This document shows, in pieces, positions 1 through 50,421 of a stretch of 50,421 nt of DNA; position 1 is the first letter of the stretch; each line of letters begins with the position of its first letter. The notes beneath the pieces were generated by a model that ran no database searches, was not told the origin of the DNA, and was given only the letters and a program-made list of their open reading frames with translations. Origin of the DNA: Sphaerisporangium sp. (GTDB lineage: Bacteria; Actinomycetota; Actinomycetes; Streptosporangiales; Streptosporangiaceae); NCBI GenBank assembly GCA_025964675.1, contig JAOPYI010000237.1, positions 1 to 50,421 on the forward strand, written 5' to 3'. Made by a program: the position numbers and the translations under genes.

Positions 1-95
1 CGGCCGTGGAAGCCTCGCGGGGAGGAATATGGAGGTTTCCACATGCCGAGCAACCCTTTGGGGCGCTGGACGGGCACCGGAAAAGGTGGGGCTAA

Positions 96-1691
96 ATGAC
101 GGAGTACGACGAGACCGCGCCAGTCCTCATCGTCGGCGGCGGGTACGCGGGGCTGGCGTCCTCGCTGTTCCTGTCGCATCACGGCGTGCGCTCGGTGCTG
201 GTGGACCGCCATCCGGCCGTGTCGATCCAGGGCCGCGCGCGGGGGATCAACCAGCGGACCATGGAGATCTACCGCCCGCTCGGCATCGAACCGGGCATCA
301 GGGAGGCGGGCCGGCCCTTCGATGAGGAGGCCGGCGTGGTCCGTTGCGAGACCCTCGCCAGCGAGTGGAACTGGATCCTCGAGGAGGACACCAGGAAGGC
401 GTTGCCGGAGCTGACCGCCTGCGAGTTCGGCATGGCCGACCAGCGCAGCGTGGAGCCGATCCTGATCGGCGCCGCGCGCGCCAGGGGTGCCGACATCCGG
501 TTCAACACGCAGTGCGTCTCGGTCGAGGTGGACGCCGGCGGTGTGACGGCGGTGACGGAGGATCGCGACAGCGGGCGGCGGCGCACCCTTCGGTCGGACT
601 ACCTCATCGCGGCCGACGGCTTCCGCGGCAGGATCGGCGGCCGGCTCGGCATCGGCCGCCCCGGGCCGGGGGTCACCCAGAACTGGGTGACCTTCATCAT
701 CGAGGCCGACCTGTCGGAGATCGTGCGCAAGAGGGCGATGTTCTGGATCGTCGTCAACCCCGAGATCGGGCTCGGCTCGTTCCTCACCACGGCCGTCCCG
801 AACCAGTGGGCGGTCAGCTTCACCTACGACCCCGCGAAGGAGTCGGCGGCCGACTTCACGCCCGAGCACTGCGCCAAGGTGGCGAGGGCGGTCATCGGCC
901 AGGACATCGACGTCAGGATCCTGGACATCGCGGCCTGGGAGGAGGCGGTCGGTGTCGCCGACCGCTTCCGCGGCGGCCGGGTCTTCCTCGCCGGGGACGC
1001 CGCGCACGTGTGGCCGCCTGCCGGAGCGATGGGGGCGAACGCCGCCGTGCAGGACGCCCACAACCTGGCCTGGAAGCTCGCCGCCGCGATCGGCGGCTGG
1101 GCGTCCGACGGCCTGCTCGACTCCTACGAAGCGGAGCGCCGGCCCGTCGCGAGGGCCCTGGCGGACATCACCGTACGGCGCCAGCAGGCCAGGTTCGGCG
1201 ACACACCGGACGGGGACGACGTGGACGACACGCTGTGCACCCTCGGCCAGCGCTACCGGTCCACGGCGGTGATCGGCGCCGAGCACGACACGGTGTACGG
1301 TGACAAGCTGGAACAACAGGCCGCCCCCGGCACGCGCGCCCCGCATCTGTGGCTCGACCAGGACGGCGACCGGATCGCCGTGCACGACCTCTTCCACGAC
1401 GCCTTCGTCCTGCTCACGGGATCGGCCGGCACCGCGTGGACGGCCGCGGCGGGCGAGGTCGCCGGCCGCACGCCCGTACCGCTGCGGGCCTACCGCGTCG
1501 GCCCCGCTTCGGCCGGAGTCGACCTGGTCGATGTCGACGGCAACTGGCGGCCTCGCTACGACCTCGGCCGTGACGGCGCGGTGCTCATCCGCCCCGACGG
1601 TTACGTGGCCTGGCGGAGCGCCTCCCCGGCCGCAGAGCCCGCGGCGCTTCTCGAAGGCGCGCTCCGCCAGGTGCTCGGCACGGCGAGCTGA
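96..1691 (+). CDS. FAD-dependent aromatic polyketide hydroxylase
   Basis: Flavoprotein monooxygenase of the p-hydroxybenzoate hydroxylase type, 531 aa, expected to hydroxylate or oxidatively open an aromatic polyketide using NAD(P)H and O2. Seen: N-terminal Rossmann motif GGGYAGL (residues 14-20), a middle DG motif (AADGFRG, about 170) and the second FAD motif GDAAHVWPPAG (about 300-311). The C-terminal third matches the thioredoxin-like extra domain of polyketide hydroxylases such as PgaE/RdmE. The ATG at 96 follows AAGGTGGGG. The usual PPAGGFGAN stretch is PPAGAMGAN here, a small departure. It resembles the hydroxylase at 29715-31340 throughout, so the two are paralogs. It is convergent with the multicopper oxidase gene, with a hairpin between them. 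Exact substrate and position of attack are unknown. Confidence 0.88.
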   Translation: MTEYDETAPVLIVGGGYAGLASSLFLSHHGVRSVLVDRHPAVSIQGRARGINQRTMEIYRPLGIEPGIREAGRPFDEEAGVVRCETLASEWNWILEEDTRKALPELTACEFGMADQRSVEPILIGAARARGADIRFNTQCVSVEVDAGGVTAVTEDRDSGRRRTLRSDYLIAADGFRGRIGGRLGIGRPGPGVTQNWVTFIIEADLSEIVRKRAMFWIVVNPEIGLGSFLTTAVPNQWAVSFTYDPAKESAADFTPEHCAKVARAVIGQDIDVRILDIAAWEEAVGVADRFRGGRVFLAGDAAHVWPPAGAMGANAAVQDAHNLAWKLAAAIGGWASDGLLDSYEAERRPVARALADITVRRQQARFGDTPDGDDVDDTLCTLGQRYRSTAVIGAEHDTVYGDKLEQQAAPGTRAPHLWLDQDGDRIAVHDLFHDAFVLLTGSAGTAWTAAAGEVAGRTPVPLRAYRVGPASAGVDLVDVDGNWRPRYDLGRDGAVLIRPDGYVAWRSASPAAEPAALLEGALRQVLGTAS

Positions 1692-1711
1692 CCCCGCGCG
1701 CGCGTCGAAGG

Positions 1712-1766
1712 CGTCCCGGCCACCACGGGTCTCACCCGAACACGGGAGTGCCGTCGTGGCCGGGAC
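1712..1766. terminator. Inverted repeat between convergent genes
   Basis: An 11-bp perfect inverted repeat: GTCCCGGCCAC at 1712-1722 and GTGGCCGGGAC at 1756-1766, with a 33-nt loop. It lies 20 bp after the hydroxylase stop codon. The multicopper oxidase gene ends from the other side at 1898. No T-run is present, which is usual for GC-rich actinobacterial terminators. Confidence 0.55.
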
Positions 1767-1897
1767 ACCTGTACGACAAGGACAAGCCCCCTCGCCCCGG
1801 CTGCCGGCGGTCCGGAAGGACATCCGCGTCCAGGGCCAGAGGGCTTCGTCGTCCCCGGCCGCCGGTCCAGCCCGGATCGGCGGCGAGGGACGCGGCC

Positions 1898-3328
1898 TCA
1901 GCCGGCGACCTCCATCTGGGCCATCATCCCCATGCCGGAGTGGTCGATGAGATGACAGTGGTAGAGGTAGCGGCCGGCGTACTGGTCGAACCTGACCTTG
2001 AAGCGGACGGTGCCGCCCGGCCTGATCACGATCGTGTCCTTCCATCCGGTCTCGTGCCCGCTCACCGGAATGCCGTCGCGGTCGAGCACCTGGAAGTGCA
2101 CTCCGTGCAGGTGCAAGTTGTGCGAGATGGGCGGTAGCACGCCCGGGTTGCTGATCTCCCAGATCTCGGTGTCGCCGAGCCTGACCTGCTGGTCCACACG
2201 GTCCATGTCGAACGTCTTGCCGTCGAGCTCGAACATGCCGGTCTGGAAGTTGAGCTTCATGACGATCTTCCTCGTGACCGCCGCGGCACCGAGGTCGGGC
2301 AGAGGGTCGCGCAGTTGGTCCGGCACCCGGCTGTAGTCGCGGGCGCCGCGGACGACATCGAACCGCATCACGTTCTTCGAGGCGTCGGTAGCGCCGTAGG
2401 TGTTCTCCAGCACGATCTGGGTTCCGATCGGATACCTGGAGAAATCAACCACCAGCTCCACCCGCTCGGCCGGCGCGAGGGTGACGCTCGTCGCCGGGAT
2501 CGGAGCGGGAAGCATTCCGCCGTCCGAGGCGACCTGCAGCATCTCCCCGCCGTCACTCAGCCTGAGTGAGAAGAACCGCTCGTTGGCGCCATTGGCCACG
2601 CGCAGCCGGTACTTGCGCGCCGCGACCTCGAAGTACGGCTGCGGTCGCCCGTTGACGAGGACGGTGCCGCGCCCGGCGAAGTCGCCCATGACGAAGACCA
2701 TCTGCCCGCTGTCGTCGAACCGCGCGTCGCGGAGCATCAGCGGCACGTCGTACTCACCGGACGGCAGCCCCAGCAGGGTCTCGTTGACATCGCTCAGGAG
2801 GTAGAAGCCCGCCAGGCCGCGGTAGACATGCTCGGCCTCGCGATGGTGAGCGTGATCGTGGTACCAGAGGGTCGAGGCCTCCTGCCGGTTCGGATAGGTG
2901 TAGACGCGGGAGGCTCCCGGCGCGATCGGGTCCCGGGGATGGCCGTCGCTGGGGGTCTGCACGTGCGCGCCGTGCAGGTGCACCACGGTCTCCTCCGCCA
3001 GCGTGTTGACATGGGTCACCTGGACCTCGCGGCCGGAGAACGCGCGGATCGTCGGTCCCGGGAACAGGCCGTTGTACCCCAGCACGGTCGTCGTGACTCC
3101 GGGGAAGATCTCGACGTCGGCCTGGCGGGTCATGATCGCGTAGTAGTCGGTCGTCAGCGTGCGGCGTACGGGGCTAAGCACGGGCGGAACGGCGAGAGGC
3201 ACTGAGAACGGCAGAGCGGCCGTCGGGGCCGTGGCCTGGGTCGACGCCATGGCCATACGCGCTCCCGGAATGAGAAGCGCCGCCGATCCCAATGCCCCCA
3301 GTTTGATCGCATCCCTTCGTCCCAGCAT
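1898..3328 (-). CDS. Secreted multicopper oxidase (laccase/CotA-like)
   Basis: Copper oxidase of 476 aa that should oxidise phenols or other electron-rich substrates by one-electron steps and reduce O2 to water. All copper motifs are visible: HLHGAH (117-122), WYHDHAHH (155-162), HNLHLHG (403-409) and HCHLIDHSGMGM (457-468) with a methionine axial ligand. The N-terminus has a twin arginine (GRRDAIKLG, residues 3-11), a hydrophobic stretch and an Ala-rich end (AMAS), suggesting Tat export as expected for a folded cuproenzyme. A triple TCGA direct repeat with 11-bp period lies about 55 bp upstream of the start, so it probably belongs to the cluster regulon. Phenol coupling or quinone formation outside the membrane is a reasonable role. 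Self-protection by oxidation of the product is an alternative. Confidence 0.88.
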   Translation of the reverse strand: MLGRRDAIKLGALGSAALLIPGARMAMASTQATAPTAALPFSVPLAVPPVLSPVRRTLTTDYYAIMTRQADVEIFPGVTTTVLGYNGLFPGPTIRAFSGREVQVTHVNTLAEETVVHLHGAHVQTPSDGHPRDPIAPGASRVYTYPNRQEASTLWYHDHAHHREAEHVYRGLAGFYLLSDVNETLLGLPSGEYDVPLMLRDARFDDSGQMVFVMGDFAGRGTVLVNGRPQPYFEVAARKYRLRVANGANERFFSLRLSDGGEMLQVASDGGMLPAPIPATSVTLAPAERVELVVDFSRYPIGTQIVLENTYGATDASKNVMRFDVVRGARDYSRVPDQLRDPLPDLGAAAVTRKIVMKLNFQTGMFELDGKTFDMDRVDQQVRLGDTEIWEISNPGVLPPISHNLHLHGVHFQVLDRDGIPVSGHETGWKDTIVIRPGGTVRFKVRFDQYAGRYLYHCHLIDHSGMGMMAQMEVAG

Positions 3329-3381
3329 CCGACTCCCTTTCTCTCATCACGGACTCAACGTGCGCACCCTCTCCCTGCCGG

Positions 3382-3409
3382 TTCGAAAGTTGATCGAGAG
3401 CATCTCGAC
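3382..3409. promoter_or_regulatory. SARP-type box, three TCGA repeats, 11-bp period
   Basis: TCGA occurs at 3383, 3394 and 3405, an exact 11-bp period. It lies between the start of the multicopper oxidase gene (3328, minus strand) and the end of the SDR gene at 3419. Direct repeats one helical turn apart are the known geometry of SARP operators. Assignment to the SARP encoded at 9269 is inference. Confidence 0.65.
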
Positions 3410-3418
3410 GGGCCTCGC

Positions 3419-4171
3419 TCAGCGCCCGCCGGCGGTGTGGATGACCTCGCCGTTGACGTTGCCGTTGGCGTCCGAGCAGAGGAAGACGATCAAGCGGGCG
3501 ACCTCGTCCGCGGTGCTCAGGCGGCCGCTCGGGGTCTCCTGAGCGGCCCGCTCGAGCAGCGCGGGGTCCACCGCGTCGAGGCTCTCCGTGAGCGTGCCTC
3601 CGGGCGCGACCACGTTCGCGAGCACGCCGTCACGGGTCCACATCAGTGCGCGTACGAACCCGTGCAACGACGCCTTGGCGGCGCTGTAGAGCTCCGAGCC
3701 CGGGTTCCCGTACGTGGCGGTGATCGAGGACAGCATGACGATGCGCCCCCAGCCGCGCTCGCGCATCCCGCCCAGGGCCTGCCGCACGGTCCACATGTGG
3801 CCTTCGACGTTCTCGCGGAACCGGTCGAGCCAGTAGTCCATGGGAAAGTCCTGGTACGGGGGCATCTCTTCCGGGTTGGTCCACACCCATGTCTGCGCGT
3901 TGGCCACGACGACGTCGACCCCGCCCCAGCGGTCCTCGACCGCGCTCACCGTCTCCTTGATGGAGTCGGGATCGGCGAGGTCGTACCGCAGGGCGCACGC
4001 CCGGTCGTCGCCACCCAGCTCCTCGACGATGCGCTTGGCCACTGCGTCGGAGGTGTGATAGGTGATGGCGACCCGTGCGCGCTCCTGGGCGAACATACGC
4101 GCGGTGGCGAGGCCGATCCCGCGGGTGGCGCCGGTGATCAGTACGCGCTTGTCTTCCAGGCCAAGGTCCAT
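3419..4171 (-). CDS. Short-chain dehydrogenase/reductase
   Basis: SDR of 250 aa with the cofactor motif TGATRGIG near residue 12, YSAAK catalytic Tyr/Lys about residue 155 and a serine in SSIT just before it. The start at 4171 (MDLGLEDKR) is chosen because GTGAGG precedes it and the start aligns with the related SDR at 40964. Longer upstream reading would add a non-SDR stretch. The normally conserved NNAG motif reads ANAQ, unusual in the family, though the catalytic residues are intact. It diverges from the TenA-like gene at 4352; the shared gap holds an 11-bp-spaced TCGA/TCGG repeat. Likely a ketone or quinone reductase in tailoring; substrate unknown. Confidence 0.82.
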   Translation of the reverse strand: MDLGLEDKRVLITGATRGIGLATARMFAQERARVAITYHTSDAVAKRIVEELGGDDRACALRYDLADPDSIKETVSAVEDRWGGVDVVVANAQTWVWTNPEEMPPYQDFPMDYWLDRFRENVEGHMWTVRQALGGMRERGWGRIVMLSSITATYGNPGSELYSAAKASLHGFVRALMWTRDGVLANVVAPGGTLTESLDAVDPALLERAAQETPSGRLSTADEVARLIVFLCSDANGNVNGEVIHTAGGR

Positions 4172-4236
4172 TGCGTATTCCTCACGGTCTCGCTGCTCGG
4201 CTTCGAGGACATGCCAACCATCAATTTCCGTCAGCG

Positions 4237-4255
4237 GGCTCGAGAGCGGCTCGGG
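4237..4255. promoter_or_regulatory. SARP-type box between divergent genes
   Basis: GGCTCGAG at 4237-4244 is repeated as GGCTCGGG at 4248-4255, a spacing of 11 bp with one mismatch. It lies 66 bp from the minus-strand SDR start and 97 bp from the TenA-like start, so it could serve both. Confidence 0.5.
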
Positions 4256-4351
4256 CGGCCAGCCGCGCACGCCGCAACGTGCTCCAGTAGGCGTCAAGCA
4301 GGCGCCGGTACCTTCCCCACCGGGACTTCTCGCCGCGACGAAGGAAGACCG

Positions 4352-5020
4352 ATGCTGCACGAAGAACTCATGGAGATCAGGGACCCGGTACTACGGAAGG
4401 TGCAGGACCATCCCTTCTGGTCGGGTCTGCGTGACGGTTCACTACCTGGCGAGTCGCTCGCCTATTTCGTCCAGCAGGACACCGGGTACCTGCTCCCCGC
4501 CTACGCCCGCGCGCTGGCCCGGTGCGCGGCCGCCGCCCCGGACGACGCGGACACGTTCCTGCTCGGGCAGTCGGTCGCCGGCACGCTGATGGCCAGGGAC
4601 AAGCTGCGCCAGGCCTACACCGGCCTGGCCGGCCGGCTCGGCCTGCCGGAGCTCGGTGCGCAGCCGCTTCTGGATCCGGCGACGCACGCGCACACCTCGT
4701 TCTTCGCCGCCGCGAGCGCGAGGTCGTTCTACGCCGGCATCGGCGCGCTGCTCCCCATGGTGTGGTTCAACGCCGAGGTGTCCGACAGCCTGAAGGAGAA
4801 CGCCTCTCCCGGCTCCCGCTACCTGCCGTGGATCGAGGTCTACCACCCGGGCGAGTCCTACGGGTACGCGGTGCGGGCGTTCCTGGACATGGTCGACCGG
4901 GCCGGCGAGAGCTGCTCGGCGTGGCAGCGCGAGCTGATTGTCGAGCAGTTCTCCATCAGCATCCGTTACGAATGGGCATTCGCCGAATGCTGCACTCAAC
5001 AGCCCTCGTGGCCGGTTTGA
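4352..5020 (+). CDS. TenA-like (heme-oxygenase-fold) protein without thiaminase cysteine
   Basis: An all-helical TenA/thiaminase II family protein of 222 aa. The start at 4352 (MLHEELMEI) follows AAGGAAG. Seen: HPFWSGL near the N-terminus, the QD pair in FVQQDTGYLLPAYARALA, and the C-terminal YEWAFAE that carries the family glutamate. In true thiaminases a Cys nucleophile sits in an LPCxW segment. Here the segment is LLPMVWFNAEV, with Met instead of Cys, so thiamine hydrolysis is not expected. A second copy at 29014-29712 has the same change. The cluster context suggests a polyketide-tailoring or chaperone-like role. The P450 gene follows 49 bp downstream on the same strand. Confidence 0.8.
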   Translation: MLHEELMEIRDPVLRKVQDHPFWSGLRDGSLPGESLAYFVQQDTGYLLPAYARALARCAAAAPDDADTFLLGQSVAGTLMARDKLRQAYTGLAGRLGLPELGAQPLLDPATHAHTSFFAAASARSFYAGIGALLPMVWFNAEVSDSLKENASPGSRYLPWIEVYHPGESYGYAVRAFLDMVDRAGESCSAWQRELIVEQFSISIRYEWAFAECCTQQPSWPV

Positions 5021-5069
5021 CACATACATCCTTGGCACGAAGCAGCCGACGAGAAAGGTCGCCAGCGAG

Positions 5070-6269
5070 ATGAGCATCCAAACTCCCATTCCATACCCTT
5101 TCCAGTGGACGCCCCCGATGGAGGTCCCCGAGGGGCTACGGGGCCTGCGAGAGAAGGCCCTCGTCGAGGTCACGCTGCCGAGCGGTGACACGGCCGTCAT
5201 GGTGACCCGGTACAAGGACGTCAGGAAGCTGTTCGCCGACGAACGGCTGAGCAAGAACATCGCCAGGCCTGGAGTCGCGAGGATCTCCGCCGACAACGAG
5301 CTGTTCGTCGACCCCGAGATCGACGCCGACCCGCCGGACCACACGCGGATGCGCGGCCTTGTGACCAAGGCGTTCACCGCGCGCCGGATCGAGCTGCTGC
5401 GCCCGTTCGCGCAGGCCACCGCCGATGAGCTGCTGGACCAGATGGCGGCTGGCCCGAGGCCGACCGACCTGAACGAGGCGCTGGCGTTCCCGCTGCCGAT
5501 CCTGGTGATCTGCAAGCTGCTCGGCATCCCCCCGGAGGACAGGACCAAGTTCCGCAGCCTGGTGGACGGGTTCCTCTCGGTGACCAAGCTGCCGCCGGAC
5601 GAGGTCGAGGAGTCCCGCAAGGGCCTGTGGGCCTATCTCATCGACCTGATCGCCTCCAAGCGGGCGAACCTGGGCGACGACCTGATCAGCGCTCTCATCA
5701 AGGTCCGGGACGAGGACGACAACCGGCTGTCGGAGCACGAGCTGCACTTCTGGACGCAGAGCCTGCTCATCGCCGGCTACGTCACCACGGCGAGCCAGAT
5801 CGGCACCGGCACCGCGGTGCTGCTGCACCGCCGGGACCTGGTCAAGGAGATCCAGGCCGACTACTCGCTGGTGCCGTCCGCGGTGGAGGAGCTGCTGCGG
5901 ACGCAGATCATGGGCTCCTCGATCGGCACCCTGCGCTACGCGGTGACCGACATCCCGCTGTCGGACGGCACGGTCATCAAGGAGGGCTCCAGCGTCCTGC
6001 TGTCGGAGGAGTCCGCGAACATGGACGAGAGCGTCTTCACCGACCCGTTCCGGCTCGACATCCGCCGCGAGGACAACCACCACATGACGTTCGGGGCCGG
6101 CATCCACTACTGCGTGGGCGCGGCGCTGGCCCGGATGGAGCTGCAGGTGGCGACCGAGAGCCTGCTGCGGCGGTTCCCGGACGTCCGCCTCGCTGTTCCG
6201 GCCGAGGACCTGCCGCGGGGTCTCGGCGGATTCATGGAGGGATTCAGCGACATCCCGGTCGTCTGGTGA
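5070..6269 (+). CDS. Cytochrome P450
   Basis: Soluble bacterial P450 of 399 aa, the usual length for actinobacterial class I enzymes. Start at 5070 (MSIQTPIPYP) with AAAGG upstream. Visible motifs: K-helix EELLR (about 272-276) and heme loop FGAGIHYCVG with the thiolate Cys348. The I-helix reads AGYVTT where most P450s have AG-x-D/E-T-T, so the acidic residue of the proton relay is replaced by Val. Such substitutions occur in P450s with non-hydroxylating chemistry such as coupling or ring closure. A ferredoxin that could supply electrons is encoded at 17062-17250. In related polycyclic xanthone pathways P450s form methylenedioxy bridges; whether this one does is unknown. Confidence 0.92.
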   Translation: MSIQTPIPYPFQWTPPMEVPEGLRGLREKALVEVTLPSGDTAVMVTRYKDVRKLFADERLSKNIARPGVARISADNELFVDPEIDADPPDHTRMRGLVTKAFTARRIELLRPFAQATADELLDQMAAGPRPTDLNEALAFPLPILVICKLLGIPPEDRTKFRSLVDGFLSVTKLPPDEVEESRKGLWAYLIDLIASKRANLGDDLISALIKVRDEDDNRLSEHELHFWTQSLLIAGYVTTASQIGTGTAVLLHRRDLVKEIQADYSLVPSAVEELLRTQIMGSSIGTLRYAVTDIPLSDGTVIKEGSSVLLSEESANMDESVFTDPFRLDIRREDNHHMTFGAGIHYCVGAALARMELQVATESLLRRFPDVRLAVPAEDLPRGLGGFMEGFSDIPVVW

Positions 6270-6280
6270 CCGGATTCGGC

Positions 6281-6382
6281 GCCGGTTTCCCGTTGAATTC
6301 ACGGGCGCCTTTTGCGCGGTGGTGGCGCGGCGCACGCGTGCACGAGAAACCGGCCCTGCCGTAATGGAAGTGCGCCGGTTTT
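6281..6382 (+). promoter_or_regulatory. Mutually exclusive hairpins after the P450 gene
   Basis: GCCGGTTTC at 6281-6289 can pair with GAAACCGGC at 6346-6354. The same middle segment can instead pair with GCCGGTTTT at 6374-6382 (8 bp plus flanks). The arms compete, so this could be a terminator with an antiterminator alternative, or simply two hairpins in a 255-bp gap before the next SDR gene. Confidence 0.3.
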
Positions 6383-6524
6383 CCGAGGGCGTGGCCGACT
6401 CTATTGCAAGGATGCGCGGGCACGCCCGTGGAGACGGATCCTCCGGACGATTTCGAGATCTCCCCCATGCGTTTCCGCCGGCGCGGCGACGCGGGCGCCC
6501 CCGCGGCATTGTGAAGGTGGACGG

Positions 6525-7226
6525 ATGACTGACGGGAACGCGGCAGCCGAGCGGCGCACCGCTCTCATCACCGGAGCCAACCGCGGTATCGGCCGCGCGG
6601 TCGCCGCCGAGCTTTACCGCCGGGACCTACGGGTGGTGGTCACAGCGCGCGACGCCGACGCGGCACGCGAGGCGGCCGCCGGAATCGGCCCCGGCGTCCT
6701 CTGGCACGCGCTGGACGTCACCGATCCGGACGGCGTCAGCCGGCTCGGCAAGGAACTCGGCCCGGTCGACGTGCTGGTGTCCAACGCCGGCGTCCTGCTG
6801 GACGGGGGCACCGACGCGCTGTCGGTGCCGCTCGAGCTCGTCGAGGAGACGCTGCGGGTGAACCTGCTCGGGTCGTGGCGGGTGACGCAGGAGTTCATCC
6901 CGCCCATGGTCGAGCGGGGGTGGGGGCGCGTGGTGCTGATCTCCAGCGGCACGACCGCCGAGTTCGGCGGCGCCCTGTTCGCGGGCGCTCCCGGCTACTC
7001 GCTGTCGAAGAGCGCGCTGAACGGGCTTACCACGCTGCTGGCCTCCCAGACGGCGGGTTCGGGGGTGCTGGTGAACGCGGTGAACCCAGGACGGGTGCGC
7101 ACCAGGATGATGCCGAACCAGCAGACCCTTCCCGAAGACGCGGCCCGGTTCATCGCCGACGTGGCGACCCTTCCAGCCGACGGGCCGACCGGGCGATTCC
7201 TCACTGAGAAGCGCGGCCAGGGCTGA
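6525..7226 (+). CDS. Short-chain dehydrogenase/reductase
   Basis: SDR of 233 aa. Motifs: TGANRGIG near residue 17, SNAG about 87, serines in ISSGTT about 145 and YSLSK about 160. The ATG at 6525 follows GAAGGTGG and gives the normal family N-terminus. The loop before the YSLSK motif holds a short insertion (GGALFAGAP). The chain is slightly short at the C-terminus. It is followed 28 bp later by another SDR gene on the same strand, so the two are probably co-transcribed. Expected to reduce a keto group or oxidise an alcohol on the polyketide; substrate not predictable. Confidence 0.83.
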   Translation: MTDGNAAAERRTALITGANRGIGRAVAAELYRRDLRVVVTARDADAAREAAAGIGPGVLWHALDVTDPDGVSRLGKELGPVDVLVSNAGVLLDGGTDALSVPLELVEETLRVNLLGSWRVTQEFIPPMVERGWGRVVLISSGTTAEFGGALFAGAPGYSLSKSALNGLTTLLASQTAGSGVLVNAVNPGRVRTRMMPNQQTLPEDAARFIADVATLPADGPTGRFLTEKRGQG

Positions 7227-7254
7227 GGCTCGCGTCCTAGCAACAGGAGACGGC

Positions 7255-8037
7255 ATGGAATTCGACCTGTCCGGTAAGAAGGCCGTGGTCACCGGGGCCG
7301 GAGCCGGGATCGGGCTGGCGGTCGTGCGGGCACTCGCCTCCACGGGCGCCGACGTGCTCGGCGGCGCGCGCACCATCACCCCGGAGCTGCTCGCCGCCAC
7401 GCCCCACACGTTCGAGGTAGACCTCATGACCACCAAGGGGCCCCGGCTCCTGGTGGAACGGGCGCTCGCGGACTTCGGTGGCGTCGACGTACTCGTCAAC
7501 AACGTCGGCGGTGGTGTGAAACTGGCGGCCGGCTTCCTCGACATCGAGGACGACGTCTGGCAGCACGCCTTTCAGCTCAACGTCCTGACCACGATACGGG
7601 CGACCCGCGCGGCGCTGCCCAGCCTGGTCGAACGCAAGGGGGCCATCATCAATATCGGATCGATGAACGCGACCATGGTGGATCCCCGGCTCGGCCACTA
7701 TTCGGCGGCCAAGGCCGCCCTCGCCAACATCGGCAAGGCGTTGTCGGCGGAGTTCAGCTCGCAGGGGGTCCGCGTCAACACGATCTCCCCCGGGCCGGTG
7801 CGTACCCGGCTCTGGACCAACCCGGAGATCGCGCGGCGAGCCGGGGTGACCCCGGAGGAGTTCGTCGCGATGGTGCCCAAGATGGCCGGGCTGTCCACCG
7901 GCGAGATGATAGAACCCGACGAGGTTGCGGCCCTGGTGCTGCTGCTGGCGTCCGGCAAGGTGCGCAGCGTCACGGGCTCGGACTACACGATCGACGCCGG
8001 AATGGCTCCTCCGGCGCACTACAACCGCCCGACATGA
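7255..8037 (+). CDS. Short-chain dehydrogenase/reductase
   Basis: SDR of 260 aa with TGAGAGIG (14-21), NNVGGG (about 82-87), a serine in NIGSMNA (about 140) and YSAAK (about 153-157). The NNAG motif is NNVG, a common variant. The ATG at 7255 follows ACAGGAGACGGC. It is the last gene of the plus-strand group that starts with the TenA-like gene at 4352. The gap after it carries a strong hairpin (8132-8210). A role in redox tailoring is inferred from context. Confidence 0.85.
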   Translation: MEFDLSGKKAVVTGAGAGIGLAVVRALASTGADVLGGARTITPELLAATPHTFEVDLMTTKGPRLLVERALADFGGVDVLVNNVGGGVKLAAGFLDIEDDVWQHAFQLNVLTTIRATRAALPSLVERKGAIINIGSMNATMVDPRLGHYSAAKAALANIGKALSAEFSSQGVRVNTISPGPVRTRLWTNPEIARRAGVTPEEFVAMVPKMAGLSTGEMIEPDEVAALVLLLASGKVRSVTGSDYTIDAGMAPPAHYNRPT

Positions 8038-8131
8038 ACCGTCACCGCCGCGCGCCGGGGGCCTTCCGGGGGCGGTGGAACGGATCGGTGGAGACGCCAA
8101 GCGCGCAGGCCGGGGTCTGGTGACCGCCCGG

Positions 8132-8210
8132 GCATGACGAAGCCCTCTGTCCTGGAAAGCTCGGGAGTCCTCGGGACTCCCCGGCGGCCGGGAAGAGGGC
8201 TTCGTCATGC
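8132..8210. terminator. Large hairpin after the SDR gene
   Basis: A perfect 17-bp inverted repeat (8132-8148 with 8194-8210; arm GCATGACGAAGCCCTCT). The 45-nt loop itself folds into a small hairpin, GGAGTC/GACTCC at 8164-8180. It lies 94 bp after the SDR stop codon. It probably ends the 4352-8037 transcripts and insulates the SARP region. Confidence 0.7.
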
Positions 8211-9059
8211 GTGTGGAGGCGACACTGCGGGAGCGCGCCCGCCCGCCGCTCCGGGCACCGGTGGAAGCTGAGGGCCTCCGAAGCCGCCGCGAAGACCACC
8301 TTCCGTCAGGTCCATGAATATCCGTCAGGATCCGATCGTCCGGGGAACGTGAGAACTTGACTGAAGCGCAGAGAATTTCCCGACAAAGCCGTGTCAGGCC
8401 GATGCGTTTGTGTTATCCAACCGCCGTCGCCCGTTTACCGCTCGTTGATCAGATACCGGGCGGGAGGTCGCCGACGCGTGTCCCACGCCGGTCGAACACC
8501 GCCGCAAAGGCGCGGCCCAGGGTCGCCCAATACAGGGAGGGCTCCGAAAAGAACCCCGCGCGCGGCCGCCGATCGGGGTCACCCGGGATCGGGGGCCGGC
8601 CGGTCCGCGACGCGTGAAATGCAGAAACCCGCGCCCATCAGGAGACATGTCTGCGCGACGCCACGGCGGGAAAACGGACACAATTCCCGGCGGGTCCCAA
8701 ACAACTCAGCGTGGCTCGCCGCGGCGAGCCACCGCGGATCACGCTCCGCTGATATCGGCATCACACTCCGCACAGTCTTCGAACACATCCAATATCCCTC
8801 GGGAGCAATCCCTTGTCAGAAAGGCCCGCACACTCCTTGCGGAGATATTGAAACGAGGAAGAATGCGGCTAGGCTTGACCACGTGTCAACGCGGGCACCA
8901 CAGTCACCATCGCCATCAGCCGACTACAGGCTGTGCGGATATCCGCCGGGCAAACCCCCTTGACCCGGTCGCCGCCACAGTGAGCGGTCATCAGGCACCG
9001 CGGGACTCACGTCCCGCCAGGGGAGAGGCGAATCCAAGCCGCCCCACCGAGTCAGCAGT

Positions 9060-9077
9060 TCGAGGGCGAGACGAACC
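9060..9077. promoter_or_regulatory. Weak SARP-type repeat upstream of the SARP gene
   Basis: TCGA at 9060 and ACGA at 9071, 11 bp apart, about 200 bp before the SARP start. One mismatch from the repeat seen elsewhere in the cluster. Could mark autoregulation, but the match is weak on its own. Confidence 0.3.
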
Positions 9078-9116
9078 ACCCGCCGTGATCATGAACGATT
9101 AAGGCCGGGCGGCATC

Positions 9117-9149
9117 TCGAAACGGGGAAGAAACGGGGATGAAACGGGG
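9117..9149. repeat. Three 11-bp tandem repeats upstream of the SARP gene
   Basis: TCGAAACGGGG (9117-9127), AAGAAACGGGG (9128-9138) and ATGAAACGGGG (9139-9149) form an exact 11-bp tandem repeat with the shared core GAAACGGGG. A degenerate fourth unit may follow. The spacing matches SARP operators, while the sequence differs from the TCGA boxes elsewhere. It may bind the SARP itself or another regulator. Confidence 0.5.
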
Positions 9150-9230
9150 AATGAAAACGACAACGAGGTCAACTGGGCTTCGAGTGTCCTTCTAGCGGGC
9201 CGAGGTTAGCATCCTAGGCGTGTGCTCATT

Positions 9231-9250
9231 GTGAACATATGTGAACATAT
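9231..9250. repeat. Tandem 10-mer next to the SARP ribosome binding site
   Basis: GTGAACATAT occurs twice in tandem (9231-9240, 9241-9250), followed by GTGAT, directly before the GGAGGGGG ribosome binding site. Such a repeat could be an operator or influence translation start choice, since it supplies in-frame and out-of-frame GTG/ATG codons. Confidence 0.4.
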
Positions 9251-9268
9251 GTGATCGGAGGGGGCAAA

Positions 9269-11134
9269 ATGGGTTTCTGCATTCTCGGTCCGCTAGCCGT
9301 TACCCATGAGGGCCGGGATATAACTCCGACGGCACCGAAAGTCCGTCAAGTCCTAGCCTTTCTGCTGGTGCGCAGGAATCAGATTGTTCAGGTCAGCGAA
9401 TTCGTCGATGAGCTGTGGAGCAGCCATCCACCGGATAGCGCGATGACAACTCTCCAGACCTACATCTACAAGCTCAGAAAAGACGTGCTGGACCCTTCCG
9501 GGCTGGCTCGCCTGCACACCCAGCCGTCCGGCTACCTTCTTGACGTAGCCGACGACATCATCGACGTCTGTGGCTTCGAGCGGATGTCACGGCAGGGCCG
9601 CCTCGCGCTGGAGAGCGGCGACCCGCTGCGCGCCAGCGAGCTGCTGTCAGAGGCGCTGACCCTCTGGCGCGGCCAGGCGCTCGTCGGCGTCACCGCGGGC
9701 GAGATCCTTTCCGCCCACGTCACCCGCCTGGAGGAGAACAGGCTACGGGCACTGGAGATGCACATTGAGGCCGACATGCAGCTCGGCCGCTACCAAGAGC
9801 TCATCAGCGAACTCAAGGTGCTCGTCTACACCTATCCGCTCCACGAGCGCTTCCACGGGGACCTGATGACCGCCCTGAACCGGTCCGGGCGCCGGTACGA
9901 GGCACTGGAGGTCTACCGGCAGTTACGCGGGGTGCTGATCGACGAGCTGGGGCTCGAGCCCTCCGCCTCCATGCAACGCCTCCACCAGTCGCTGCTCAGC
10001 GCCGACTCGGGCGATCCGGCCAAGCGCAGGCAGGCGCCGCCGTCGGCCCCGGCCACGCGTTATGCCGCCACCCTTACCGTCCCAGCGCAGCTACCGCCAG
10101 ATATATCCGACTTCACCGGACGCGAGGAGCCGTTGAAGCTGGTCCGCCAGATACTCTCCGAGCGCCAGGACAACAGCACCACAGCCCGCGCGGTTTCCAT
10201 CTGCGGCATGGCCGGGGCGGGGAAGACGACCCTGGCACTGCACGCCGCGCACATCGACCGGGCGCAGTACCCCGACGGGCAGCTCTTCGCGGACCTGCGC
10301 GGCGCCTCGGCCAACCCGACCGCGCAGACCGACATCCTCGCCGGCTTCCTGCGCGCCGTGGGCGTGCCCGAGCACCAGATCCCGCCCAGCCTGGAAGAAC
10401 GCAGCAACCTCTTTCGCACATGGAGCAACGGCCGGCGGGTCCTCGTCGTGCTGGACGACGCACGCGGCGCCTCCCAGGTCGCCTCGCTCCTTCCCGCCAC
10501 ACCCCAGTGCACAGTCATGATCACAAGCCGCGGGGGCATGCAGAGCCTGCCCGGCGTCCAGTCAATCGAACTCGGCGTCATGAACCCGGCCGAAGGCGTG
10601 GAACTGCTCGGCCGCATCATCGGCAACAGCCGGGTGGCCGCCGAGCAGGAACAGGCCGAAAGAATCGTCGACCTGTGCGGGCACCTGCCGCTGGCGCTGC
10701 GATGCGTCGGCGCCCGCCTGGCCGCCGCACGGACCTGGCCACTACAGAAGATGGCGGCACTCATCGAGTCCGGTCCGGCTCCCCTGGACCAGCTGCGGTT
10801 CGCGGAGTTCGACGTGCGGGCCGACTACGACGACACCTACTTCCGGCTCGATCCCCACGACCGCAGCGCCCTACGTCTGCTCAGCCTGCTGCCCCCACAG
10901 GACTTCACCGCCGACACGGCCGCCGGCCTGCTCGGCAACGGCGCCGACGCCGTAGAGGCCCAACTCACCCGTCTGGTCAGCTGCCACCTTCTCGACGTCA
11001 GGCGAGAAGACGGCTCCGACGGCATGCGATACGAGATGCACAAGCTCACCCGGCTCTATGCGAGAGAACGACTGAACCGCGAGTTCATCCAGCCCGAGAT
11101 GAGCCTTCCCCCGCAGCACGACTACTCCACCTGA
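9269..11134 (+). CDS. SARP-family transcriptional activator with NTPase domain
   Basis: Pathway regulator of 621 aa. The N-terminal 95 residues form an OmpR-type winged helix (VRQVLAFLLVRRNQIV, TLQTYIYKLRK), followed by a bacterial transcriptional activation domain to about residue 245. A P-loop ATPase domain follows, with Walker A GMAGAGKTT near 313-321 and Walker B VLVVLDDA near 393. The start at 9269 is preferred over a GTG at 9251 because GGAGGGGG stands just before it. Medium-to-large SARPs of this kind activate antibiotic clusters by binding direct repeats one helical turn apart; matching repeats lie in many promoters of this window. It is the only obvious pathway-specific regulator in the PKS region. 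A hairpin at 11142-11165 follows. Confidence 0.9.
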   Translation: MGFCILGPLAVTHEGRDITPTAPKVRQVLAFLLVRRNQIVQVSEFVDELWSSHPPDSAMTTLQTYIYKLRKDVLDPSGLARLHTQPSGYLLDVADDIIDVCGFERMSRQGRLALESGDPLRASELLSEALTLWRGQALVGVTAGEILSAHVTRLEENRLRALEMHIEADMQLGRYQELISELKVLVYTYPLHERFHGDLMTALNRSGRRYEALEVYRQLRGVLIDELGLEPSASMQRLHQSLLSADSGDPAKRRQAPPSAPATRYAATLTVPAQLPPDISDFTGREEPLKLVRQILSERQDNSTTARAVSICGMAGAGKTTLALHAAHIDRAQYPDGQLFADLRGASANPTAQTDILAGFLRAVGVPEHQIPPSLEERSNLFRTWSNGRRVLVVLDDARGASQVASLLPATPQCTVMITSRGGMQSLPGVQSIELGVMNPAEGVELLGRIIGNSRVAAEQEQAERIVDLCGHLPLALRCVGARLAAARTWPLQKMAALIESGPAPLDQLRFAEFDVRADYDDTYFRLDPHDRSALRLLSLLPPQDFTADTAAGLLGNGADAVEAQLTRLVSCHLLDVRREDGSDGMRYEMHKLTRLYARERLNREFIQPEMSLPPQHDYST

Positions 11135-11141
11135 GTCAAAG

Positions 11142-11165
11142 CCTGGAGAGAGACATCTCTCCAGG
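11142..11165. terminator. Hairpin after the SARP gene
   Basis: Perfect 10-bp stem CCTGGAGAGA (11142-11151) with TCTCTCCAGG (11156-11165) and a 4-nt loop GACA, 7 bp after the stop codon. It lies between convergent genes (the DUF1707 gene ends at 11234). Confidence 0.75.
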
Positions 11166-11233
11166 GGTGTCGGGCCCGGTCCCGGCCGGCGGTCAGAGAC
11201 GTGCCGGCCGGCATACGGCAGACGCCTTCAGGC

Positions 11234-11875
11234 TCAATAGGGTCTGGGGGCACGGGGCTGGAGCGGGCGGCGGAGCAACCAGTCCCAGAAGGTACGGCGG
11301 GGGCCACGGACGACTATCCGGCCGCTTTGTATGCTGCCCGACACGCTGACCAGCAACTTGATCGGCACGCCGGGCTGGCGTCGCGCGCGCTGCCGGACCG
11401 TGCCGCTGCGAATCGAGACGCTCTCGACGTCGACCGTCACCTCGGGCGGCACGATCAGCAGCAGGTTGCCGCTGCCGATCGAGACCGTGAGATCCATGGT
11501 CTGCCGCGTGATGACGGCCTCGGTGAAGTCGACGATCGCCTGGCCGCTCCGGGTCGCCACCTCCAGGCGACCCGGCACCGCCCACACACCGGCCCGATGG
11601 ATCTTGCCGCTGCCGGTCTGCAGCCGGAGGATGTCCTTGGAGACCGGAGCGGGGGCCTTGGAGGGGGCCGCGCCGGGAACGGCCGGAAGGTCCAGCAGGA
11701 CCCTCTCCAGCTCGCCGTACGTGCGCGCCGCCAGCGCGGTCTCGAGCCGTTCGCCGAGCTCCTCGATGGTGAGCCGCCCATCGCCCGCGGCGACCCGGAG
11801 CTGCTCCACGACCTGATCGCGGTCCTCGTGGGACGCACGCAGGTCGCGGCGCTCCGGCACCAGATCTCCAGACAT
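11234..11875 (-). CDS. DUF1707 / LiaF-like domain protein
   Basis: Protein of 213 aa. The N-terminal part matches DUF1707 (LRASHEDRDQVVEQLRVAAGDGRLTIEELGERLETAL is spread over residues 10-45). The C-terminal part resembles the beta-rich LiaF/DUF2154 region (VSIGSGNLLLIVPPEV). Such proteins are common in actinobacteria, often near cell-envelope regulators, with no fixed enzymatic role. The start at 11875 is chosen over a GTG at 11953 because DUF1707 proteins normally begin just before this motif and a TATAGT box sits 7-12 bp upstream, fitting a leaderless transcript. No transmembrane segment is obvious. It is probably a bystander rather than a pathway gene. Confidence 0.72.
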   Translation of the reverse strand: MSGDLVPERRDLRASHEDRDQVVEQLRVAAGDGRLTIEELGERLETALAARTYGELERVLLDLPAVPGAAPSKAPAPVSKDILRLQTGSGKIHRAGVWAVPGRLEVATRSGQAIVDFTEAVITRQTMDLTVSIGSGNLLLIVPPEVTVDVESVSIRSGTVRQRARRQPGVPIKLLVSVSGSIQSGRIVVRGPRRTFWDWLLRRPLQPRAPRPY

Positions 11876-11882
11876 ATCTCGA

Positions 11883-11888
11883 ACTATA
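11883..11888 (-). promoter_or_regulatory. Candidate -10 box for a leaderless transcript
   Basis: On the minus strand TATAGT ends 7 bp before the ATG at 11875, which places the likely transcription start at or next to the start codon. No ribosome binding site is present, consistent with a leaderless mRNA. No clear -35 box is seen. Confidence 0.45.
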
Positions 11889-12016
11889 GTGCTCGGCGTG
11901 TCCGGAGGCGAGATCTTCACCTGACCGCTGCGATCCCTGCTCGAGCCCGTCACCGAGGACTACGCCGACCCGTGCCGCGGCCCTGTGACCTGCGGGGCGG
12001 CGGCGCTGCGGCGACG

Positions 12017-12034
12017 GCTCGAGATCCGCTCGAG
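12017..12034. promoter_or_regulatory. SARP-type box upstream of first ABM gene
   Basis: GCTCGAG at 12017-12023 and again at 12028-12034, exactly 11 bp apart. It lies about 140 bp before the ABM gene at 12176. The same arrangement stands before the duplicate ABM gene (40410-40427). Confidence 0.7.
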
Positions 12035-12175
12035 GATGCTCCCGCGCACCGCCGGCCGCGGCCAGCGAGCTGCCAGCGAACGACCAGCCCGCCTTGGTGT
12101 TGTAGGGGCATGACAGCGACCGCGCCGGCGCGCGCGGCCACCCTGCGAGCGAGCCGGCCAGAAGGAGTAGGAATC

Positions 12176-12505
12176 ATGTCAGAACCGCAGCCCGTCTTCC
12201 GCGTCTTCCTGCGCATGCAGATACACCCCGGCATGGAGAAGGACTTCGAGAAGACCTGGCACCAGGTCGGCGCCACCGTCACACAACACCCCGCCAACCT
12301 CGGCCAATGGCTCGCCAAAAGCCAAGAAGAACAGGGCGTCTACTACATCACCAGCGACTGGACCGACGAACCCCGCTTCCGGGAATTCGAGACCAGCGAC
12401 GGCCACCTCGCCCACCGCACCAAACTCCACCCCTACCGCTCCGGCGGCACCATGACCACCATGCGGGTCGTCTACGCCATGACCGGCGCCGGAGCCACCA
12501 CCTGA
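12176..12505 (+). CDS. Antibiotic biosynthesis monooxygenase (ABM) domain protein, copy 1
   Basis: Small dimeric ferredoxin-like fold protein of 109 aa. ABM proteins include cofactor-free anthrone oxygenases such as ActVA-orf6 and some polyketide cyclases. Seen: central HPGMEKDFEKTW, DWTDEPRFREFE and a final TMTTMRVVYAM strand. The ATG at 12176 follows AAGGAGTAGGAATC. It is almost identical to the protein at 40536-40865 (by eye 9 differences in 109 residues), and the upstream DNA is duplicated too. The next gene overlaps its stop codon (TGATG), so the two are translationally coupled. A role in quinone formation or C-C bond cleavage of the polyphenol is plausible. Confidence 0.85.
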   Translation: MSEPQPVFRVFLRMQIHPGMEKDFEKTWHQVGATVTQHPANLGQWLAKSQEEQGVYYITSDWTDEPRFREFETSDGHLAHRTKLHPYRSGGTMTTMRVVYAMTGAGATT

Positions 12506-12861
12506 TGGCCGGGGACACCAAGCGGGCCATGGCGAACGGCGCGGGCCAGACCGTCACCTCGCGCGCCAGGGTGCTCATCTACGCCGCCGCGCCCTCGGAG
12601 GAGCCCGGAGCCATCGAGGCGGCCTACCACCAGATCAGCCGTGACCTCGCGGGCACGCCGGGCCTGCTCGGCAACGAGCTGCTACGCGCGGCGGACGACC
12701 CGGCGGCGTTCGTGGTGATGAGCGAGTGGGAGAGCCTCGCCGCGTTCCGCTCCTGGGAGGACGGCGCGGCTCACCGCGGCACCACGGCTCCGCTGCGGCG
12801 CTACCAGCGGGCGCCGGGAACCCGGCCGTTCGGCATCTACGAAGTGACCGCGACCTACTGA
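12505..12861 (+). CDS. ABM-family monooxygenase
   Basis: Protein of 118 aa with one ABM domain (RVLIYAAAPSEEPGAIEAAY; EWESLAAFRSWE), distinct from the two near-identical copies. It starts on the ATG that overlaps the stop of the preceding ABM gene by one base, so the pair forms an operon. The first 20 residues are a polar extension before the domain. Expected fold: ferredoxin-like alpha/beta dimer acting on phenolic or quinoid substrates without a cofactor. A strong hairpin (12870-12900) follows its stop codon. Confidence 0.78.
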   Translation: MAGDTKRAMANGAGQTVTSRARVLIYAAAPSEEPGAIEAAYHQISRDLAGTPGLLGNELLRAADDPAAFVVMSEWESLAAFRSWEDGAAHRGTTAPLRRYQRAPGTRPFGIYEVTATY

Positions 12862-12869
12862 ACCGCACC

Positions 12870-12900
12870 GAGGGCGTGCCCGGCATCCGGGCACGCCCTC
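12870..12900. terminator. Bidirectional hairpin terminator
   Basis: Perfect 14-bp stem, GAGGGCGTGCCCGG (12870-12883) with its complement at 12887-12900 and a 3-nt loop. It lies between the plus-strand ABM pair and the minus-strand flavoprotein gene ending at 12915. Confidence 0.8.
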
Positions 12901-12914
12901 ACGAGGACCGCGCT

Positions 12915-14363
12915 TCAGACGGTGGTCTTCGGCTTGGCGGCAAGGACGATGGCGCGCAGCTCCTTGAGGTCGGGCCCGGGCTTCGGGGCCGGCTCGGAGG
13001 TGATCCGCTCACGGGCGGCCCTGGCCCGCGACACGATGTCGGGGTTGTCCAGTACGGCGTCGGCGGGGCCGGCGAGGTTGACCCGGCGGGAGAATGCGCG
13101 GCCGAGCTCGATGTCGAAGAACACCCCGGCCCCGACGCCCTCGGCGATGAGGTGCTGGCGTTCCATCTCGGCGCGGTCGTGCTCGGGCACTTCCTGTCCC
13201 GTGCTGCGGTAGATGCGGGCCCGGTCCATGGCGGCCGACTCCTTGTAGACGGCGTCGGCCTCACTGGAGGTGGCGGCGTCGTAGGCGAGCGCCATCGCGA
13301 CCGGGTCGGCGTCGTGGCTGGAGACGGCCTCGGCGGCGGCGAAGGCGTAGGTGAGCGCCATCGACGCCCCCCAGCCGTAGGCGGGGTTGGTGGTGCACAG
13401 GGCGTCGCCGACGGCGAGCAGGCCGAGCGCGACCGGCCGGCCGTCGACCACGTAACGCCGCCGGACGTTGTGGTGCCCGCCCATGGTCTGGACCTCGTCC
13501 AAGGGGGTGGCGTTCGCCGGGTCGACCCAGGGCGCCACCGCCGGGATGCCGCTGGTGGCGGCCTCCCAGGCCCAGGTGTGGCGCAGGAGCCGTATGTCCT
13601 GGTCGTCGGGGCGGGCTTCGACGCAGATGGCGAAGGTGTCGTCGTCACCGGGGAAGCCGATGAACATCAGGTCGTCGATGTCTCCGCGAAGGATGGCGAC
13701 AGCGGTCTTGGGCAGGTCGCAGCCGGGCGTGAACCTGTAGTAGCGGCTGAAGTAGACCGTCCGGCAGTCCTGCGTGTCGGTGCGGACGTGAGCGTCCTCG
13801 GCCGCGAGCCACCGGGACACCGGTGAGCTACGGCCGCCGCAGTCGAGCACGACGTCCGCGTCCAGTTCGCGCCCGTCGGCGAGGCGGACCCCCGTGACCA
13901 GCGGCGGGCCGCCCGGGGACCGGTCGAAACGCAACCCGCTCGCGACCGCGGGGCACAGGAAGGTGATGCCGGGTTCGGATTCGGCACTGCGCCGCAGGGC
14001 GAGCTCGAAGGCCGACCGCCGGGCCCACACGACCGTGAACTCGTCGTCGGAGGGCTCCCACAGCTCCGGGGAGATGAGCCGCTTGAAGACGTTGATCTCC
14101 TCGATGCCGTCGGCGAGGAGCCGTTCGAGGACGTCGGGGGCGTGTGCCGCCAGCTGGCTGCGCGCCCGGGCCGAGAAGCCGTGGGGCAGTCTGAACTGCG
14201 GGACGCCACGGCGCTTCCACGCCAGGAAAGGGTCCTCGTCGTGGCCGGCCGGTGGCGGCGGGTCCCGCTCGATCAGCGTGACCGGGTAGCCGCGCCGGGC
14301 CAGGGCGATGGCTGCTGCGAGACCGGCGATGCCCCCGCCGAGAACGACGACGCGCCGGTTCAT
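12915..14363 (-). CDS. FAD-dependent oxidoreductase
   Basis: Flavoprotein of 482 aa. Dinucleotide-binding motif GGGIAGLAAA near residues 8-17 followed by an acidic strand end (LIERD), and a second FAD motif VGDALCTTNPAYGWGASMAL in the C-terminal half. The WxWxIP motif of halogenases is absent, so it is more likely an oxygenase or dehydrogenase of the UbiH/geranylgeranyl-reductase type. The start at 14363 is chosen over 14399 because TGAGG precedes it and it gives a normal N-terminus. It is the last gene of a minus-strand set with nitroreductase, AsnB and ferredoxin. The 133-bp gap before it means its operon membership is probable, not certain. Confidence 0.78.
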   Translation of the reverse strand: MNRRVVVLGGGIAGLAAAIALARRGYPVTLIERDPPPPAGHDEDPFLAWKRRGVPQFRLPHGFSARARSQLAAHAPDVLERLLADGIEEINVFKRLISPELWEPSDDEFTVVWARRSAFELALRRSAESEPGITFLCPAVASGLRFDRSPGGPPLVTGVRLADGRELDADVVLDCGGRSSPVSRWLAAEDAHVRTDTQDCRTVYFSRYYRFTPGCDLPKTAVAILRGDIDDLMFIGFPGDDDTFAICVEARPDDQDIRLLRHTWAWEAATSGIPAVAPWVDPANATPLDEVQTMGGHHNVRRRYVVDGRPVALGLLAVGDALCTTNPAYGWGASMALTYAFAAAEAVSSHDADPVAMALAYDAATSSEADAVYKESAAMDRARIYRSTGQEVPEHDRAEMERQHLIAEGVGAGVFFDIELGRAFSRRVNLAGPADAVLDNPDIVSRARAARERITSEPAPKPGPDLKELRAIVLAAKPKTTV

Positions 14364-14496
14364 CGGAGTTGCCTCAGCTTTCCTCACGGTTGTCTCCATA
14401 TCCGATGATGTGCTGACGCCGCCGTCCCGGCCCGGCCCTCAGTCCGTCCACCGCCGAAGGCGGCGTACGACGGGGGCGGGCCGGGCGGGTGACGAC

Positions 14497-15096
14497 CTAC
14501 ACGCGCCACTCGATGATCTCGTCGTTCGACATGCGGGGCACGACGTTGTCGGGCACGGGGAGCGGGCGGCTCTCGTCGCCGTGCCCGATGGTGATCACGC
14601 CCGCGAGGAACAGGTCGTCCGGCAGGCCCACCACCTGCCCGAGGGCCTCCAGCTCGTCGGTGTAGACGGAGCTGAAATAGCCGGTCGCGAGCTGCTCGTT
14701 GAGCGCGGCCAGGTGCAGCAGCATGAAGAGCGCGCCGCAGTCGAACCACCAGAACGGCACCGGCCAGGGAATCTCGGTATATCCCGGCCGCACCGGCTCG
14801 GCCACCCCGTAGCGATCGTGGTAGGACTGCTCACGGGTGCAGAGGTAGATGTGCACCGGCGCCGTGGAGATCCAGGGTGGGAAGCCCATCTCGACGTAGC
14901 GGCCCTCGGCGATGTCGCCGGCCTGCTGCCGGAGCTTCGGGTCGGTGACGACGACGAGCCGGTGGCCCTGGCTGAAGCCCGCGCTCGGCGCCCGGCGCAC
15001 CACTTTCAGGATGCGGGTCAGCGCCTCGTCGGACACCGGCTCGTCGGTGTAGCTGCGCGCCATCTGGCGCCTGCGCAGCACGTCGGCAAAATCCAT
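14497..15096 (-). CDS. Nitroreductase-family flavin enzyme
   Basis: FMN-dependent nitroreductase-like protein of 199 aa. It begins with the family pattern FADVLRRRQMARSYTDEPV and has APSAGFSQG for FMN phosphate binding. A hydrophobic central helix (LFMLLHLAALNEQLATGYF) and a C-terminal TIGHGDE strand follow. The ATG at 15096 is chosen because GAGGTGA stands 7 bases before it; an in-frame GTG at 15105 is less likely. It begins 18 bp after the AsnB stop codon, so the two are co-transcribed. Relatives reduce quinones or nitro groups or dehydrogenate heterocycles. Here it could oxidise or reduce the nitrogen ring made after amidation. Confidence 0.8.
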   Translation of the reverse strand: MDFADVLRRRQMARSYTDEPVSDEALTRILKVVRRAPSAGFSQGHRLVVVTDPKLRQQAGDIAEGRYVEMGFPPWISTAPVHIYLCTREQSYHDRYGVAEPVRPGYTEIPWPVPFWWFDCGALFMLLHLAALNEQLATGYFSSVYTDELEALGQVVGLPDDLFLAGVITIGHGDESRPLPVPDNVVPRMSNDEIIEWRV

Positions 15097-15114
15097 GGTG
15101 ATCACCTCGCGTTG

Positions 15115-16971
15115 TCAGATCGCCAGCTCTACGTTGTAGTGCCTGAGCCACGTGTTGAACTGCAGTGCCATCTCGATGTTCATCCGGCTCACCCACTGGT
15201 GGGCGATCCCCGCGGGGTCCTCGAGCATGCGCCGCACCGCGTCGATGTCGAGGAACGGCAGCGCCGGTGACGAGGGGTCGTTGACCAGGGCGGTCATCTC
15301 GCCGTGCAGCATCTTGGTGTACGCCGGGTCCTGGGTGACCGGCCACGGGCTCTTCGTGCGCTCCAGCACGGAGGCGGGCACCAGGTCGCGCACCGCGGCG
15401 CGCAGGATGCTCTTCTCCCGGCCGTCGAAGGTCTTCATGCTCCATGGGGTGTTGTACATGTACTCCACGAGCCGGTGGTCGGCGTACGGCACCCGCAGTT
15501 CCAGGCCGTGAGCCATGGAGAGCCTGTCGTCGCGGTCGAGCAGCATGGGCAGCCACCGCGTCAGGGTGACGTAGCCGACCGAGCGCATCTGCCGCTCCTT
15601 GGCGTCCTCCCCGTCCTGGTGCGGCACTTCCGACAGCGCCTGCTGGAACTCGTCGGCGTAGTAGCGGTTCATGTCGAGCTTGCGCATGAGCCCCTCGTCG
15701 AACAGCCCCCTGCCCTGGCCCCGGGGGGAACCGGGCTGGCGGGTCTCGTTGGCCACCCACGGGAAGACGTCCGCGTCCAGCAGGACGGGGTTGTACATCC
15801 AGTTGTAGCCGCCGAAGATCTCGTCCGCCACCTCCCCTGCCAGCGCCACGGTGGAGTGGGTCTTGATCTGGCGGGAGGTGAGGTAGTTGGAGGTGTCCAT
15901 GTCGCCGAGCGTGGTCGGCATGTCCTGCGCCAGCAGGACCGCCAGGCGCGTCTCCGGATCCATCAGGTCCTCGGTCTTCAGCAGGATCCTGACGTGGTCG
16001 GAGTCCACGTGCCGGGCGACCTCCGCCGCGTACGGCTCGTCGGGTGAGAACCTGACGTCGTCGGGCTCGAAGTTCTTGGCGTAGTCGTCGAAGGTGACCA
16101 CGAAGGTCCGCACCCGCTCGCCGTCGAGCTTGCGCCACTTGGCGGCGATGGCGGTGATGGCGCTGGAGTCCACGCCCCCCGACAGCGCCGTGCAGAGCGG
16201 GACGTCCGCCTCGAGCTCGCGGAGCACGATGTCCTCGAGCAGCGAGCGGACGTTGGTGATGGTCGTGTCGAGGTCGTCGGTGTGCGGCCGCGCCTCCAGC
16301 GCCCAGTACGTCCGGTCGACCACGCCCTTGCGGCTGATGGTCAGCGTGTGCCCCGGCAGCACCGCCCGCATGTCACGGAAGACCGACTGCCCCGGCTTCT
16401 TGGCGGTGGCGAAGAGCTCCTGGAGCCCTTCGACGTCGACGGCCGGGCGGACCAGCGGGTTGGCCAGCAGCGCCTTCGGCTCGGAACCGAACAGGATGCC
16501 TTCGGGGAGCCTGGTGTAGAAGAGGGGCTTGACGCCCAGCCGGTCGCGGACCAGCACCAGCTCCTCGCGGCGCAGGTCCCACACCGCGAACGCGAAGATG
16601 CCCTCGAGCCGCTTGGCGCAGTCGGCACCCCACTCGAGGTAGGCGCGCAGGACCACCTCGGTGTCGCTGCGGGTGCGGAAGCGCTGCCCCCGCGCCTCGA
16701 GCTCACTGCGTAGTTGCTTGAAGTTGTAGACCTCGCCGTTGTAGACGATCACGGCGACGGGACGGCCGTCCTCCTCGACGGTCAGCGGCTGCACGCCGCC
16801 GGCCAGGTCGATGATGGAGGTGCGTGTGTGCCCGAGCGCGGCGTTGCCCCTCAGCCACAGCCCCTGGTCGGTCACGCCTCGTCTGGCCAGCGTATTCGTC
16901 ATTGCCTGCAGCGTCGGCCGCTCCTGCGTCAAGTCGCGCCCGAAGTCAACCCAGCCGGCGATGCCGCACAT
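15115..16971 (-). CDS. AsnB-type glutamine-dependent amidotransferase
   Basis: Class II glutamine amidotransferase fused to an ATP-pyrophosphatase synthetase domain, 618 aa, the normal length of AsnB. The processed nucleophile Cys2 is present (MCGIAGW), as are YNGEVYN (77-83), the glutamine-site loop RSDTEV (101-106) and the PP-loop SGGVDSS (264-270). In type II PKS clusters such enzymes (FdmV, XanA, OxyD) turn a carboxyl group into an amide, either on the starter or to close a pyridone/isoquinolinone ring. The ATG at 16971 follows GAGGGAGACGTGG. A TCGA pair with 11-bp spacing lies 63 bp upstream. Confidence 0.92.
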   Translation of the reverse strand: MCGIAGWVDFGRDLTQERPTLQAMTNTLARRGVTDQGLWLRGNAALGHTRTSIIDLAGGVQPLTVEEDGRPVAVIVYNGEVYNFKQLRSELEARGQRFRTRSDTEVVLRAYLEWGADCAKRLEGIFAFAVWDLRREELVLVRDRLGVKPLFYTRLPEGILFGSEPKALLANPLVRPAVDVEGLQELFATAKKPGQSVFRDMRAVLPGHTLTISRKGVVDRTYWALEARPHTDDLDTTITNVRSLLEDIVLRELEADVPLCTALSGGVDSSAITAIAAKWRKLDGERVRTFVVTFDDYAKNFEPDDVRFSPDEPYAAEVARHVDSDHVRILLKTEDLMDPETRLAVLLAQDMPTTLGDMDTSNYLTSRQIKTHSTVALAGEVADEIFGGYNWMYNPVLLDADVFPWVANETRQPGSPRGQGRGLFDEGLMRKLDMNRYYADEFQQALSEVPHQDGEDAKERQMRSVGYVTLTRWLPMLLDRDDRLSMAHGLELRVPYADHRLVEYMYNTPWSMKTFDGREKSILRAAVRDLVPASVLERTKSPWPVTQDPAYTKMLHGEMTALVNDPSSPALPFLDIDAVRRMLEDPAGIAHQWVSRMNIEMALQFNTWLRHYNVELAI

Positions 16972-17032
16972 CCACGTCTCCCTCGGTTGGTTCCATAGCT
17001 TCCCGCAGCATGCGGTCGGCGTTTTTAGACGG

Positions 17033-17050
17033 CCTCGACGGCCGCTCGAC
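17033..17050. promoter_or_regulatory. SARP-type box upstream of the amidotransferase gene
   Basis: CTCGAC at 17034-17039 and 17045-17050, giving TCGA at 17035 and 17046, 11 bp apart. It lies between the ferredoxin stop (17062) and the AsnB start (16971), so AsnB and nitroreductase may have their own activated promoter in addition to read-through. Confidence 0.62.
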
Positions 17051-17061
17051 GGTGGTGAGCA

Positions 17062-17250
17062 CTACTCGGCGCGGATCGACCGGGTCGGGCAGCCGTAGAC
17101 CGCCCTCAGGACCGCTTCGTGCAGCTCGGCCGGCGGGTCCGGGTCGATCACCTCTACCGCGCCGTCCTCGTCCTGGTCGAAGACCTTGGGCACGCGGTAG
17201 ACGCACATGCTGCTTACCACGCAGGTTTCCTTGGTCGCGCTCACGTGCAT
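17062..17250 (-). CDS. Small [3Fe-4S]-type ferredoxin
   Basis: Ferredoxin of 62 aa with the pattern C10-x5-C16 followed by YRVPKVFDQDEDG and a final GCPTRSI (Cys54). Three cysteines in this arrangement typify [3Fe-4S] ferredoxins that feed electrons to actinobacterial P450s. The start at 17250 (MHVSATKETC) fits the family; an upstream ATG at 17274 has no ribosome binding site. The natural partner in this window is the P450 at 5070-6269, although the genes are 11 kb apart. No ferredoxin reductase gene is seen, so a housekeeping one would be used. Confidence 0.85.
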   Translation of the reverse strand: MHVSATKETCVVSSMCVYRVPKVFDQDEDGAVEVIDPDPPAELHEAVLRAVYGCPTRSIRAE

Positions 17251-17435
17251 CACAATCACCGTTCCCAAGGCCATCGGTACGTTGCCAGAAGTACTGTGCG
17301 GCCAGAGGTTCGCGCCGGACTCGAGAGCCGGTGTAGAGGCCGCCAGTCGGGGAGCGCCCCGCCTTCGAGCGATGTTCCATGGTGCTGCGGCATGATCGCG
17401 CCGAGGTGGTCCGCGACGGGAAGGAAGGCCTGCCG

Positions 17436-18452
17436 ATGACGAGCACAGCCCCCGAGATCGACTCCGCGCACGGCATTCTCCGGCTCGCGAACGCTTTCTG
17501 CGACGCGCAGGCGCTGCTCACGGCCGCCGAGCTGGACCTGTTCACCGTGCTGCACGAGGGGCCCGCCACCGAGGAGGACATCCGCGGCCGCCTCGGGCTG
17601 CACGGCCGAGGATTGCGCGACTTCCTGCAGCTGCTCGTCGCGCTCGGCCTGCTCGAGGAGCGGAACGGCCGCTACGGCAACGCCCCGGGCGCGGAGCGCC
17701 ACCTCGTCGGCGGCCGGCCCGGTCACCTCGGCGGCTTCCTGCTCGGGGCCAAGGCGAACCTGTACCCGGTCTGGGACGGGCTCGCCGAGACGTTGCGCGT
17801 CGGCCTGCCGCGTTCGGCGGCCGACGGCTTCGCCGCGATGCTGGAGGACCTCGGGGAGCTGCGGCGGTACGTACGCATGATGGAAGGCGTGCTGCAACCG
17901 CTCATCCCGAGGATCGCCGAGGCGATCGACTGGTCGCGGTACGGTTCGGTGCTGGACGTCGGCGGGTGCAGGGGCGGCCTGGCGGGGCAGCTCGCCCTCG
18001 CCCACCACGGGCTGGCCGGGCACGTGTTCGACCTGCCGCAGATAGAGCCGCTGTTCGACGAGCACATGGCCGAGCTGGGCACGACCGGGAAGGTGAGCTT
18101 CCACGCCGGAGACTTCTTCCGCGACCCGCTCCCCCGTGCCGATGTGCTGATCCTCGGCCACATCCTGCACAACTGGCCGCTGAAGCAGCGGGAACACCTG
18201 GTCCGCGCGGCCTTCGAGGCCGTCGCCCCCGGCGGGGTGCTGCTGGTGCACGACCGGATGCTGGACGACGAGCGCGCCAACATCGACAACCTCCAGGCCA
18301 GCCTCATCATGGCGCTGGTCACCGAGGAAGGCTCGGAGTACACGATCGGCGAGCTGGCGGAACTCGCCGGGACCGCCGGGTTCGCCTCCGTGAGCCACCA
18401 GCCGCTCGACGAGAACGAGACGCTGGTCATGTGCCACAAGGCCGGCGCCTGA
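17436..18452 (+). CDS. SAM-dependent O-methyltransferase
   Basis: Methyltransferase of 338 aa of the plant-type/DnrK-TcmO family: N-terminal winged dimerisation domain (ILRLANAFCDAQALLTAAELDLFTVL is split over residues 14-39), then a SAM-binding domain with LDVGGCRGG (about 171-179) and GHILHNW (about 239-245). The ATG at 17436 has AAGGAAGG eight bases before it. It is clearly paralogous to the methyltransferase at 19519-20532. It probably methylates phenolic hydroxyls of the polyketide. A perfect hairpin follows the stop. A partial 11-bp repeat (17321/17332) upstream is too weak to call a SARP box. Confidence 0.88.
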   Translation: MTSTAPEIDSAHGILRLANAFCDAQALLTAAELDLFTVLHEGPATEEDIRGRLGLHGRGLRDFLQLLVALGLLEERNGRYGNAPGAERHLVGGRPGHLGGFLLGAKANLYPVWDGLAETLRVGLPRSAADGFAAMLEDLGELRRYVRMMEGVLQPLIPRIAEAIDWSRYGSVLDVGGCRGGLAGQLALAHHGLAGHVFDLPQIEPLFDEHMAELGTTGKVSFHAGDFFRDPLPRADVLILGHILHNWPLKQREHLVRAAFEAVAPGGVLLVHDRMLDDERANIDNLQASLIMALVTEEGSEYTIGELAELAGTAGFASVSHQPLDENETLVMCHKAGA

Positions 18453-18460
18453 CATCACTC

Positions 18461-18492
18461 GCGCGGCTGATCCCCGGGGGGATCAGCCGCGC
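18461..18492. terminator. Bidirectional hairpin terminator
   Basis: Perfect 15-bp stem GCGCGGCTGATCCCC (18461-18475) with its complement at 18478-18492, tight loop. It sits between the convergent methyltransferase (ends 18452) and NmrA-like gene (ends 18512). Confidence 0.8.
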
Positions 18493-18511
18493 TGTCATGT
18501 GCGGCGCCGGG

Positions 18512-19357
18512 TCAGTCGCGCAGTTCCGCCACATGCCGGGCCAGCCAGGAGTCGAACGTCGCCGGCGAGCGGCCGGTGATCTGCTGCACGGTGGGCATCG
18601 GCGTGCCACCCCGTAGCGCACCGGGATCCGCCATCGAGGCGAGCAGCCCCTCCACGAGCTGCGGCGGCATCCCCGCGCCGATCATGCCGTTTCTGGCCTG
18701 CTCCGGATCGACCTCGACGAACTGCAGCGGGCGCCCTAGCACGGCGGACACCTTGGCGGTGAGCTGCGGTGCCGACAGCGCCTCGGGACCGGTGAGCTGG
18801 TAGGCCTTCTCATGGTGGCCCGGTGTCGTCAGGCAGGAGACCGCGACCGCGGCCACGTCCTCCGGATCGATCACTGCCCGCTGGATCCCGCCGTGGGGCT
18901 GGTAGACCCTGCCCTGCGACTTGATCGACTTCTTCCACTGCATCACGTTCGACATGAACCCGGCCGGGCGCAGCGCGGTCCATTCGGCGCCCGACTCCAT
19001 GAAGGCCTTCTCGGCGTCCGCGTGCGCCCCTCCGTAGGAGTCGGTCACCGGCGGGTTGGCCGCGACGGACGAGAGCTTCACCACCCGTCCGGCACCGCTG
19101 TCGCGCAGCGCGTCCGCCAGGGTGAGCTCGTGCGCCAGCGCGTCCGGGCTGGTGGCGACGAAGACGCCGTCCGCGCCGGCGAGCGCGGCCCGGACGGTGC
19201 CGATCTCCTGGAGGTCGCCCGCGACGACCTCCACACCCGGGCCGAACGTGGCACGGGCGGGGTCGCGGGTGAACGCGCGCACCCGCTCACCCGCGGCCAC
19301 CAGCCCGTTCACCACGAGCCGTCCAACCGTCCCCGTAGATCCGAACACCACAATCAT
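18512..19357 (-). CDS. NmrA-like NAD(P)-binding protein
   Basis: Atypical SDR of 281 aa. N-terminal GSTGTVGR (GxxGxxG) at residues 6-13, acidic/aromatic strand pattern of NmrA/NAD(P)H:quinone reductase type (RAFTRDP; VEVVAGDL; KLSSVAA), and a C-terminal substrate region with LTGPEALSA. It lacks the YxxxK dyad of classical SDRs. The ATG at 19357 follows an excellent AAGGAGG. Such proteins are either quinone/flavin reductases or redox sensors. It has its own 161-bp upstream region with a small palindrome (19384-19397), so it may not belong to the methyltransferase operon. Confidence 0.8.
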   Translation of the reverse strand: MIVVFGSTGTVGRLVVNGLVAAGERVRAFTRDPARATFGPGVEVVAGDLQEIGTVRAALAGADGVFVATSPDALAHELTLADALRDSGAGRVVKLSSVAANPPVTDSYGGAHADAEKAFMESGAEWTALRPAGFMSNVMQWKKSIKSQGRVYQPHGGIQRAVIDPEDVAAVAVSCLTTPGHHEKAYQLTGPEALSAPQLTAKVSAVLGRPLQFVEVDPEQARNGMIGAGMPPQLVEGLLASMADPGALRGGTPMPTVQQITGRSPATFDSWLARHVAELRD

Positions 19358-19383
19358 GGGTCGCCTCCTTCGGCGCAACTCTG

Positions 19384-19397
19384 CAAGACAGGTCTTG
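19384..19397. promoter_or_regulatory. Short palindrome upstream of the NmrA-like gene
   Basis: CAAGAC-AG-GTCTTG, perfect 6-bp arms with a 2-bp centre, 27 bp before the start codon. It is compatible with a dimeric repressor site, but no adjacent regulator gene supports this. Confidence 0.3.
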
Positions 19398-19518
19398 GGC
19401 CGGAACCGGAAAGTGCCGGTCAGCGACGTCGGCTCTCGCCCGCTGACCGGCACGTGGCGGCGTGATCCTCATCTCGCGCCGTGCGAGGCCGCGCCCGCTC
19501 GCCCGAACGCGACAGGGG

Positions 19519-20532
19519 TCAGCCGGCCTTGCGGGCGACCACGAGCGTGTCGTCCTCACCGAGCAGGCGATCCTCGATCGAGGTGAATCCGGCCTCTTCG
19601 GCGTGGCCGCGCAGCTCGGCCACGGTGTACTCCGAGCCGCCGTCGGTGACCAGCAGCATGTCCAGGCTGATCACCAGGTTCTCGACGCGGCTGGACTCCC
19701 GGTCGAGCATCCGGTCGTACACCAGCAGGACGCCACCGGGGTTGACGCTCTGGTAGGCCGCCTTCACCAGGAACTTCCGCTGCTGCGGGTCCCAGTCGTG
19801 AAGCACGTGTCCCATCATCACGATGTCCGCCGAGGGAAGCGGGTCGTTGAAGAAGCTGCCGCCCTTGAACGACACCTTGTCGGCCAGGCCGTGCTCGGCG
19901 ACCTTCTCGTCGAAGAAGGGCGACATCTGCGGCAGGTCGAACACCGTGCCGGAAAGGTGCGGGTGCGCCTTGACGACCTGCGACACCAGGCTGCCCCGGC
20001 AGCCGCCGACGTCCAGCACGGACTTGTAGTCGGCCCATCCGTCGTAGGCCTCGATCAGCTGCGGGCCGAGCACGCCCGTGAGCGCGTCCATCGAGTTGAT
20101 GAACTGGGCGAGGATCTTCGGGTTGTCGACCACGGCGTCGAAGTCGCTGCCGGACTGCGGCTTCCCGCTGCGAAGCGCCTCCGACAGCTTGCCCCAGGCC
20201 GGGTACAGGTTGCGGTTGGACCGCTCGATGAACCCGCCGATGTAGGAGTCCGCGCCGCGCACCAGGTAGCGGTCCGCGCCCGTGCTGTTGGCGTAGCGGC
20301 CATCCTCGCGGTTCAGCAGGTCGAGCGCCACGAGGAGGTCGAGCCAGTCGGAGAGGCCTCGGCCGTGCAGCCCGAGGGTCTGGCGGATCTCCTCCTCGCT
20401 CGCCGCGCCGGCGCTCAACGTGGTGAACAGGCCGAGTTCCACGGCGGTCAGCAGCGCCTTGGCGTCGCAAAAGGAGTTTGCCAGCCTCAGAATGCCGGCC
20501 GGATGGCTGGTGTCCGTAGGAATGCTCGTCAC
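19519..20532 (-). CDS. SAM-dependent O-methyltransferase
   Basis: Methyltransferase of 337 aa, same family as 17436-18452. N-terminal dimerisation domain, SAM motif LDVGGCRGS (about 169-177), FDLPQ, and GHVLHDWD. The start is a GTG at 20532, preceded by AAAGGAGCC; no ATG in the right place exists. It follows the FAD monooxygenase gene by 14 bp, so these two and the F420-type gene at 21794 form one minus-strand operon. Substrate: a phenol of the polyketide, by inference. Two methyltransferases suggest at least two methoxy groups in the product. Confidence 0.87.
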   Translation of the reverse strand: MTSIPTDTSHPAGILRLANSFCDAKALLTAVELGLFTTLSAGAASEEEIRQTLGLHGRGLSDWLDLLVALDLLNREDGRYANSTGADRYLVRGADSYIGGFIERSNRNLYPAWGKLSEALRSGKPQSGSDFDAVVDNPKILAQFINSMDALTGVLGPQLIEAYDGWADYKSVLDVGGCRGSLVSQVVKAHPHLSGTVFDLPQMSPFFDEKVAEHGLADKVSFKGGSFFNDPLPSADIVMMGHVLHDWDPQQRKFLVKAAYQSVNPGGVLLVYDRMLDRESSRVENLVISLDMLLVTDGGSEYTVAELRGHAEEAGFTSIEDRLLGEDDTLVVARKAG

Positions 20533-20546
20533 TTGCGTGGCTCCTT

Positions 20547-21794
20547 TTACGCTTGGGAGAGGTTTTTCTCGTTGACGTCGATCTTCCGCATGGACCATTT
20601 GGCGATCTTCAGCGACATTTCCGTCGCCTCGGTCGCGTACTTCACCATTTCCGCCTGGTATTCGCCCACGGCGTCGAGCAGCGACCGCTCGCCACGGGTC
20701 ACCGCCGTCAGGGCGTGGCTCAACGCGGCGGCATCGCGCAGCGCGGTGTTGGCCCCGACCCCGCCGGTCGGCGGCATCGTGTGCACCGCGTCGCCGAGGG
20801 GGATCACGCTGCCCGGCGCCCAGGGCTCGACGGGCATCGTGGCCCGCAGCGCGAGCGGATAGGTCTCCTCCGGCTCGGCGTGGGCGAACACGCCGCGCAG
20901 GTCCGGGTGCCAGTCGGCGGTGCGCTCGAGCACCAGCTCGCGGAGCTCCTCGCCGGTCATCGCGAAGAACGAGCTGTCGGGCAGCCCGAGGACGTCCCGG
21001 TGCACGCTGAACACCGACATGTAGTAGTCCTCGGTCTCGTCGAACCCGAGGCCCGGCCACAACCGGTCGGCGGCCTCGCGCGGCGGGGTGCGGAAGACCA
21101 TGGGCATGAGCGCGAGGCGCAGCCCGTTCGAGCCGGTCACGTTGAGGAACCGGTCGCGCAGCACCTCCGGCAGGCCGGCCTCGATCGCGCTGGCCCTCGG
21201 GGTGCGCGACAGGATCGCGCGCACCCCGAGGTCCTGAGCGCTGTAGTCCGGCAGCAACTGGGCGCGCACCTGGGAGTTGGCCCCGTCGGCGGCCACCAGC
21301 ACGTCGCCGGTGTCGGAGTGGCCGTCGGCGAAGTGCGCCACGACCCCGCCCTCCGCCTGCTCGTAGTGGGTGAACCGCTTGCCGAAGCGCACCACGTCGT
21401 CGAGCCCGGCGAGCAGCACGCGGCGCAGCGTCACCCGGTCGACCGCGTCCACCTTGTCCGGCGCGTCGCCTCGGGGGTCGTCGAACTGCGGGGCCCACTG
21501 CTGGTTGAGCCGCTCGTCGTACGCCGCGAGGCCCTCTTCCTGCCGCTTGTTCGACGTCGCGGTGAGCAGATCCTGGGCAAGGCGGGGCAGGCACTCGCGC
21601 AGCGCCCGCTCCCCCTCGGGGCTGATACGCAGCCGGTAGCCCTGCATCCGGCCCCGGGGGGACTCGTCACGCTCGTACACGACGATGTCGTCGACGCCGG
21701 CCTGCTTCAGGCCCTGAGCCAGGCACAGCCCTCCGATGCCGCCACCGATGATGATGATCCGCATCGGCCGGCCCTGGTCGCGGGGGGTCTCCAT
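20547..21794 (-). CDS. FAD-dependent monooxygenase
   Basis: Flavin monooxygenase of 415 aa, UbiH/PHBH type without the C-terminal thioredoxin-like domain found in the other two hydroxylases. Motifs: GGGIGGL (about 18-24), VAADGANSQVR (about 162-172), and GDAVHTMPPTGGVGAN (about 318-333). The ATG at 21794 overlaps the stop codon of the upstream F420-type gene (TGATG), favouring translational coupling; an in-frame ATG at 21764 (MRIIIIGGG) is a possible alternative. Likely an aromatic hydroxylase or Baeyer-Villiger-like step; xanthone formation in related pathways uses flavin enzymes of this general class. Confidence 0.87.
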   Translation of the reverse strand: METPRDQGRPMRIIIIGGGIGGLCLAQGLKQAGVDDIVVYERDESPRGRMQGYRLRISPEGERALRECLPRLAQDLLTATSNKRQEEGLAAYDERLNQQWAPQFDDPRGDAPDKVDAVDRVTLRRVLLAGLDDVVRFGKRFTHYEQAEGGVVAHFADGHSDTGDVLVAADGANSQVRAQLLPDYSAQDLGVRAILSRTPRASAIEAGLPEVLRDRFLNVTGSNGLRLALMPMVFRTPPREAADRLWPGLGFDETEDYYMSVFSVHRDVLGLPDSSFFAMTGEELRELVLERTADWHPDLRGVFAHAEPEETYPLALRATMPVEPWAPGSVIPLGDAVHTMPPTGGVGANTALRDAAALSHALTAVTRGERSLLDAVGEYQAEMVKYATEATEMSLKIAKWSMRKIDVNEKNLSQA

Positions 21795-22651
21795 CAGCGA
21801 AGCACCACGTCGGCTATCCGGTCGAGGTGGTCGGGGTCGGCCGTGACCGACAGCAGCAGCAGCTCGTCGCAGCCGTTGGCGGCGTAGCCGTCCACGACGT
21901 CACGCAGCCTGGCCTCGTCGGTGACGGCGCCTGCGGCGAGATGCTGGGCCACCTGTCCCATGTAGGAGTAGTAGCTGAGCATGTGCTCGGTGGCGAGCTC
22001 CTTGCCGCCCGGGCCGAGCGACACATAGCAGTTGGCCCCCATCCTCGGCGAGCCGCTGCGGCCTTCCTCGTCCCACAGCTCCTTGATCTTGGTCACCAGC
22101 TCCGGGTACTTGTGCGGCGGCCCGCCCGGCGAGATCCAGCCGATGCCGTACTTCGCGGCCCGGCGCAGGCCGGCCTCAGTGTGGCCGCCCCCCCAGATCG
22201 GGATGTCGCCGTTGGTGGGACGGGGACCGACGCCGGGTACCGGGCCCTTCCCCTTCCAGATCTCCCTGAGCTCCTCGATCATGGCGTCCAGGCGCCGGCC
22301 CCGGGTGGCGTAGTCCGTGCCGGTGGCGACGTAGTCGTCCTCCCGCATCCCGGCGGAGACGCCGAGGATGAGCCGGCCGCCGGAGAGGCGGTCCAGGCTG
22401 GCGAGCTGCTTGGCCAGCTCCACGGCGCTCGGCCGGTAGGCGGCCAGCAGGATCGCCGTCACCAGCTTGATCCGCTCGGTGACGGCGGCCGCGGCGGAGA
22501 GCGCCACGATGCTGTCGTAGTTGTCGTAGACCACCCGGTCGGAAACCGTCAGGCTGTGGAATCCGAGGCGATCCGCGCGGCGTGCGAACTCGATCAACTG
22601 GCTGCCGTCAGCACCGGGCACGGTGGTCGGCAGGCAGACTCCGATATCCAT
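21794..22651 (-). CDS. LLM-class F420-dependent oxidoreductase
   Basis: Luciferase-like TIM-barrel protein of 285 aa. Family signatures: ADRLGFHSLTVSDR, AKQLASLDRLSGGRLILGVSAG and a GxWxGGHT-like substrate loop (IPIWGGGHT). These usually bind deazaflavin F420 rather than FMN, and reduce or dehydrogenate C=C bonds. The ATG at 22651 follows AGAGGAG. It is the first gene of an operon with a FAD monooxygenase and a methyltransferase. It is paralogous to 42158-43015, with identical length. Two TCGA pairs with 11-bp spacing lie in the upstream divergent promoter. Cofactor assignment is from family knowledge, not proven. Confidence 0.85.
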   Translation of the reverse strand: MDIGVCLPTTVPGADGSQLIEFARRADRLGFHSLTVSDRVVYDNYDSIVALSAAAAVTERIKLVTAILLAAYRPSAVELAKQLASLDRLSGGRLILGVSAGMREDDYVATGTDYATRGRRLDAMIEELREIWKGKGPVPGVGPRPTNGDIPIWGGGHTEAGLRRAAKYGIGWISPGGPPHKYPELVTKIKELWDEEGRSGSPRMGANCYVSLGPGGKELATEHMLSYYSYMGQVAQHLAAGAVTDEARLRDVVDGYAANGCDELLLLSVTADPDHLDRIADVVLR

Positions 22652-22761
22652 TACGCTCCTCTTGGACTCATACGCGGGCCCGACGAGCAGCTCGCTCAGC
22701 GCGCCGCGTCAGCAACCGGGCTACCAACGTGAGCAATGGTCCGTGCCGTCCCTGGGGCCAC

Positions 22762-22778
22762 GGTCGAGTCCCGGTCGA
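22762..22778. promoter_or_regulatory. SARP-type box in the 22.7 kb divergent promoter
   Basis: GGTCGAG at 22762-22768 and GGTCGAC at 22773-22779 give TCGA at 22764 and 22775, spaced 11 bp. It lies 111 bp before the minus-strand gene starting at 22651. Confidence 0.65.
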
Positions 22779-22896
22779 CACCGATGGCCGCAACATCCCC
22801 GCGACGCCGATCGAGGCCGCGCCCGCCGCCCGATGACGCCCGCCGTGACCGCCGGGGCATTGGCGGACCCCCCGATTTCCGGCGCCGGCGGCCTCC

Positions 22897-22915
22897 ATCG
22901 AGAGCCGCTCGATGA
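22897..22915. promoter_or_regulatory. SARP-type box upstream of plus-strand F420-type gene
   Basis: TCGA at 22898 and 22909, spaced 11 bp, about 90 bp before the GTG at 23003. The same stretch also reads as an inverted repeat CATCGAG/CTCGATG, so it could bind a symmetric dimer instead. Confidence 0.6.
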
Positions 22916-23002
22916 CACCTCAAACCGCATTGCGCGCGAGATATCGAGTATTTATCTTGAAATCGTGAGGCCAGGTGCGACTATGTCGTGGAGGGATATT
23001 TC

Positions 23003-24004
23003 GTGAAATTAGGTGCGATCATAGAATGGGCAGACGACCTCTCCACATTCCGAAGCCTGATTCGTCTGGCGGACGACCTTGGATATGATGTCATCGGCGT
23101 AGGTGACACGCCGGCCCGCGCATGGGAACTGTATGTATCGCTCACGGTGGCCGCCCAGGAAAGCCGTAACGCGATCCTGACGCCGATGGTCACCACGCCG
23201 TTCCTGCGCCACCCCGCCGCCACCGCCACCGCGATCTCCACCTTGCATGAGGTGACGGGCGGCCGCGTCATGCTCGCCATCGGAAACGGCGGCAGCGTCA
23301 GGCGGATCGTCGGACGGCTACCGGTGGCGACGCCCAAGGAGCTGTACGACTACGTCAAGGCCGTGCGGGAGATCCTCGACGGCCGCACGACGGTGGTCGA
23401 CGGTCTCACCACGGAAGCCCTCACGCGAGTCCGCCCCATGCCGATCCACGTCGCCGCCGACTACCCGCAGAGCCTGCGCCTGGCGGGCGAGCTCGCCGAC
23501 GGCGTGATCACCACCGTCGGCATGTCGACGGAGCTGGTCGAGCGGAAGATCGCGACGGTTCGCGACGCGGCCGAGAAGGCCGGGCGCGACCCCGACGCGA
23601 TCGAGGTCTGGGGTTTCAGCTTCATCTCCATCCGCGACACCCGCGCCGAGGCGAACGCCGAGATCGGCTCCGCCCTCGCCTCCGACGTCGCCCTGCGCCT
23701 GAAGTCCAAGCACATGCGGGCGAAGATCCCGCCGCACCTTCTGGGCGCGGTCGAGGAGATGGAGCGCCGCTACGACGTCTGGGACCACACCATCGGAGGC
23801 AAGAACGCGATGCTGCTCGAGGAGCTCGGGCTCGTCGACTTCGCGGCCGGGCTGACCGGCATCACCGGAGACCTCACCGAGGTGGGCGCCCACCTGAACA
23901 AGCTGCAGTCGCTCGGCGTGTCCGGCGTGCTCGCGGCGCTCCCCGTCGTCGCCGACCCGGCCGGGACCCTGCGCCGGCTCAGCCAGGCGGCGGCCTCCGC
24001 CTGA
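23003..24004 (+). CDS. LLM-class F420-dependent oxidoreductase
   Basis: Luciferase-like TIM-barrel enzyme of 333 aa, more like the methylene-tetrahydromethanopterin reductase branch than the 285-aa pair. Seen: LADDLGYDVIGVGDTP, the glycine-rich GNGGSVRRIVGRLPV loop and HVAADYPQSLRLAGELADGVI. The start is taken as GTG at 23003 because GGAGGG lies eight bases upstream; an in-frame GTG at 22988 would add five residues. It is transcribed alone from the divergent promoter and ends at a strong hairpin. A reduction or dearomatisation step using F420H2 is the likely chemistry. Confidence 0.84.
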   Translation: MKLGAIIEWADDLSTFRSLIRLADDLGYDVIGVGDTPARAWELYVSLTVAAQESRNAILTPMVTTPFLRHPAATATAISTLHEVTGGRVMLAIGNGGSVRRIVGRLPVATPKELYDYVKAVREILDGRTTVVDGLTTEALTRVRPMPIHVAADYPQSLRLAGELADGVITTVGMSTELVERKIATVRDAAEKAGRDPDAIEVWGFSFISIRDTRAEANAEIGSALASDVALRLKSKHMRAKIPPHLLGAVEEMERRYDVWDHTIGGKNAMLLEELGLVDFAAGLTGITGDLTEVGAHLNKLQSLGVSGVLAALPVVADPAGTLRRLSQAAASA

Positions 24005-24050
24005 CCCCCGCCCGGCCCGGGCGTTCGCCCCAGCCGGGCGTCGCGCTACA

Positions 24051-24089
24051 CGAAGAAGACCGGAAGCCTCGGGCTTCCGGTCTTCTTCG
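24051..24089. terminator. Strong bidirectional hairpin terminator
   Basis: Perfect 18-bp stem with arms at 24051-24068 and 24072-24089 and a 3-nt loop TCG. It lies between the convergent F420-type gene and the halogenase gene. The minus strand shows CGAAGAAGAC at the base, so U-runs are absent, as is usual in these genomes. Confidence 0.88.
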
Positions 24090-24206
24090 TCGTCACGGGC
24101 CCCTCACCGGAGCGGTGCCTCGCAGGCACATGTCAGGGGTGGCGAGACCGCTGAGCGCCGGGTGGGCCGCGATGCCCACCCGGCGCTGTCGTTCGCGGTG
24201 CGTGGG

Positions 24207-25622
24207 TCAGGAGGGCTCGGGCCGCGGCGAGTCCTGGATGGAGCTGAGGCCGAGCCGGGGCTGGGTCACCAGGTACAGGCCGCCGACGGCGTTGTCCGGG
24301 TCGAACGGGGACTGCTTGATCTCGTGCACCCGGTTGAGGTTGTTGAGAGGGTTCGGATCGCCGCTCGTGGAGCCGTGCAGGTGGTCCTGGACCAGCTTGT
24401 ACGCCTGCTCGGCGTCGTTCAGGTCGGCGATGCCGGTGATGATGCGATCGAAGGCAGCCTGCACGTTGAGCGCGTCACGCTTGTCGTGGGTCAGCCGCTG
24501 GGCGTTGTAGAAGTGGTGCTCCTTGCCCCGGTAGCTCTCGTAGAAGACCGAGACCAGGACGAGAAGCCGCTGGTAGGCGTGGTGGTACACGGTGCCGTAG
24601 AACTTCCAGGCGTCCTCCTCGGAGACCTCCCCACGAAGCACGCTGGCCAGGCTCGCCGTACCGAGCATCGCGCTGTAGGTGGCGAGGTGGACGCCGGTGG
24701 ACAGGAGCGGGTCGAGGAAGCACGCGGCGTCGCCCGCGAGCAGGTATCCGGGGCCGGCGAAGCTCTCGGAGACGTAGGAGTAGTCCTGCTCGACCTTCAT
24801 GCCGCTCACCTGCTCGGCGCCCTCGAGCATCTCAAGGACGGTCGGGCACTTGGCGAGCGCCTCGTCGTACACCGCCTGGGTGTCGCCGTTCAGCCGCCCG
24901 CGGCTGTCGTTGAACAGGTCGCGCCCGGTCACCAGGCCGACGCTGAGCGTCCCATCGTGCAGGGGAATGGCCCAGAACCAGCCGTCCTCGACCGAGCACA
25001 CGGCGATGGCGCCGCTCGGGCCCTTGCCAAGGGGCTTGGCGTTCTTCCAGTACGACCAGGCCGCGACGTTGCGGAACACGTCGTGGAACCGGCGGTTCTT
25101 GAGATGGCGGGTGGCCAGCACGCCGCTGCGGCCGGAGGCGTCGATGACGTAGTCGAACGCGATGCGTCCGCCGCGGTCCCCGTCCTTGGTCTCGTACCAG
25201 CGGGCCGCGACGGCGCGGTCGCCGTCGAACTCGACGTCCCGGACGCTGACGCCCTCGAACACCTCGACGCCGAGTTCGCGGGCGTGGTCGAGCAGGATCT
25301 GGTCGAACTCGCTGCGGACGACCTGCCAGGCGTTGGGGGTGTCGTCGCCCAGGTTGCTGAAGCGCACCTCCCACTCCTCGGGGCCCCACTGGAAGAACGC
25401 GCCGCCCTTGGGCTGGAAGCCATGGGCCTGGACCTTCTCCCAGACTCCGAGCATCTCGAAGATCGGGCGGCAGGACGGCAGGATCGACTCGCCGATGTGG
25501 TAGCGGGGGAAGCGGTCGCGCTCGAGGAGGGTCACCTGGAAGCCCTCGCGAGCGAGCAGGCCGGCTGCGGTCGAACCCGCCGGGCCACCGCCGATGATCA
25601 AGATCTGGGTCGATTCACGCAT
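24207..25622 (-). CDS. Flavin-dependent halogenase
   Basis: FADH2-dependent halogenase of 471 aa. FAD motif GGGPAGST (11-18) and the diagnostic halogenase motif WFWAIP (WxWxIP, 215-220) are present. A lysine in QPKGGAFFQWG (Lys72) sits where phenol- and pyrrole-type halogenases carry the catalytic lysine that relays HOX. Also GDAACFLDPLLSTGVH around the flavin. It is expected to chlorinate an electron-rich ring of the polyphenol, as in lysolipin and xantholipin pathways. It follows the antiporter gene by 67 bp on the same strand and is probably co-transcribed. No dedicated flavin reductase is obvious, though F420/FMN enzymes nearby could help. Confidence 0.93.
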   Translation of the reverse strand: MRESTQILIIGGGPAGSTAAGLLAREGFQVTLLERDRFPRYHIGESILPSCRPIFEMLGVWEKVQAHGFQPKGGAFFQWGPEEWEVRFSNLGDDTPNAWQVVRSEFDQILLDHARELGVEVFEGVSVRDVEFDGDRAVAARWYETKDGDRGGRIAFDYVIDASGRSGVLATRHLKNRRFHDVFRNVAAWSYWKNAKPLGKGPSGAIAVCSVEDGWFWAIPLHDGTLSVGLVTGRDLFNDSRGRLNGDTQAVYDEALAKCPTVLEMLEGAEQVSGMKVEQDYSYVSESFAGPGYLLAGDAACFLDPLLSTGVHLATYSAMLGTASLASVLRGEVSEEDAWKFYGTVYHHAYQRLLVLVSVFYESYRGKEHHFYNAQRLTHDKRDALNVQAAFDRIITGIADLNDAEQAYKLVQDHLHGSTSGDPNPLNNLNRVHEIKQSPFDPDNAVGGLYLVTQPRLGLSSIQDSPRPEPS

Positions 25623-25689
25623 AAGGGAATGCTCGCCGCCGGGGTTGGAAGACGGCTCGAGCGCTGTTCAACGACGGCGGACTCAGCGC

Positions 25690-27045
25690 TCAGCGCTCCC
25701 ACGCCGCCGCGACCTCGCCCGGGCCGGGGACCTTCTCCCCCTCGTCGGACTCCTCGCGCAACCGCTCCTCGGCGGTCAGCTCGACCCGTGCCATGGTGAG
25801 TCGCAGCAGAGGCGGCGCCATCAGCGAGGTCACGATGGCCACGAGCACGATGATGGTGTACATCTCGGTGCTCAGCACGCCGAGCCGGAGGCCGACCATC
25901 GCGATGATGACCTCGATGACGCCGCGTGCGTTCATGCCCGCGCCGATCGCGAGGGCCTCCCAGCGACCGAGCCGGCTGAGCCTGGCTCCGAGGTAAGCCC
26001 CCGAGAACTTCCCGACGATCGCGGCGAGTAGCACGCCGAGCCCGGCCAGCAGCACCATCGGCTGGGCGAGCGCGGTCAGATCCATCCGCAGGCCGGCGGT
26101 CGCGAAGAACACCGGCGCGAGGAAGGACACGACCGTCGTGCGGAGCGGGGCGAGCCGGGCGGCGTTCAGCGTGCCGCAGCTGCTGATGACGATTCCGCAC
26201 ACGAAGGCGCCGAACACCGCCTCCAGCTTCAGCGCCTGCGTCGCCGCGGCTCCGAGCAGCAGCAGGATGACTACCAGAGTGACCGTCACGCCGCCGTCCC
26301 GCGCGGCGTCCGCGCGGTCCGCCGCTCGCAGCGCGGCCCGTACGAGCGGGCGGACGAGCATCGCGACGGCGATGACGGCGATCACGTAGCCGATGGACAG
26401 GACGATGTTGCCCGCCCGCACCCCGGTGGTCGCCATGGCCGACACGACGGACAGCAGCAGCCATCCGACGATGTCGTCGACCGTGACCGCGCACAGGATG
26501 AGCTGGCCGATGTTGCGGTGGAGCAGGCGCAGCTCCATCAGCGTCTTGGCGATGACGGGGATGGCGCTGACCCCGAGCGCCACGCCCAGGAACAGCGCGA
26601 ACGTGCTGCGGTCGGCCGAGCCGGGGACGAGGGAGTCCGGCAGCAGGAGCCCGGCGCCCACGCCCAGCACGAGCGGGATGGCCACTCCGGCGACGCTGAT
26701 CCGGGCGGCGGTGATCCCCCGGCGGCGTACCAGCCGGAGATCGATGTGGATGCCGGTGATGCCGACCAGCAGCAGCACGCCGATCTGGCCGACGGCGTCG
26801 AGCATGTGGAACTGGGCGGGGTCGCGGGGCAGCAGCCAGCCGCTCAGCCCGGGCGCCAGGTGCCCGAGCACCGAGGGGCCGACCAGCACGCCGGCGCACA
26901 GCTCGCCGACGATGGCCGACATCCCCAGCCGTTGCGTCAGCCGGCCGAGCAGCAGCGCGCAGAGCAGCAGCAACCCGACCTGCATCAGGAAGACGAGAAG
27001 TTGGTCTGGGCCGATCATGCCGACCGGCGCGGTGGCGGGCGCCAT
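25690..27045 (-). CDS. Cation/proton antiporter (CPA2, KefB/NapA-like)
   Basis: Integral membrane protein of 451 aa with about 12 hydrophobic segments, from VFLMQVGLLLLCALLLG to the final IVTSLMAPPLLRLT. CPA2 features include GELCAGVLVGPSVLG, ALGVSAIPVIAKTL and NARGVIEVIIAMVGL. No C-terminal RCK domain is present. The ATG at 27045 follows GGAGAACC. Antiporters of this type occur in several xanthone/polyether clusters and are thought to give resistance to ionophoric or membrane-active products or to export them. It has its own SARP-type box (27089-27103) and leads the halogenase gene. It is the only transporter gene in the PKS region. Confidence 0.88.
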   Translation of the reverse strand: MAPATAPVGMIGPDQLLVFLMQVGLLLLCALLLGRLTQRLGMSAIVGELCAGVLVGPSVLGHLAPGLSGWLLPRDPAQFHMLDAVGQIGVLLLVGITGIHIDLRLVRRRGITAARISVAGVAIPLVLGVGAGLLLPDSLVPGSADRSTFALFLGVALGVSAIPVIAKTLMELRLLHRNIGQLILCAVTVDDIVGWLLLSVVSAMATTGVRAGNIVLSIGYVIAVIAVAMLVRPLVRAALRAADRADAARDGGVTVTLVVILLLLGAAATQALKLEAVFGAFVCGIVISSCGTLNAARLAPLRTTVVSFLAPVFFATAGLRMDLTALAQPMVLLAGLGVLLAAIVGKFSGAYLGARLSRLGRWEALAIGAGMNARGVIEVIIAMVGLRLGVLSTEMYTIIVLVAIVTSLMAPPLLRLTMARVELTAEERLREESDEGEKVPGPGEVAAAWER

Positions 27046-27088
27046 GGTTCTCCGATCTCAAGGGTCTGCCGATATTGACCAAGCCGGA

Positions 27089-27104
27089 TCGAGAACCGCT
27101 CGGG
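27089..27104. promoter_or_regulatory. SARP-type box upstream of antiporter-halogenase unit
   Basis: TCGA at 27089 and TCGG at 27100, 11 bp apart, 44 bp before the antiporter start on the minus strand. One mismatch in the second half. Confidence 0.52.
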
Positions 27105-27139
27105 CGCGGCCGGAGCGGGGCGCGGCGCCAGAACGCGAA

Positions 27140-27164
27140 CAGCCTCCCCCGTACGGGAGAGGCT
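27140..27164 (-). terminator. Hairpin after the beta-helix gene
   Basis: A 12-bp stem with a single mismatch, CAGCCTCCCCCG (27140-27151) with CGGGAGAGGCTG (27153-27164). It lies 35 bp downstream of the beta-helix stop codon on the minus strand and before the antiporter promoter box. Confidence 0.6.
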
Positions 27165-27199
27165 GTCGGAGATGCCGGGAAACCGGCGTGCGCGGGCAA

Positions 27200-28810
27200 C
27201 TAGGATACGCAGGACCCTTGGTAGGCGCCCATGTTCGGCGGTCCGCTCGGCAGGCCGAGCCCGTAGAAGTCACGGCCGCCGTTGTCCGGAATGGCGACGC
27301 CCGCGCCGATGGCCGGGGAGCCGCACTTGAGCCGGTATCCGAGGGCGCTCGCGATCCCTGACGCGGTCCCCGGCTTGGTGAACAGGGGATCGGTGGTGAC
27401 CGCGTGGCTGTCGGCCGGGGGGACCGGGCTGACGTTGAGATAGAGGTTGTGGTCGTAGACCCCCGCCGGGTCGGTGATCGTCGAGCCGGTCGCCCTGCCG
27501 GCGAAGATGTTGTTGGTGAACGTGTTCGGCGTGGCGTGGAGGCTTCCCGAGAGCGCGTTGGAGACCGGGCTGTAGACCACGTTGTTGTAGAAGCGAAGGT
27601 TCGTCACCGGATTGTCACAGCCATGGGCGACGACCGGGATCTGGAAGGTGCCCAGCAGCAGGTCCTTGTCGTTCTGGCTGATGTTGTACCGGATGGTCGC
27701 ACCGTCGGTGTTGGATCCGGTGAACGCGCAGAACAGCATGAACGGGCCGTCGTTGTCGTGGCTGAAGTTGTACTGGTACACGATGTTGGAGTTGCCGGCG
27801 TCGACGCTGAAGGCGAAGGACGGCGGGAAGGCGGCACCGTGCGTCACCTCGTTCGACTGGATGACCGGGCGGTTGGAGTTGAACGCGAGGATTCCGGCGT
27901 GGGAGGCCATCGCGCGCAGGCCGAAACCGTCGACCACGTTGTACTCGGTGAGGGAATCGACACCGTTCTGCACGAGGATGCCGTCGCCACCGAGATTGTC
28001 GAGCTTGTTGGCGAAGATGTGCACGTTGGTCATCGGGACGAACGAGTTCGCGCCGGCCGGGTAGAACGTGCTGCGGCGGGACCACTGCGACAGGGTGCCG
28101 ATGCCGATGTTGTCGACGCCGGTGACGGTGTTGAGGGAGACCTCGATCCCGTCGAAGCCGGTGGGTGTGGTGGATCCGGCGGCCTTGAACAGGATGCCGC
28201 CGGTGTTCTCGAGCTCGGGCTGCAGGCAGTCGCAGCCGTTGACGTCATGGACCTTGACGTCGTCGACCTCGTAGTGCTTGCCGGTGCCGTAGTTCTCGAG
28301 GAGCACGTAGATGCCCACGCGCGCTCCTCCGTCCGCGGGGCCCTGGTTGGAGATGTCAAGGTGACGGATCTCCCAGCCCTGCACGTTGTACAGGTACACC
28401 GCCGCGCGAGCGCCGCCGCCGACGATGGCCGGGCGGGCGCCGCTGCCGTAGGCGCTGATGACGTTGGGGGTGGCGGCCGTGCCGGATCCCTTGGGCTGCA
28501 GGACGCCGGTACAGGTGGTGCCCCTGCGCAGGAGAATGGAGTCGCCCGGCTGGAAGGTGACCGTGTTGACACGGGCGAGGGTCCGCCACGCGGTCCCGGT
28601 CGCGGTGCCGGCGGCGGCATCGTTTCCGGCACCACAGTCGAGGTAGTACTGCTTGCCGCTCAACGCATTCGACGCCGCCAGCGCCGAGCCGCCGGGTATG
28701 GCGAACGCGATCCCAAGGCTCATGCCGGCAGCGAGGATGAGTGCCCGGAAGGCTCGTGTGCGGTGCCGCGCACCGTGATTTCTACGTGTCCAGCTCGGTG
28801 TGATACCCAT
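27200..28810 (-). CDS. Secreted right-handed parallel beta-helix protein
   Basis: Protein of 536 aa with an export signal (basic RHRTRAFR, hydrophobic ALILAAGMSLGIAFAIP, Ala-rich end SALAAS). The mature part opens with a DUF1565-like region (YYLDCGAGNDAAAGTATGTAW, about 55-75) and continues with repeating N/G-rich strands (ISNQG, SLNTVTGVDNIG, NKLDNLGGDG, NVVDGFG, NEVTHG). This is the pattern of pectate-lyase-like beta helices. No catalytic Asp/Arg set of a known lyase family can be assigned by eye. The start at 28810 follows GGAGTAAG. Two nearly identical SARP-type boxes stand upstream, so it seems to be a regulon member despite being odd for a polyketide cluster. It could be a cell-wall or extracellular product-handling protein. 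Confidence 0.8.
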   Translation of the reverse strand: MGITPSWTRRNHGARHRTRAFRALILAAGMSLGIAFAIPGGSALAASNALSGKQYYLDCGAGNDAAAGTATGTAWRTLARVNTVTFQPGDSILLRRGTTCTGVLQPKGSGTAATPNVISAYGSGARPAIVGGGARAAVYLYNVQGWEIRHLDISNQGPADGGARVGIYVLLENYGTGKHYEVDDVKVHDVNGCDCLQPELENTGGILFKAAGSTTPTGFDGIEVSLNTVTGVDNIGIGTLSQWSRRSTFYPAGANSFVPMTNVHIFANKLDNLGGDGILVQNGVDSLTEYNVVDGFGLRAMASHAGILAFNSNRPVIQSNEVTHGAAFPPSFAFSVDAGNSNIVYQYNFSHDNDGPFMLFCAFTGSNTDGATIRYNISQNDKDLLLGTFQIPVVAHGCDNPVTNLRFYNNVVYSPVSNALSGSLHATPNTFTNNIFAGRATGSTITDPAGVYDHNLYLNVSPVPPADSHAVTTDPLFTKPGTASGIASALGYRLKCGSPAIGAGVAIPDNGGRDFYGLGLPSGPPNMGAYQGSCVS

Positions 28811-28936
28811 GCCGCTTACTCCAAGAATGTGACTTCGGTGCACAAAGACCGGCGCAGTTGTGACGGCGGCATGGCCGGGTCACTGCGGCTGGTCACCGGA
28901 TGACCGGGCGCTGTCGGGCAGAGTCTGGGGGGGCAG

Positions 28937-29009
28937 GCTCGACGGATGCTCGAAAGGCCGCCGCGCGGGCACCGGGCCTGGAGCCGGCTCGACGCCTGCT
29001 CGAAAGGCC
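28937..29009. promoter_or_regulatory. Duplicated SARP-type box
   Basis: Two copies of a module of about 23 bp, exactly 50 bp apart. The first has TCGA at 28939 and 28950, the second at 28989 and 29000. Within the module only two bases differ (GA versus CC between the half-sites). It lies 127-200 bp before the beta-helix start and just after the TenA-like stop at 29014. Confidence 0.68.
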
Positions 29010-29013
29010 TGGG

Positions 29014-29712
29014 CTACACCGGCCACTCCTGGCGCCGCCACGCCGCGTCGGCGAACGCCCACTCGTGGCGGGCGCCCAGGCGGAACTGCTCGACGAGCCG
29101 GTCCCGCTCACCGGGCGAGCACTGCCCGCCCACCTCGTCGATCATGTTCAGGTACGTATCAACATATTCCTGGTAATAGCCGCCTTCAGGGACGTACTGG
29201 TCGATCCAGGCGGCATAGAGGGAGCCGGGCTCGTACCGTTCCGTCAGATCGGTGGAGACCTCGAGATGGAACCAGGTCATGGGCAGGAGCCCGCCGATCC
29301 CACCGGCGAACGAGGCCCCGGGTGCCGCCATCATGAAAGAGGTGTACGCGTGGATCGGCGGAGCCGGTGTGATGGCGCCGGCGCCCGGCGGCTTGCCGAG
29401 CGCCTCCGCCAGCTTGGTCAGCTCGCTGTCCAGCCGGGACAGCGAGCCGAACGTCGCGCCCGACGCCGAGGAGAGCAGGGCGCCGTGCGAGTCCTGCTCG
29501 GCGAGCGCGGCGCAGCGGGCCAGCGCTCGCGCGTACGTCGGCACGACGTGCCGGGCGTCCTGCTCGGCGAAGTACCACAGTGACGCCGCCGGCAGCGTGC
29601 CCTTGCGCAGGCCGTCCCAGAACGGGTGCTCCTTGATCTTGTCCAGTATGGGCCCGGCGATCGCCGACAGCTCGTCCCGCATCATCTCGCGCTCCCCGGC
29701 AGACGCCGTCAT
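29014..29712 (-). CDS. TenA-like protein without thiaminase cysteine, copy 2
   Basis: TenA/thiaminase II fold protein of 232 aa. Seen: HPFWDGLRKGTLPAASLWYFAEQDARHVVPTYARALARCAAL, split over residues 29-70, and C-terminal RHEWAFADAAW containing the family Glu. The nucleophile segment reads LLPMTWFHLEV, with Met for Cys exactly as in the copy at 4352-5020. The ATG at 29712 lies 2 bp after the stop codon of the FAD monooxygenase gene, so it is the tail of the core PKS operon. Presence of two such proteins inside one polyketide cluster points to a pathway role rather than thiamine salvage. Function unknown. Confidence 0.8.
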   Translation of the reverse strand: MTASAGEREMMRDELSAIAGPILDKIKEHPFWDGLRKGTLPAASLWYFAEQDARHVVPTYARALARCAALAEQDSHGALLSSASGATFGSLSRLDSELTKLAEALGKPPGAGAITPAPPIHAYTSFMMAAPGASFAGGIGGLLPMTWFHLEVSTDLTERYEPGSLYAAWIDQYVPEGGYYQEYVDTYLNMIDEVGGQCSPGERDRLVEQFRLGARHEWAFADAAWRRQEWPV

Positions 29713-29714
29713 CG

Positions 29715-31340
29715 TCAGTACGCCGCCGCGGCCATGTCCACGCTGCCGGCCACCTGGCCGAGGACGTCCGCGAGCACCTTCTCGGGCTCGGGCTGGCTGT
29801 CGGCGCTCCGCCAGGCCACGAACGCGTCCGGCCGGACGAGGATCGCGCCGCGCGGCGAGACGCCGAACGCCGCGGCCCAGTCGCCGTCCACCGAGGCGTA
29901 GTCGCCGTCCGCGCCGATGCGGACCGTCCGCAGCGGCACCCCGGTACGCTCGGCCAGCCGGGCCGCCGCCTCGTGCCATGCCCCGCCGTCGGACCCGGTG
30001 AGCAGCACGTAGGAGTCCCAGAACAGGTCGATCGTGGACAGCCGCTCGCCGTCGCGCTCGAGCCAGACGTGCGGCGCCCGGGTGCCGGGCTCGCCGACGA
30101 GCTCCAGCGGCGCCGTCAGCACCGGCCTGCGCTCCTCGGTCGCGACCGCCTGCGAGAAGTAGCGGTAGCCCAGCGTGATGATGATGTCGTCCACCATCTG
30201 GGCGCGGACCTCGTCCGTGGCGTACCCGTGCCTGATGCGGTTGCGGACCATCGCCTGCTCGGCCATGGCCGCGCCGACCGCGTGGCGCTCGTCGTGGTAG
30301 GTGTCGAGCAGCTCGGCGCCCGCCCAGCCCTGCAGCGCGCCCGCGAGCTTCCACGCCAGGTTGTGCGCGTCGTGGATGCCGGTGTTGGCGCCGAACCCGC
30401 CGGCCGGCGGGTGCACGTGGGCGGCGTCCCCTGCCAGGAACACCCGGCCGACCCTGAAGTGCTCGGCCACGAGCTGGGAACCCTCCCACGGGACCTTCGC
30501 CATGATCTCGACGTGCATGTCCGGCTTCCCGGAGGCCGCACGGACGATCTCGACACAGCGCTCGTCGGTGAAGTCGGCCGGGGACTCGCCCTTCTCGGGG
30601 AAGTACACCGGGGCGGCCAGCCACGGGTCCCTCCCGTGCAGGCGGGACAGCCCGGTCATCGTCCCCCCGGCGGTGGCGTAGCACAGGATGAACGGCCGGT
30701 CGGCCAGGATCTCCTCTAGCTCGGGCGCGCGGAAGTAGATGCTGAGCGCGTTGAACACGGTGCCCCGGCCGGAGCGGGTGACGCCCAGCGCCTGGCGGAC
30801 CGAGCTGCCCGCGCCGTCGGCCCCGATCAGGTAGCTCGCGCGGACCGTGCTCACCACACCGGTCTTCACGTCCTCGACCTGGGCGGTCACCCCGTCGTCG
30901 TCCTGATCCATCGACAGCAGCCGGTTGCCGAAGCGAACCTGGCCGCCGAACTCACGCGCCTTCTCGGCGAGCACCACCTCGTAGCGGTCCTGGCCGCATC
31001 CCATGACCCGCTCCGGGCTGATGGTGGGACCGTCCAGCGAGGGGGCCTCGAGGACCTCCGCGTCCGCGATCTCCGAGAAGGTGTTGACCCGCAGGATGCC
31101 GCCCTCGAAGAACGGGTGGGAATCACCGATCTCCAGCGCCCGGATCTCCTTGCCGAGCCCGGCCGCCCGGAAGAGCTCCATGGTGCGCGCCTGAAGGCCG
31201 GGCGCGCGCGGCAGCAGGGAGGTGTCGGCCCGCTTCTCGATGACCAGGGTCCTGACGCCGTGCCTGCCGAGGAAGACCGCGGTGGACAGTCCCACCGGGC
31301 CGGCGCCCACGATCAGCACCGGGACGTTCTCGTCGTACAT
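29715..31340 (-). CDS. FAD-dependent aromatic polyketide hydroxylase
   Basis: Hydroxylase of 541 aa, paralog of 96-1691. GAGPVGL (12-18), IGADGAGSSVR (about 174-184), and GDAAHVHPPAGGFGANTGIHDAHNLAWKLA, split around 300-330, are canonical for the RdmE/PgaE/MtmOIV-type group. A C-terminal thioredoxin-like domain follows (GTRAPHVWLERDGERLSTIDLF). The ATG at 31340 overlaps the SDR stop (TGATG) and has GAGGGATC before it. As part of the core operon it may catalyse an early hydroxylation or oxidative ring opening of the polyphenol. Confidence 0.9.
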   Translation of the reverse strand: MYDENVPVLIVGAGPVGLSTAVFLGRHGVRTLVIEKRADTSLLPRAPGLQARTMELFRAAGLGKEIRALEIGDSHPFFEGGILRVNTFSEIADAEVLEAPSLDGPTISPERVMGCGQDRYEVVLAEKAREFGGQVRFGNRLLSMDQDDDGVTAQVEDVKTGVVSTVRASYLIGADGAGSSVRQALGVTRSGRGTVFNALSIYFRAPELEEILADRPFILCYATAGGTMTGLSRLHGRDPWLAAPVYFPEKGESPADFTDERCVEIVRAASGKPDMHVEIMAKVPWEGSQLVAEHFRVGRVFLAGDAAHVHPPAGGFGANTGIHDAHNLAWKLAGALQGWAGAELLDTYHDERHAVGAAMAEQAMVRNRIRHGYATDEVRAQMVDDIIITLGYRYFSQAVATEERRPVLTAPLELVGEPGTRAPHVWLERDGERLSTIDLFWDSYVLLTGSDGGAWHEAAARLAERTGVPLRTVRIGADGDYASVDGDWAAAFGVSPRGAILVRPDAFVAWRSADSQPEPEKVLADVLGQVAGSVDMAAAAY

Positions 31341-32071
31341 CAGATCCCTCCGTCTACATTGATCGTCTCGCCGTTCACGAACTGCGACAGATCGCTGGCC
31401 AGGAACGCGACGACTCCGGCCACGTCGTCCACGTTGCCGAGCCGGCCGAGGGGGATCATCTTCTGGTACCGCTCCAGCACCTCCGGCGGGGTCGGCTCCT
31501 CGGTCTGGATCGGCCCGGGCGCCACCACGTTCACGCGCAGCCCTCGCGAGCCCAGCTCCTTGGCGAGCGAGCGGGTGAGTCCTACTAAGCCGGCCTTGGT
31601 GGCGGTGTAGTGGGCGCGCAGCGGGATCCCGACGGTGGCCACCCTGGAGCCGATGAAGATGATGGATCCCCCGGCCGACAGCAGGGGCAGCGCCTTCTGC
31701 GTCACCAGGTACGGCCCGCCCAGGTTGTTCGCCACCACGCGCTGCCACTCCTCGAAGGGCAGCTTGGCGAACGGCACGTGGCTGATGACGCCCGCGTTGT
31801 GCACGACCACGTCGAGGGATCCCAGCGAGGTGCGGCAGTCCTCCACCAGCGCGTCGACCTCGGCGGGGTCGCTCACGTCCGCCTTGACCAGCTGGTGGTT
31901 GCCGCCCGTCTCCTTGAGCTCGTGAGCGAGGGTGGTTACGGCCTCGCCCTCCGTGCGGTAGCACGTCACGACGTCGGCGCCCGCGCGGGCGAGGGCGAGG
32001 ACGATTCCCCGCCCGATGCCGCGTGAGCCCCCGGTCACAAGCGCCTTCTTGCCTGTCAGCTTGAGTTCCAT
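31340..32071 (-). CDS. SDR-family ketoreductase
   Basis: SDR of 243 aa with TGGSRGIG (about 13-20), HNAG (about 86), a serine in FIGSRVA (about 138) and YTATK (about 151-155), plus a FabG-like end NVDGGI. The start at 32071 (MELKLTGKK) is chosen by alignment with the SDR at 40964 and an AGGA close upstream; an ATG at 32083 would add four residues. It is in the core operon between the DUF1772 gene and the hydroxylase. Related SDRs in pentangular pathways reduce a quinone or keto group in a late ring. Exact position unknown. Confidence 0.84.
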
Positions 32072-32119
32072 CGTTCCTGCCATCTCTGTGACGTTTCCTG
32101 GATCGGCCGCTGAAGGCCG

Positions 32120-33403
<1,284 letters not shown>

Positions 33404-33414
33404 AGGTCACTCCG

Positions 33415-34635
33415 TTAACTTGTCTGCTTCACGACGATCGCCGCGTTGAATCCGCCGTAGCCGCGGGCGAGGACCATGGCGGTGCGGACCCGCGCCTCAC
33501 GAGGCGCGCCCCGTACCAGGTCGATGTCGCAGCCCGGCGCCAGCTCGGTGACGCCGGCCGTGGGCGGGATGACACCGTCGCGGATGGCCAGCAGGGCGCT
33601 GGCCAGGTCGAGCGCCCCGCCCCCGGCGTAGAGCCTGCCGGTCATCGTCTTCGGGGCCGTGACGGGAACGCCGCTCGGGCCGAAGACCGCGGAGATGGCC
33701 GTGGCCTCCTGCAGGTCGAGCTCCGGCACCCCGGCCGCGTCCGCGAAGACCACGTCGACGTCGCCGGCGGCCAGCTCCGCGTCGGACAGCGCCAGATCCA
33801 TGGCCCGGCGCAGCCCCGGCTCGCGGCCGGATCCCGGACGCGGGTCGAAGGTGGAGGCGTAGCCGGCGATCTCGCCGTAGATGACCGGCGCGGATCGGGC
33901 GAGCGCGTCGGACGCGTTCTCCACGACCAGCATCGCGCCGCCTTCGCCGGGCACGTAGCCGGCCGCGCCGACGTCGAAGGGCAGGTAGGCCCGGCTCGGG
34001 TCGGCGCCCTCGCTCAGCCTGCCGTTGCTGTACTGCGCGGTCACCCCGTACGGGCACAGCGACGCGTCTGCGCCGCCGGTGACCACCAGCCGTGTGCCGG
34101 TCCTGATGAGCTGGCGCGCCTGCCCCGCGGCGTCCAGTGCCCCCGCCTGCTCGGCGCAGATGACCCCGCACGAACCGCGCATCCCGTGACGGATGGAGAT
34201 CTGTCCGGTGGTGGCCGCGTAGAACCAGGCGATCGACTGGTAGGCGCCGACCCAGGAGGGCCCCTTGGACCACAGCCGCTCGATCTCCCGCTGGCCGAAC
34301 TCGGTGCCCCCGGACGAGCTGGCGGTCACCACCGCCATCTCGTACTCGGGGAACGCCGTGGGATCGGCCGCCGCGTCCTCCAGTGCCCAGGCCGCCGCGG
34401 TCAGCCCGAGGTGGGTCCAGTTGTCCGTCTGCGGGATGAGACGGCTGGGCACGTGGTCGGAGGCGGTGAAGTCGCTCACCTCACCGCCTACGCGGACGGG
34501 GTAGCCGGCCGCGTCGAACCGGCTGATCGGGCCGATGCCGCTGCGCCCTTCGAGCGTGGCCGCCCAGTACGCCTCGGTGCCGAGCCCGTTCGGCGCGGTG
34601 ACACCGATTCCGGTGACGACAGCCCTCCTGGTCAT
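33415..34635 (-). CDS. Ketosynthase beta / chain length factor
   Basis: KS-beta of 406 aa. The active-site Cys of KS-alpha is replaced by Gln in CAEQAG (Gln163), the hallmark of chain length factors, which also decarboxylate malonyl-ACP for priming. It keeps the thiolase fold but lacks the catalytic His pair. The start overlaps the KS-alpha stop by four bases (ATGA), giving equal production of the heterodimer. Chain length cannot be read by eye; the cyclase set suggests a long chain (24-30 carbons). Confidence 0.95.
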
Positions 34636-35900
34636 GCCGCCCGGTCCCGTTTGATCACCATGGCGGTCTGGAAGCCGCCGAACCCGCTGCCGACGCTCAG
34701 CACCGACTCGATGGGGTGCTGCCGGGCGGTCAGCGGCACGTAGTCCAGGTCGCACTCCGGGTCGGGGGTGTGCAGGTTGGCCGTCGGCGGCACCACCTGG
34801 TGTTCGATGGCGAGCGCGCAGGCGGCCACCTCGATCGACCCGATAGCGCCGAGCGAGTGCCCCACCATCGACTTGATGGAGCTGACCGGCACCTCGTACG
34901 CACGGTGGCCGAGCGCGCTCTTGAAGGCGGCGGTCTCGTGCCTGTCGTTCTGCTTGGTGCCTGAACCGTGCGCGTTGATGTAGTCGATGTCCGCGGCGTC
35001 CATGCGGCCCACCTTCATGGCCTGGCGGATCGCCTCCGCCATCTCGCGCCCGTCGGGCTTGAGACCGGTCATGTGGTAGGCGTTGCTGCGACTGGCGAAC
35101 CCGGCGATCTCGGCGTAGATGTGCGCTCCGCGCCGGTGGGCCGCCTCGCGCTCCTCGAGCACGAAGACGGCCGCGCCCTCGCCGAGCACGAACCCGTCGC
35201 GGTGCGCGTCGAACGGCCTCGAGGCGTGGGACGGGTCGTCGTTGTTCGACGACGTCGCCTTGATCGCGTCGAAGCACGCCGCCGTGATCGGTGAGAGGGG
35301 CGCGTCGGTGGCGCCGGCGATCACGACGTCGGCGCGGCCGGTCCAGATCATCTGGACGCCGTTGCCGACCGAGTCGAGCCCGGCGGTGCACCCGGTGGAG
35401 ATCAGCGACACCGGGCCCTCGGCCCCCGCCGTCCAGGCGACCTCGCACGCCATCGTGCTCGGCACCATGTACCCGTAGAGGTGCTGCACCGCGTAGGCGG
35501 GATCGACGAGCCAGCGCCGGCCCCCGTCGCTCAGCACGACGTACTCCTCCTCGAGTCCCATCGTGCAGCCGACGGCGCTGCCGATGCTGACGCCGATCCG
35601 CTCCGGCGGGACGTCGCCCTCCTCCAGGCCGCTGTCGGCCAGGGCCTCTCTGGCGCACACGACGCCGAACTGCGCGGCCCGGTCCATCCGGCGGATCTCC
35701 TGCGGGCTCAGCCCCTCGGCGGCGGGATCGAAGTCGCACTCGGCCCCGACACGGGAGCGGAACCCTGACGCGTCGAACAGCGTGATGTTCCGCGTGGCGG
35801 TGCGCCCGGCGGTGAGCTGATCCCAGAACGCCTTGGTCCCGATGCCGCCCGGGGCCGTCACACCGATCCCGGTGATGACGACGCGCCTGTCACTGACCAT
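34632..35900 (-). CDS. Ketosynthase alpha of the type II PKS
   Basis: KS-alpha of 422 aa, the condensing subunit. Catalytic Cys171 in STGCTAGLD, His311 in NAHGSGT and His348 in KSMVGHS are all present. The ATG at 35900 overlaps the cupin stop (TGATG). It forms the minimal PKS with KS-beta and ACP. No KSIII or acyltransferase for an unusual starter is in the window, so an acetate starter is the default. Malonamate priming through the AsnB homolog is an alternative, as known for oxytetracycline. Confidence 0.96.
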
Positions 35901-36352
35901 CAGCGGGGCCCTCCCACGTCGAGTACGGGCTCCGCGACCCCCGACGTCGGCAGCGGCTCCGTGTCGACGTGGCCCAGCTCGGGCCGCGGCGCCAGCGGGC
36001 CCAGGTGGAAGACCGCGTGCACCTCCTCGACGCCGTTGTTCCAGACCCGGTGCCGCAGCCCCTTCGGGACCATCAGCCCTTCGCCGACCCCGAGCTCGAT
36101 CTCCACGTTCTCGATCCGGGCGGTCAGCCGGCCGCGCACCACGAAGAGGAACTCCTCGGAGTACGGGTGGTAGTGCTCGGCCACGAATTCCCCGGGCTTG
36201 AGCGTCAGCGTGCCCATGAACCCGGAGGTCGAGGCCACGGTCTTCGGGCTGAGGACCACGCGGATGTCACCGCCGCGCCGCCGGTTCGGCGCCACGTCGG
36301 ACGCGGCCACCTTCGACGGCGCGAACAGCTCGTCCACCACCTGCTCACTCAC
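35900..36352 (-). CDS. Cupin-type polyketide cyclase
   Basis: Cupin of 150 aa. The metal-binding motif reads [15 protein letters not shown] (first motif, about 66-80) and the second motif is RHRVWNNG with a later VFHLGP. Cupins next to the KS genes in WhiE-like and pentangular clusters act as cyclases for later rings. The start is a GTG at 36352 with GGGAGGCAAGC before it, overlapping the TcmI-like stop by eight bases. An earlier in-frame start would give a long Arg/Thr-rich leader that is not part of the fold. Belongs to the core operon. Confidence 0.85.
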
Positions 36353-36671
36353 CGCTTGCCTCCCAGACGTAGAAAGGTGCCGCCATCGCGTCTTTCGGCT
36401 CCTGCCAGTTCGGGTCGTACGGCCTGATGTGCTTGGCAAGCCGCTGGTTGACGTCGTCATAGAGCGGGTGGCTTCGCGCCTTGTAGAGGTTCGGCGAGAT
36501 GTCCTCGTCCGCCTCCACCAGGTGGAAGTAGAGGTCATGGAAGCGGAAGAGCGTTCGCCGTGATACTCCGACCATCCGGGGCAGGTCGGTGGCGTCCGAG
36601 TCCGCGAAAATCTGCGCCACGCTGTCCGCCTCGGCCGGTTCCATCCGGGCGACGATCAATGTCCGATGCAC
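36345..36671 (-). CDS. TcmI-like polyketide cyclase
   Basis: Small ferredoxin-like cyclase of 108 aa, the Cyclase_polyket family (TcmI, WhiE-ORFVII). Signature segments include HRTLIVARM, FADSDATDLPRMVGV, LFRFHDLYFHLVEAD, RSHPLYDDVNQRL and IRPYDPNW. The start is a GTG at 36671 preceded by GAGAGGAGTT; an ATG at 36701 has no ribosome binding site. It is the first gene of the core PKS operon, so the divergent promoter with two SARP-type boxes drives the whole PKS. It closes one of the last rings of the aromatic skeleton. Confidence 0.9.
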   Translation of the reverse strand: MHRTLIVARMEPAEADSVAQIFADSDATDLPRMVGVSRRTLFRFHDLYFHLVEADEDISPNLYKARSHPLYDDVNQRLAKHIRPYDPNWQEPKDAMAAPFYVWEASGE

Positions 36672-36725
36672 CCCGGAACTCCTCTCGTTCGGTGCCGCCA
36701 TGCTGATGCCGTTGTGTCTGGTTCC

Positions 36726-36743
36726 GGTCGAATCCGGCTCGAA
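36726..36743. promoter_or_regulatory. SARP-type box upstream of the core PKS operon
   Basis: TCGAA at 36728 and 36739, 11 bp apart, 55 bp before the GTG start of the TcmI-like gene. Best candidate for the operator that drives the minimal PKS genes. Confidence 0.68.
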
Positions 36744-36850
36744 ACAGCCGGCGAACCGGCGTCCGCGGATCCCCCGACCTCGGCCGACGCGCTCCACGAA
36801 GCCGGCCCGCGGGCCGATCCCCCGGCCACTCGAACGCGCCCTACACCGGG

Positions 36851-36868
36851 CTCCGAGTACAGCTCGAG
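36851..36868. promoter_or_regulatory. SARP-type box upstream of the dehydrogenase gene
   Basis: CCGAG at 36853 and TCGAG at 36864, 11 bp apart with one mismatch, about 70 bp before the plus-strand GTG at 36937. Confidence 0.5.
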
Positions 36869-36936
36869 TCAGGGACCGCAGGGTGACGACAGGCACATCA
36901 GCGCCGACGTACCGTCATCGTCGAAGGGTGACCGTT

Positions 36937-37812
36937 GTGAGCAGCGACAAAGAGCTGGCGTTCATCGGGCTCGGTGGTATGGGCGCCGGCATGGCACTGT
37001 GCCTGCGAAGGGCCGGATTCCCTCTCGTGGTGCACAACCGCACCGCGGCCAAGGCCGTGCCACTGGCCGAGGCGGGAGCGCGCGTCGCCGCCTCGGCCGC
37101 CGAGGCGGCCGGGGGCGCCCGGATCGTCGTCCTCAGCCTCAGCGACGAGGCGGCGGTCGAGCAGGTCCTCTTCGGCGAGCTGTCCGGGCGGCTGCTTCCC
37201 GGCGCGCTGGTCGTGGACACCTCCACTGTCTCCCCCGCCTACTCCGCGGACGCGACCGAGCGGCTTGCCAGGACCGGCGCCCGGCGCGTCGAGGCGTGCG
37301 TGCTCGGGAACCCCGACATGGCCCAGGGGGGCAAGCTGCGGGTCTTCACGGCCGGGGAGCAGAGCGACGCCGAGGAGGTCGGCGACGTCCTTGCGGCGCT
37401 CGCCCAGGATCTGCGGCATGTCGGCCCGGCCGGTTCGGCCTGCGCGCTGAAGCTGTCGTTCAACCTGATCCTCGGCAACCAGATCGCCGCGCTGGCCGAG
37501 GCGGTGCTGCTGGCCGACAGCGCCGGGCTGGACCGGGACCTGCTTCTGACGGCCGTCACCAAGAGCGGGTTCAGCTCGCCGACGCTGGCGTTCCGCGCGG
37601 AGCTGATGCGGACCCGGCGCTACGAGCCCGCGGCATTCCGCAGCACCCTGATGGAGAAGGATCTGCGTCTCGCGGTCGGCGAGGCAGCCGCGCACGGCCT
37701 CGAGCTTCCCGTCACGGCGCGCGTGGCCGACCGGTTCACCGAGACCGTCCTCGCCGGTGACGGCGACAAGGACGCCGCCGTCGTGGTGGAGCTGCGCTCC
37801 CCCGTCCGGTGA
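36937..37812 (+). CDS. Beta-hydroxyacid-dehydrogenase-like NAD(P) enzyme
   Basis: Protein of 291 aa of the 6-phosphogluconate/3-hydroxyisobutyrate dehydrogenase family. N-terminal Rossmann motif FIGLGGMGAGMA (about 9-20), and the catalytic lysine region GSACALKLSFN with the conserved Lys and Asn. An all-helical C-terminal domain follows. The GTG at 36937 (VSSDKELAF) is chosen because GAAGGG lies eight bases before it. It is transcribed alone, divergent from the core operon. Such enzymes oxidise hydroxyacids or, with active-site changes, reduce imines; here the usual lysine is kept. A role in polyketide tailoring is inferred from the SARP-type box only. Confidence 0.8.
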   Translation: MSSDKELAFIGLGGMGAGMALCLRRAGFPLVVHNRTAAKAVPLAEAGARVAASAAEAAGGARIVVLSLSDEAAVEQVLFGELSGRLLPGALVVDTSTVSPAYSADATERLARTGARRVEACVLGNPDMAQGGKLRVFTAGEQSDAEEVGDVLAALAQDLRHVGPAGSACALKLSFNLILGNQIAALAEAVLLADSAGLDRDLLLTAVTKSGFSSPTLAFRAELMRTRRYEPAAFRSTLMEKDLRLAVGEAAAHGLELPVTARVADRFTETVLAGDGDKDAAVVVELRSPVR

Positions 37813-37847
37813 TATCAGGCGCGTCCGGCGCCGGCCTTGGGCGACGA

Positions 37848-39539
37848 TCAGGCGTCGAAGGCAAGCGCCGAGGCCCGCGCGAGGCCACGGGGGTCGCGCC
37901 TGCCGCGGCCCCGAGAGACGGCCACGGGATCCCAGCCTGGCGGGCGTTCTGGCAGCAGCGACGGATCGCCGAGCGTCGCGCCCGCGTGAACCTCCGGCAG
38001 CAGCGAGCGGCCGATGATCTCCGAGGCGCACATGATGCCGCTGACCGCCACACCGGCGATCCCGTTGCCGAAGCGCGTGCTCTGGCCGACCATGTACAGG
38101 CCGGGCACGCTGGTGCCGATGCCGGGGCGCCCGTCGGGCCGGCGGCCCCGTTTCCCCCGGCTGCTCAGACCGTAGGGTGTCCCGCCGCTGCCGAGCCTGT
38201 ACCTCTCGTGGGTCAGCGGCGTGGCCGCCTCCATGTGCACGATGTGGTCGCGCAGCGGCCCCATCGCCTTCTCCGCGGCGGCGAGCAGCGCCTCGGTCAG
38301 CCACCGCTTCGCTTGGAGATAGGCGGGGCCACGCCGGTACCGGACGCCGTCGGCGGGGCCGCCCGCCACACCCCATGGCGCGTGGCCGGGCGGGCGCATG
38401 GCCATCACCTGAAGGCTGCTGTGCCCGGCCGACTCGCCGTCCTCGACGGGGGCGAAGGAGATGAACACGAACGGCAGCTCGTCCTGGACGCCCTCGTGCA
38501 GGCGCGCGTAGCCGCGCTCGAGGTCCTCGCTCGGGAACCACCAGATGTTCGCGTTCGGCAGGTCCGGCAGCGCGATGTCGAGAGTGAGATAGAGGACCGC
38601 CCACGGCAGGCGCGTCGTCGACGCGCTCGCCCGGGCGACGAGGTCCTTGGGGAAGCCCGCCCCGTCGTCGCACAGCTCGAGGATCGTGCGGCGGTAGCCG
38701 GCGTTGGAGACGACGAGCGGCGCGGCGATCTGGCGGCCGTCTGCCAGCTCGACGCCGCTGACGCCGCCGTCGTCGAGCGACACGCGCCGGGCCGCGCATC
38801 GCGTCCACAGCTCGCCGCCGTGCGCCTCGATCACCTCCACAAGCGACGCGATCATCGCCTGCCCGCCGCCGGCCGGGTAGTAGGCACCCCTCAGGTAGTG
38901 GTCGGTGACGGCCGCGTGCGTCGCGACCGAGACGTCGCGAGGCGCGGCGCCGTAGTTGCCGGACTGCGCGGCGAGCACCGTGCGCGCGACCGTGGAAAGC
39001 CCGCAGTGGTCGAACAGCTCGGCGAGCGAGCACCGGCCCCAGAGGAGGTCTCCCCGGCTCCCGCCGCCGGTCTCCGGGCCCTGCGCCAGCAGGCTCCGCC
39101 GGTCGGCGTCGGCGATGCTCTCGCAGACGCGGATGAACTCGGTGATCCCTTCGGCCTCCCGCGGCAGGACCCCGATGAGACGCTGCCGGTACCGCGACCA
39201 TCCGGCCGGGACGTCGACCGTCAGGCCCGGCATGATGATGCGGTCGAAGCCGTCCTGATCCATCTCGAGGAAGGTGACGCGATCGCGGAGGCCGAGGCCG
39301 TTCAGGATGGCGGGGAGGATGCCGTCGGGCCCGCAGTCCCCGAGGTAGTGCACGCCGGCGTCGAGCTGGCAGGAACGGCGGCGGAACACACCGTTGCCCC
39401 CCGCCACGTCGTGCTGTTCGATGACGACGACCCGGCGGCCGCTCGCGGCGAGATACGCGGCGCACACCAGGCCGCCCACCCCCGCCCCGATGACGATCAC
39501 ATCCCAGTCGGCCTTGCTTTCCCAGGCAGAGGCGCTCAT
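37848..39539 (-). CDS. CrtI/phytoene-desaturase-like FAD oxidoreductase
   Basis: Flavoprotein of 563 aa. N-terminal GAGVGGLVCAAYLAASG, split from an acidic VVIEQHDVAGGNG (about residues 18-49), and a C-terminal FAD segment GLYMVGQSTRFGNGIAGVAVSG, all typical of the CrtI/retinol saturase/amine oxidase group. The last 60 residues are a Pro/Arg-rich tail. The ATG at 39539 follows GGGAGACGAC. It is 14 bp after the SDR stop at 39554, so the two are co-transcribed. CrtI-like enzymes isomerise or (de)hydrogenate conjugated C=C bonds. In an aromatic polyketide cluster it could saturate or aromatise a ring. Confidence 0.82.
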   Translation of the reverse strand: MSASAWESKADWDVIVIGAGVGGLVCAAYLAASGRRVVVIEQHDVAGGNGVFRRRSCQLDAGVHYLGDCGPDGILPAILNGLGLRDRVTFLEMDQDGFDRIIMPGLTVDVPAGWSRYRQRLIGVLPREAEGITEFIRVCESIADADRRSLLAQGPETGGGSRGDLLWGRCSLAELFDHCGLSTVARTVLAAQSGNYGAAPRDVSVATHAAVTDHYLRGAYYPAGGGQAMIASLVEVIEAHGGELWTRCAARRVSLDDGGVSGVELADGRQIAAPLVVSNAGYRRTILELCDDGAGFPKDLVARASASTTRLPWAVLYLTLDIALPDLPNANIWWFPSEDLERGYARLHEGVQDELPFVFISFAPVEDGESAGHSSLQVMAMRPPGHAPWGVAGGPADGVRYRRGPAYLQAKRWLTEALLAAAEKAMGPLRDHIVHMEAATPLTHERYRLGSGGTPYGLSSRGKRGRRPDGRPGIGTSVPGLYMVGQSTRFGNGIAGVAVSGIMCASEIIGRSLLPEVHAGATLGDPSLLPERPPGWDPVAVSRGRGRRDPRGLARASALAFDA

Positions 39540-39553
39540 GTCGTCTCCCGCAT

Positions 39554-40294
39554 TCAGATCGCGATCCCGCCGTGGATCTCGATGACGCTGCCGGTGATGT
39601 ACTGGGCGCGATCGGAGGACAGGAAGGCGACCAGCTCGGCCACCTCCTCCGGACGTCCGAACCGCTTCAGGGCTATCGCTTCCGTCAACCGGCGCCTGGC
39701 CTGCTCGCTGAGCTTGTCGGTCATGTCCGTGCCGATGAGGCCGGGCGCGACCACGTTGGCCCGCACGCCGTGGCCGCCGACCTCCTTGGCCAGCGCCCGG
39801 GTGAAGCCGATGATGCCGGCCTTGGACGCCGAGTAGTTCGTCTGCGCCGCGTTGCCGTAGACCCCGGCCACCGAGGAGATCGTGACGATGCAGCCCGACC
39901 GGCGCTTCATCATGCCGAACACCGCGGCACGGCACAGGTGGTAGACGCCGCCCATGTTGGTGCGGATCACCTCGTCCCAGGCGGCCTCGTCGGTGAGCAC
40001 CAGCGGCCCGTCCCTGGTGATGCCGGCCGACGTCACGACCACATCGACGCCACCGAGCTCCTCCTCGGCGCGGGCGACCCAGGCGCGCGTCTCCTCGCCC
40101 TGGGACACATCAACCTGGACCGGGAGGACCCGGCCGCCGAACTCCTGGGCTTCCTTCGCGACCTGCGTGGCCGGCCCTTCGGCGCTGCGGTAGCAGAAGC
40201 CGACGTCGAACCCGTCCTGTGCGAGCCTCAGCACGATCGCGCGGCCGATGCCGCGTGACCCCCCGCTGACGAGCGCTACCTTCGTGTCACTCAT
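39554..40294 (-). CDS. FabG-like ketoreductase (SDR)
   Basis: SDR of 246 aa closest in layout to FabG and polyketide C-9-type ketoreductases. Motifs: SGGSRGIG (10-17), SAG (about 89), ISSVAG (about 139), YSASK (about 152-156) and a FabG-type C-terminus with SVIEIHGGI. The ATG at 40294 follows GGGAGATC. First gene of a two-gene operon with the CrtI-like gene; divergent from the ABM gene at 40536, with a SARP-type box in the shared gap. It is the best candidate for the ketoreductase acting on the nascent poly-beta-ketone. Confidence 0.86.
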   Translation of the reverse strand: MSDTKVALVSGGSRGIGRAIVLRLAQDGFDVGFCYRSAEGPATQVAKEAQEFGGRVLPVQVDVSQGEETRAWVARAEEELGGVDVVVTSAGITRDGPLVLTDEAAWDEVIRTNMGGVYHLCRAAVFGMMKRRSGCIVTISSVAGVYGNAAQTNYSASKAGIIGFTRALAKEVGGHGVRANVVAPGLIGTDMTDKLSEQARRRLTEAIALKRFGRPEEVAELVAFLSSDRAQYITGSVIEIHGGIAI

Positions 40295-40409
40295 CGCGAT
40301 CTCCCATGCCCCGGAGCGGTATGCCTTTGGACCGCCGCTGGCGGACCGGCTGACATGCCGCGATCGATGACCTGCCACAGAAGATTGCCACCGGCGCTGC
40401 GGGGACGGC

Positions 40410-40427
40410 TCGAGACCGGCTCGAGAA
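40410..40427. promoter_or_regulatory. SARP-type box in the 40.4 kb divergent promoter
   Basis: GCTCGAG at 40410-40416 and 40421-40427, exactly 11 bp apart. Same sequence and spacing as before the first ABM gene (12017-12034). It can serve both the ketoreductase (minus) and ABM (plus) units. Confidence 0.72.
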
Positions 40428-40535
40428 CGCTCCAGCCGATCGGCCCCCGGGGCCAGCGAGCTGCCAGCGATCGACCAGCCCGCCTTGCTGTCGTTGTGGT
40501 GACAGCAGCCGCCAAAGCTTGAGGGAGTAGGAATC

Positions 40536-40865
40536 ATGTCAGAACCGCAGCCCGCCTTCCGCGTCTTCCTTCGCATGCAGATCCACCCCGGCATGGAGAA
40601 CGACTTCGAGAAGACCTGGTACCAGGTCGGCGCGACCGTCACCGAACACCCCGCCAACCTCGGCCAATGGCTCGCGAAAAGCCAGGAGGAAGAAGGCGTC
40701 TACTACATCACCAGCGACTGGACCGACGAGCCACGCTTCCGCGAGTTCGAGACCAGCGACGGCCATCTGGCCCACCGCACCAAGCTCCATCCCTTCCGCT
40801 CCGGCGGCACGATGACGACCATGCACGTCGTCTACGCCATCACCGGCGCCGGAGCGACCGCCTGA
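40536..40865 (+). CDS. ABM domain protein, copy 2
   Basis: Protein of 109 aa nearly identical to 12176-12505, differing by eye at nine positions (for example H29Y, Q53E, R97H, all conservative or peripheral). The ribosome binding site and start context (GAGTAGGAATC then ATG) are identical. The upstream DNA, including the SARP-type box, is a copy of the region before copy 1. Expected role as for copy 1: cofactor-free oxygenation of a phenol or anthrone, or a cyclase-like function. It opens a plus-strand operon that runs to the small gene at 43496. Confidence 0.85.
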   Translation: MSEPQPAFRVFLRMQIHPGMENDFEKTWYQVGATVTEHPANLGQWLAKSQEEEGVYYITSDWTDEPRFREFETSDGHLAHRTKLHPFRSGGTMTTMHVVYAITGAGATA

Positions 40866-40963
40866 TCCCCGCCGGCCGGTCGCGGGCGTGCCGAGCGGGG
40901 CTCCAGCCTGTCGCGAGCGCACCGCGCCATCTTCGTCAGGTATCAGCCCTGACGGAGGTAATC

Positions 40964-41701
40964 GTGGATCTTGGACTGGCCGGTAAACGTGTCCTTGTCA
41001 CCGGTGGCACTCACGGGATAGGCCGGGAAACCGTGCTCGCGTTCGCCCGGGCCGGGGCCTGCGTCGTGGCCTGCAACCGCAGCCCGGGCGACGCGGCCGA
41101 CACCCTCGCCCTCGAGCTGAAGGGACTCGGAGACGGCCACCGCGTGGTCCAGGCCGACGTCACCGACCCCGCCGGGGTCGCCGCGCTCGCGGACGCCTGC
41201 CGGGACACCCTCGGCGGCCTCGACGTGGTCGTGAACAACGTCGGCGTCGACGGCCGGTCGCCGTTCGAGGAGCTCACCGAGCAGAAGTGGAACCACGTCA
41301 TCGAGGCGAACCTGACCAGCAGCTTCCTGGTGACCCAGGCGGCGCTCGGGCTGCTCGCCGACAACGGCTCGGTCATCAACATCGGAGCTTCGGCAGGCAT
41401 GCGCGGGCGGCCGGAGAGCGCGCACTACGGCGCCTCGAAGACGGCGCTCATGGGGCTGACCCGGTCGCTGGCGAGGGAGTTCGGTGGGCGCGGCATCCGG
41501 GTCAACACGGTGGCGCCCGGCGTCATCGTCACCGAGCCCGGCGGCGGGCCGCCGCCCCCGGTGGCCGACCTCATCCGCGCCGTGACCGCGCTCAACCGGC
41601 TCGGCACCAGCGAGGACGTGGCCGCCGCCGTGCTTTTCCTTGCCAGCGACGTGTCCCGGTACATCACCGGCGTCACCCTGAACGTGGACGGAGGCATCTG
41701 A
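40964..41701 (+). CDS. SDR-family oxidoreductase
   Basis: SDR of 245 aa with TGGTHGIG (12-19), NNVG (about 86-89), NIGASAG (about 136-142), YGASK (about 150-154) and C-terminal NVDGGI. The start is GTG at 40964 with ACGGAGGTAATC upstream. It resembles the core-operon SDR (31340-32071) in length and in both termini. The stop overlaps the next ATG by one base (TGATG). Probably reduces a quinone or keto group in tailoring. Confidence 0.85.
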   Translation: MDLGLAGKRVLVTGGTHGIGRETVLAFARAGACVVACNRSPGDAADTLALELKGLGDGHRVVQADVTDPAGVAALADACRDTLGGLDVVVNNVGVDGRSPFEELTEQKWNHVIEANLTSSFLVTQAALGLLADNGSVINIGASAGMRGRPESAHYGASKTALMGLTRSLAREFGGRGIRVNTVAPGVIVTEPGGGPPPPVADLIRAVTALNRLGTSEDVAAAVLFLASDVSRYITGVTLNVDGGI

Positions 41702-42081
41702 TGCCGTTTGCTGCCATCACCTACCGTGTCAAGCCCGGGCACGAGGACGAGATCGCGGAGATCTTCGCCGGATTCCAGCGGGTCGACACCCCCGTCATGC
41801 GGGACACCGGCGGCGACCAGGCCGGACGCCTGCTCGGCACGGCCGTCTTCATCAAGGACGACGTGATGGTTCGCGTCATCCACTACGAGGGCGAGTTCGG
41901 CGCCGTGGCCGCGCACATGGCGGGGCAGCGGGGCGTCCACCTGATCGAGGAGAAGCTCGCGCCCTACCTCACGCGGCAGCGGGACACCTCGACGCCCGAG
42001 GCGTTCGGCGCGTACTTCCGCGACGCGGTCATGCGCAACATCTCCCAGCTCTCCGTGGACACCCATCCCGTTGACCGGTGA
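41701..42081 (+). CDS. SchA/CurD-like protein
   Basis: Protein of 126 aa. The segment FAAITYRVKPGHEDEIAEIF, its partner RLLGTAVFIKDDVMVRVIHYEG and the later MAGQRGVHLIEEKLAPYL match SchA/CurD-like proteins found with spore-pigment and other aromatic PKS genes (WhiE-type). They resemble duplicated ABM-like half domains, and their biochemical role is not settled. Translationally coupled to the SDR before it. Good support for pathway membership because the family is almost confined to type II PKS clusters. Confidence 0.78.
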   Translation: MPFAAITYRVKPGHEDEIAEIFAGFQRVDTPVMRDTGGDQAGRLLGTAVFIKDDVMVRVIHYEGEFGAVAAHMAGQRGVHLIEEKLAPYLTRQRDTSTPEAFGAYFRDAVMRNISQLSVDTHPVDR

Positions 42082-42157
42082 GGACGTGGCCGGGTTGGCA
42101 GGGACGCCGGCGCGGGCCGGCAAGGACGCCCATGCGGGCCGAGAGATGGAGGACGGC

Positions 42158-43015
42158 ATGGAGGTTGGGATCGGGCTTCCGACGATGATCGCCGGGATCA
42201 CCGGCCGGGACATCCTCGGGTGGGCCAAGCGCGCCGAGGAACTCGGGTTCTCCTCACTCGGGGCGCTCGACCGGCTGATGTACGACGGCTACGAGTCCCT
42301 GATCGCGCTCGCGGCCGCGGCCGGCGCGACGAGCCGCATCCGGCTCGCCACGACCATCCTTATCGCCGCGTACCGGGGCGACAAGGCGCTGCTGGCCAAG
42401 CAGCTCGCGAGCCTGGACAGGATCTCGGGAGGGCGGCTCACCGTCGGCGCCGCGGCCGGCGGGCGGCCGGACGACTACGAGGCGTCCGGCACGGTCTACA
42501 CCGACCGTGGCCGCCGGCTCGACGAGCTGCTCGGCGAGCTGCGGCGGACCTGGGACGGGACGGCCGATGGGCCGGTCCCCGGGCCGCCCTGGTCGAAGGG
42601 CGGCCCGCCGCTGCTCGTCGGCGGCCACTCGCCCGCCGCGATGAAGCGTGCCGCCGCCTTCGGCGACGGCTGGATCGCGGGGGGCAGCTCGGCCGCGGGC
42701 TACGGCGAGATGGCCGACCGCGCCCGCGCGGCCTGGCACGCCGCGGGACGCGCCGACCAGCCGCGCCTGGTGGCCATCGCGTACGTCTCGCTGGGCCCGG
42801 GCGCGCGCGAGCACGCTGAGCACCATTTGCTCGACTACTACTCCTTCATGGGCTGGAAGGCCGAGATGGCCGTGCGGAGCGTGCTCACGGACGCCGGGCA
42901 GCTCCGGGAGTTCGCCGACGGTTACCGTGACGCGGGCTGCGACGAGCTGATCCTTTTCCCGTGCGTGGCGGACCCGGGTCAGGCGGACCTGATCGCCGGC
43001 GCGGTCTGGGGGTGA
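42158..43015 (+). CDS. LLM-class F420-dependent oxidoreductase
   Basis: Luciferase-like enzyme of 285 aa, same length and architecture as 21794-22651 (AEELGFSSLGALDRLMYDGYESL; AKQLASLDRISGGRLTVGAAAGG; LLVGGHSPAAMKRAAAFGDGW). The ATG at 42158 is chosen because GGAGGACGGC precedes it; upstream in-frame ATGs would add a polar leader. It is the third such enzyme in the cluster. Probably a F420H2-dependent reductase acting on a quinone or C=C bond. Confidence 0.85.
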   Translation: MEVGIGLPTMIAGITGRDILGWAKRAEELGFSSLGALDRLMYDGYESLIALAAAAGATSRIRLATTILIAAYRGDKALLAKQLASLDRISGGRLTVGAAAGGRPDDYEASGTVYTDRGRRLDELLGELRRTWDGTADGPVPGPPWSKGGPPLLVGGHSPAAMKRAAAFGDGWIAGGSSAAGYGEMADRARAAWHAAGRADQPRLVAIAYVSLGPGAREHAEHHLLDYYSFMGWKAEMAVRSVLTDAGQLREFADGYRDAGCDELILFPCVADPGQADLIAGAVWG

Positions 43016-43020
43016 TCACG

Positions 43021-43476
43021 ATGATGAACGTGCTCAGCGTGCTGGTCCTGCTCGGCAGCGGAACGGTTGCCGGCGTACTGTTCGCGGTGGCCGTGAGCAC
43101 CGTGCCGGCCCTGGCGGCGATGTCGCCGGACCGCTATGTCTACACGCACACGCTGCTGGGCAGGAACTGGGATCCCACCATGCCGCTGATCGTGCTGGGC
43201 TCGACCCTGCTCGACATCGCGCTCGCCGTCATGGCGCCCGCGGGCGCGGCCCGCTCGCTCGTCATCGTCGCGGCCGTCTGCCTGGCCGGGGTCTCGTGGG
43301 TCTCTCATTTGCGCAACGTGCCCATCAACAAGGTGGTGCACCGCACCGACCCCGACGCGATCCCGGCCGGGTGGCAGGATCCGCGCCCGCTGTGGCGGCG
43401 CTGGCACATCCTGCGCACCGCGCTCGCGATGGTGGCGCTCGCCGCCAACAGCCTCGCCGTCACCCTGCTGTCCTAG
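43021..43476 (+). CDS. DUF1772 anthrone-oxygenase-like membrane protein, copy 2
   Basis: Membrane protein of 151 aa with about four hydrophobic segments (VLSVLVLLGSGTVAGVLFAVAV; LIVLGSTLLDIALAVM; LVIVAAVCLAGV; ALAMVALAANSLAVTLL). It shares RNVPINKVV and the following acidic D-P-D and W-x-x-W motif (LWRRWHILR) with copy 1 at 32120-32593. The start is placed at ATG 43021; a GTG at 43012, in frame, is also possible. It follows the F420-type gene by 5 bp. Likely an anthrone or hydroquinone oxygenase of the HypC type. Confidence 0.75.
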   Translation: MMNVLSVLVLLGSGTVAGVLFAVAVSTVPALAAMSPDRYVYTHTLLGRNWDPTMPLIVLGSTLLDIALAVMAPAGAARSLVIVAAVCLAGVSWVSHLRNVPINKVVHRTDPDAIPAGWQDPRPLWRRWHILRTALAMVALAANSLAVTLLS

Positions 43477-43495
43477 ACGGACGGGTGATCGATTC

Positions 43496-43771
43496 GTGGA
43501 ACACATGTTTGGCGAAGGGCCTCCGCGCCGGATGGCACGCCGCCTCAGGACGGCCCTGAAGTACATCGGGACAGGTCTGATGTACATCGGGGCCGCCGCG
43601 TGGCCGACTCCGGAGGTCTGGGCCGCCCTCAAGGCCGCCAAGTCCATCGGCAGGCCGCCCGGCCCTCCATCGCACCCTGACCGGGTCACGTCCCACGAGG
43701 ACCTGCCCCCTTTGGAACGCCGCATCTTCCTGGACCTCGAAGCGCAGTTCAGGCGGCAGAACGAGAAATGA
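43496..43771 (+). CDS. Small basic protein, possible DUF6059
   Basis: Predicted protein of 91 aa starting with a GTG at 43496. It has a basic N-terminus (RRMARRLRTALKYIG), a short hydrophobic stretch (TGLMYIGAAAWPTP) and an acidic/basic C-terminus (PPLERRIFLDLEAQFRRQNEK). This recalls the small actinobacterial DUF6059 proteins that are often encoded beside secondary-metabolite genes, but the match is from memory. No clear ribosome binding site precedes the start. It may be the last gene of the plus-strand operon. Function unknown. Confidence 0.45.
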   Translation: MEHMFGEGPPRRMARRLRTALKYIGTGLMYIGAAAWPTPEVWAALKAAKSIGRPPGPPSHPDRVTSHEDLPPLERRIFLDLEAQFRRQNEK

Positions 43772-43801
43772 CTCCGGGTACTCCTGTCGCCGTGCCGGAA
43801 G

Positions 43802-44698
43802 TCACGACATGGACAGGATGTCCGCCGCGAGCTCGAAGAAGGCCCGCGCCGCCGGTGACTCCGGCCCGTCGTGCCGGTGGACGAGCGCGACCGTACGGCG
43901 CAGGTCGGCGCCGGTGATCTCCAGCACGCGCGGCCGGGGAGCGCGCCTGGCTGCGGACCGGGCGATGGACCGGGGGAGCACGGCCATGCCGAGGCCCTGG
44001 GCGGCGAACCTGACCATCTCCTCGACCCGCACGACCTCGAAGACGACCCTGCGGGACACGCCGGCCTGGGCGAAGTTGTGGTCGACCTGCTCGCGCAGCC
44101 CGTATCCCGGGGGAAAGTCGATGAACCGCTCACCGGCGAGCCGCGAGGCCGGAACGGACCCGGTCAGCGGGTGTTCCAGGTGGACGAGCCCGACGAGGTC
44201 CTCGGTCAGCAGCGGGCGCGCGCGCAGGCGCTCGGGCAGCGGCTTCGGGGGCAGGCCGAGGATCGCCAGGTCGAGCTTCGCCGAGCGGACGTCCTCGACC
44301 ATGCGATCACTGCCACCGCTGCGCAGCGCCACCTCGACCCCGGGGTGACGGGTGTGGAAGTCGCTGAGCAGGGCAGCCATGTCAAGGGTCAGAGGCGGGC
44401 ACTCCATCATGCCCACGGCGACGTTGCCGCGTACGATTCCCCGCAGGGCGTCCGCCTCGGCGGCGAGGAGATCGAGGTCGCTGAGCACGCGCTCGGCCAG
44501 CGGGAGCAGCTGGGCCCCTGCCCTGGTGAGTCGTACCGAGCGGGTGGTGCGCTCGAACAGCTTGATGCCCAGCTCGTCCTCGAGCTTGCGGATCTGCTGG
44601 CTCAGCGCGGACTGCACGACGAACTCCCCCGCCGCGGCGGCACTGAAGCTTCCCGTGCGAGCGATGGCCCGGAAGTACCGCAGCTGTCGTAGATCCAT
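43802..44698 (-). CDS. LysR-family transcriptional regulator
   Basis: LysR regulator of 298 aa: N-terminal helix-turn-helix (RQLRYFRAIARTGSFSAAAAGEF, LSQQIRKLEDELGIKLFERTTR, residues 3-52 in parts) and a periplasmic-binding-like effector domain. The ATG at 44698 gives the normal MDLRQL start; a TTG four codons upstream is less likely. It is divergent from the lipoprotein gene at 44836, the usual arrangement for a LysR regulator and its target. It marks the right edge of the PKS cluster, and its link to the cluster is doubtful. Confidence 0.85.
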   Translation of the reverse strand: MDLRQLRYFRAIARTGSFSAAAAGEFVVQSALSQQIRKLEDELGIKLFERTTRSVRLTRAGAQLLPLAERVLSDLDLLAAEADALRGIVRGNVAVGMMECPPLTLDMAALLSDFHTRHPGVEVALRSGGSDRMVEDVRSAKLDLAILGLPPKPLPERLRARPLLTEDLVGLVHLEHPLTGSVPASRLAGERFIDFPPGYGLREQVDHNFAQAGVSRRVVFEVVRVEEMVRFAAQGLGMAVLPRSIARSAARRAPRPRVLEITGADLRRTVALVHRHDGPESPAARAFFELAADILSMS

Positions 44699-44709
44699 CG
44701 CATTATTCA

Positions 44710-44728
44710 ATCACAGTGATAACTGTTA
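44710..44728. promoter_or_regulatory. Palindromic site between LysR and lipoprotein genes
   Basis: ATCAC-A-GTGAT at 44710-44720, a perfect inverted repeat, followed by AACTGTT. It lies in the divergent gap just upstream of the LysR start, where LysR proteins bind T-n11-A type sites. Assignment is inference. Confidence 0.4.
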
Positions 44729-44835
44729 GCTCTTTCATGTCTTTGACGCATGAGTGTGCCACTGGGAGTCTGAGAGGGACCGGTCCACAGCACGTGATGG
44801 GTGGCCGCTCACGGCACCAAGGAGAGATAGCACAG

Positions 44836-45870
44836 ATGCCTCGTCTTCCCCCATCCCGCCTGCGGGCCGCGGTGATCGCCCTGGTCGTCGCGGTCGCGGT
44901 GACCGGCTGCTCCACGAACCCGCCGGACGCCGGGCCGGTGCCGCTGCGGCTCGGATACTTCCCGAACCTCACCCACGCCACGGCGATCCTGGGAGTCGAG
45001 GACGGGACGTTCCAGCGTGCCGTGGGCTCGGGCGTGAAGCTCGAGCCGTCGCTCTTCACCTCCGGCCCTCCGGCGATCACGGCCATCCTCTCCGACGCGG
45101 TGGACGCGGTCTTCGTGGGCGCCACTCCAGCGGTGAACGCCTTCCACAAGACCAAGGGCAACGTGAAGATCGTCTCGGGTGCCACCTCGGGCGGGGCGCA
45201 GCTCGTGGTCAGGAACGGCATCACCTCGGCAGCGGACCTCAAGGGCAGGACCATCGCCGACCCGGCGCTCGGAGGCGCGCCCGACATCCAGCTTCGCTAC
45301 TGGCTCAAGCAGCACGGACTGCGCACCGGCACCGCCGGCGACGGCGACGTGCACATCTCCCCGCAGGACAACGCCCAGATGGCCGCCGCCTACGCGAGCG
45401 GCGCGATCGACGGCGCCTGGGTGCCCCAGCCGTACGCCACCCTGCTGGTGAACCGGGGCGCGCACGTCCTCGTGAACGAGCACTCCCTGTGGCCCGGCGG
45501 CCGGTTCAACACCACCAACCTGCTCGTGCGCGCGGACTTCCTCAAGCGGCACCCCGACGTGGTCGTCGCCCTGCTGCGCGGCCTGATCAAGGAGACGGAC
45601 CAGGTGAACACCGATCCCGCGCAGGCCAGGCAGCGGGCCGACACCGCCATCGACAAGATCAACGGAGGCGGCCTCAAGGAAGGCGATCTGCGGGCGGCCT
45701 GGGCCGACATGACCTTCACCGTCGATCCCCTGCTGGCCACGATCAAGGAGTACGGCCGCCGGGGGACGGACGTCGGCGTGCTGCCCGGCGGCGACCTGAC
45801 CCGGCTCGCCGACCTCGGCCCGCTGAACAAGGCGCTGCGGGCCGAGGGCAAGGCGGCGGTCGCCGGATGA
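44836..45870 (+). CDS. Lipoprotein substrate-binding protein (SsuA/NitT/TauA type)
   Basis: Binding protein of 344 aa with a signal peptide and lipobox VTGC (Cys25), so it is membrane-anchored outside the cell. The mature part shows the NMT1/SsuA-like pattern RLGYFPNLTHATAILG, FVGATPAVNAF and a long helical end. Relatives bind sulfonates, nitrate, taurine or pyrimidine precursors and work with an ATPase and permease, which are absent here. The ATG at 44836 follows AAGGAGAG. Its stop overlaps the next gene's start (ATGA), linking it to the PHP-like protein. The ligand is unknown. Confidence 0.85.
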   Translation: MPRLPPSRLRAAVIALVVAVAVTGCSTNPPDAGPVPLRLGYFPNLTHATAILGVEDGTFQRAVGSGVKLEPSLFTSGPPAITAILSDAVDAVFVGATPAVNAFHKTKGNVKIVSGATSGGAQLVVRNGITSAADLKGRTIADPALGGAPDIQLRYWLKQHGLRTGTAGDGDVHISPQDNAQMAAAYASGAIDGAWVPQPYATLLVNRGAHVLVNEHSLWPGGRFNTTNLLVRADFLKRHPDVVVALLRGLIKETDQVNTDPAQARQRADTAIDKINGGGLKEGDLRAAWADMTFTVDPLLATIKEYGRRGTDVGVLPGGDLTRLADLGPLNKALRAEGKAAVAG

Positions 45871-48197
45871 GCACGCCCCGGATCACCCCGCGCCCGCAGA
45901 CAGAACGCCTCTACAACGACTGCGCCGACACGGCCGTCAGCAGGAGGACCACCGAAGCCGTACGGGCACTGCCGTTCCTCGGCGAGCTCACCACGGAGAC
46001 CACCAGGCTGACCGCCGGAGACGTCACCGAGCTGACGCTGCGCTACACCGTGGGCGGCTCGGGCATCGCCGACAGCGGCTGGCTGAAGCTGTGCTTCAAG
46101 TACTACTCCGACTGGGACCTGCAGACCACCCGGCCGGAGGGACGCGACTACGCCACGGCGGAGGTGACACGCCGTGGCGATCTCGGCGGTGCGTCGGCGG
46201 GCGGCCTCGCGACCGTTCGCAGGCTGCGGACCGCCTATGACGTCAAGGGAGGTGAGAGGCCCTTCCAGAAGGCCCTCCTCGTACACCTCGAGGACGGTTT
46301 CGTGCGGCCGGGGGATGAGATCGTCATCCGGCTGGGCGACCGGCGGCACGGCGGCCCCGGCACCCGGGCGCAGACCTTCGTGGAGGACGCCTTCAGGTTC
46401 CGGATGTACGCCGACGTCCTCGGCACCTCGCGCATGGGGCACGTGGGCGACGTCTCCGTCGACATCGTCGCGGGACCCGCCGAGCGGCTCGTCGTCACGG
46501 GACCGCGCCTGGTCCGCGCGGGCGCCACCGCGCCGCTGCGGGCCCACCTCGAGGACGCCTGGGGCAACGTGGCGTCCGGCACCCCGGCACCGGTCCAGGC
46601 CGTCAGCGGCGGGTGGACCTCACCGCCCCGCGCCTTCGCCGCCGAGGGCTGGGCCACGGCCACCATCGAGCTTCCCGCCCGGCCTCCCGGGCCGAACGAC
46701 GTGCGTGTCTCGGCGAGCCTGCCGGACGGGCGCGAGCTGACGGCCGGCTGCACCGTGGACGTGGTGGCTGAGCTGCCCGGCGAGCGCGCCTACTTCGCCG
46801 ACCTGCACGTGCACTCCGACGACACCGTGGGCACCCAGGACAGCGCCTACAACTTCGCCTACGGCCGCTGGGTGGGCGGCCTTGACGTGCTCGGCTACAC
46901 GGCCAACGACTTCCAGATCACCGAGAAAGCCTGGCAGGAGGTCGTGGCCCTGTGCCGGGAGGTCAGCGAGGACGGCCGGTTCGTGTGCCTGCCCGGCGTC
47001 GAGTGGTGCGGCAACTCCGGCGTGGGCGGCGACCACAACGTCATCTATCTGGGCGAGGACACCAGGCTGGCCAGGTCCCTGGAATGGCATGACGCGATGA
47101 CCACGCGCTCACCGGCCCCCGAGCACTGGCCGATCACCGAGCTGTACGACGCGTACGCCGCCAACCCGGACGACTACCTGCTGATGCCGCACGTCGGCGG
47201 CCGGCGCGCCGTCCTGGACTGGCACCATCCCGCGCTGGAACGGCTCATCGAGGTGCATTCGGCCTGGGGCACCAGCCCGTGGTTCCTCCGGGACGCCATG
47301 AGCCGCGGCCTGCGGCTCGGTGTCAGCGCCAACAGCGACGAGCATCGGGGCCGTCCCGGTGGCGGGGCGCCGGGCGCCAACATCTTCGGTGGCCGTGGCG
47401 GGCTGACCGGCGTGCTGTCCCCTGACCTGACCCGCGCCTCGGTCGGAGCCACGCTGCGGGCGCGTCGCACATGGGCGACGACGGGTGCGCGGGCCGTCGC
47501 CCTGCTGCGGGCCGGAGACCGGTGGATGGGCGAGGAGCTCGCCGTCGCCGACGAGGAGATCGTCGTCTCGTACGCCCTGTACGGGGACGCGCCGTGGGAC
47601 CGCATGACCGTCCACGACACGCGCGGACCGCTGCTGCACCGCGATCTGAACGCCGAGGCGGGCCACGCGCCGGGGCTTGTCAGGGTCCGCTGGGGCGGCG
47701 CGCGGCACCGTGACCGCTACCGCTGGGCCTCCTGGACCGGGCACATCCAGGTCTCCGGAGCCGATCTGCTCGAGGCCCGCCCATGGGCGCTCACGCATCA
47801 GGAGCAGGCGATCACGGTCGACGGCACGCGTATCGGCTGGTCGAGCGCGACGTACGGGAACGACACGGGCGTGGTGCTCCACCTCGGCCCCGGCGGCGAC
47901 GCGGAGATCACCATCGAGGCCACCGTCGCCGAGGACGCCCGCACCGAGCGGTTCAGCGTGCCTGTGACCGGCCTCGCGGGCGGCCCGGTACGCCGCGAGC
48001 TGGGAGGGGCGGGGCTTCACGTCACGGTCGAGCGGGTCGCCGACGCCGCTCGTCTCCCGTCGACCCTCGCCGGGGACCTCTCCGTCCGTCCCCCCGAGGG
48101 CGACAGCGCCCTGTACGTGCACGCCGTGCAGACCGACGGGCACGAAATCTGGACCAGTCCCCTATTCTTCACACGGGGTCAGGGCTCGGACCGGTAG
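45867..48197 (+). CDS. Large PHP-like metal-dependent hydrolase (DUF3604-like)
   Basis: Protein of 776 aa. The central region has the PHP-type metal motif ADLHVHSDD (about 310), followed by MPHVGG, EVHSAWG and SANSDEHRGRP, which supply further His/Asp ligands. The first 300 residues are beta-rich with Ig-like stretches (VDIVAGPAERLVVTG); the end is also beta-rich. No signal peptide is seen, although the partner protein is extracytoplasmic. The ATG overlaps the lipoprotein stop by four bases. A phosphoesterase or amidohydrolase-like activity is expected. Similar to DUF3604 proteins as far as memory allows; the substrate is unknown. Confidence 0.72.
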   Translation: MSTPRITPRPQTERLYNDCADTAVSRRTTEAVRALPFLGELTTETTRLTAGDVTELTLRYTVGGSGIADSGWLKLCFKYYSDWDLQTTRPEGRDYATAEVTRRGDLGGASAGGLATVRRLRTAYDVKGGERPFQKALLVHLEDGFVRPGDEIVIRLGDRRHGGPGTRAQTFVEDAFRFRMYADVLGTSRMGHVGDVSVDIVAGPAERLVVTGPRLVRAGATAPLRAHLEDAWGNVASGTPAPVQAVSGGWTSPPRAFAAEGWATATIELPARPPGPNDVRVSASLPDGRELTAGCTVDVVAELPGERAYFADLHVHSDDTVGTQDSAYNFAYGRWVGGLDVLGYTANDFQITEKAWQEVVALCREVSEDGRFVCLPGVEWCGNSGVGGDHNVIYLGEDTRLARSLEWHDAMTTRSPAPEHWPITELYDAYAANPDDYLLMPHVGGRRAVLDWHHPALERLIEVHSAWGTSPWFLRDAMSRGLRLGVSANSDEHRGRPGGGAPGANIFGGRGGLTGVLSPDLTRASVGATLRARRTWATTGARAVALLRAGDRWMGEELAVADEEIVVSYALYGDAPWDRMTVHDTRGPLLHRDLNAEAGHAPGLVRVRWGGARHRDRYRWASWTGHIQVSGADLLEARPWALTHQEQAITVDGTRIGWSSATYGNDTGVVLHLGPGGDAEITIEATVAEDARTERFSVPVTGLAGGPVRRELGGAGLHVTVERVADAARLPSTLAGDLSVRPPEGDSALYVHAVQTDGHEIWTSPLFFTRGQGSDR

Positions 48198-48322
48198 GAC
48201 CGGACGACGACACCGGACTTGGCCGGCCCATCACTCCTGGTCGCCGATAAGCCCCGCGTCGTTGGCCAGCAGCGCGATCTGGACTGGTCGTGGCGACCGT
48301 CACGCCCTGGGAGGCCAGGCTT

Positions 48323-49765
48323 TCACGCGCCGAAGCGGCCGACGGGTTCACCGGCCACCGGGTCCGGCCCGACCAGACGGCTGGAACCATCGCGCCGGAT
48401 GACTTCCCTCCAGCCATCGGGCCAGGAGCGTTGAGCACCACCGGGGGCCGCGCGCACCGTCGCCTCCCACAGGGCCGGCGCGGTCTCGAACGTGGCATCC
48501 CGGAAGGACACTCCACCCCCGAACTCGGCCTGCCGGAATACGGCCTCGTCCTTGAACGCGGCCTCGCCGAAAACCGCCTCCGCCGGGAAGGCAGCCGCTC
48601 GGAAAACGGCCCGATGCTTGAAGACCGTACGGCTGAAGAGCGCCGTTCCCTCGAACGTCGTGCCCCTGAAATCCGCTCGGAGGGCGAACACGGTGTCCCG
48701 GAATATCGCGTCGTCCTTGAAAAGCGCCTCCTCGAACCCCGCCTTGTAGTTGGCGTCCCCCCAGCCCGCCTTTCCGGTGAAGACGGCTCCCCCGAACACC
48801 GTCCTCCCATTGAAGGTCGCCCCGCCGAAGCGGGCGAACCCTATGAACGTGGCGTCGCCAAAACCCGCCAGGCGCATCCGGCATTCGTTGAAGTCCAGCT
48901 TCACGAGGCAGGCGCCGGTGAGGTCCAGGTCGATGTCCGGCCAGAACGTGCCGGGCGGCAACCGCTCGGACCTGCTCCAGCGCAGATGGTTCCTGAGTAT
49001 CCGCTGGGCCGTGGTGCGGACCTGGAGTTCCTGAGGGTCGATGGACGCCCCGGTCGCCTCCTCCCGGCTCGCGGGGTGATCTCCCTCCTCCCCGGGCGCG
49101 GATCCGGCCTCGACAGTAGGCATGCGGAGATAGGCACAGATCACGTCGACGATCGTCTGGCGCTGGTCGGGGTTGTTCTGGGCGACACGCTCCAGAGCAT
49201 GCAGCCCTGCCAGGCGTACGGCGGCCTTGTCGTGCCCGAGCTGGTCGGTCGCCTTGGTGTACAGCTCCGTCACGCGTTTCTCACCGGCGTCGTACTCCTG
49301 GTAGGCCTGGGTACGCTCCCCGAGCCACTGGCGTCGCACACCGAGAAGGAGCGCCACCAGCCCGGCAGCCCCGGCACCAACTGTCAGCCCGGTCTTCACG
49401 GCGTCCAGTCGCAGCTCGACGCGCTTGGCCGCGTCCGGCGCCGTGTCGGCGAGGGACAGCAGGACCGCCGTGGCGCTCCACATGGATACGACGATGATCA
49501 CGACCCCAGTGAGGACCCACCACCAGGAAAGGACGCGCAGCGTCGCGCGGTCGGCCGGCCGAGGCCTCCACAGGGCCAGCCCGACGCCGGCCCCCACGAG
49601 TATCACGGCCGCGAGGACGAGCACAGCGGCCAGCGGCACGTAGGCCGCGAGGTCGGGCGCTCCCGCCCGTCCCGCCACGAGCGCGGCCACCGCCGCCACC
49701 ACCCCCGCGACCAGCGGCACCACGCCGACCGCCCTACGTCCGGGCCCCCGCCCCAAGTCCCTCAT
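48323..49765 (-). CDS. Pentapeptide-repeat membrane protein
   Basis: Protein of 480 aa. The N-terminal half has about four transmembrane helices (VPLVAGVVAAVAALVAG; VPLAAVLVLAAVILVGAGVGLAL; WWVLTGVVIIVVSM; GLTVGAGAAGLVALLLGV), then a soluble helical linker (AYQEYDAGEKRVTELYTKATDQLG). The C-terminal part is a run of pentapeptide repeats with F at the centre (ATFIG, FARFGG, ATFNG, TVFGG, AVFTG, ALFKD and so on), which fold into a quadrilateral beta helix. The start at 49765 lacks a clear ribosome binding site. Pentapeptide proteins of this plan are frequent in actinobacteria and have no assigned function. Unrelated to the PKS genes. Confidence 0.8.
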   Translation of the reverse strand: MRDLGRGPGRRAVGVVPLVAGVVAAVAALVAGRAGAPDLAAYVPLAAVLVLAAVILVGAGVGLALWRPRPADRATLRVLSWWWVLTGVVIIVVSMWSATAVLLSLADTAPDAAKRVELRLDAVKTGLTVGAGAAGLVALLLGVRRQWLGERTQAYQEYDAGEKRVTELYTKATDQLGHDKAAVRLAGLHALERVAQNNPDQRQTIVDVICAYLRMPTVEAGSAPGEEGDHPASREEATGASIDPQELQVRTTAQRILRNHLRWSRSERLPPGTFWPDIDLDLTGACLVKLDFNECRMRLAGFGDATFIGFARFGGATFNGRTVFGGAVFTGKAGWGDANYKAGFEEALFKDDAIFRDTVFALRADFRGTTFEGTALFSRTVFKHRAVFRAAAFPAEAVFGEAAFKDEAVFRQAEFGGGVSFRDATFETAPALWEATVRAAPGGAQRSWPDGWREVIRRDGSSRLVGPDPVAGEPVGRFGA

Positions 49766-50321
49766 GGTGGCAACTTCAACACATGTTCCCGAGATCCTCC
49801 ACAGGAGCAGGAAAACCGCTGACCCGCCGGCGCAGACGGGGCGCGGGGACGACCGCGTCGACGGGAGGTGGCCACGACCTTGGAGGCCGTTCACGTTAGA
49901 GAGATCCGATGACTTTGAACGACAGCTTGAACGGGAAACAGCCCATGCTGTCGTGGATCGATCCATTCCCGGCTGTGAGCTGCGCATTCTCGCTGCGGGG
50001 TTGTTCATAAGTTTCCGGAACATTGTTTGAGTATTGCGTTGGCGTGTCAGATCCTGTCAGGATGACTGCGAGCGGTCCGATGTTACTTCGGCGATGACAT
50101 ATACCGCTTCGTGTCTTCTGGTGGCGTTCTGTCGGTGTGAAGCCTGATCCGGAAGGAAAAGGCTGCGGAGCTCTTCCTCGTGACGCGGCGCGCTCATCGT
50201 CGTCCAGCCATGTCTGGCTCCGATCGGGAGCGACGGCCGCCGATCGAACGTAACGGCTCTGCCGACTCCACCTTCCAGCAGGCGCGGCTTACGAACAGTC
50301 GCTCTAACCGAAGGAGTTCAC
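49766..50321. other. Divergent intergenic region
   Basis: About 556 bp between the pentapeptide-repeat gene and the Tat-exported protein start, with no supported gene. It is less GC-rich in the middle (around 49900-50130) and carries a 13-bp palindrome ATCCTG-T-CAGGAT at 50051-50063, a possible operator. Confidence 0.45.
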
Positions 50322-50421
50322 GTGGCCGTCTCGCGCCGGAGGTTCATGACCTCCGTAGTGTCCGGGTCCGCTCTCGCCGCGGTGTCGACGACCCAGTTGG
50401 GGTCGGCCTTCACGAGTGCGG
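50322..50421 (+). CDS. Start of a Tat-exported protein (partial)
   Basis: The first 33 codons of a gene cut by the window edge. It starts with GTG at 50322 behind GAAGGAGTTCAC and encodes MAVSRRRFMTSVVSGSALAA followed by VSTTQLG, a clear twin-arginine signal (SRRRFM) with an Ala-rich hydrophobic stretch. The mature protein is out of view, so only export by the Tat route can be inferred. Confidence 0.8.
   Translation, partial: MAVSRRRFMTSVVSGSALAAVSTTQLGSAFTSA

Follow-up and report, generated by a model that had tools for sequence, protein, structure and literature searches.

The window, meaning the whole analysed stretch of 50,421 nt from the soil actinomycete Sphaerisporangium sp. (contig JAOPYI010000237.1), carries a type II (aromatic) polyketide cluster with its own SARP gene (Table 1). 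The start codon of this gene was set by orthologue alignment, and the domains were assigned on a 627-aa call. The product has an OmpR-like DNA-binding domain (Trans_reg_C, 1e-7) followed by BTAD (8e-47), as expected of a SARP, and NB-ARC (6e-13) at residues 293-495 with no C-terminal TPR match, as expected of a medium-sized one; the sole Pfam TPR match (24-69) is below the cut-off. AfsR chains align with residues 3-545 of a shorter, 563-aa call. Of the AfsR DNA-contact residues, T88 is retained in the alignment, and all six orthologues carry K in place of R92. The protein is no AfsR equivalog by NCBIfam NF053617 (474 bits vs a cut-off of 1430).

Exact TCGA pairs 11 bp apart (TCGA-N7-TCGA) occur 11 times in the window. 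Other spacings yielded two pairs at 10 bp, one at 13, none at 14 and one each at 16 and 17 bp, and codon-multiple spacings (multiples of 3, from 6 to 39) 4-10 pairs each. According to gene calls from a script written for this analysis, 10 of the 11 pairs lie entirely in noncoding DNA (6,614 bases including the ferredoxin-like ORF 17062-17253, or 6,422 if this ORF is taken as a gene), where Markov-1 simulation gave a mean of 0.20 and a maximum of 3 pairs in 1000 runs. The whole genome contains 166 pairs at 11 bp, 138 at 10 bp and 152 at 13 bp; as these counts are similar, the 155 pairs at 11 bp outside the window represent background. From the outside rate, 1.0 pairs would be expected in the window vs 11 observed (Poisson P about 1e-8), and a SARP-type 11-bp excess across the whole genome was rejected, the outside count being at background level. 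Spacing and noncoding location thus confirm the original prediction that 11-bp TCGA repeats occupy most promoter gaps of the cluster, and the equal coding or genome-wide density named as grounds against it is absent. All exact pairs listed there are present, one of them at 40410/40421 rather than 40412/40423. One further pair (11413/11424) had gone unlisted; it sits within the coding DUF1707 gene and was rejected as an operator. Of the one-mismatch pairs, 4240, 27089 and 36853 are backed by orthologues, but 9060/9071, which had been placed upstream of the SARP gene, is conserved in none of five aligned orthologues and was rejected as an autoregulation site.

The boxes are directional and read TCGAGC-N5-TCGA, a motif found at 28 places genome-wide, seven of them within the window and all seven on the minus strand. 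A -10-like NANNNT begins 15 or 26 nt after the 3' TCGA at 9 of the 12 window sites in either orientation (binomial P about 2e-7, for a rule first noticed by eye in alignments and counted afterwards), or at 8/12 in the minus orientation alone. Offset 15 was found at five sites and only offset 26 at four more; three sites (12019, 22898 and 28989) have no -10 on this grid. In the minus orientation, four NANNNT fall at 15 and five at 26 (site 27089 enters both counts), with eight summed across the other 38 offsets tested. Similarly, 28 exact pairs in five related species, both orientations included, have 7 NANNNT at 15 and 21 at 26, with 24 over the remaining 38 offsets (next highest 5 at 36 and 4 at 16), and 26 of these pairs fit the rule. 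Measured from the T of TCGA, offset 15 equals a 7-nt heptamer plus 8 bp. PMC10936776, which also presents AfsR-SARP structures, and PMC4393881, dealing with five activated oxy promoters, give the same operator rule: direct repeats spaced by 11 (or 22) bp, the 3' one 8 bp upstream of the -10. The window boxes have this repeat spacing, and the five sites at offset 15 also have the 8-bp distance. Because repeats and -10 match the published geometry, the proposal that the boxes are SARP operators appears well supported, the fixed -10 distance being a feature that the original prediction did not examine.

Table 1. Boxes, predicted promoters and selected genes of the window. Offset, distance from the 3' TCGA to the -10; species counts out of six include the window
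Feature	Positions	Strand	Assignment and remarks
Multicopper oxidase gene, Tat-like leader (RRDAIKLGA)	1898..3328	-	Predicted target
Three repeats 3383/3394/3405, -10 GAGGGT (3366-3371)	3366..3408	-	For multicopper oxidase 1898-3328; no orthologous gap in five relatives
Box 4240, -10 GAAATT, offset 15	4223..4254	-	For SDR 3419-4171
Degenerate box TCCAG-N6-TCAAGC, TACCTT at offset 15	4283..4314	+	TenA-like/P450 genes 4352-6269, perhaps to 8037
Degenerate repeat TCGAGTG-N4-TCTAG, TTAGCAT	9180..9212	+	Before SARP gene; weak autoregulation candidate
Medium-sized SARP gene, 621 aa	9269..11134	+	Presumed box reader
Exact pair 12019	12019..12033		Within duplicated copy of 40410 promoter, before ABM gene 12176
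Box 17035, -10 CATGCT, offset 26	17007..17049	-	Asparagine-synthase-like gene 15115-16971; 6/6 species
Three-unit box (TACA/TCGA/GCGA), CACAGT	17293..17335	-	62-aa ferredoxin-like ORF 17062-17250
Box 22764, -10 GACCAT, offset 26	22736..22778	-	LLM oxidoreductase operon 19519-22651; 6/6 species
Box 22898, third unit at 22920	22898..22926	+	Perhaps for LLM 22988-24004; no -10 on grid
Three-unit box, GAGCAT	25629..25671	-	Flavin-dependent halogenase 24207-25622
Box 27089, -10 CAATAT, offset 15	27072..27103	-	Na/H exchanger 25690-27045; 3/3 species having gene
Right-handed beta-helix protein gene (PF13229), Sec-like leader	27200..28810	-	Predicted target; paralogue on contig C188
Box 28939, -10 CAGACT, offset 15	28922..28953	-	Beta-helix protein 27200-28810; 6/6 species
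Upstream duplicate of 28939 box, no -10	28989..29003	-	Found in window only
Box 36728, -10 CAGCAT, offset 26	36700..36742	-	Ketosynthase operon 29014-36671; 6/6 species
Box 36853, -10 CAGGGT, offset 15, divergent	36853..36884	+	Dehydrogenase 36937-37812
Box 40410, -10 CAATCT, offset 26	40382..40424	-	SDR 39554-40294, probably also following FAD gene 37848-39539; 6/6 species
Three-unit box (CCGA/TCCA/GCGA), CATCTT	40891..40933	+	SDR operon 41033-43476

Five related species have orthologous clusters in which the repeats and -10 are again present; in S. minutum and N. cypriaca the cluster is split over two contigs. Across seven gaps compared with the window, TCGA columns are 75-100% and -10 A/T columns 100% identical, vs 44-74% for other gap columns. 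Most gaps show higher conservation at the sites and -10 than in neighbouring intergenic DNA; in the 4171 gap there is little difference (75% for TCGA columns vs 72% for the rest). Since the gap sequences of S. canum and S. minutum are almost the same, the six species amount to fewer independent cases. Box 4240 retains its 3' repeat and -10 in 5/5 species having the gap, with the 5' repeat degenerate in some; box 36853, with one mismatch in its 5' repeat, is present in 6/6 species; the -10 of box 22764 reads GACACT or GACATT in relatives; and the 22898 block is conserved, though mostly lost in N. cypriaca. The five related clusters lack an orthologue of the multicopper oxidase, the only counterpart being a homologue of 36% identity in the Microtetraspora flank. 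The pair at 12019 is not supported as a working box, given its lack of a -10 on the grid. The ketosynthase genes would form one operon, judging from their close spacing.

A matrix was trained on eight promoter families already found through the -10 rule, so that its scores at these families do not count as independent evidence; for S. canum and S. minutum, the training rows of the plus-strand family in the 36671 gap came from the wrong place. All the candidate boxes added by the matrix lie outside the training set: those of the halogenase (6/6 species, scores 12-21, N. cypriaca weakest; also a genome pattern match), the ferredoxin-like ORF (6/6, 14-20), the SDR operon at 41033 (6/6, 17-21) and the P450 operon, whose arrangement is repeated in 5/5 species (12-15). 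For 300-nt stretches drawn at random from cluster DNA, with true sites left in, the 95% level lies at 15.0; by score, therefore, neither the P450 nor the SARP box is strong, and the former rests on its conservation. The putative box of the SARP gene itself is degenerate, has TAGCAT one base off the grid and is the top-scoring place in 4/6 species only (score 9-12). Of two other places, 17365, a doubtful candidate before methyltransferase 17379, overlaps the called start codon, and the best place in S. canum lies elsewhere; 19692 is inside a gene, so conservation there is no evidence for a box. Matrix and orthologue comparison gave no convincing own box in the window for the nitroreductase, FAD 12915 and NmrA genes, no box with a -10 for the two ABM genes, and, in the matrix scan, none right of about 43.5 kb. 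Matches above 11 number 32 in the window, whereas ten Markov-2 shuffles gave 5-18. Elsewhere in this genome, 119 kb of loci chosen for TCGA pairs or BTAD genes, and thus not a neutral sample, contain 56 above 11, 16 above 15 and one above 18.

Outside the window, TCGAGC-N5-TCGA occurs at 21 places. NANNNT at 15 or 26 accompanies three, of which only the one on contig C188 is noncoding-like by a rough GC-by-position test; four further noncoding-like places have no NANNNT at these offsets. The stricter pattern with a -10 at 15 is found at 11 places genome-wide (backward control 2): four in the window, one on C188, four coding-like and two (L113 and L115) unexplained. The C188 place is a complete box upstream of a leaderless beta-helix paralogue, beside which this genome has a gene paralogous to that of the FAD enzyme in the cluster. 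Microtetraspora has a comparable satellite box, weaker and only moderately strong (score 16.9), and across six species 8/9 beta-helix gene copies have a box directly upstream. The earlier suggestion that two of the targets are secreted proteins fits by eye with the leaders of the multicopper oxidase and the beta-helix protein. It is conceivable, if somewhat doubtful, that the beta-helix family is as central to the regulon as the polyketide, with the SARP controlling the secreted copy in each of the six clusters and the leaderless trans paralogue, and with these proteins performing an unrecognised making, folding or export step for the aromatic product. Literature searches on right-handed beta-helix proteins with type II polyketide clusters found no paper, and those on Streptosporangium with pentangular type II polyketides or with SARP no title about this cluster.

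From these sequence patterns, we consider it highly probable (about 0.85) that the SARP encoded in the cluster uses the repeats as operators to switch on 13 predicted promoters and the separate beta-helix locus. According to this model, two SARP protomers would bind next to each other on repeats spaced by one helical turn, with 8 bp separating the last repeat from a weak downstream -10, and the SARP, rather than a proper -35, would recruit RNA polymerase. In the 26-nt class the exact pair would lie one turn further up, with a degenerate third repeat presumably filling the 11 bp. One activator could thereby serve 13 predicted promoters, from about 3.3 to 43.5 kb, and the beta-helix gene at the separate locus. 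In PMC10936776, the AfsR SARP domain at the afsS promoter likewise involves two 11-bp direct repeats, a side-by-side dimer (here proposed) and a box over the -35; both -10 elements are weak (CACTGT in afsS vs CAGGGT/CACAGT here at 36853) and both proteins bear NB-ARC. AfsR differs, however, in its global role, its TPR tail and the sequence of its repeats; the window SARP has no C-terminal TPR match. OtcR of oxytetracycline (PMC4393881) is also one cluster SARP with several promoters carrying 11-bp repeats and a -10 at 8 bp; activation was demonstrated there for five oxy promoters, whereas the 13 promoters and one outside locus here are predicted. FdmR1 of fredericamycin and other medium SARPs share the size and the NTPase domain, and an FdmR1 site carries three heptameric repeats (PMC10972967 and PMC12692060).

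Another BTAD regulator, such as the AfsR-like paralogue encoded on contig C6, might instead be the main reader of the boxes, leaving only some of them to the cluster SARP or having the latter above it. The genome has 23 BTAD matches, and the C6 paralogue, 50% identical to the cluster SARP, closely resembles it in the recognition helix (TLHTYVYKLRK vs TLQTYIYKLRK). In 10/10 sampled same-genus genomes the best SARP match is 47-51% identical, which indicates that C6-like paralogues are widespread in the genus and the cluster SARP is not. Nevertheless, while the 78-kb C6 contig has four places above score 15, none exceeds 18, vs nine in the 43.5-kb cluster part of the window, and all five species in which a close orthologue (74-90%) of this SARP was found carry boxes in the corresponding cluster, making this explanation rather improbable.

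PhoP boxes are generally 11-bp repeats as well, and a PhoP-type response regulator, or another regulator of 11-bp direct repeats, could own the boxes. The AfsR repeat CGTT(T/C)ATCGNN is also recognised by PhoP (PMC10972967). We regard such ownership as very unlikely, as the genome lacks the 11-bp excess elsewhere that a phosphate regulon would show. The window core, TCGAGC, is moreover the SARP core of ActII-ORF4 and DnrI. TCGA is also contained in CGGTCGAAG of the oxyI promoter (PMC4393881). As for chance or base composition, to which the common codon-multiple pairs might point, the spacing, noncoding position, -10 rule and conservation counts contradict it so clearly that it can be dismissed as a source of the repeats.

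Operation of the cluster by its own SARP would be mechanistically ordinary, that is, a medium-sized NB-ARC SARP driving a type II polyketide cluster, and the beta-helix gene family is the less usual part of the regulon. The analysis provides a sequence-derived map of an entire antibiotic regulon in a family other than that of Streptomyces, naming the promoters expected to respond, indicating a probable cluster end at about 43.5 kb and assigning unusual genes (beta-helix, multicopper oxidase and Na/H exchanger) to the predicted regulon. Combining the -10 distance rule with orthologue comparison reveals candidate SARP boxes despite degenerate repeats, and such recognition may aid the annotation of silent clusters and the choice of an activator for overexpression.

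The pairs of TCGA repeats spaced by 11 bp (TCGA-N7-TCGA, here boxes), which the original prediction assigned to a SARP regulon, represent a real pattern, the excess of this spacing being confined to the present cluster. Eleven such pairs occur in the window, while spacings of 10, 13, 14, 16, 17, 19 and 20 bp give 0-2, and ten of the eleven lie entirely in noncoding DNA (6,614 bases), for which 0.20 pairs are predicted by a Markov model. The whole genome contains 166 pairs at 11 bp (155 beyond the window), 138 at 10 bp and 152 at 13 bp. Outside the window, the 11-bp spacing is thus about as frequent as the 10-bp and 13-bp spacings, and its excess is a property of this cluster (Poisson P ~1e-8). 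The predicted list of pairs required corrections: the pair placed at 40412 is located at 40410, an exact pair at 11413, in coding DNA, had been overlooked, and the pair 9060/9071 is not conserved in the orthologue alignment. Read along one strand, the sites take the form TCGAGC-N5-TCGA, found at 28 places in the genome; all seven places in the window are on the minus strand, which is the strand of most cluster genes.

The window corresponds to the complete contig C91 in a genome of 7.77 Mb and harbours, at about 0.1-43.5 kb, a type II polyketide cluster in which Pfam detects a ketosynthase pair, a polyketide cyclase, aromatic-ring hydroxylases, a flavin-dependent halogenase, an asparagine-synthase-like amidotransferase, P450, LLM oxidoreductases and one SARP. 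The SARP has close orthologues, 74-90% identical, in Streptosporangium minutum, S. carneum, S. canum, Microtetraspora sp. and Nonomuraea cypriaca, whose three genera all belong to Streptosporangiaceae; a sixth match (Chloroflexi bin, partial, 29% identical) was left out of the orthologue set, and an 84% match in a genome from the same family as the window has the same coordinates as the Microtetraspora locus. Matched cluster blocks of the five relatives are 73-90% identical to the window in DNA. The block 3416-8052 is reversed in orientation with respect to four of the five related clusters. It adjoins a multicopper oxidase gene with a triple box, for which no orthologue was found among the five related clusters. 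The promoter regions 11950-12176 and 40295-40536 are alike and precede two paralogous genes for ABM monooxygenases, 12176 and 40536; in the five relatives, both share a single best-match gene, located at one place or the other.

In intergenic alignments with the relatives, the repeats form conserved islands. Across seven gaps, identity to the window was 75-100% in TCGA columns and 100% in the A and T columns of the -10, as against 44-74% in other gap columns. In the gap at gene end 4171, the TCGA columns (75%) hardly differ from background (72%); in that at 16971, which also includes a ferredoxin-like gene, the TCGA figure is lowered by an alignment slip. Twelve window sites were tested for a -10-like NANNNT hexamer (3383, 4240, 12019, 17035, 22764, 22898, 27089, 28939, 28989, 36728, 36853 and 40410). 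Counted from the T of the 3' TCGA, it lies at offset 15 (the 7-nt heptamer plus 8 bp) or 26 (one 11-bp turn further) in 8/12 sites on the minus strand and at 36853 on the plus strand; 12019, 22898 and 28989 have it at neither offset. Given a noncoding NANNNT frequency of 0.027, this fit has P ~2e-7, and the best other offset pairs 11 apart reach 6/12 (with offset 26 in common) and 3/12. With both orientations counted, the same rule fits 26 of the 28 exact pairs in the clusters of the relatives, with 7 matches at 15 and 21 at 26, compared with 24 at the remaining 38 offsets together (at most 5, at 36, and 4, at 16), although these pairs are mostly orthologous to one another and thus demonstrate conservation, not 28 independent events. 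Published work on SARP operators gives the same rule, 8 bp to the -10 and repeats 11 or 22 bp apart (PMC10936776, PMC4393881), and three-repeat sites are on record for DnrI, ActII-ORF4, VlmI and FdmR1 (PMC10972967). We read the 26-nt class as putative sites with a degenerate third repeat; this unit is readable at the halogenase (TCCA), ferredoxin (GCGA) and SDR 41033 (GCGA) promoters and barely recognisable at 17035, 22764, 36728 and 40410.

A matrix with a -10 term, trained on eight promoter families, was applied to the DNA upstream of 30 genes of the window and of their orthologues. Beyond the training set, boxes were found at the halogenase, the ferredoxin-like gene and SDR 41033 (each in 6/6 species), at the P450 genes (5/5 species; low-scoring, degenerate TCCAG/TCAAGC) and also, in four relatives, at the hydroxylase gene whose promoter is truncated by the window start. 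Altogether, 13 window promoters have an on-grid -10 (offset 15 or 26): those of the multicopper oxidase, SDR 3419, P450 genes, AsnB-like gene, ferredoxin, LLM operon, halogenase, Na/H exchanger, beta-helix, ketosynthase operon, dehydrogenase 36937, SDR 39554 and SDR 41033. The ferredoxin-like ORF is kept in relatives and has no NCBIfam match. Right of 43.5 kb, no box was detected at the three genes scored (LysR, NMT1-like, 48323), and no place in these 6.9 kb scores above 15, so the cluster edge is probably there.

Coordinates of individual features inside and outside the window
Feature	Location	Position relative to gene	Remarks
Ferredoxin-like ORF	window 17062-17250	gap before AsnB-like gene	62 aa (CVVSSMCVYRVP...), named by eye
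Tandem TGTGAACATA repeats	window 9230-9256	immediately before SARP start
Satellite box, source genome	G000:C188 27502-27533	70 nt before second beta-helix gene (from 27572)
Satellite box, Microtetraspora (L105)	G005:C12 11230	directly before gene start	TCCA/TCAA, TACCGT at 15, score 16.9
Degenerate-box match L113	G000:C173:29473		noncoding-like, -10 at 15
Degenerate-box match L115	C201:2045		noncoding-like, -10 at 15

Of the 21 exact-motif places outside the window, one is both noncoding-like and equipped with an on-grid -10. It precedes a second beta-helix gene, on contig C188, whose product is 66% identical to the beta-helix protein of the window and beside which lies a paralogue of FAD gene 12915-14363 (81% DNA identity). 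This box is the sole place scoring above 15 on the 30 kb contig, and the gene, with its full box and FAD paralogue, is likely a satellite of the regulon. A satellite beta-helix gene is also present in Microtetraspora, where its box is the sole place above 15 within the surrounding 20 kb; as this box is degenerate, the second case counts as moderate evidence. At E <= 1e-40, S. minutum, S. carneum and S. canum have no beta-helix copy besides that of the cluster, and N. cypriaca has two in tandem. A box lies directly upstream of 8/9 beta-helix copies, which are all those whose gap was scored; the ninth closely follows a boxed copy. Judged by eye, the hydrophobic leader found on the cluster copy seems to be missing at the start of both satellite copies and of the second copy in N. 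cypriaca. The degenerate-box matches L113 and L115, outside the cluster, may be either chance or further targets.

The SARP gene begins at a conserved start, 9269, and encodes a 621-aa protein that combines a DNA-binding domain with BTAD and NB-ARC and lacks a TPR tail; AfsR chains align to residues 3-545 of a shorter, 563-aa call. In 6/6 SARP orthologues, T88 of AfsR is retained and K stands in place of R92. The TGTGAACATA repeats are found in S. canum and S. minutum and are absent from the S. carneum and Microtetraspora rows; they possibly serve a different regulator that controls the SARP. The boxes might instead be read by a paralogue such as the AfsR-like protein of contig C6, whose recognition helix is similar to that of the cluster SARP, and such paralogues are widespread; its own contig, however, has no place scoring above 18, and we consider this improbable. 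The interpretation of the boxes as probable operators of the cluster SARP was right in substance; spacing, -10 distance and conservation are shown, binding by the SARP is inferred. The regulon is well delimited and of an already known kind, and what would surprise a specialist is the beta-helix satellite.
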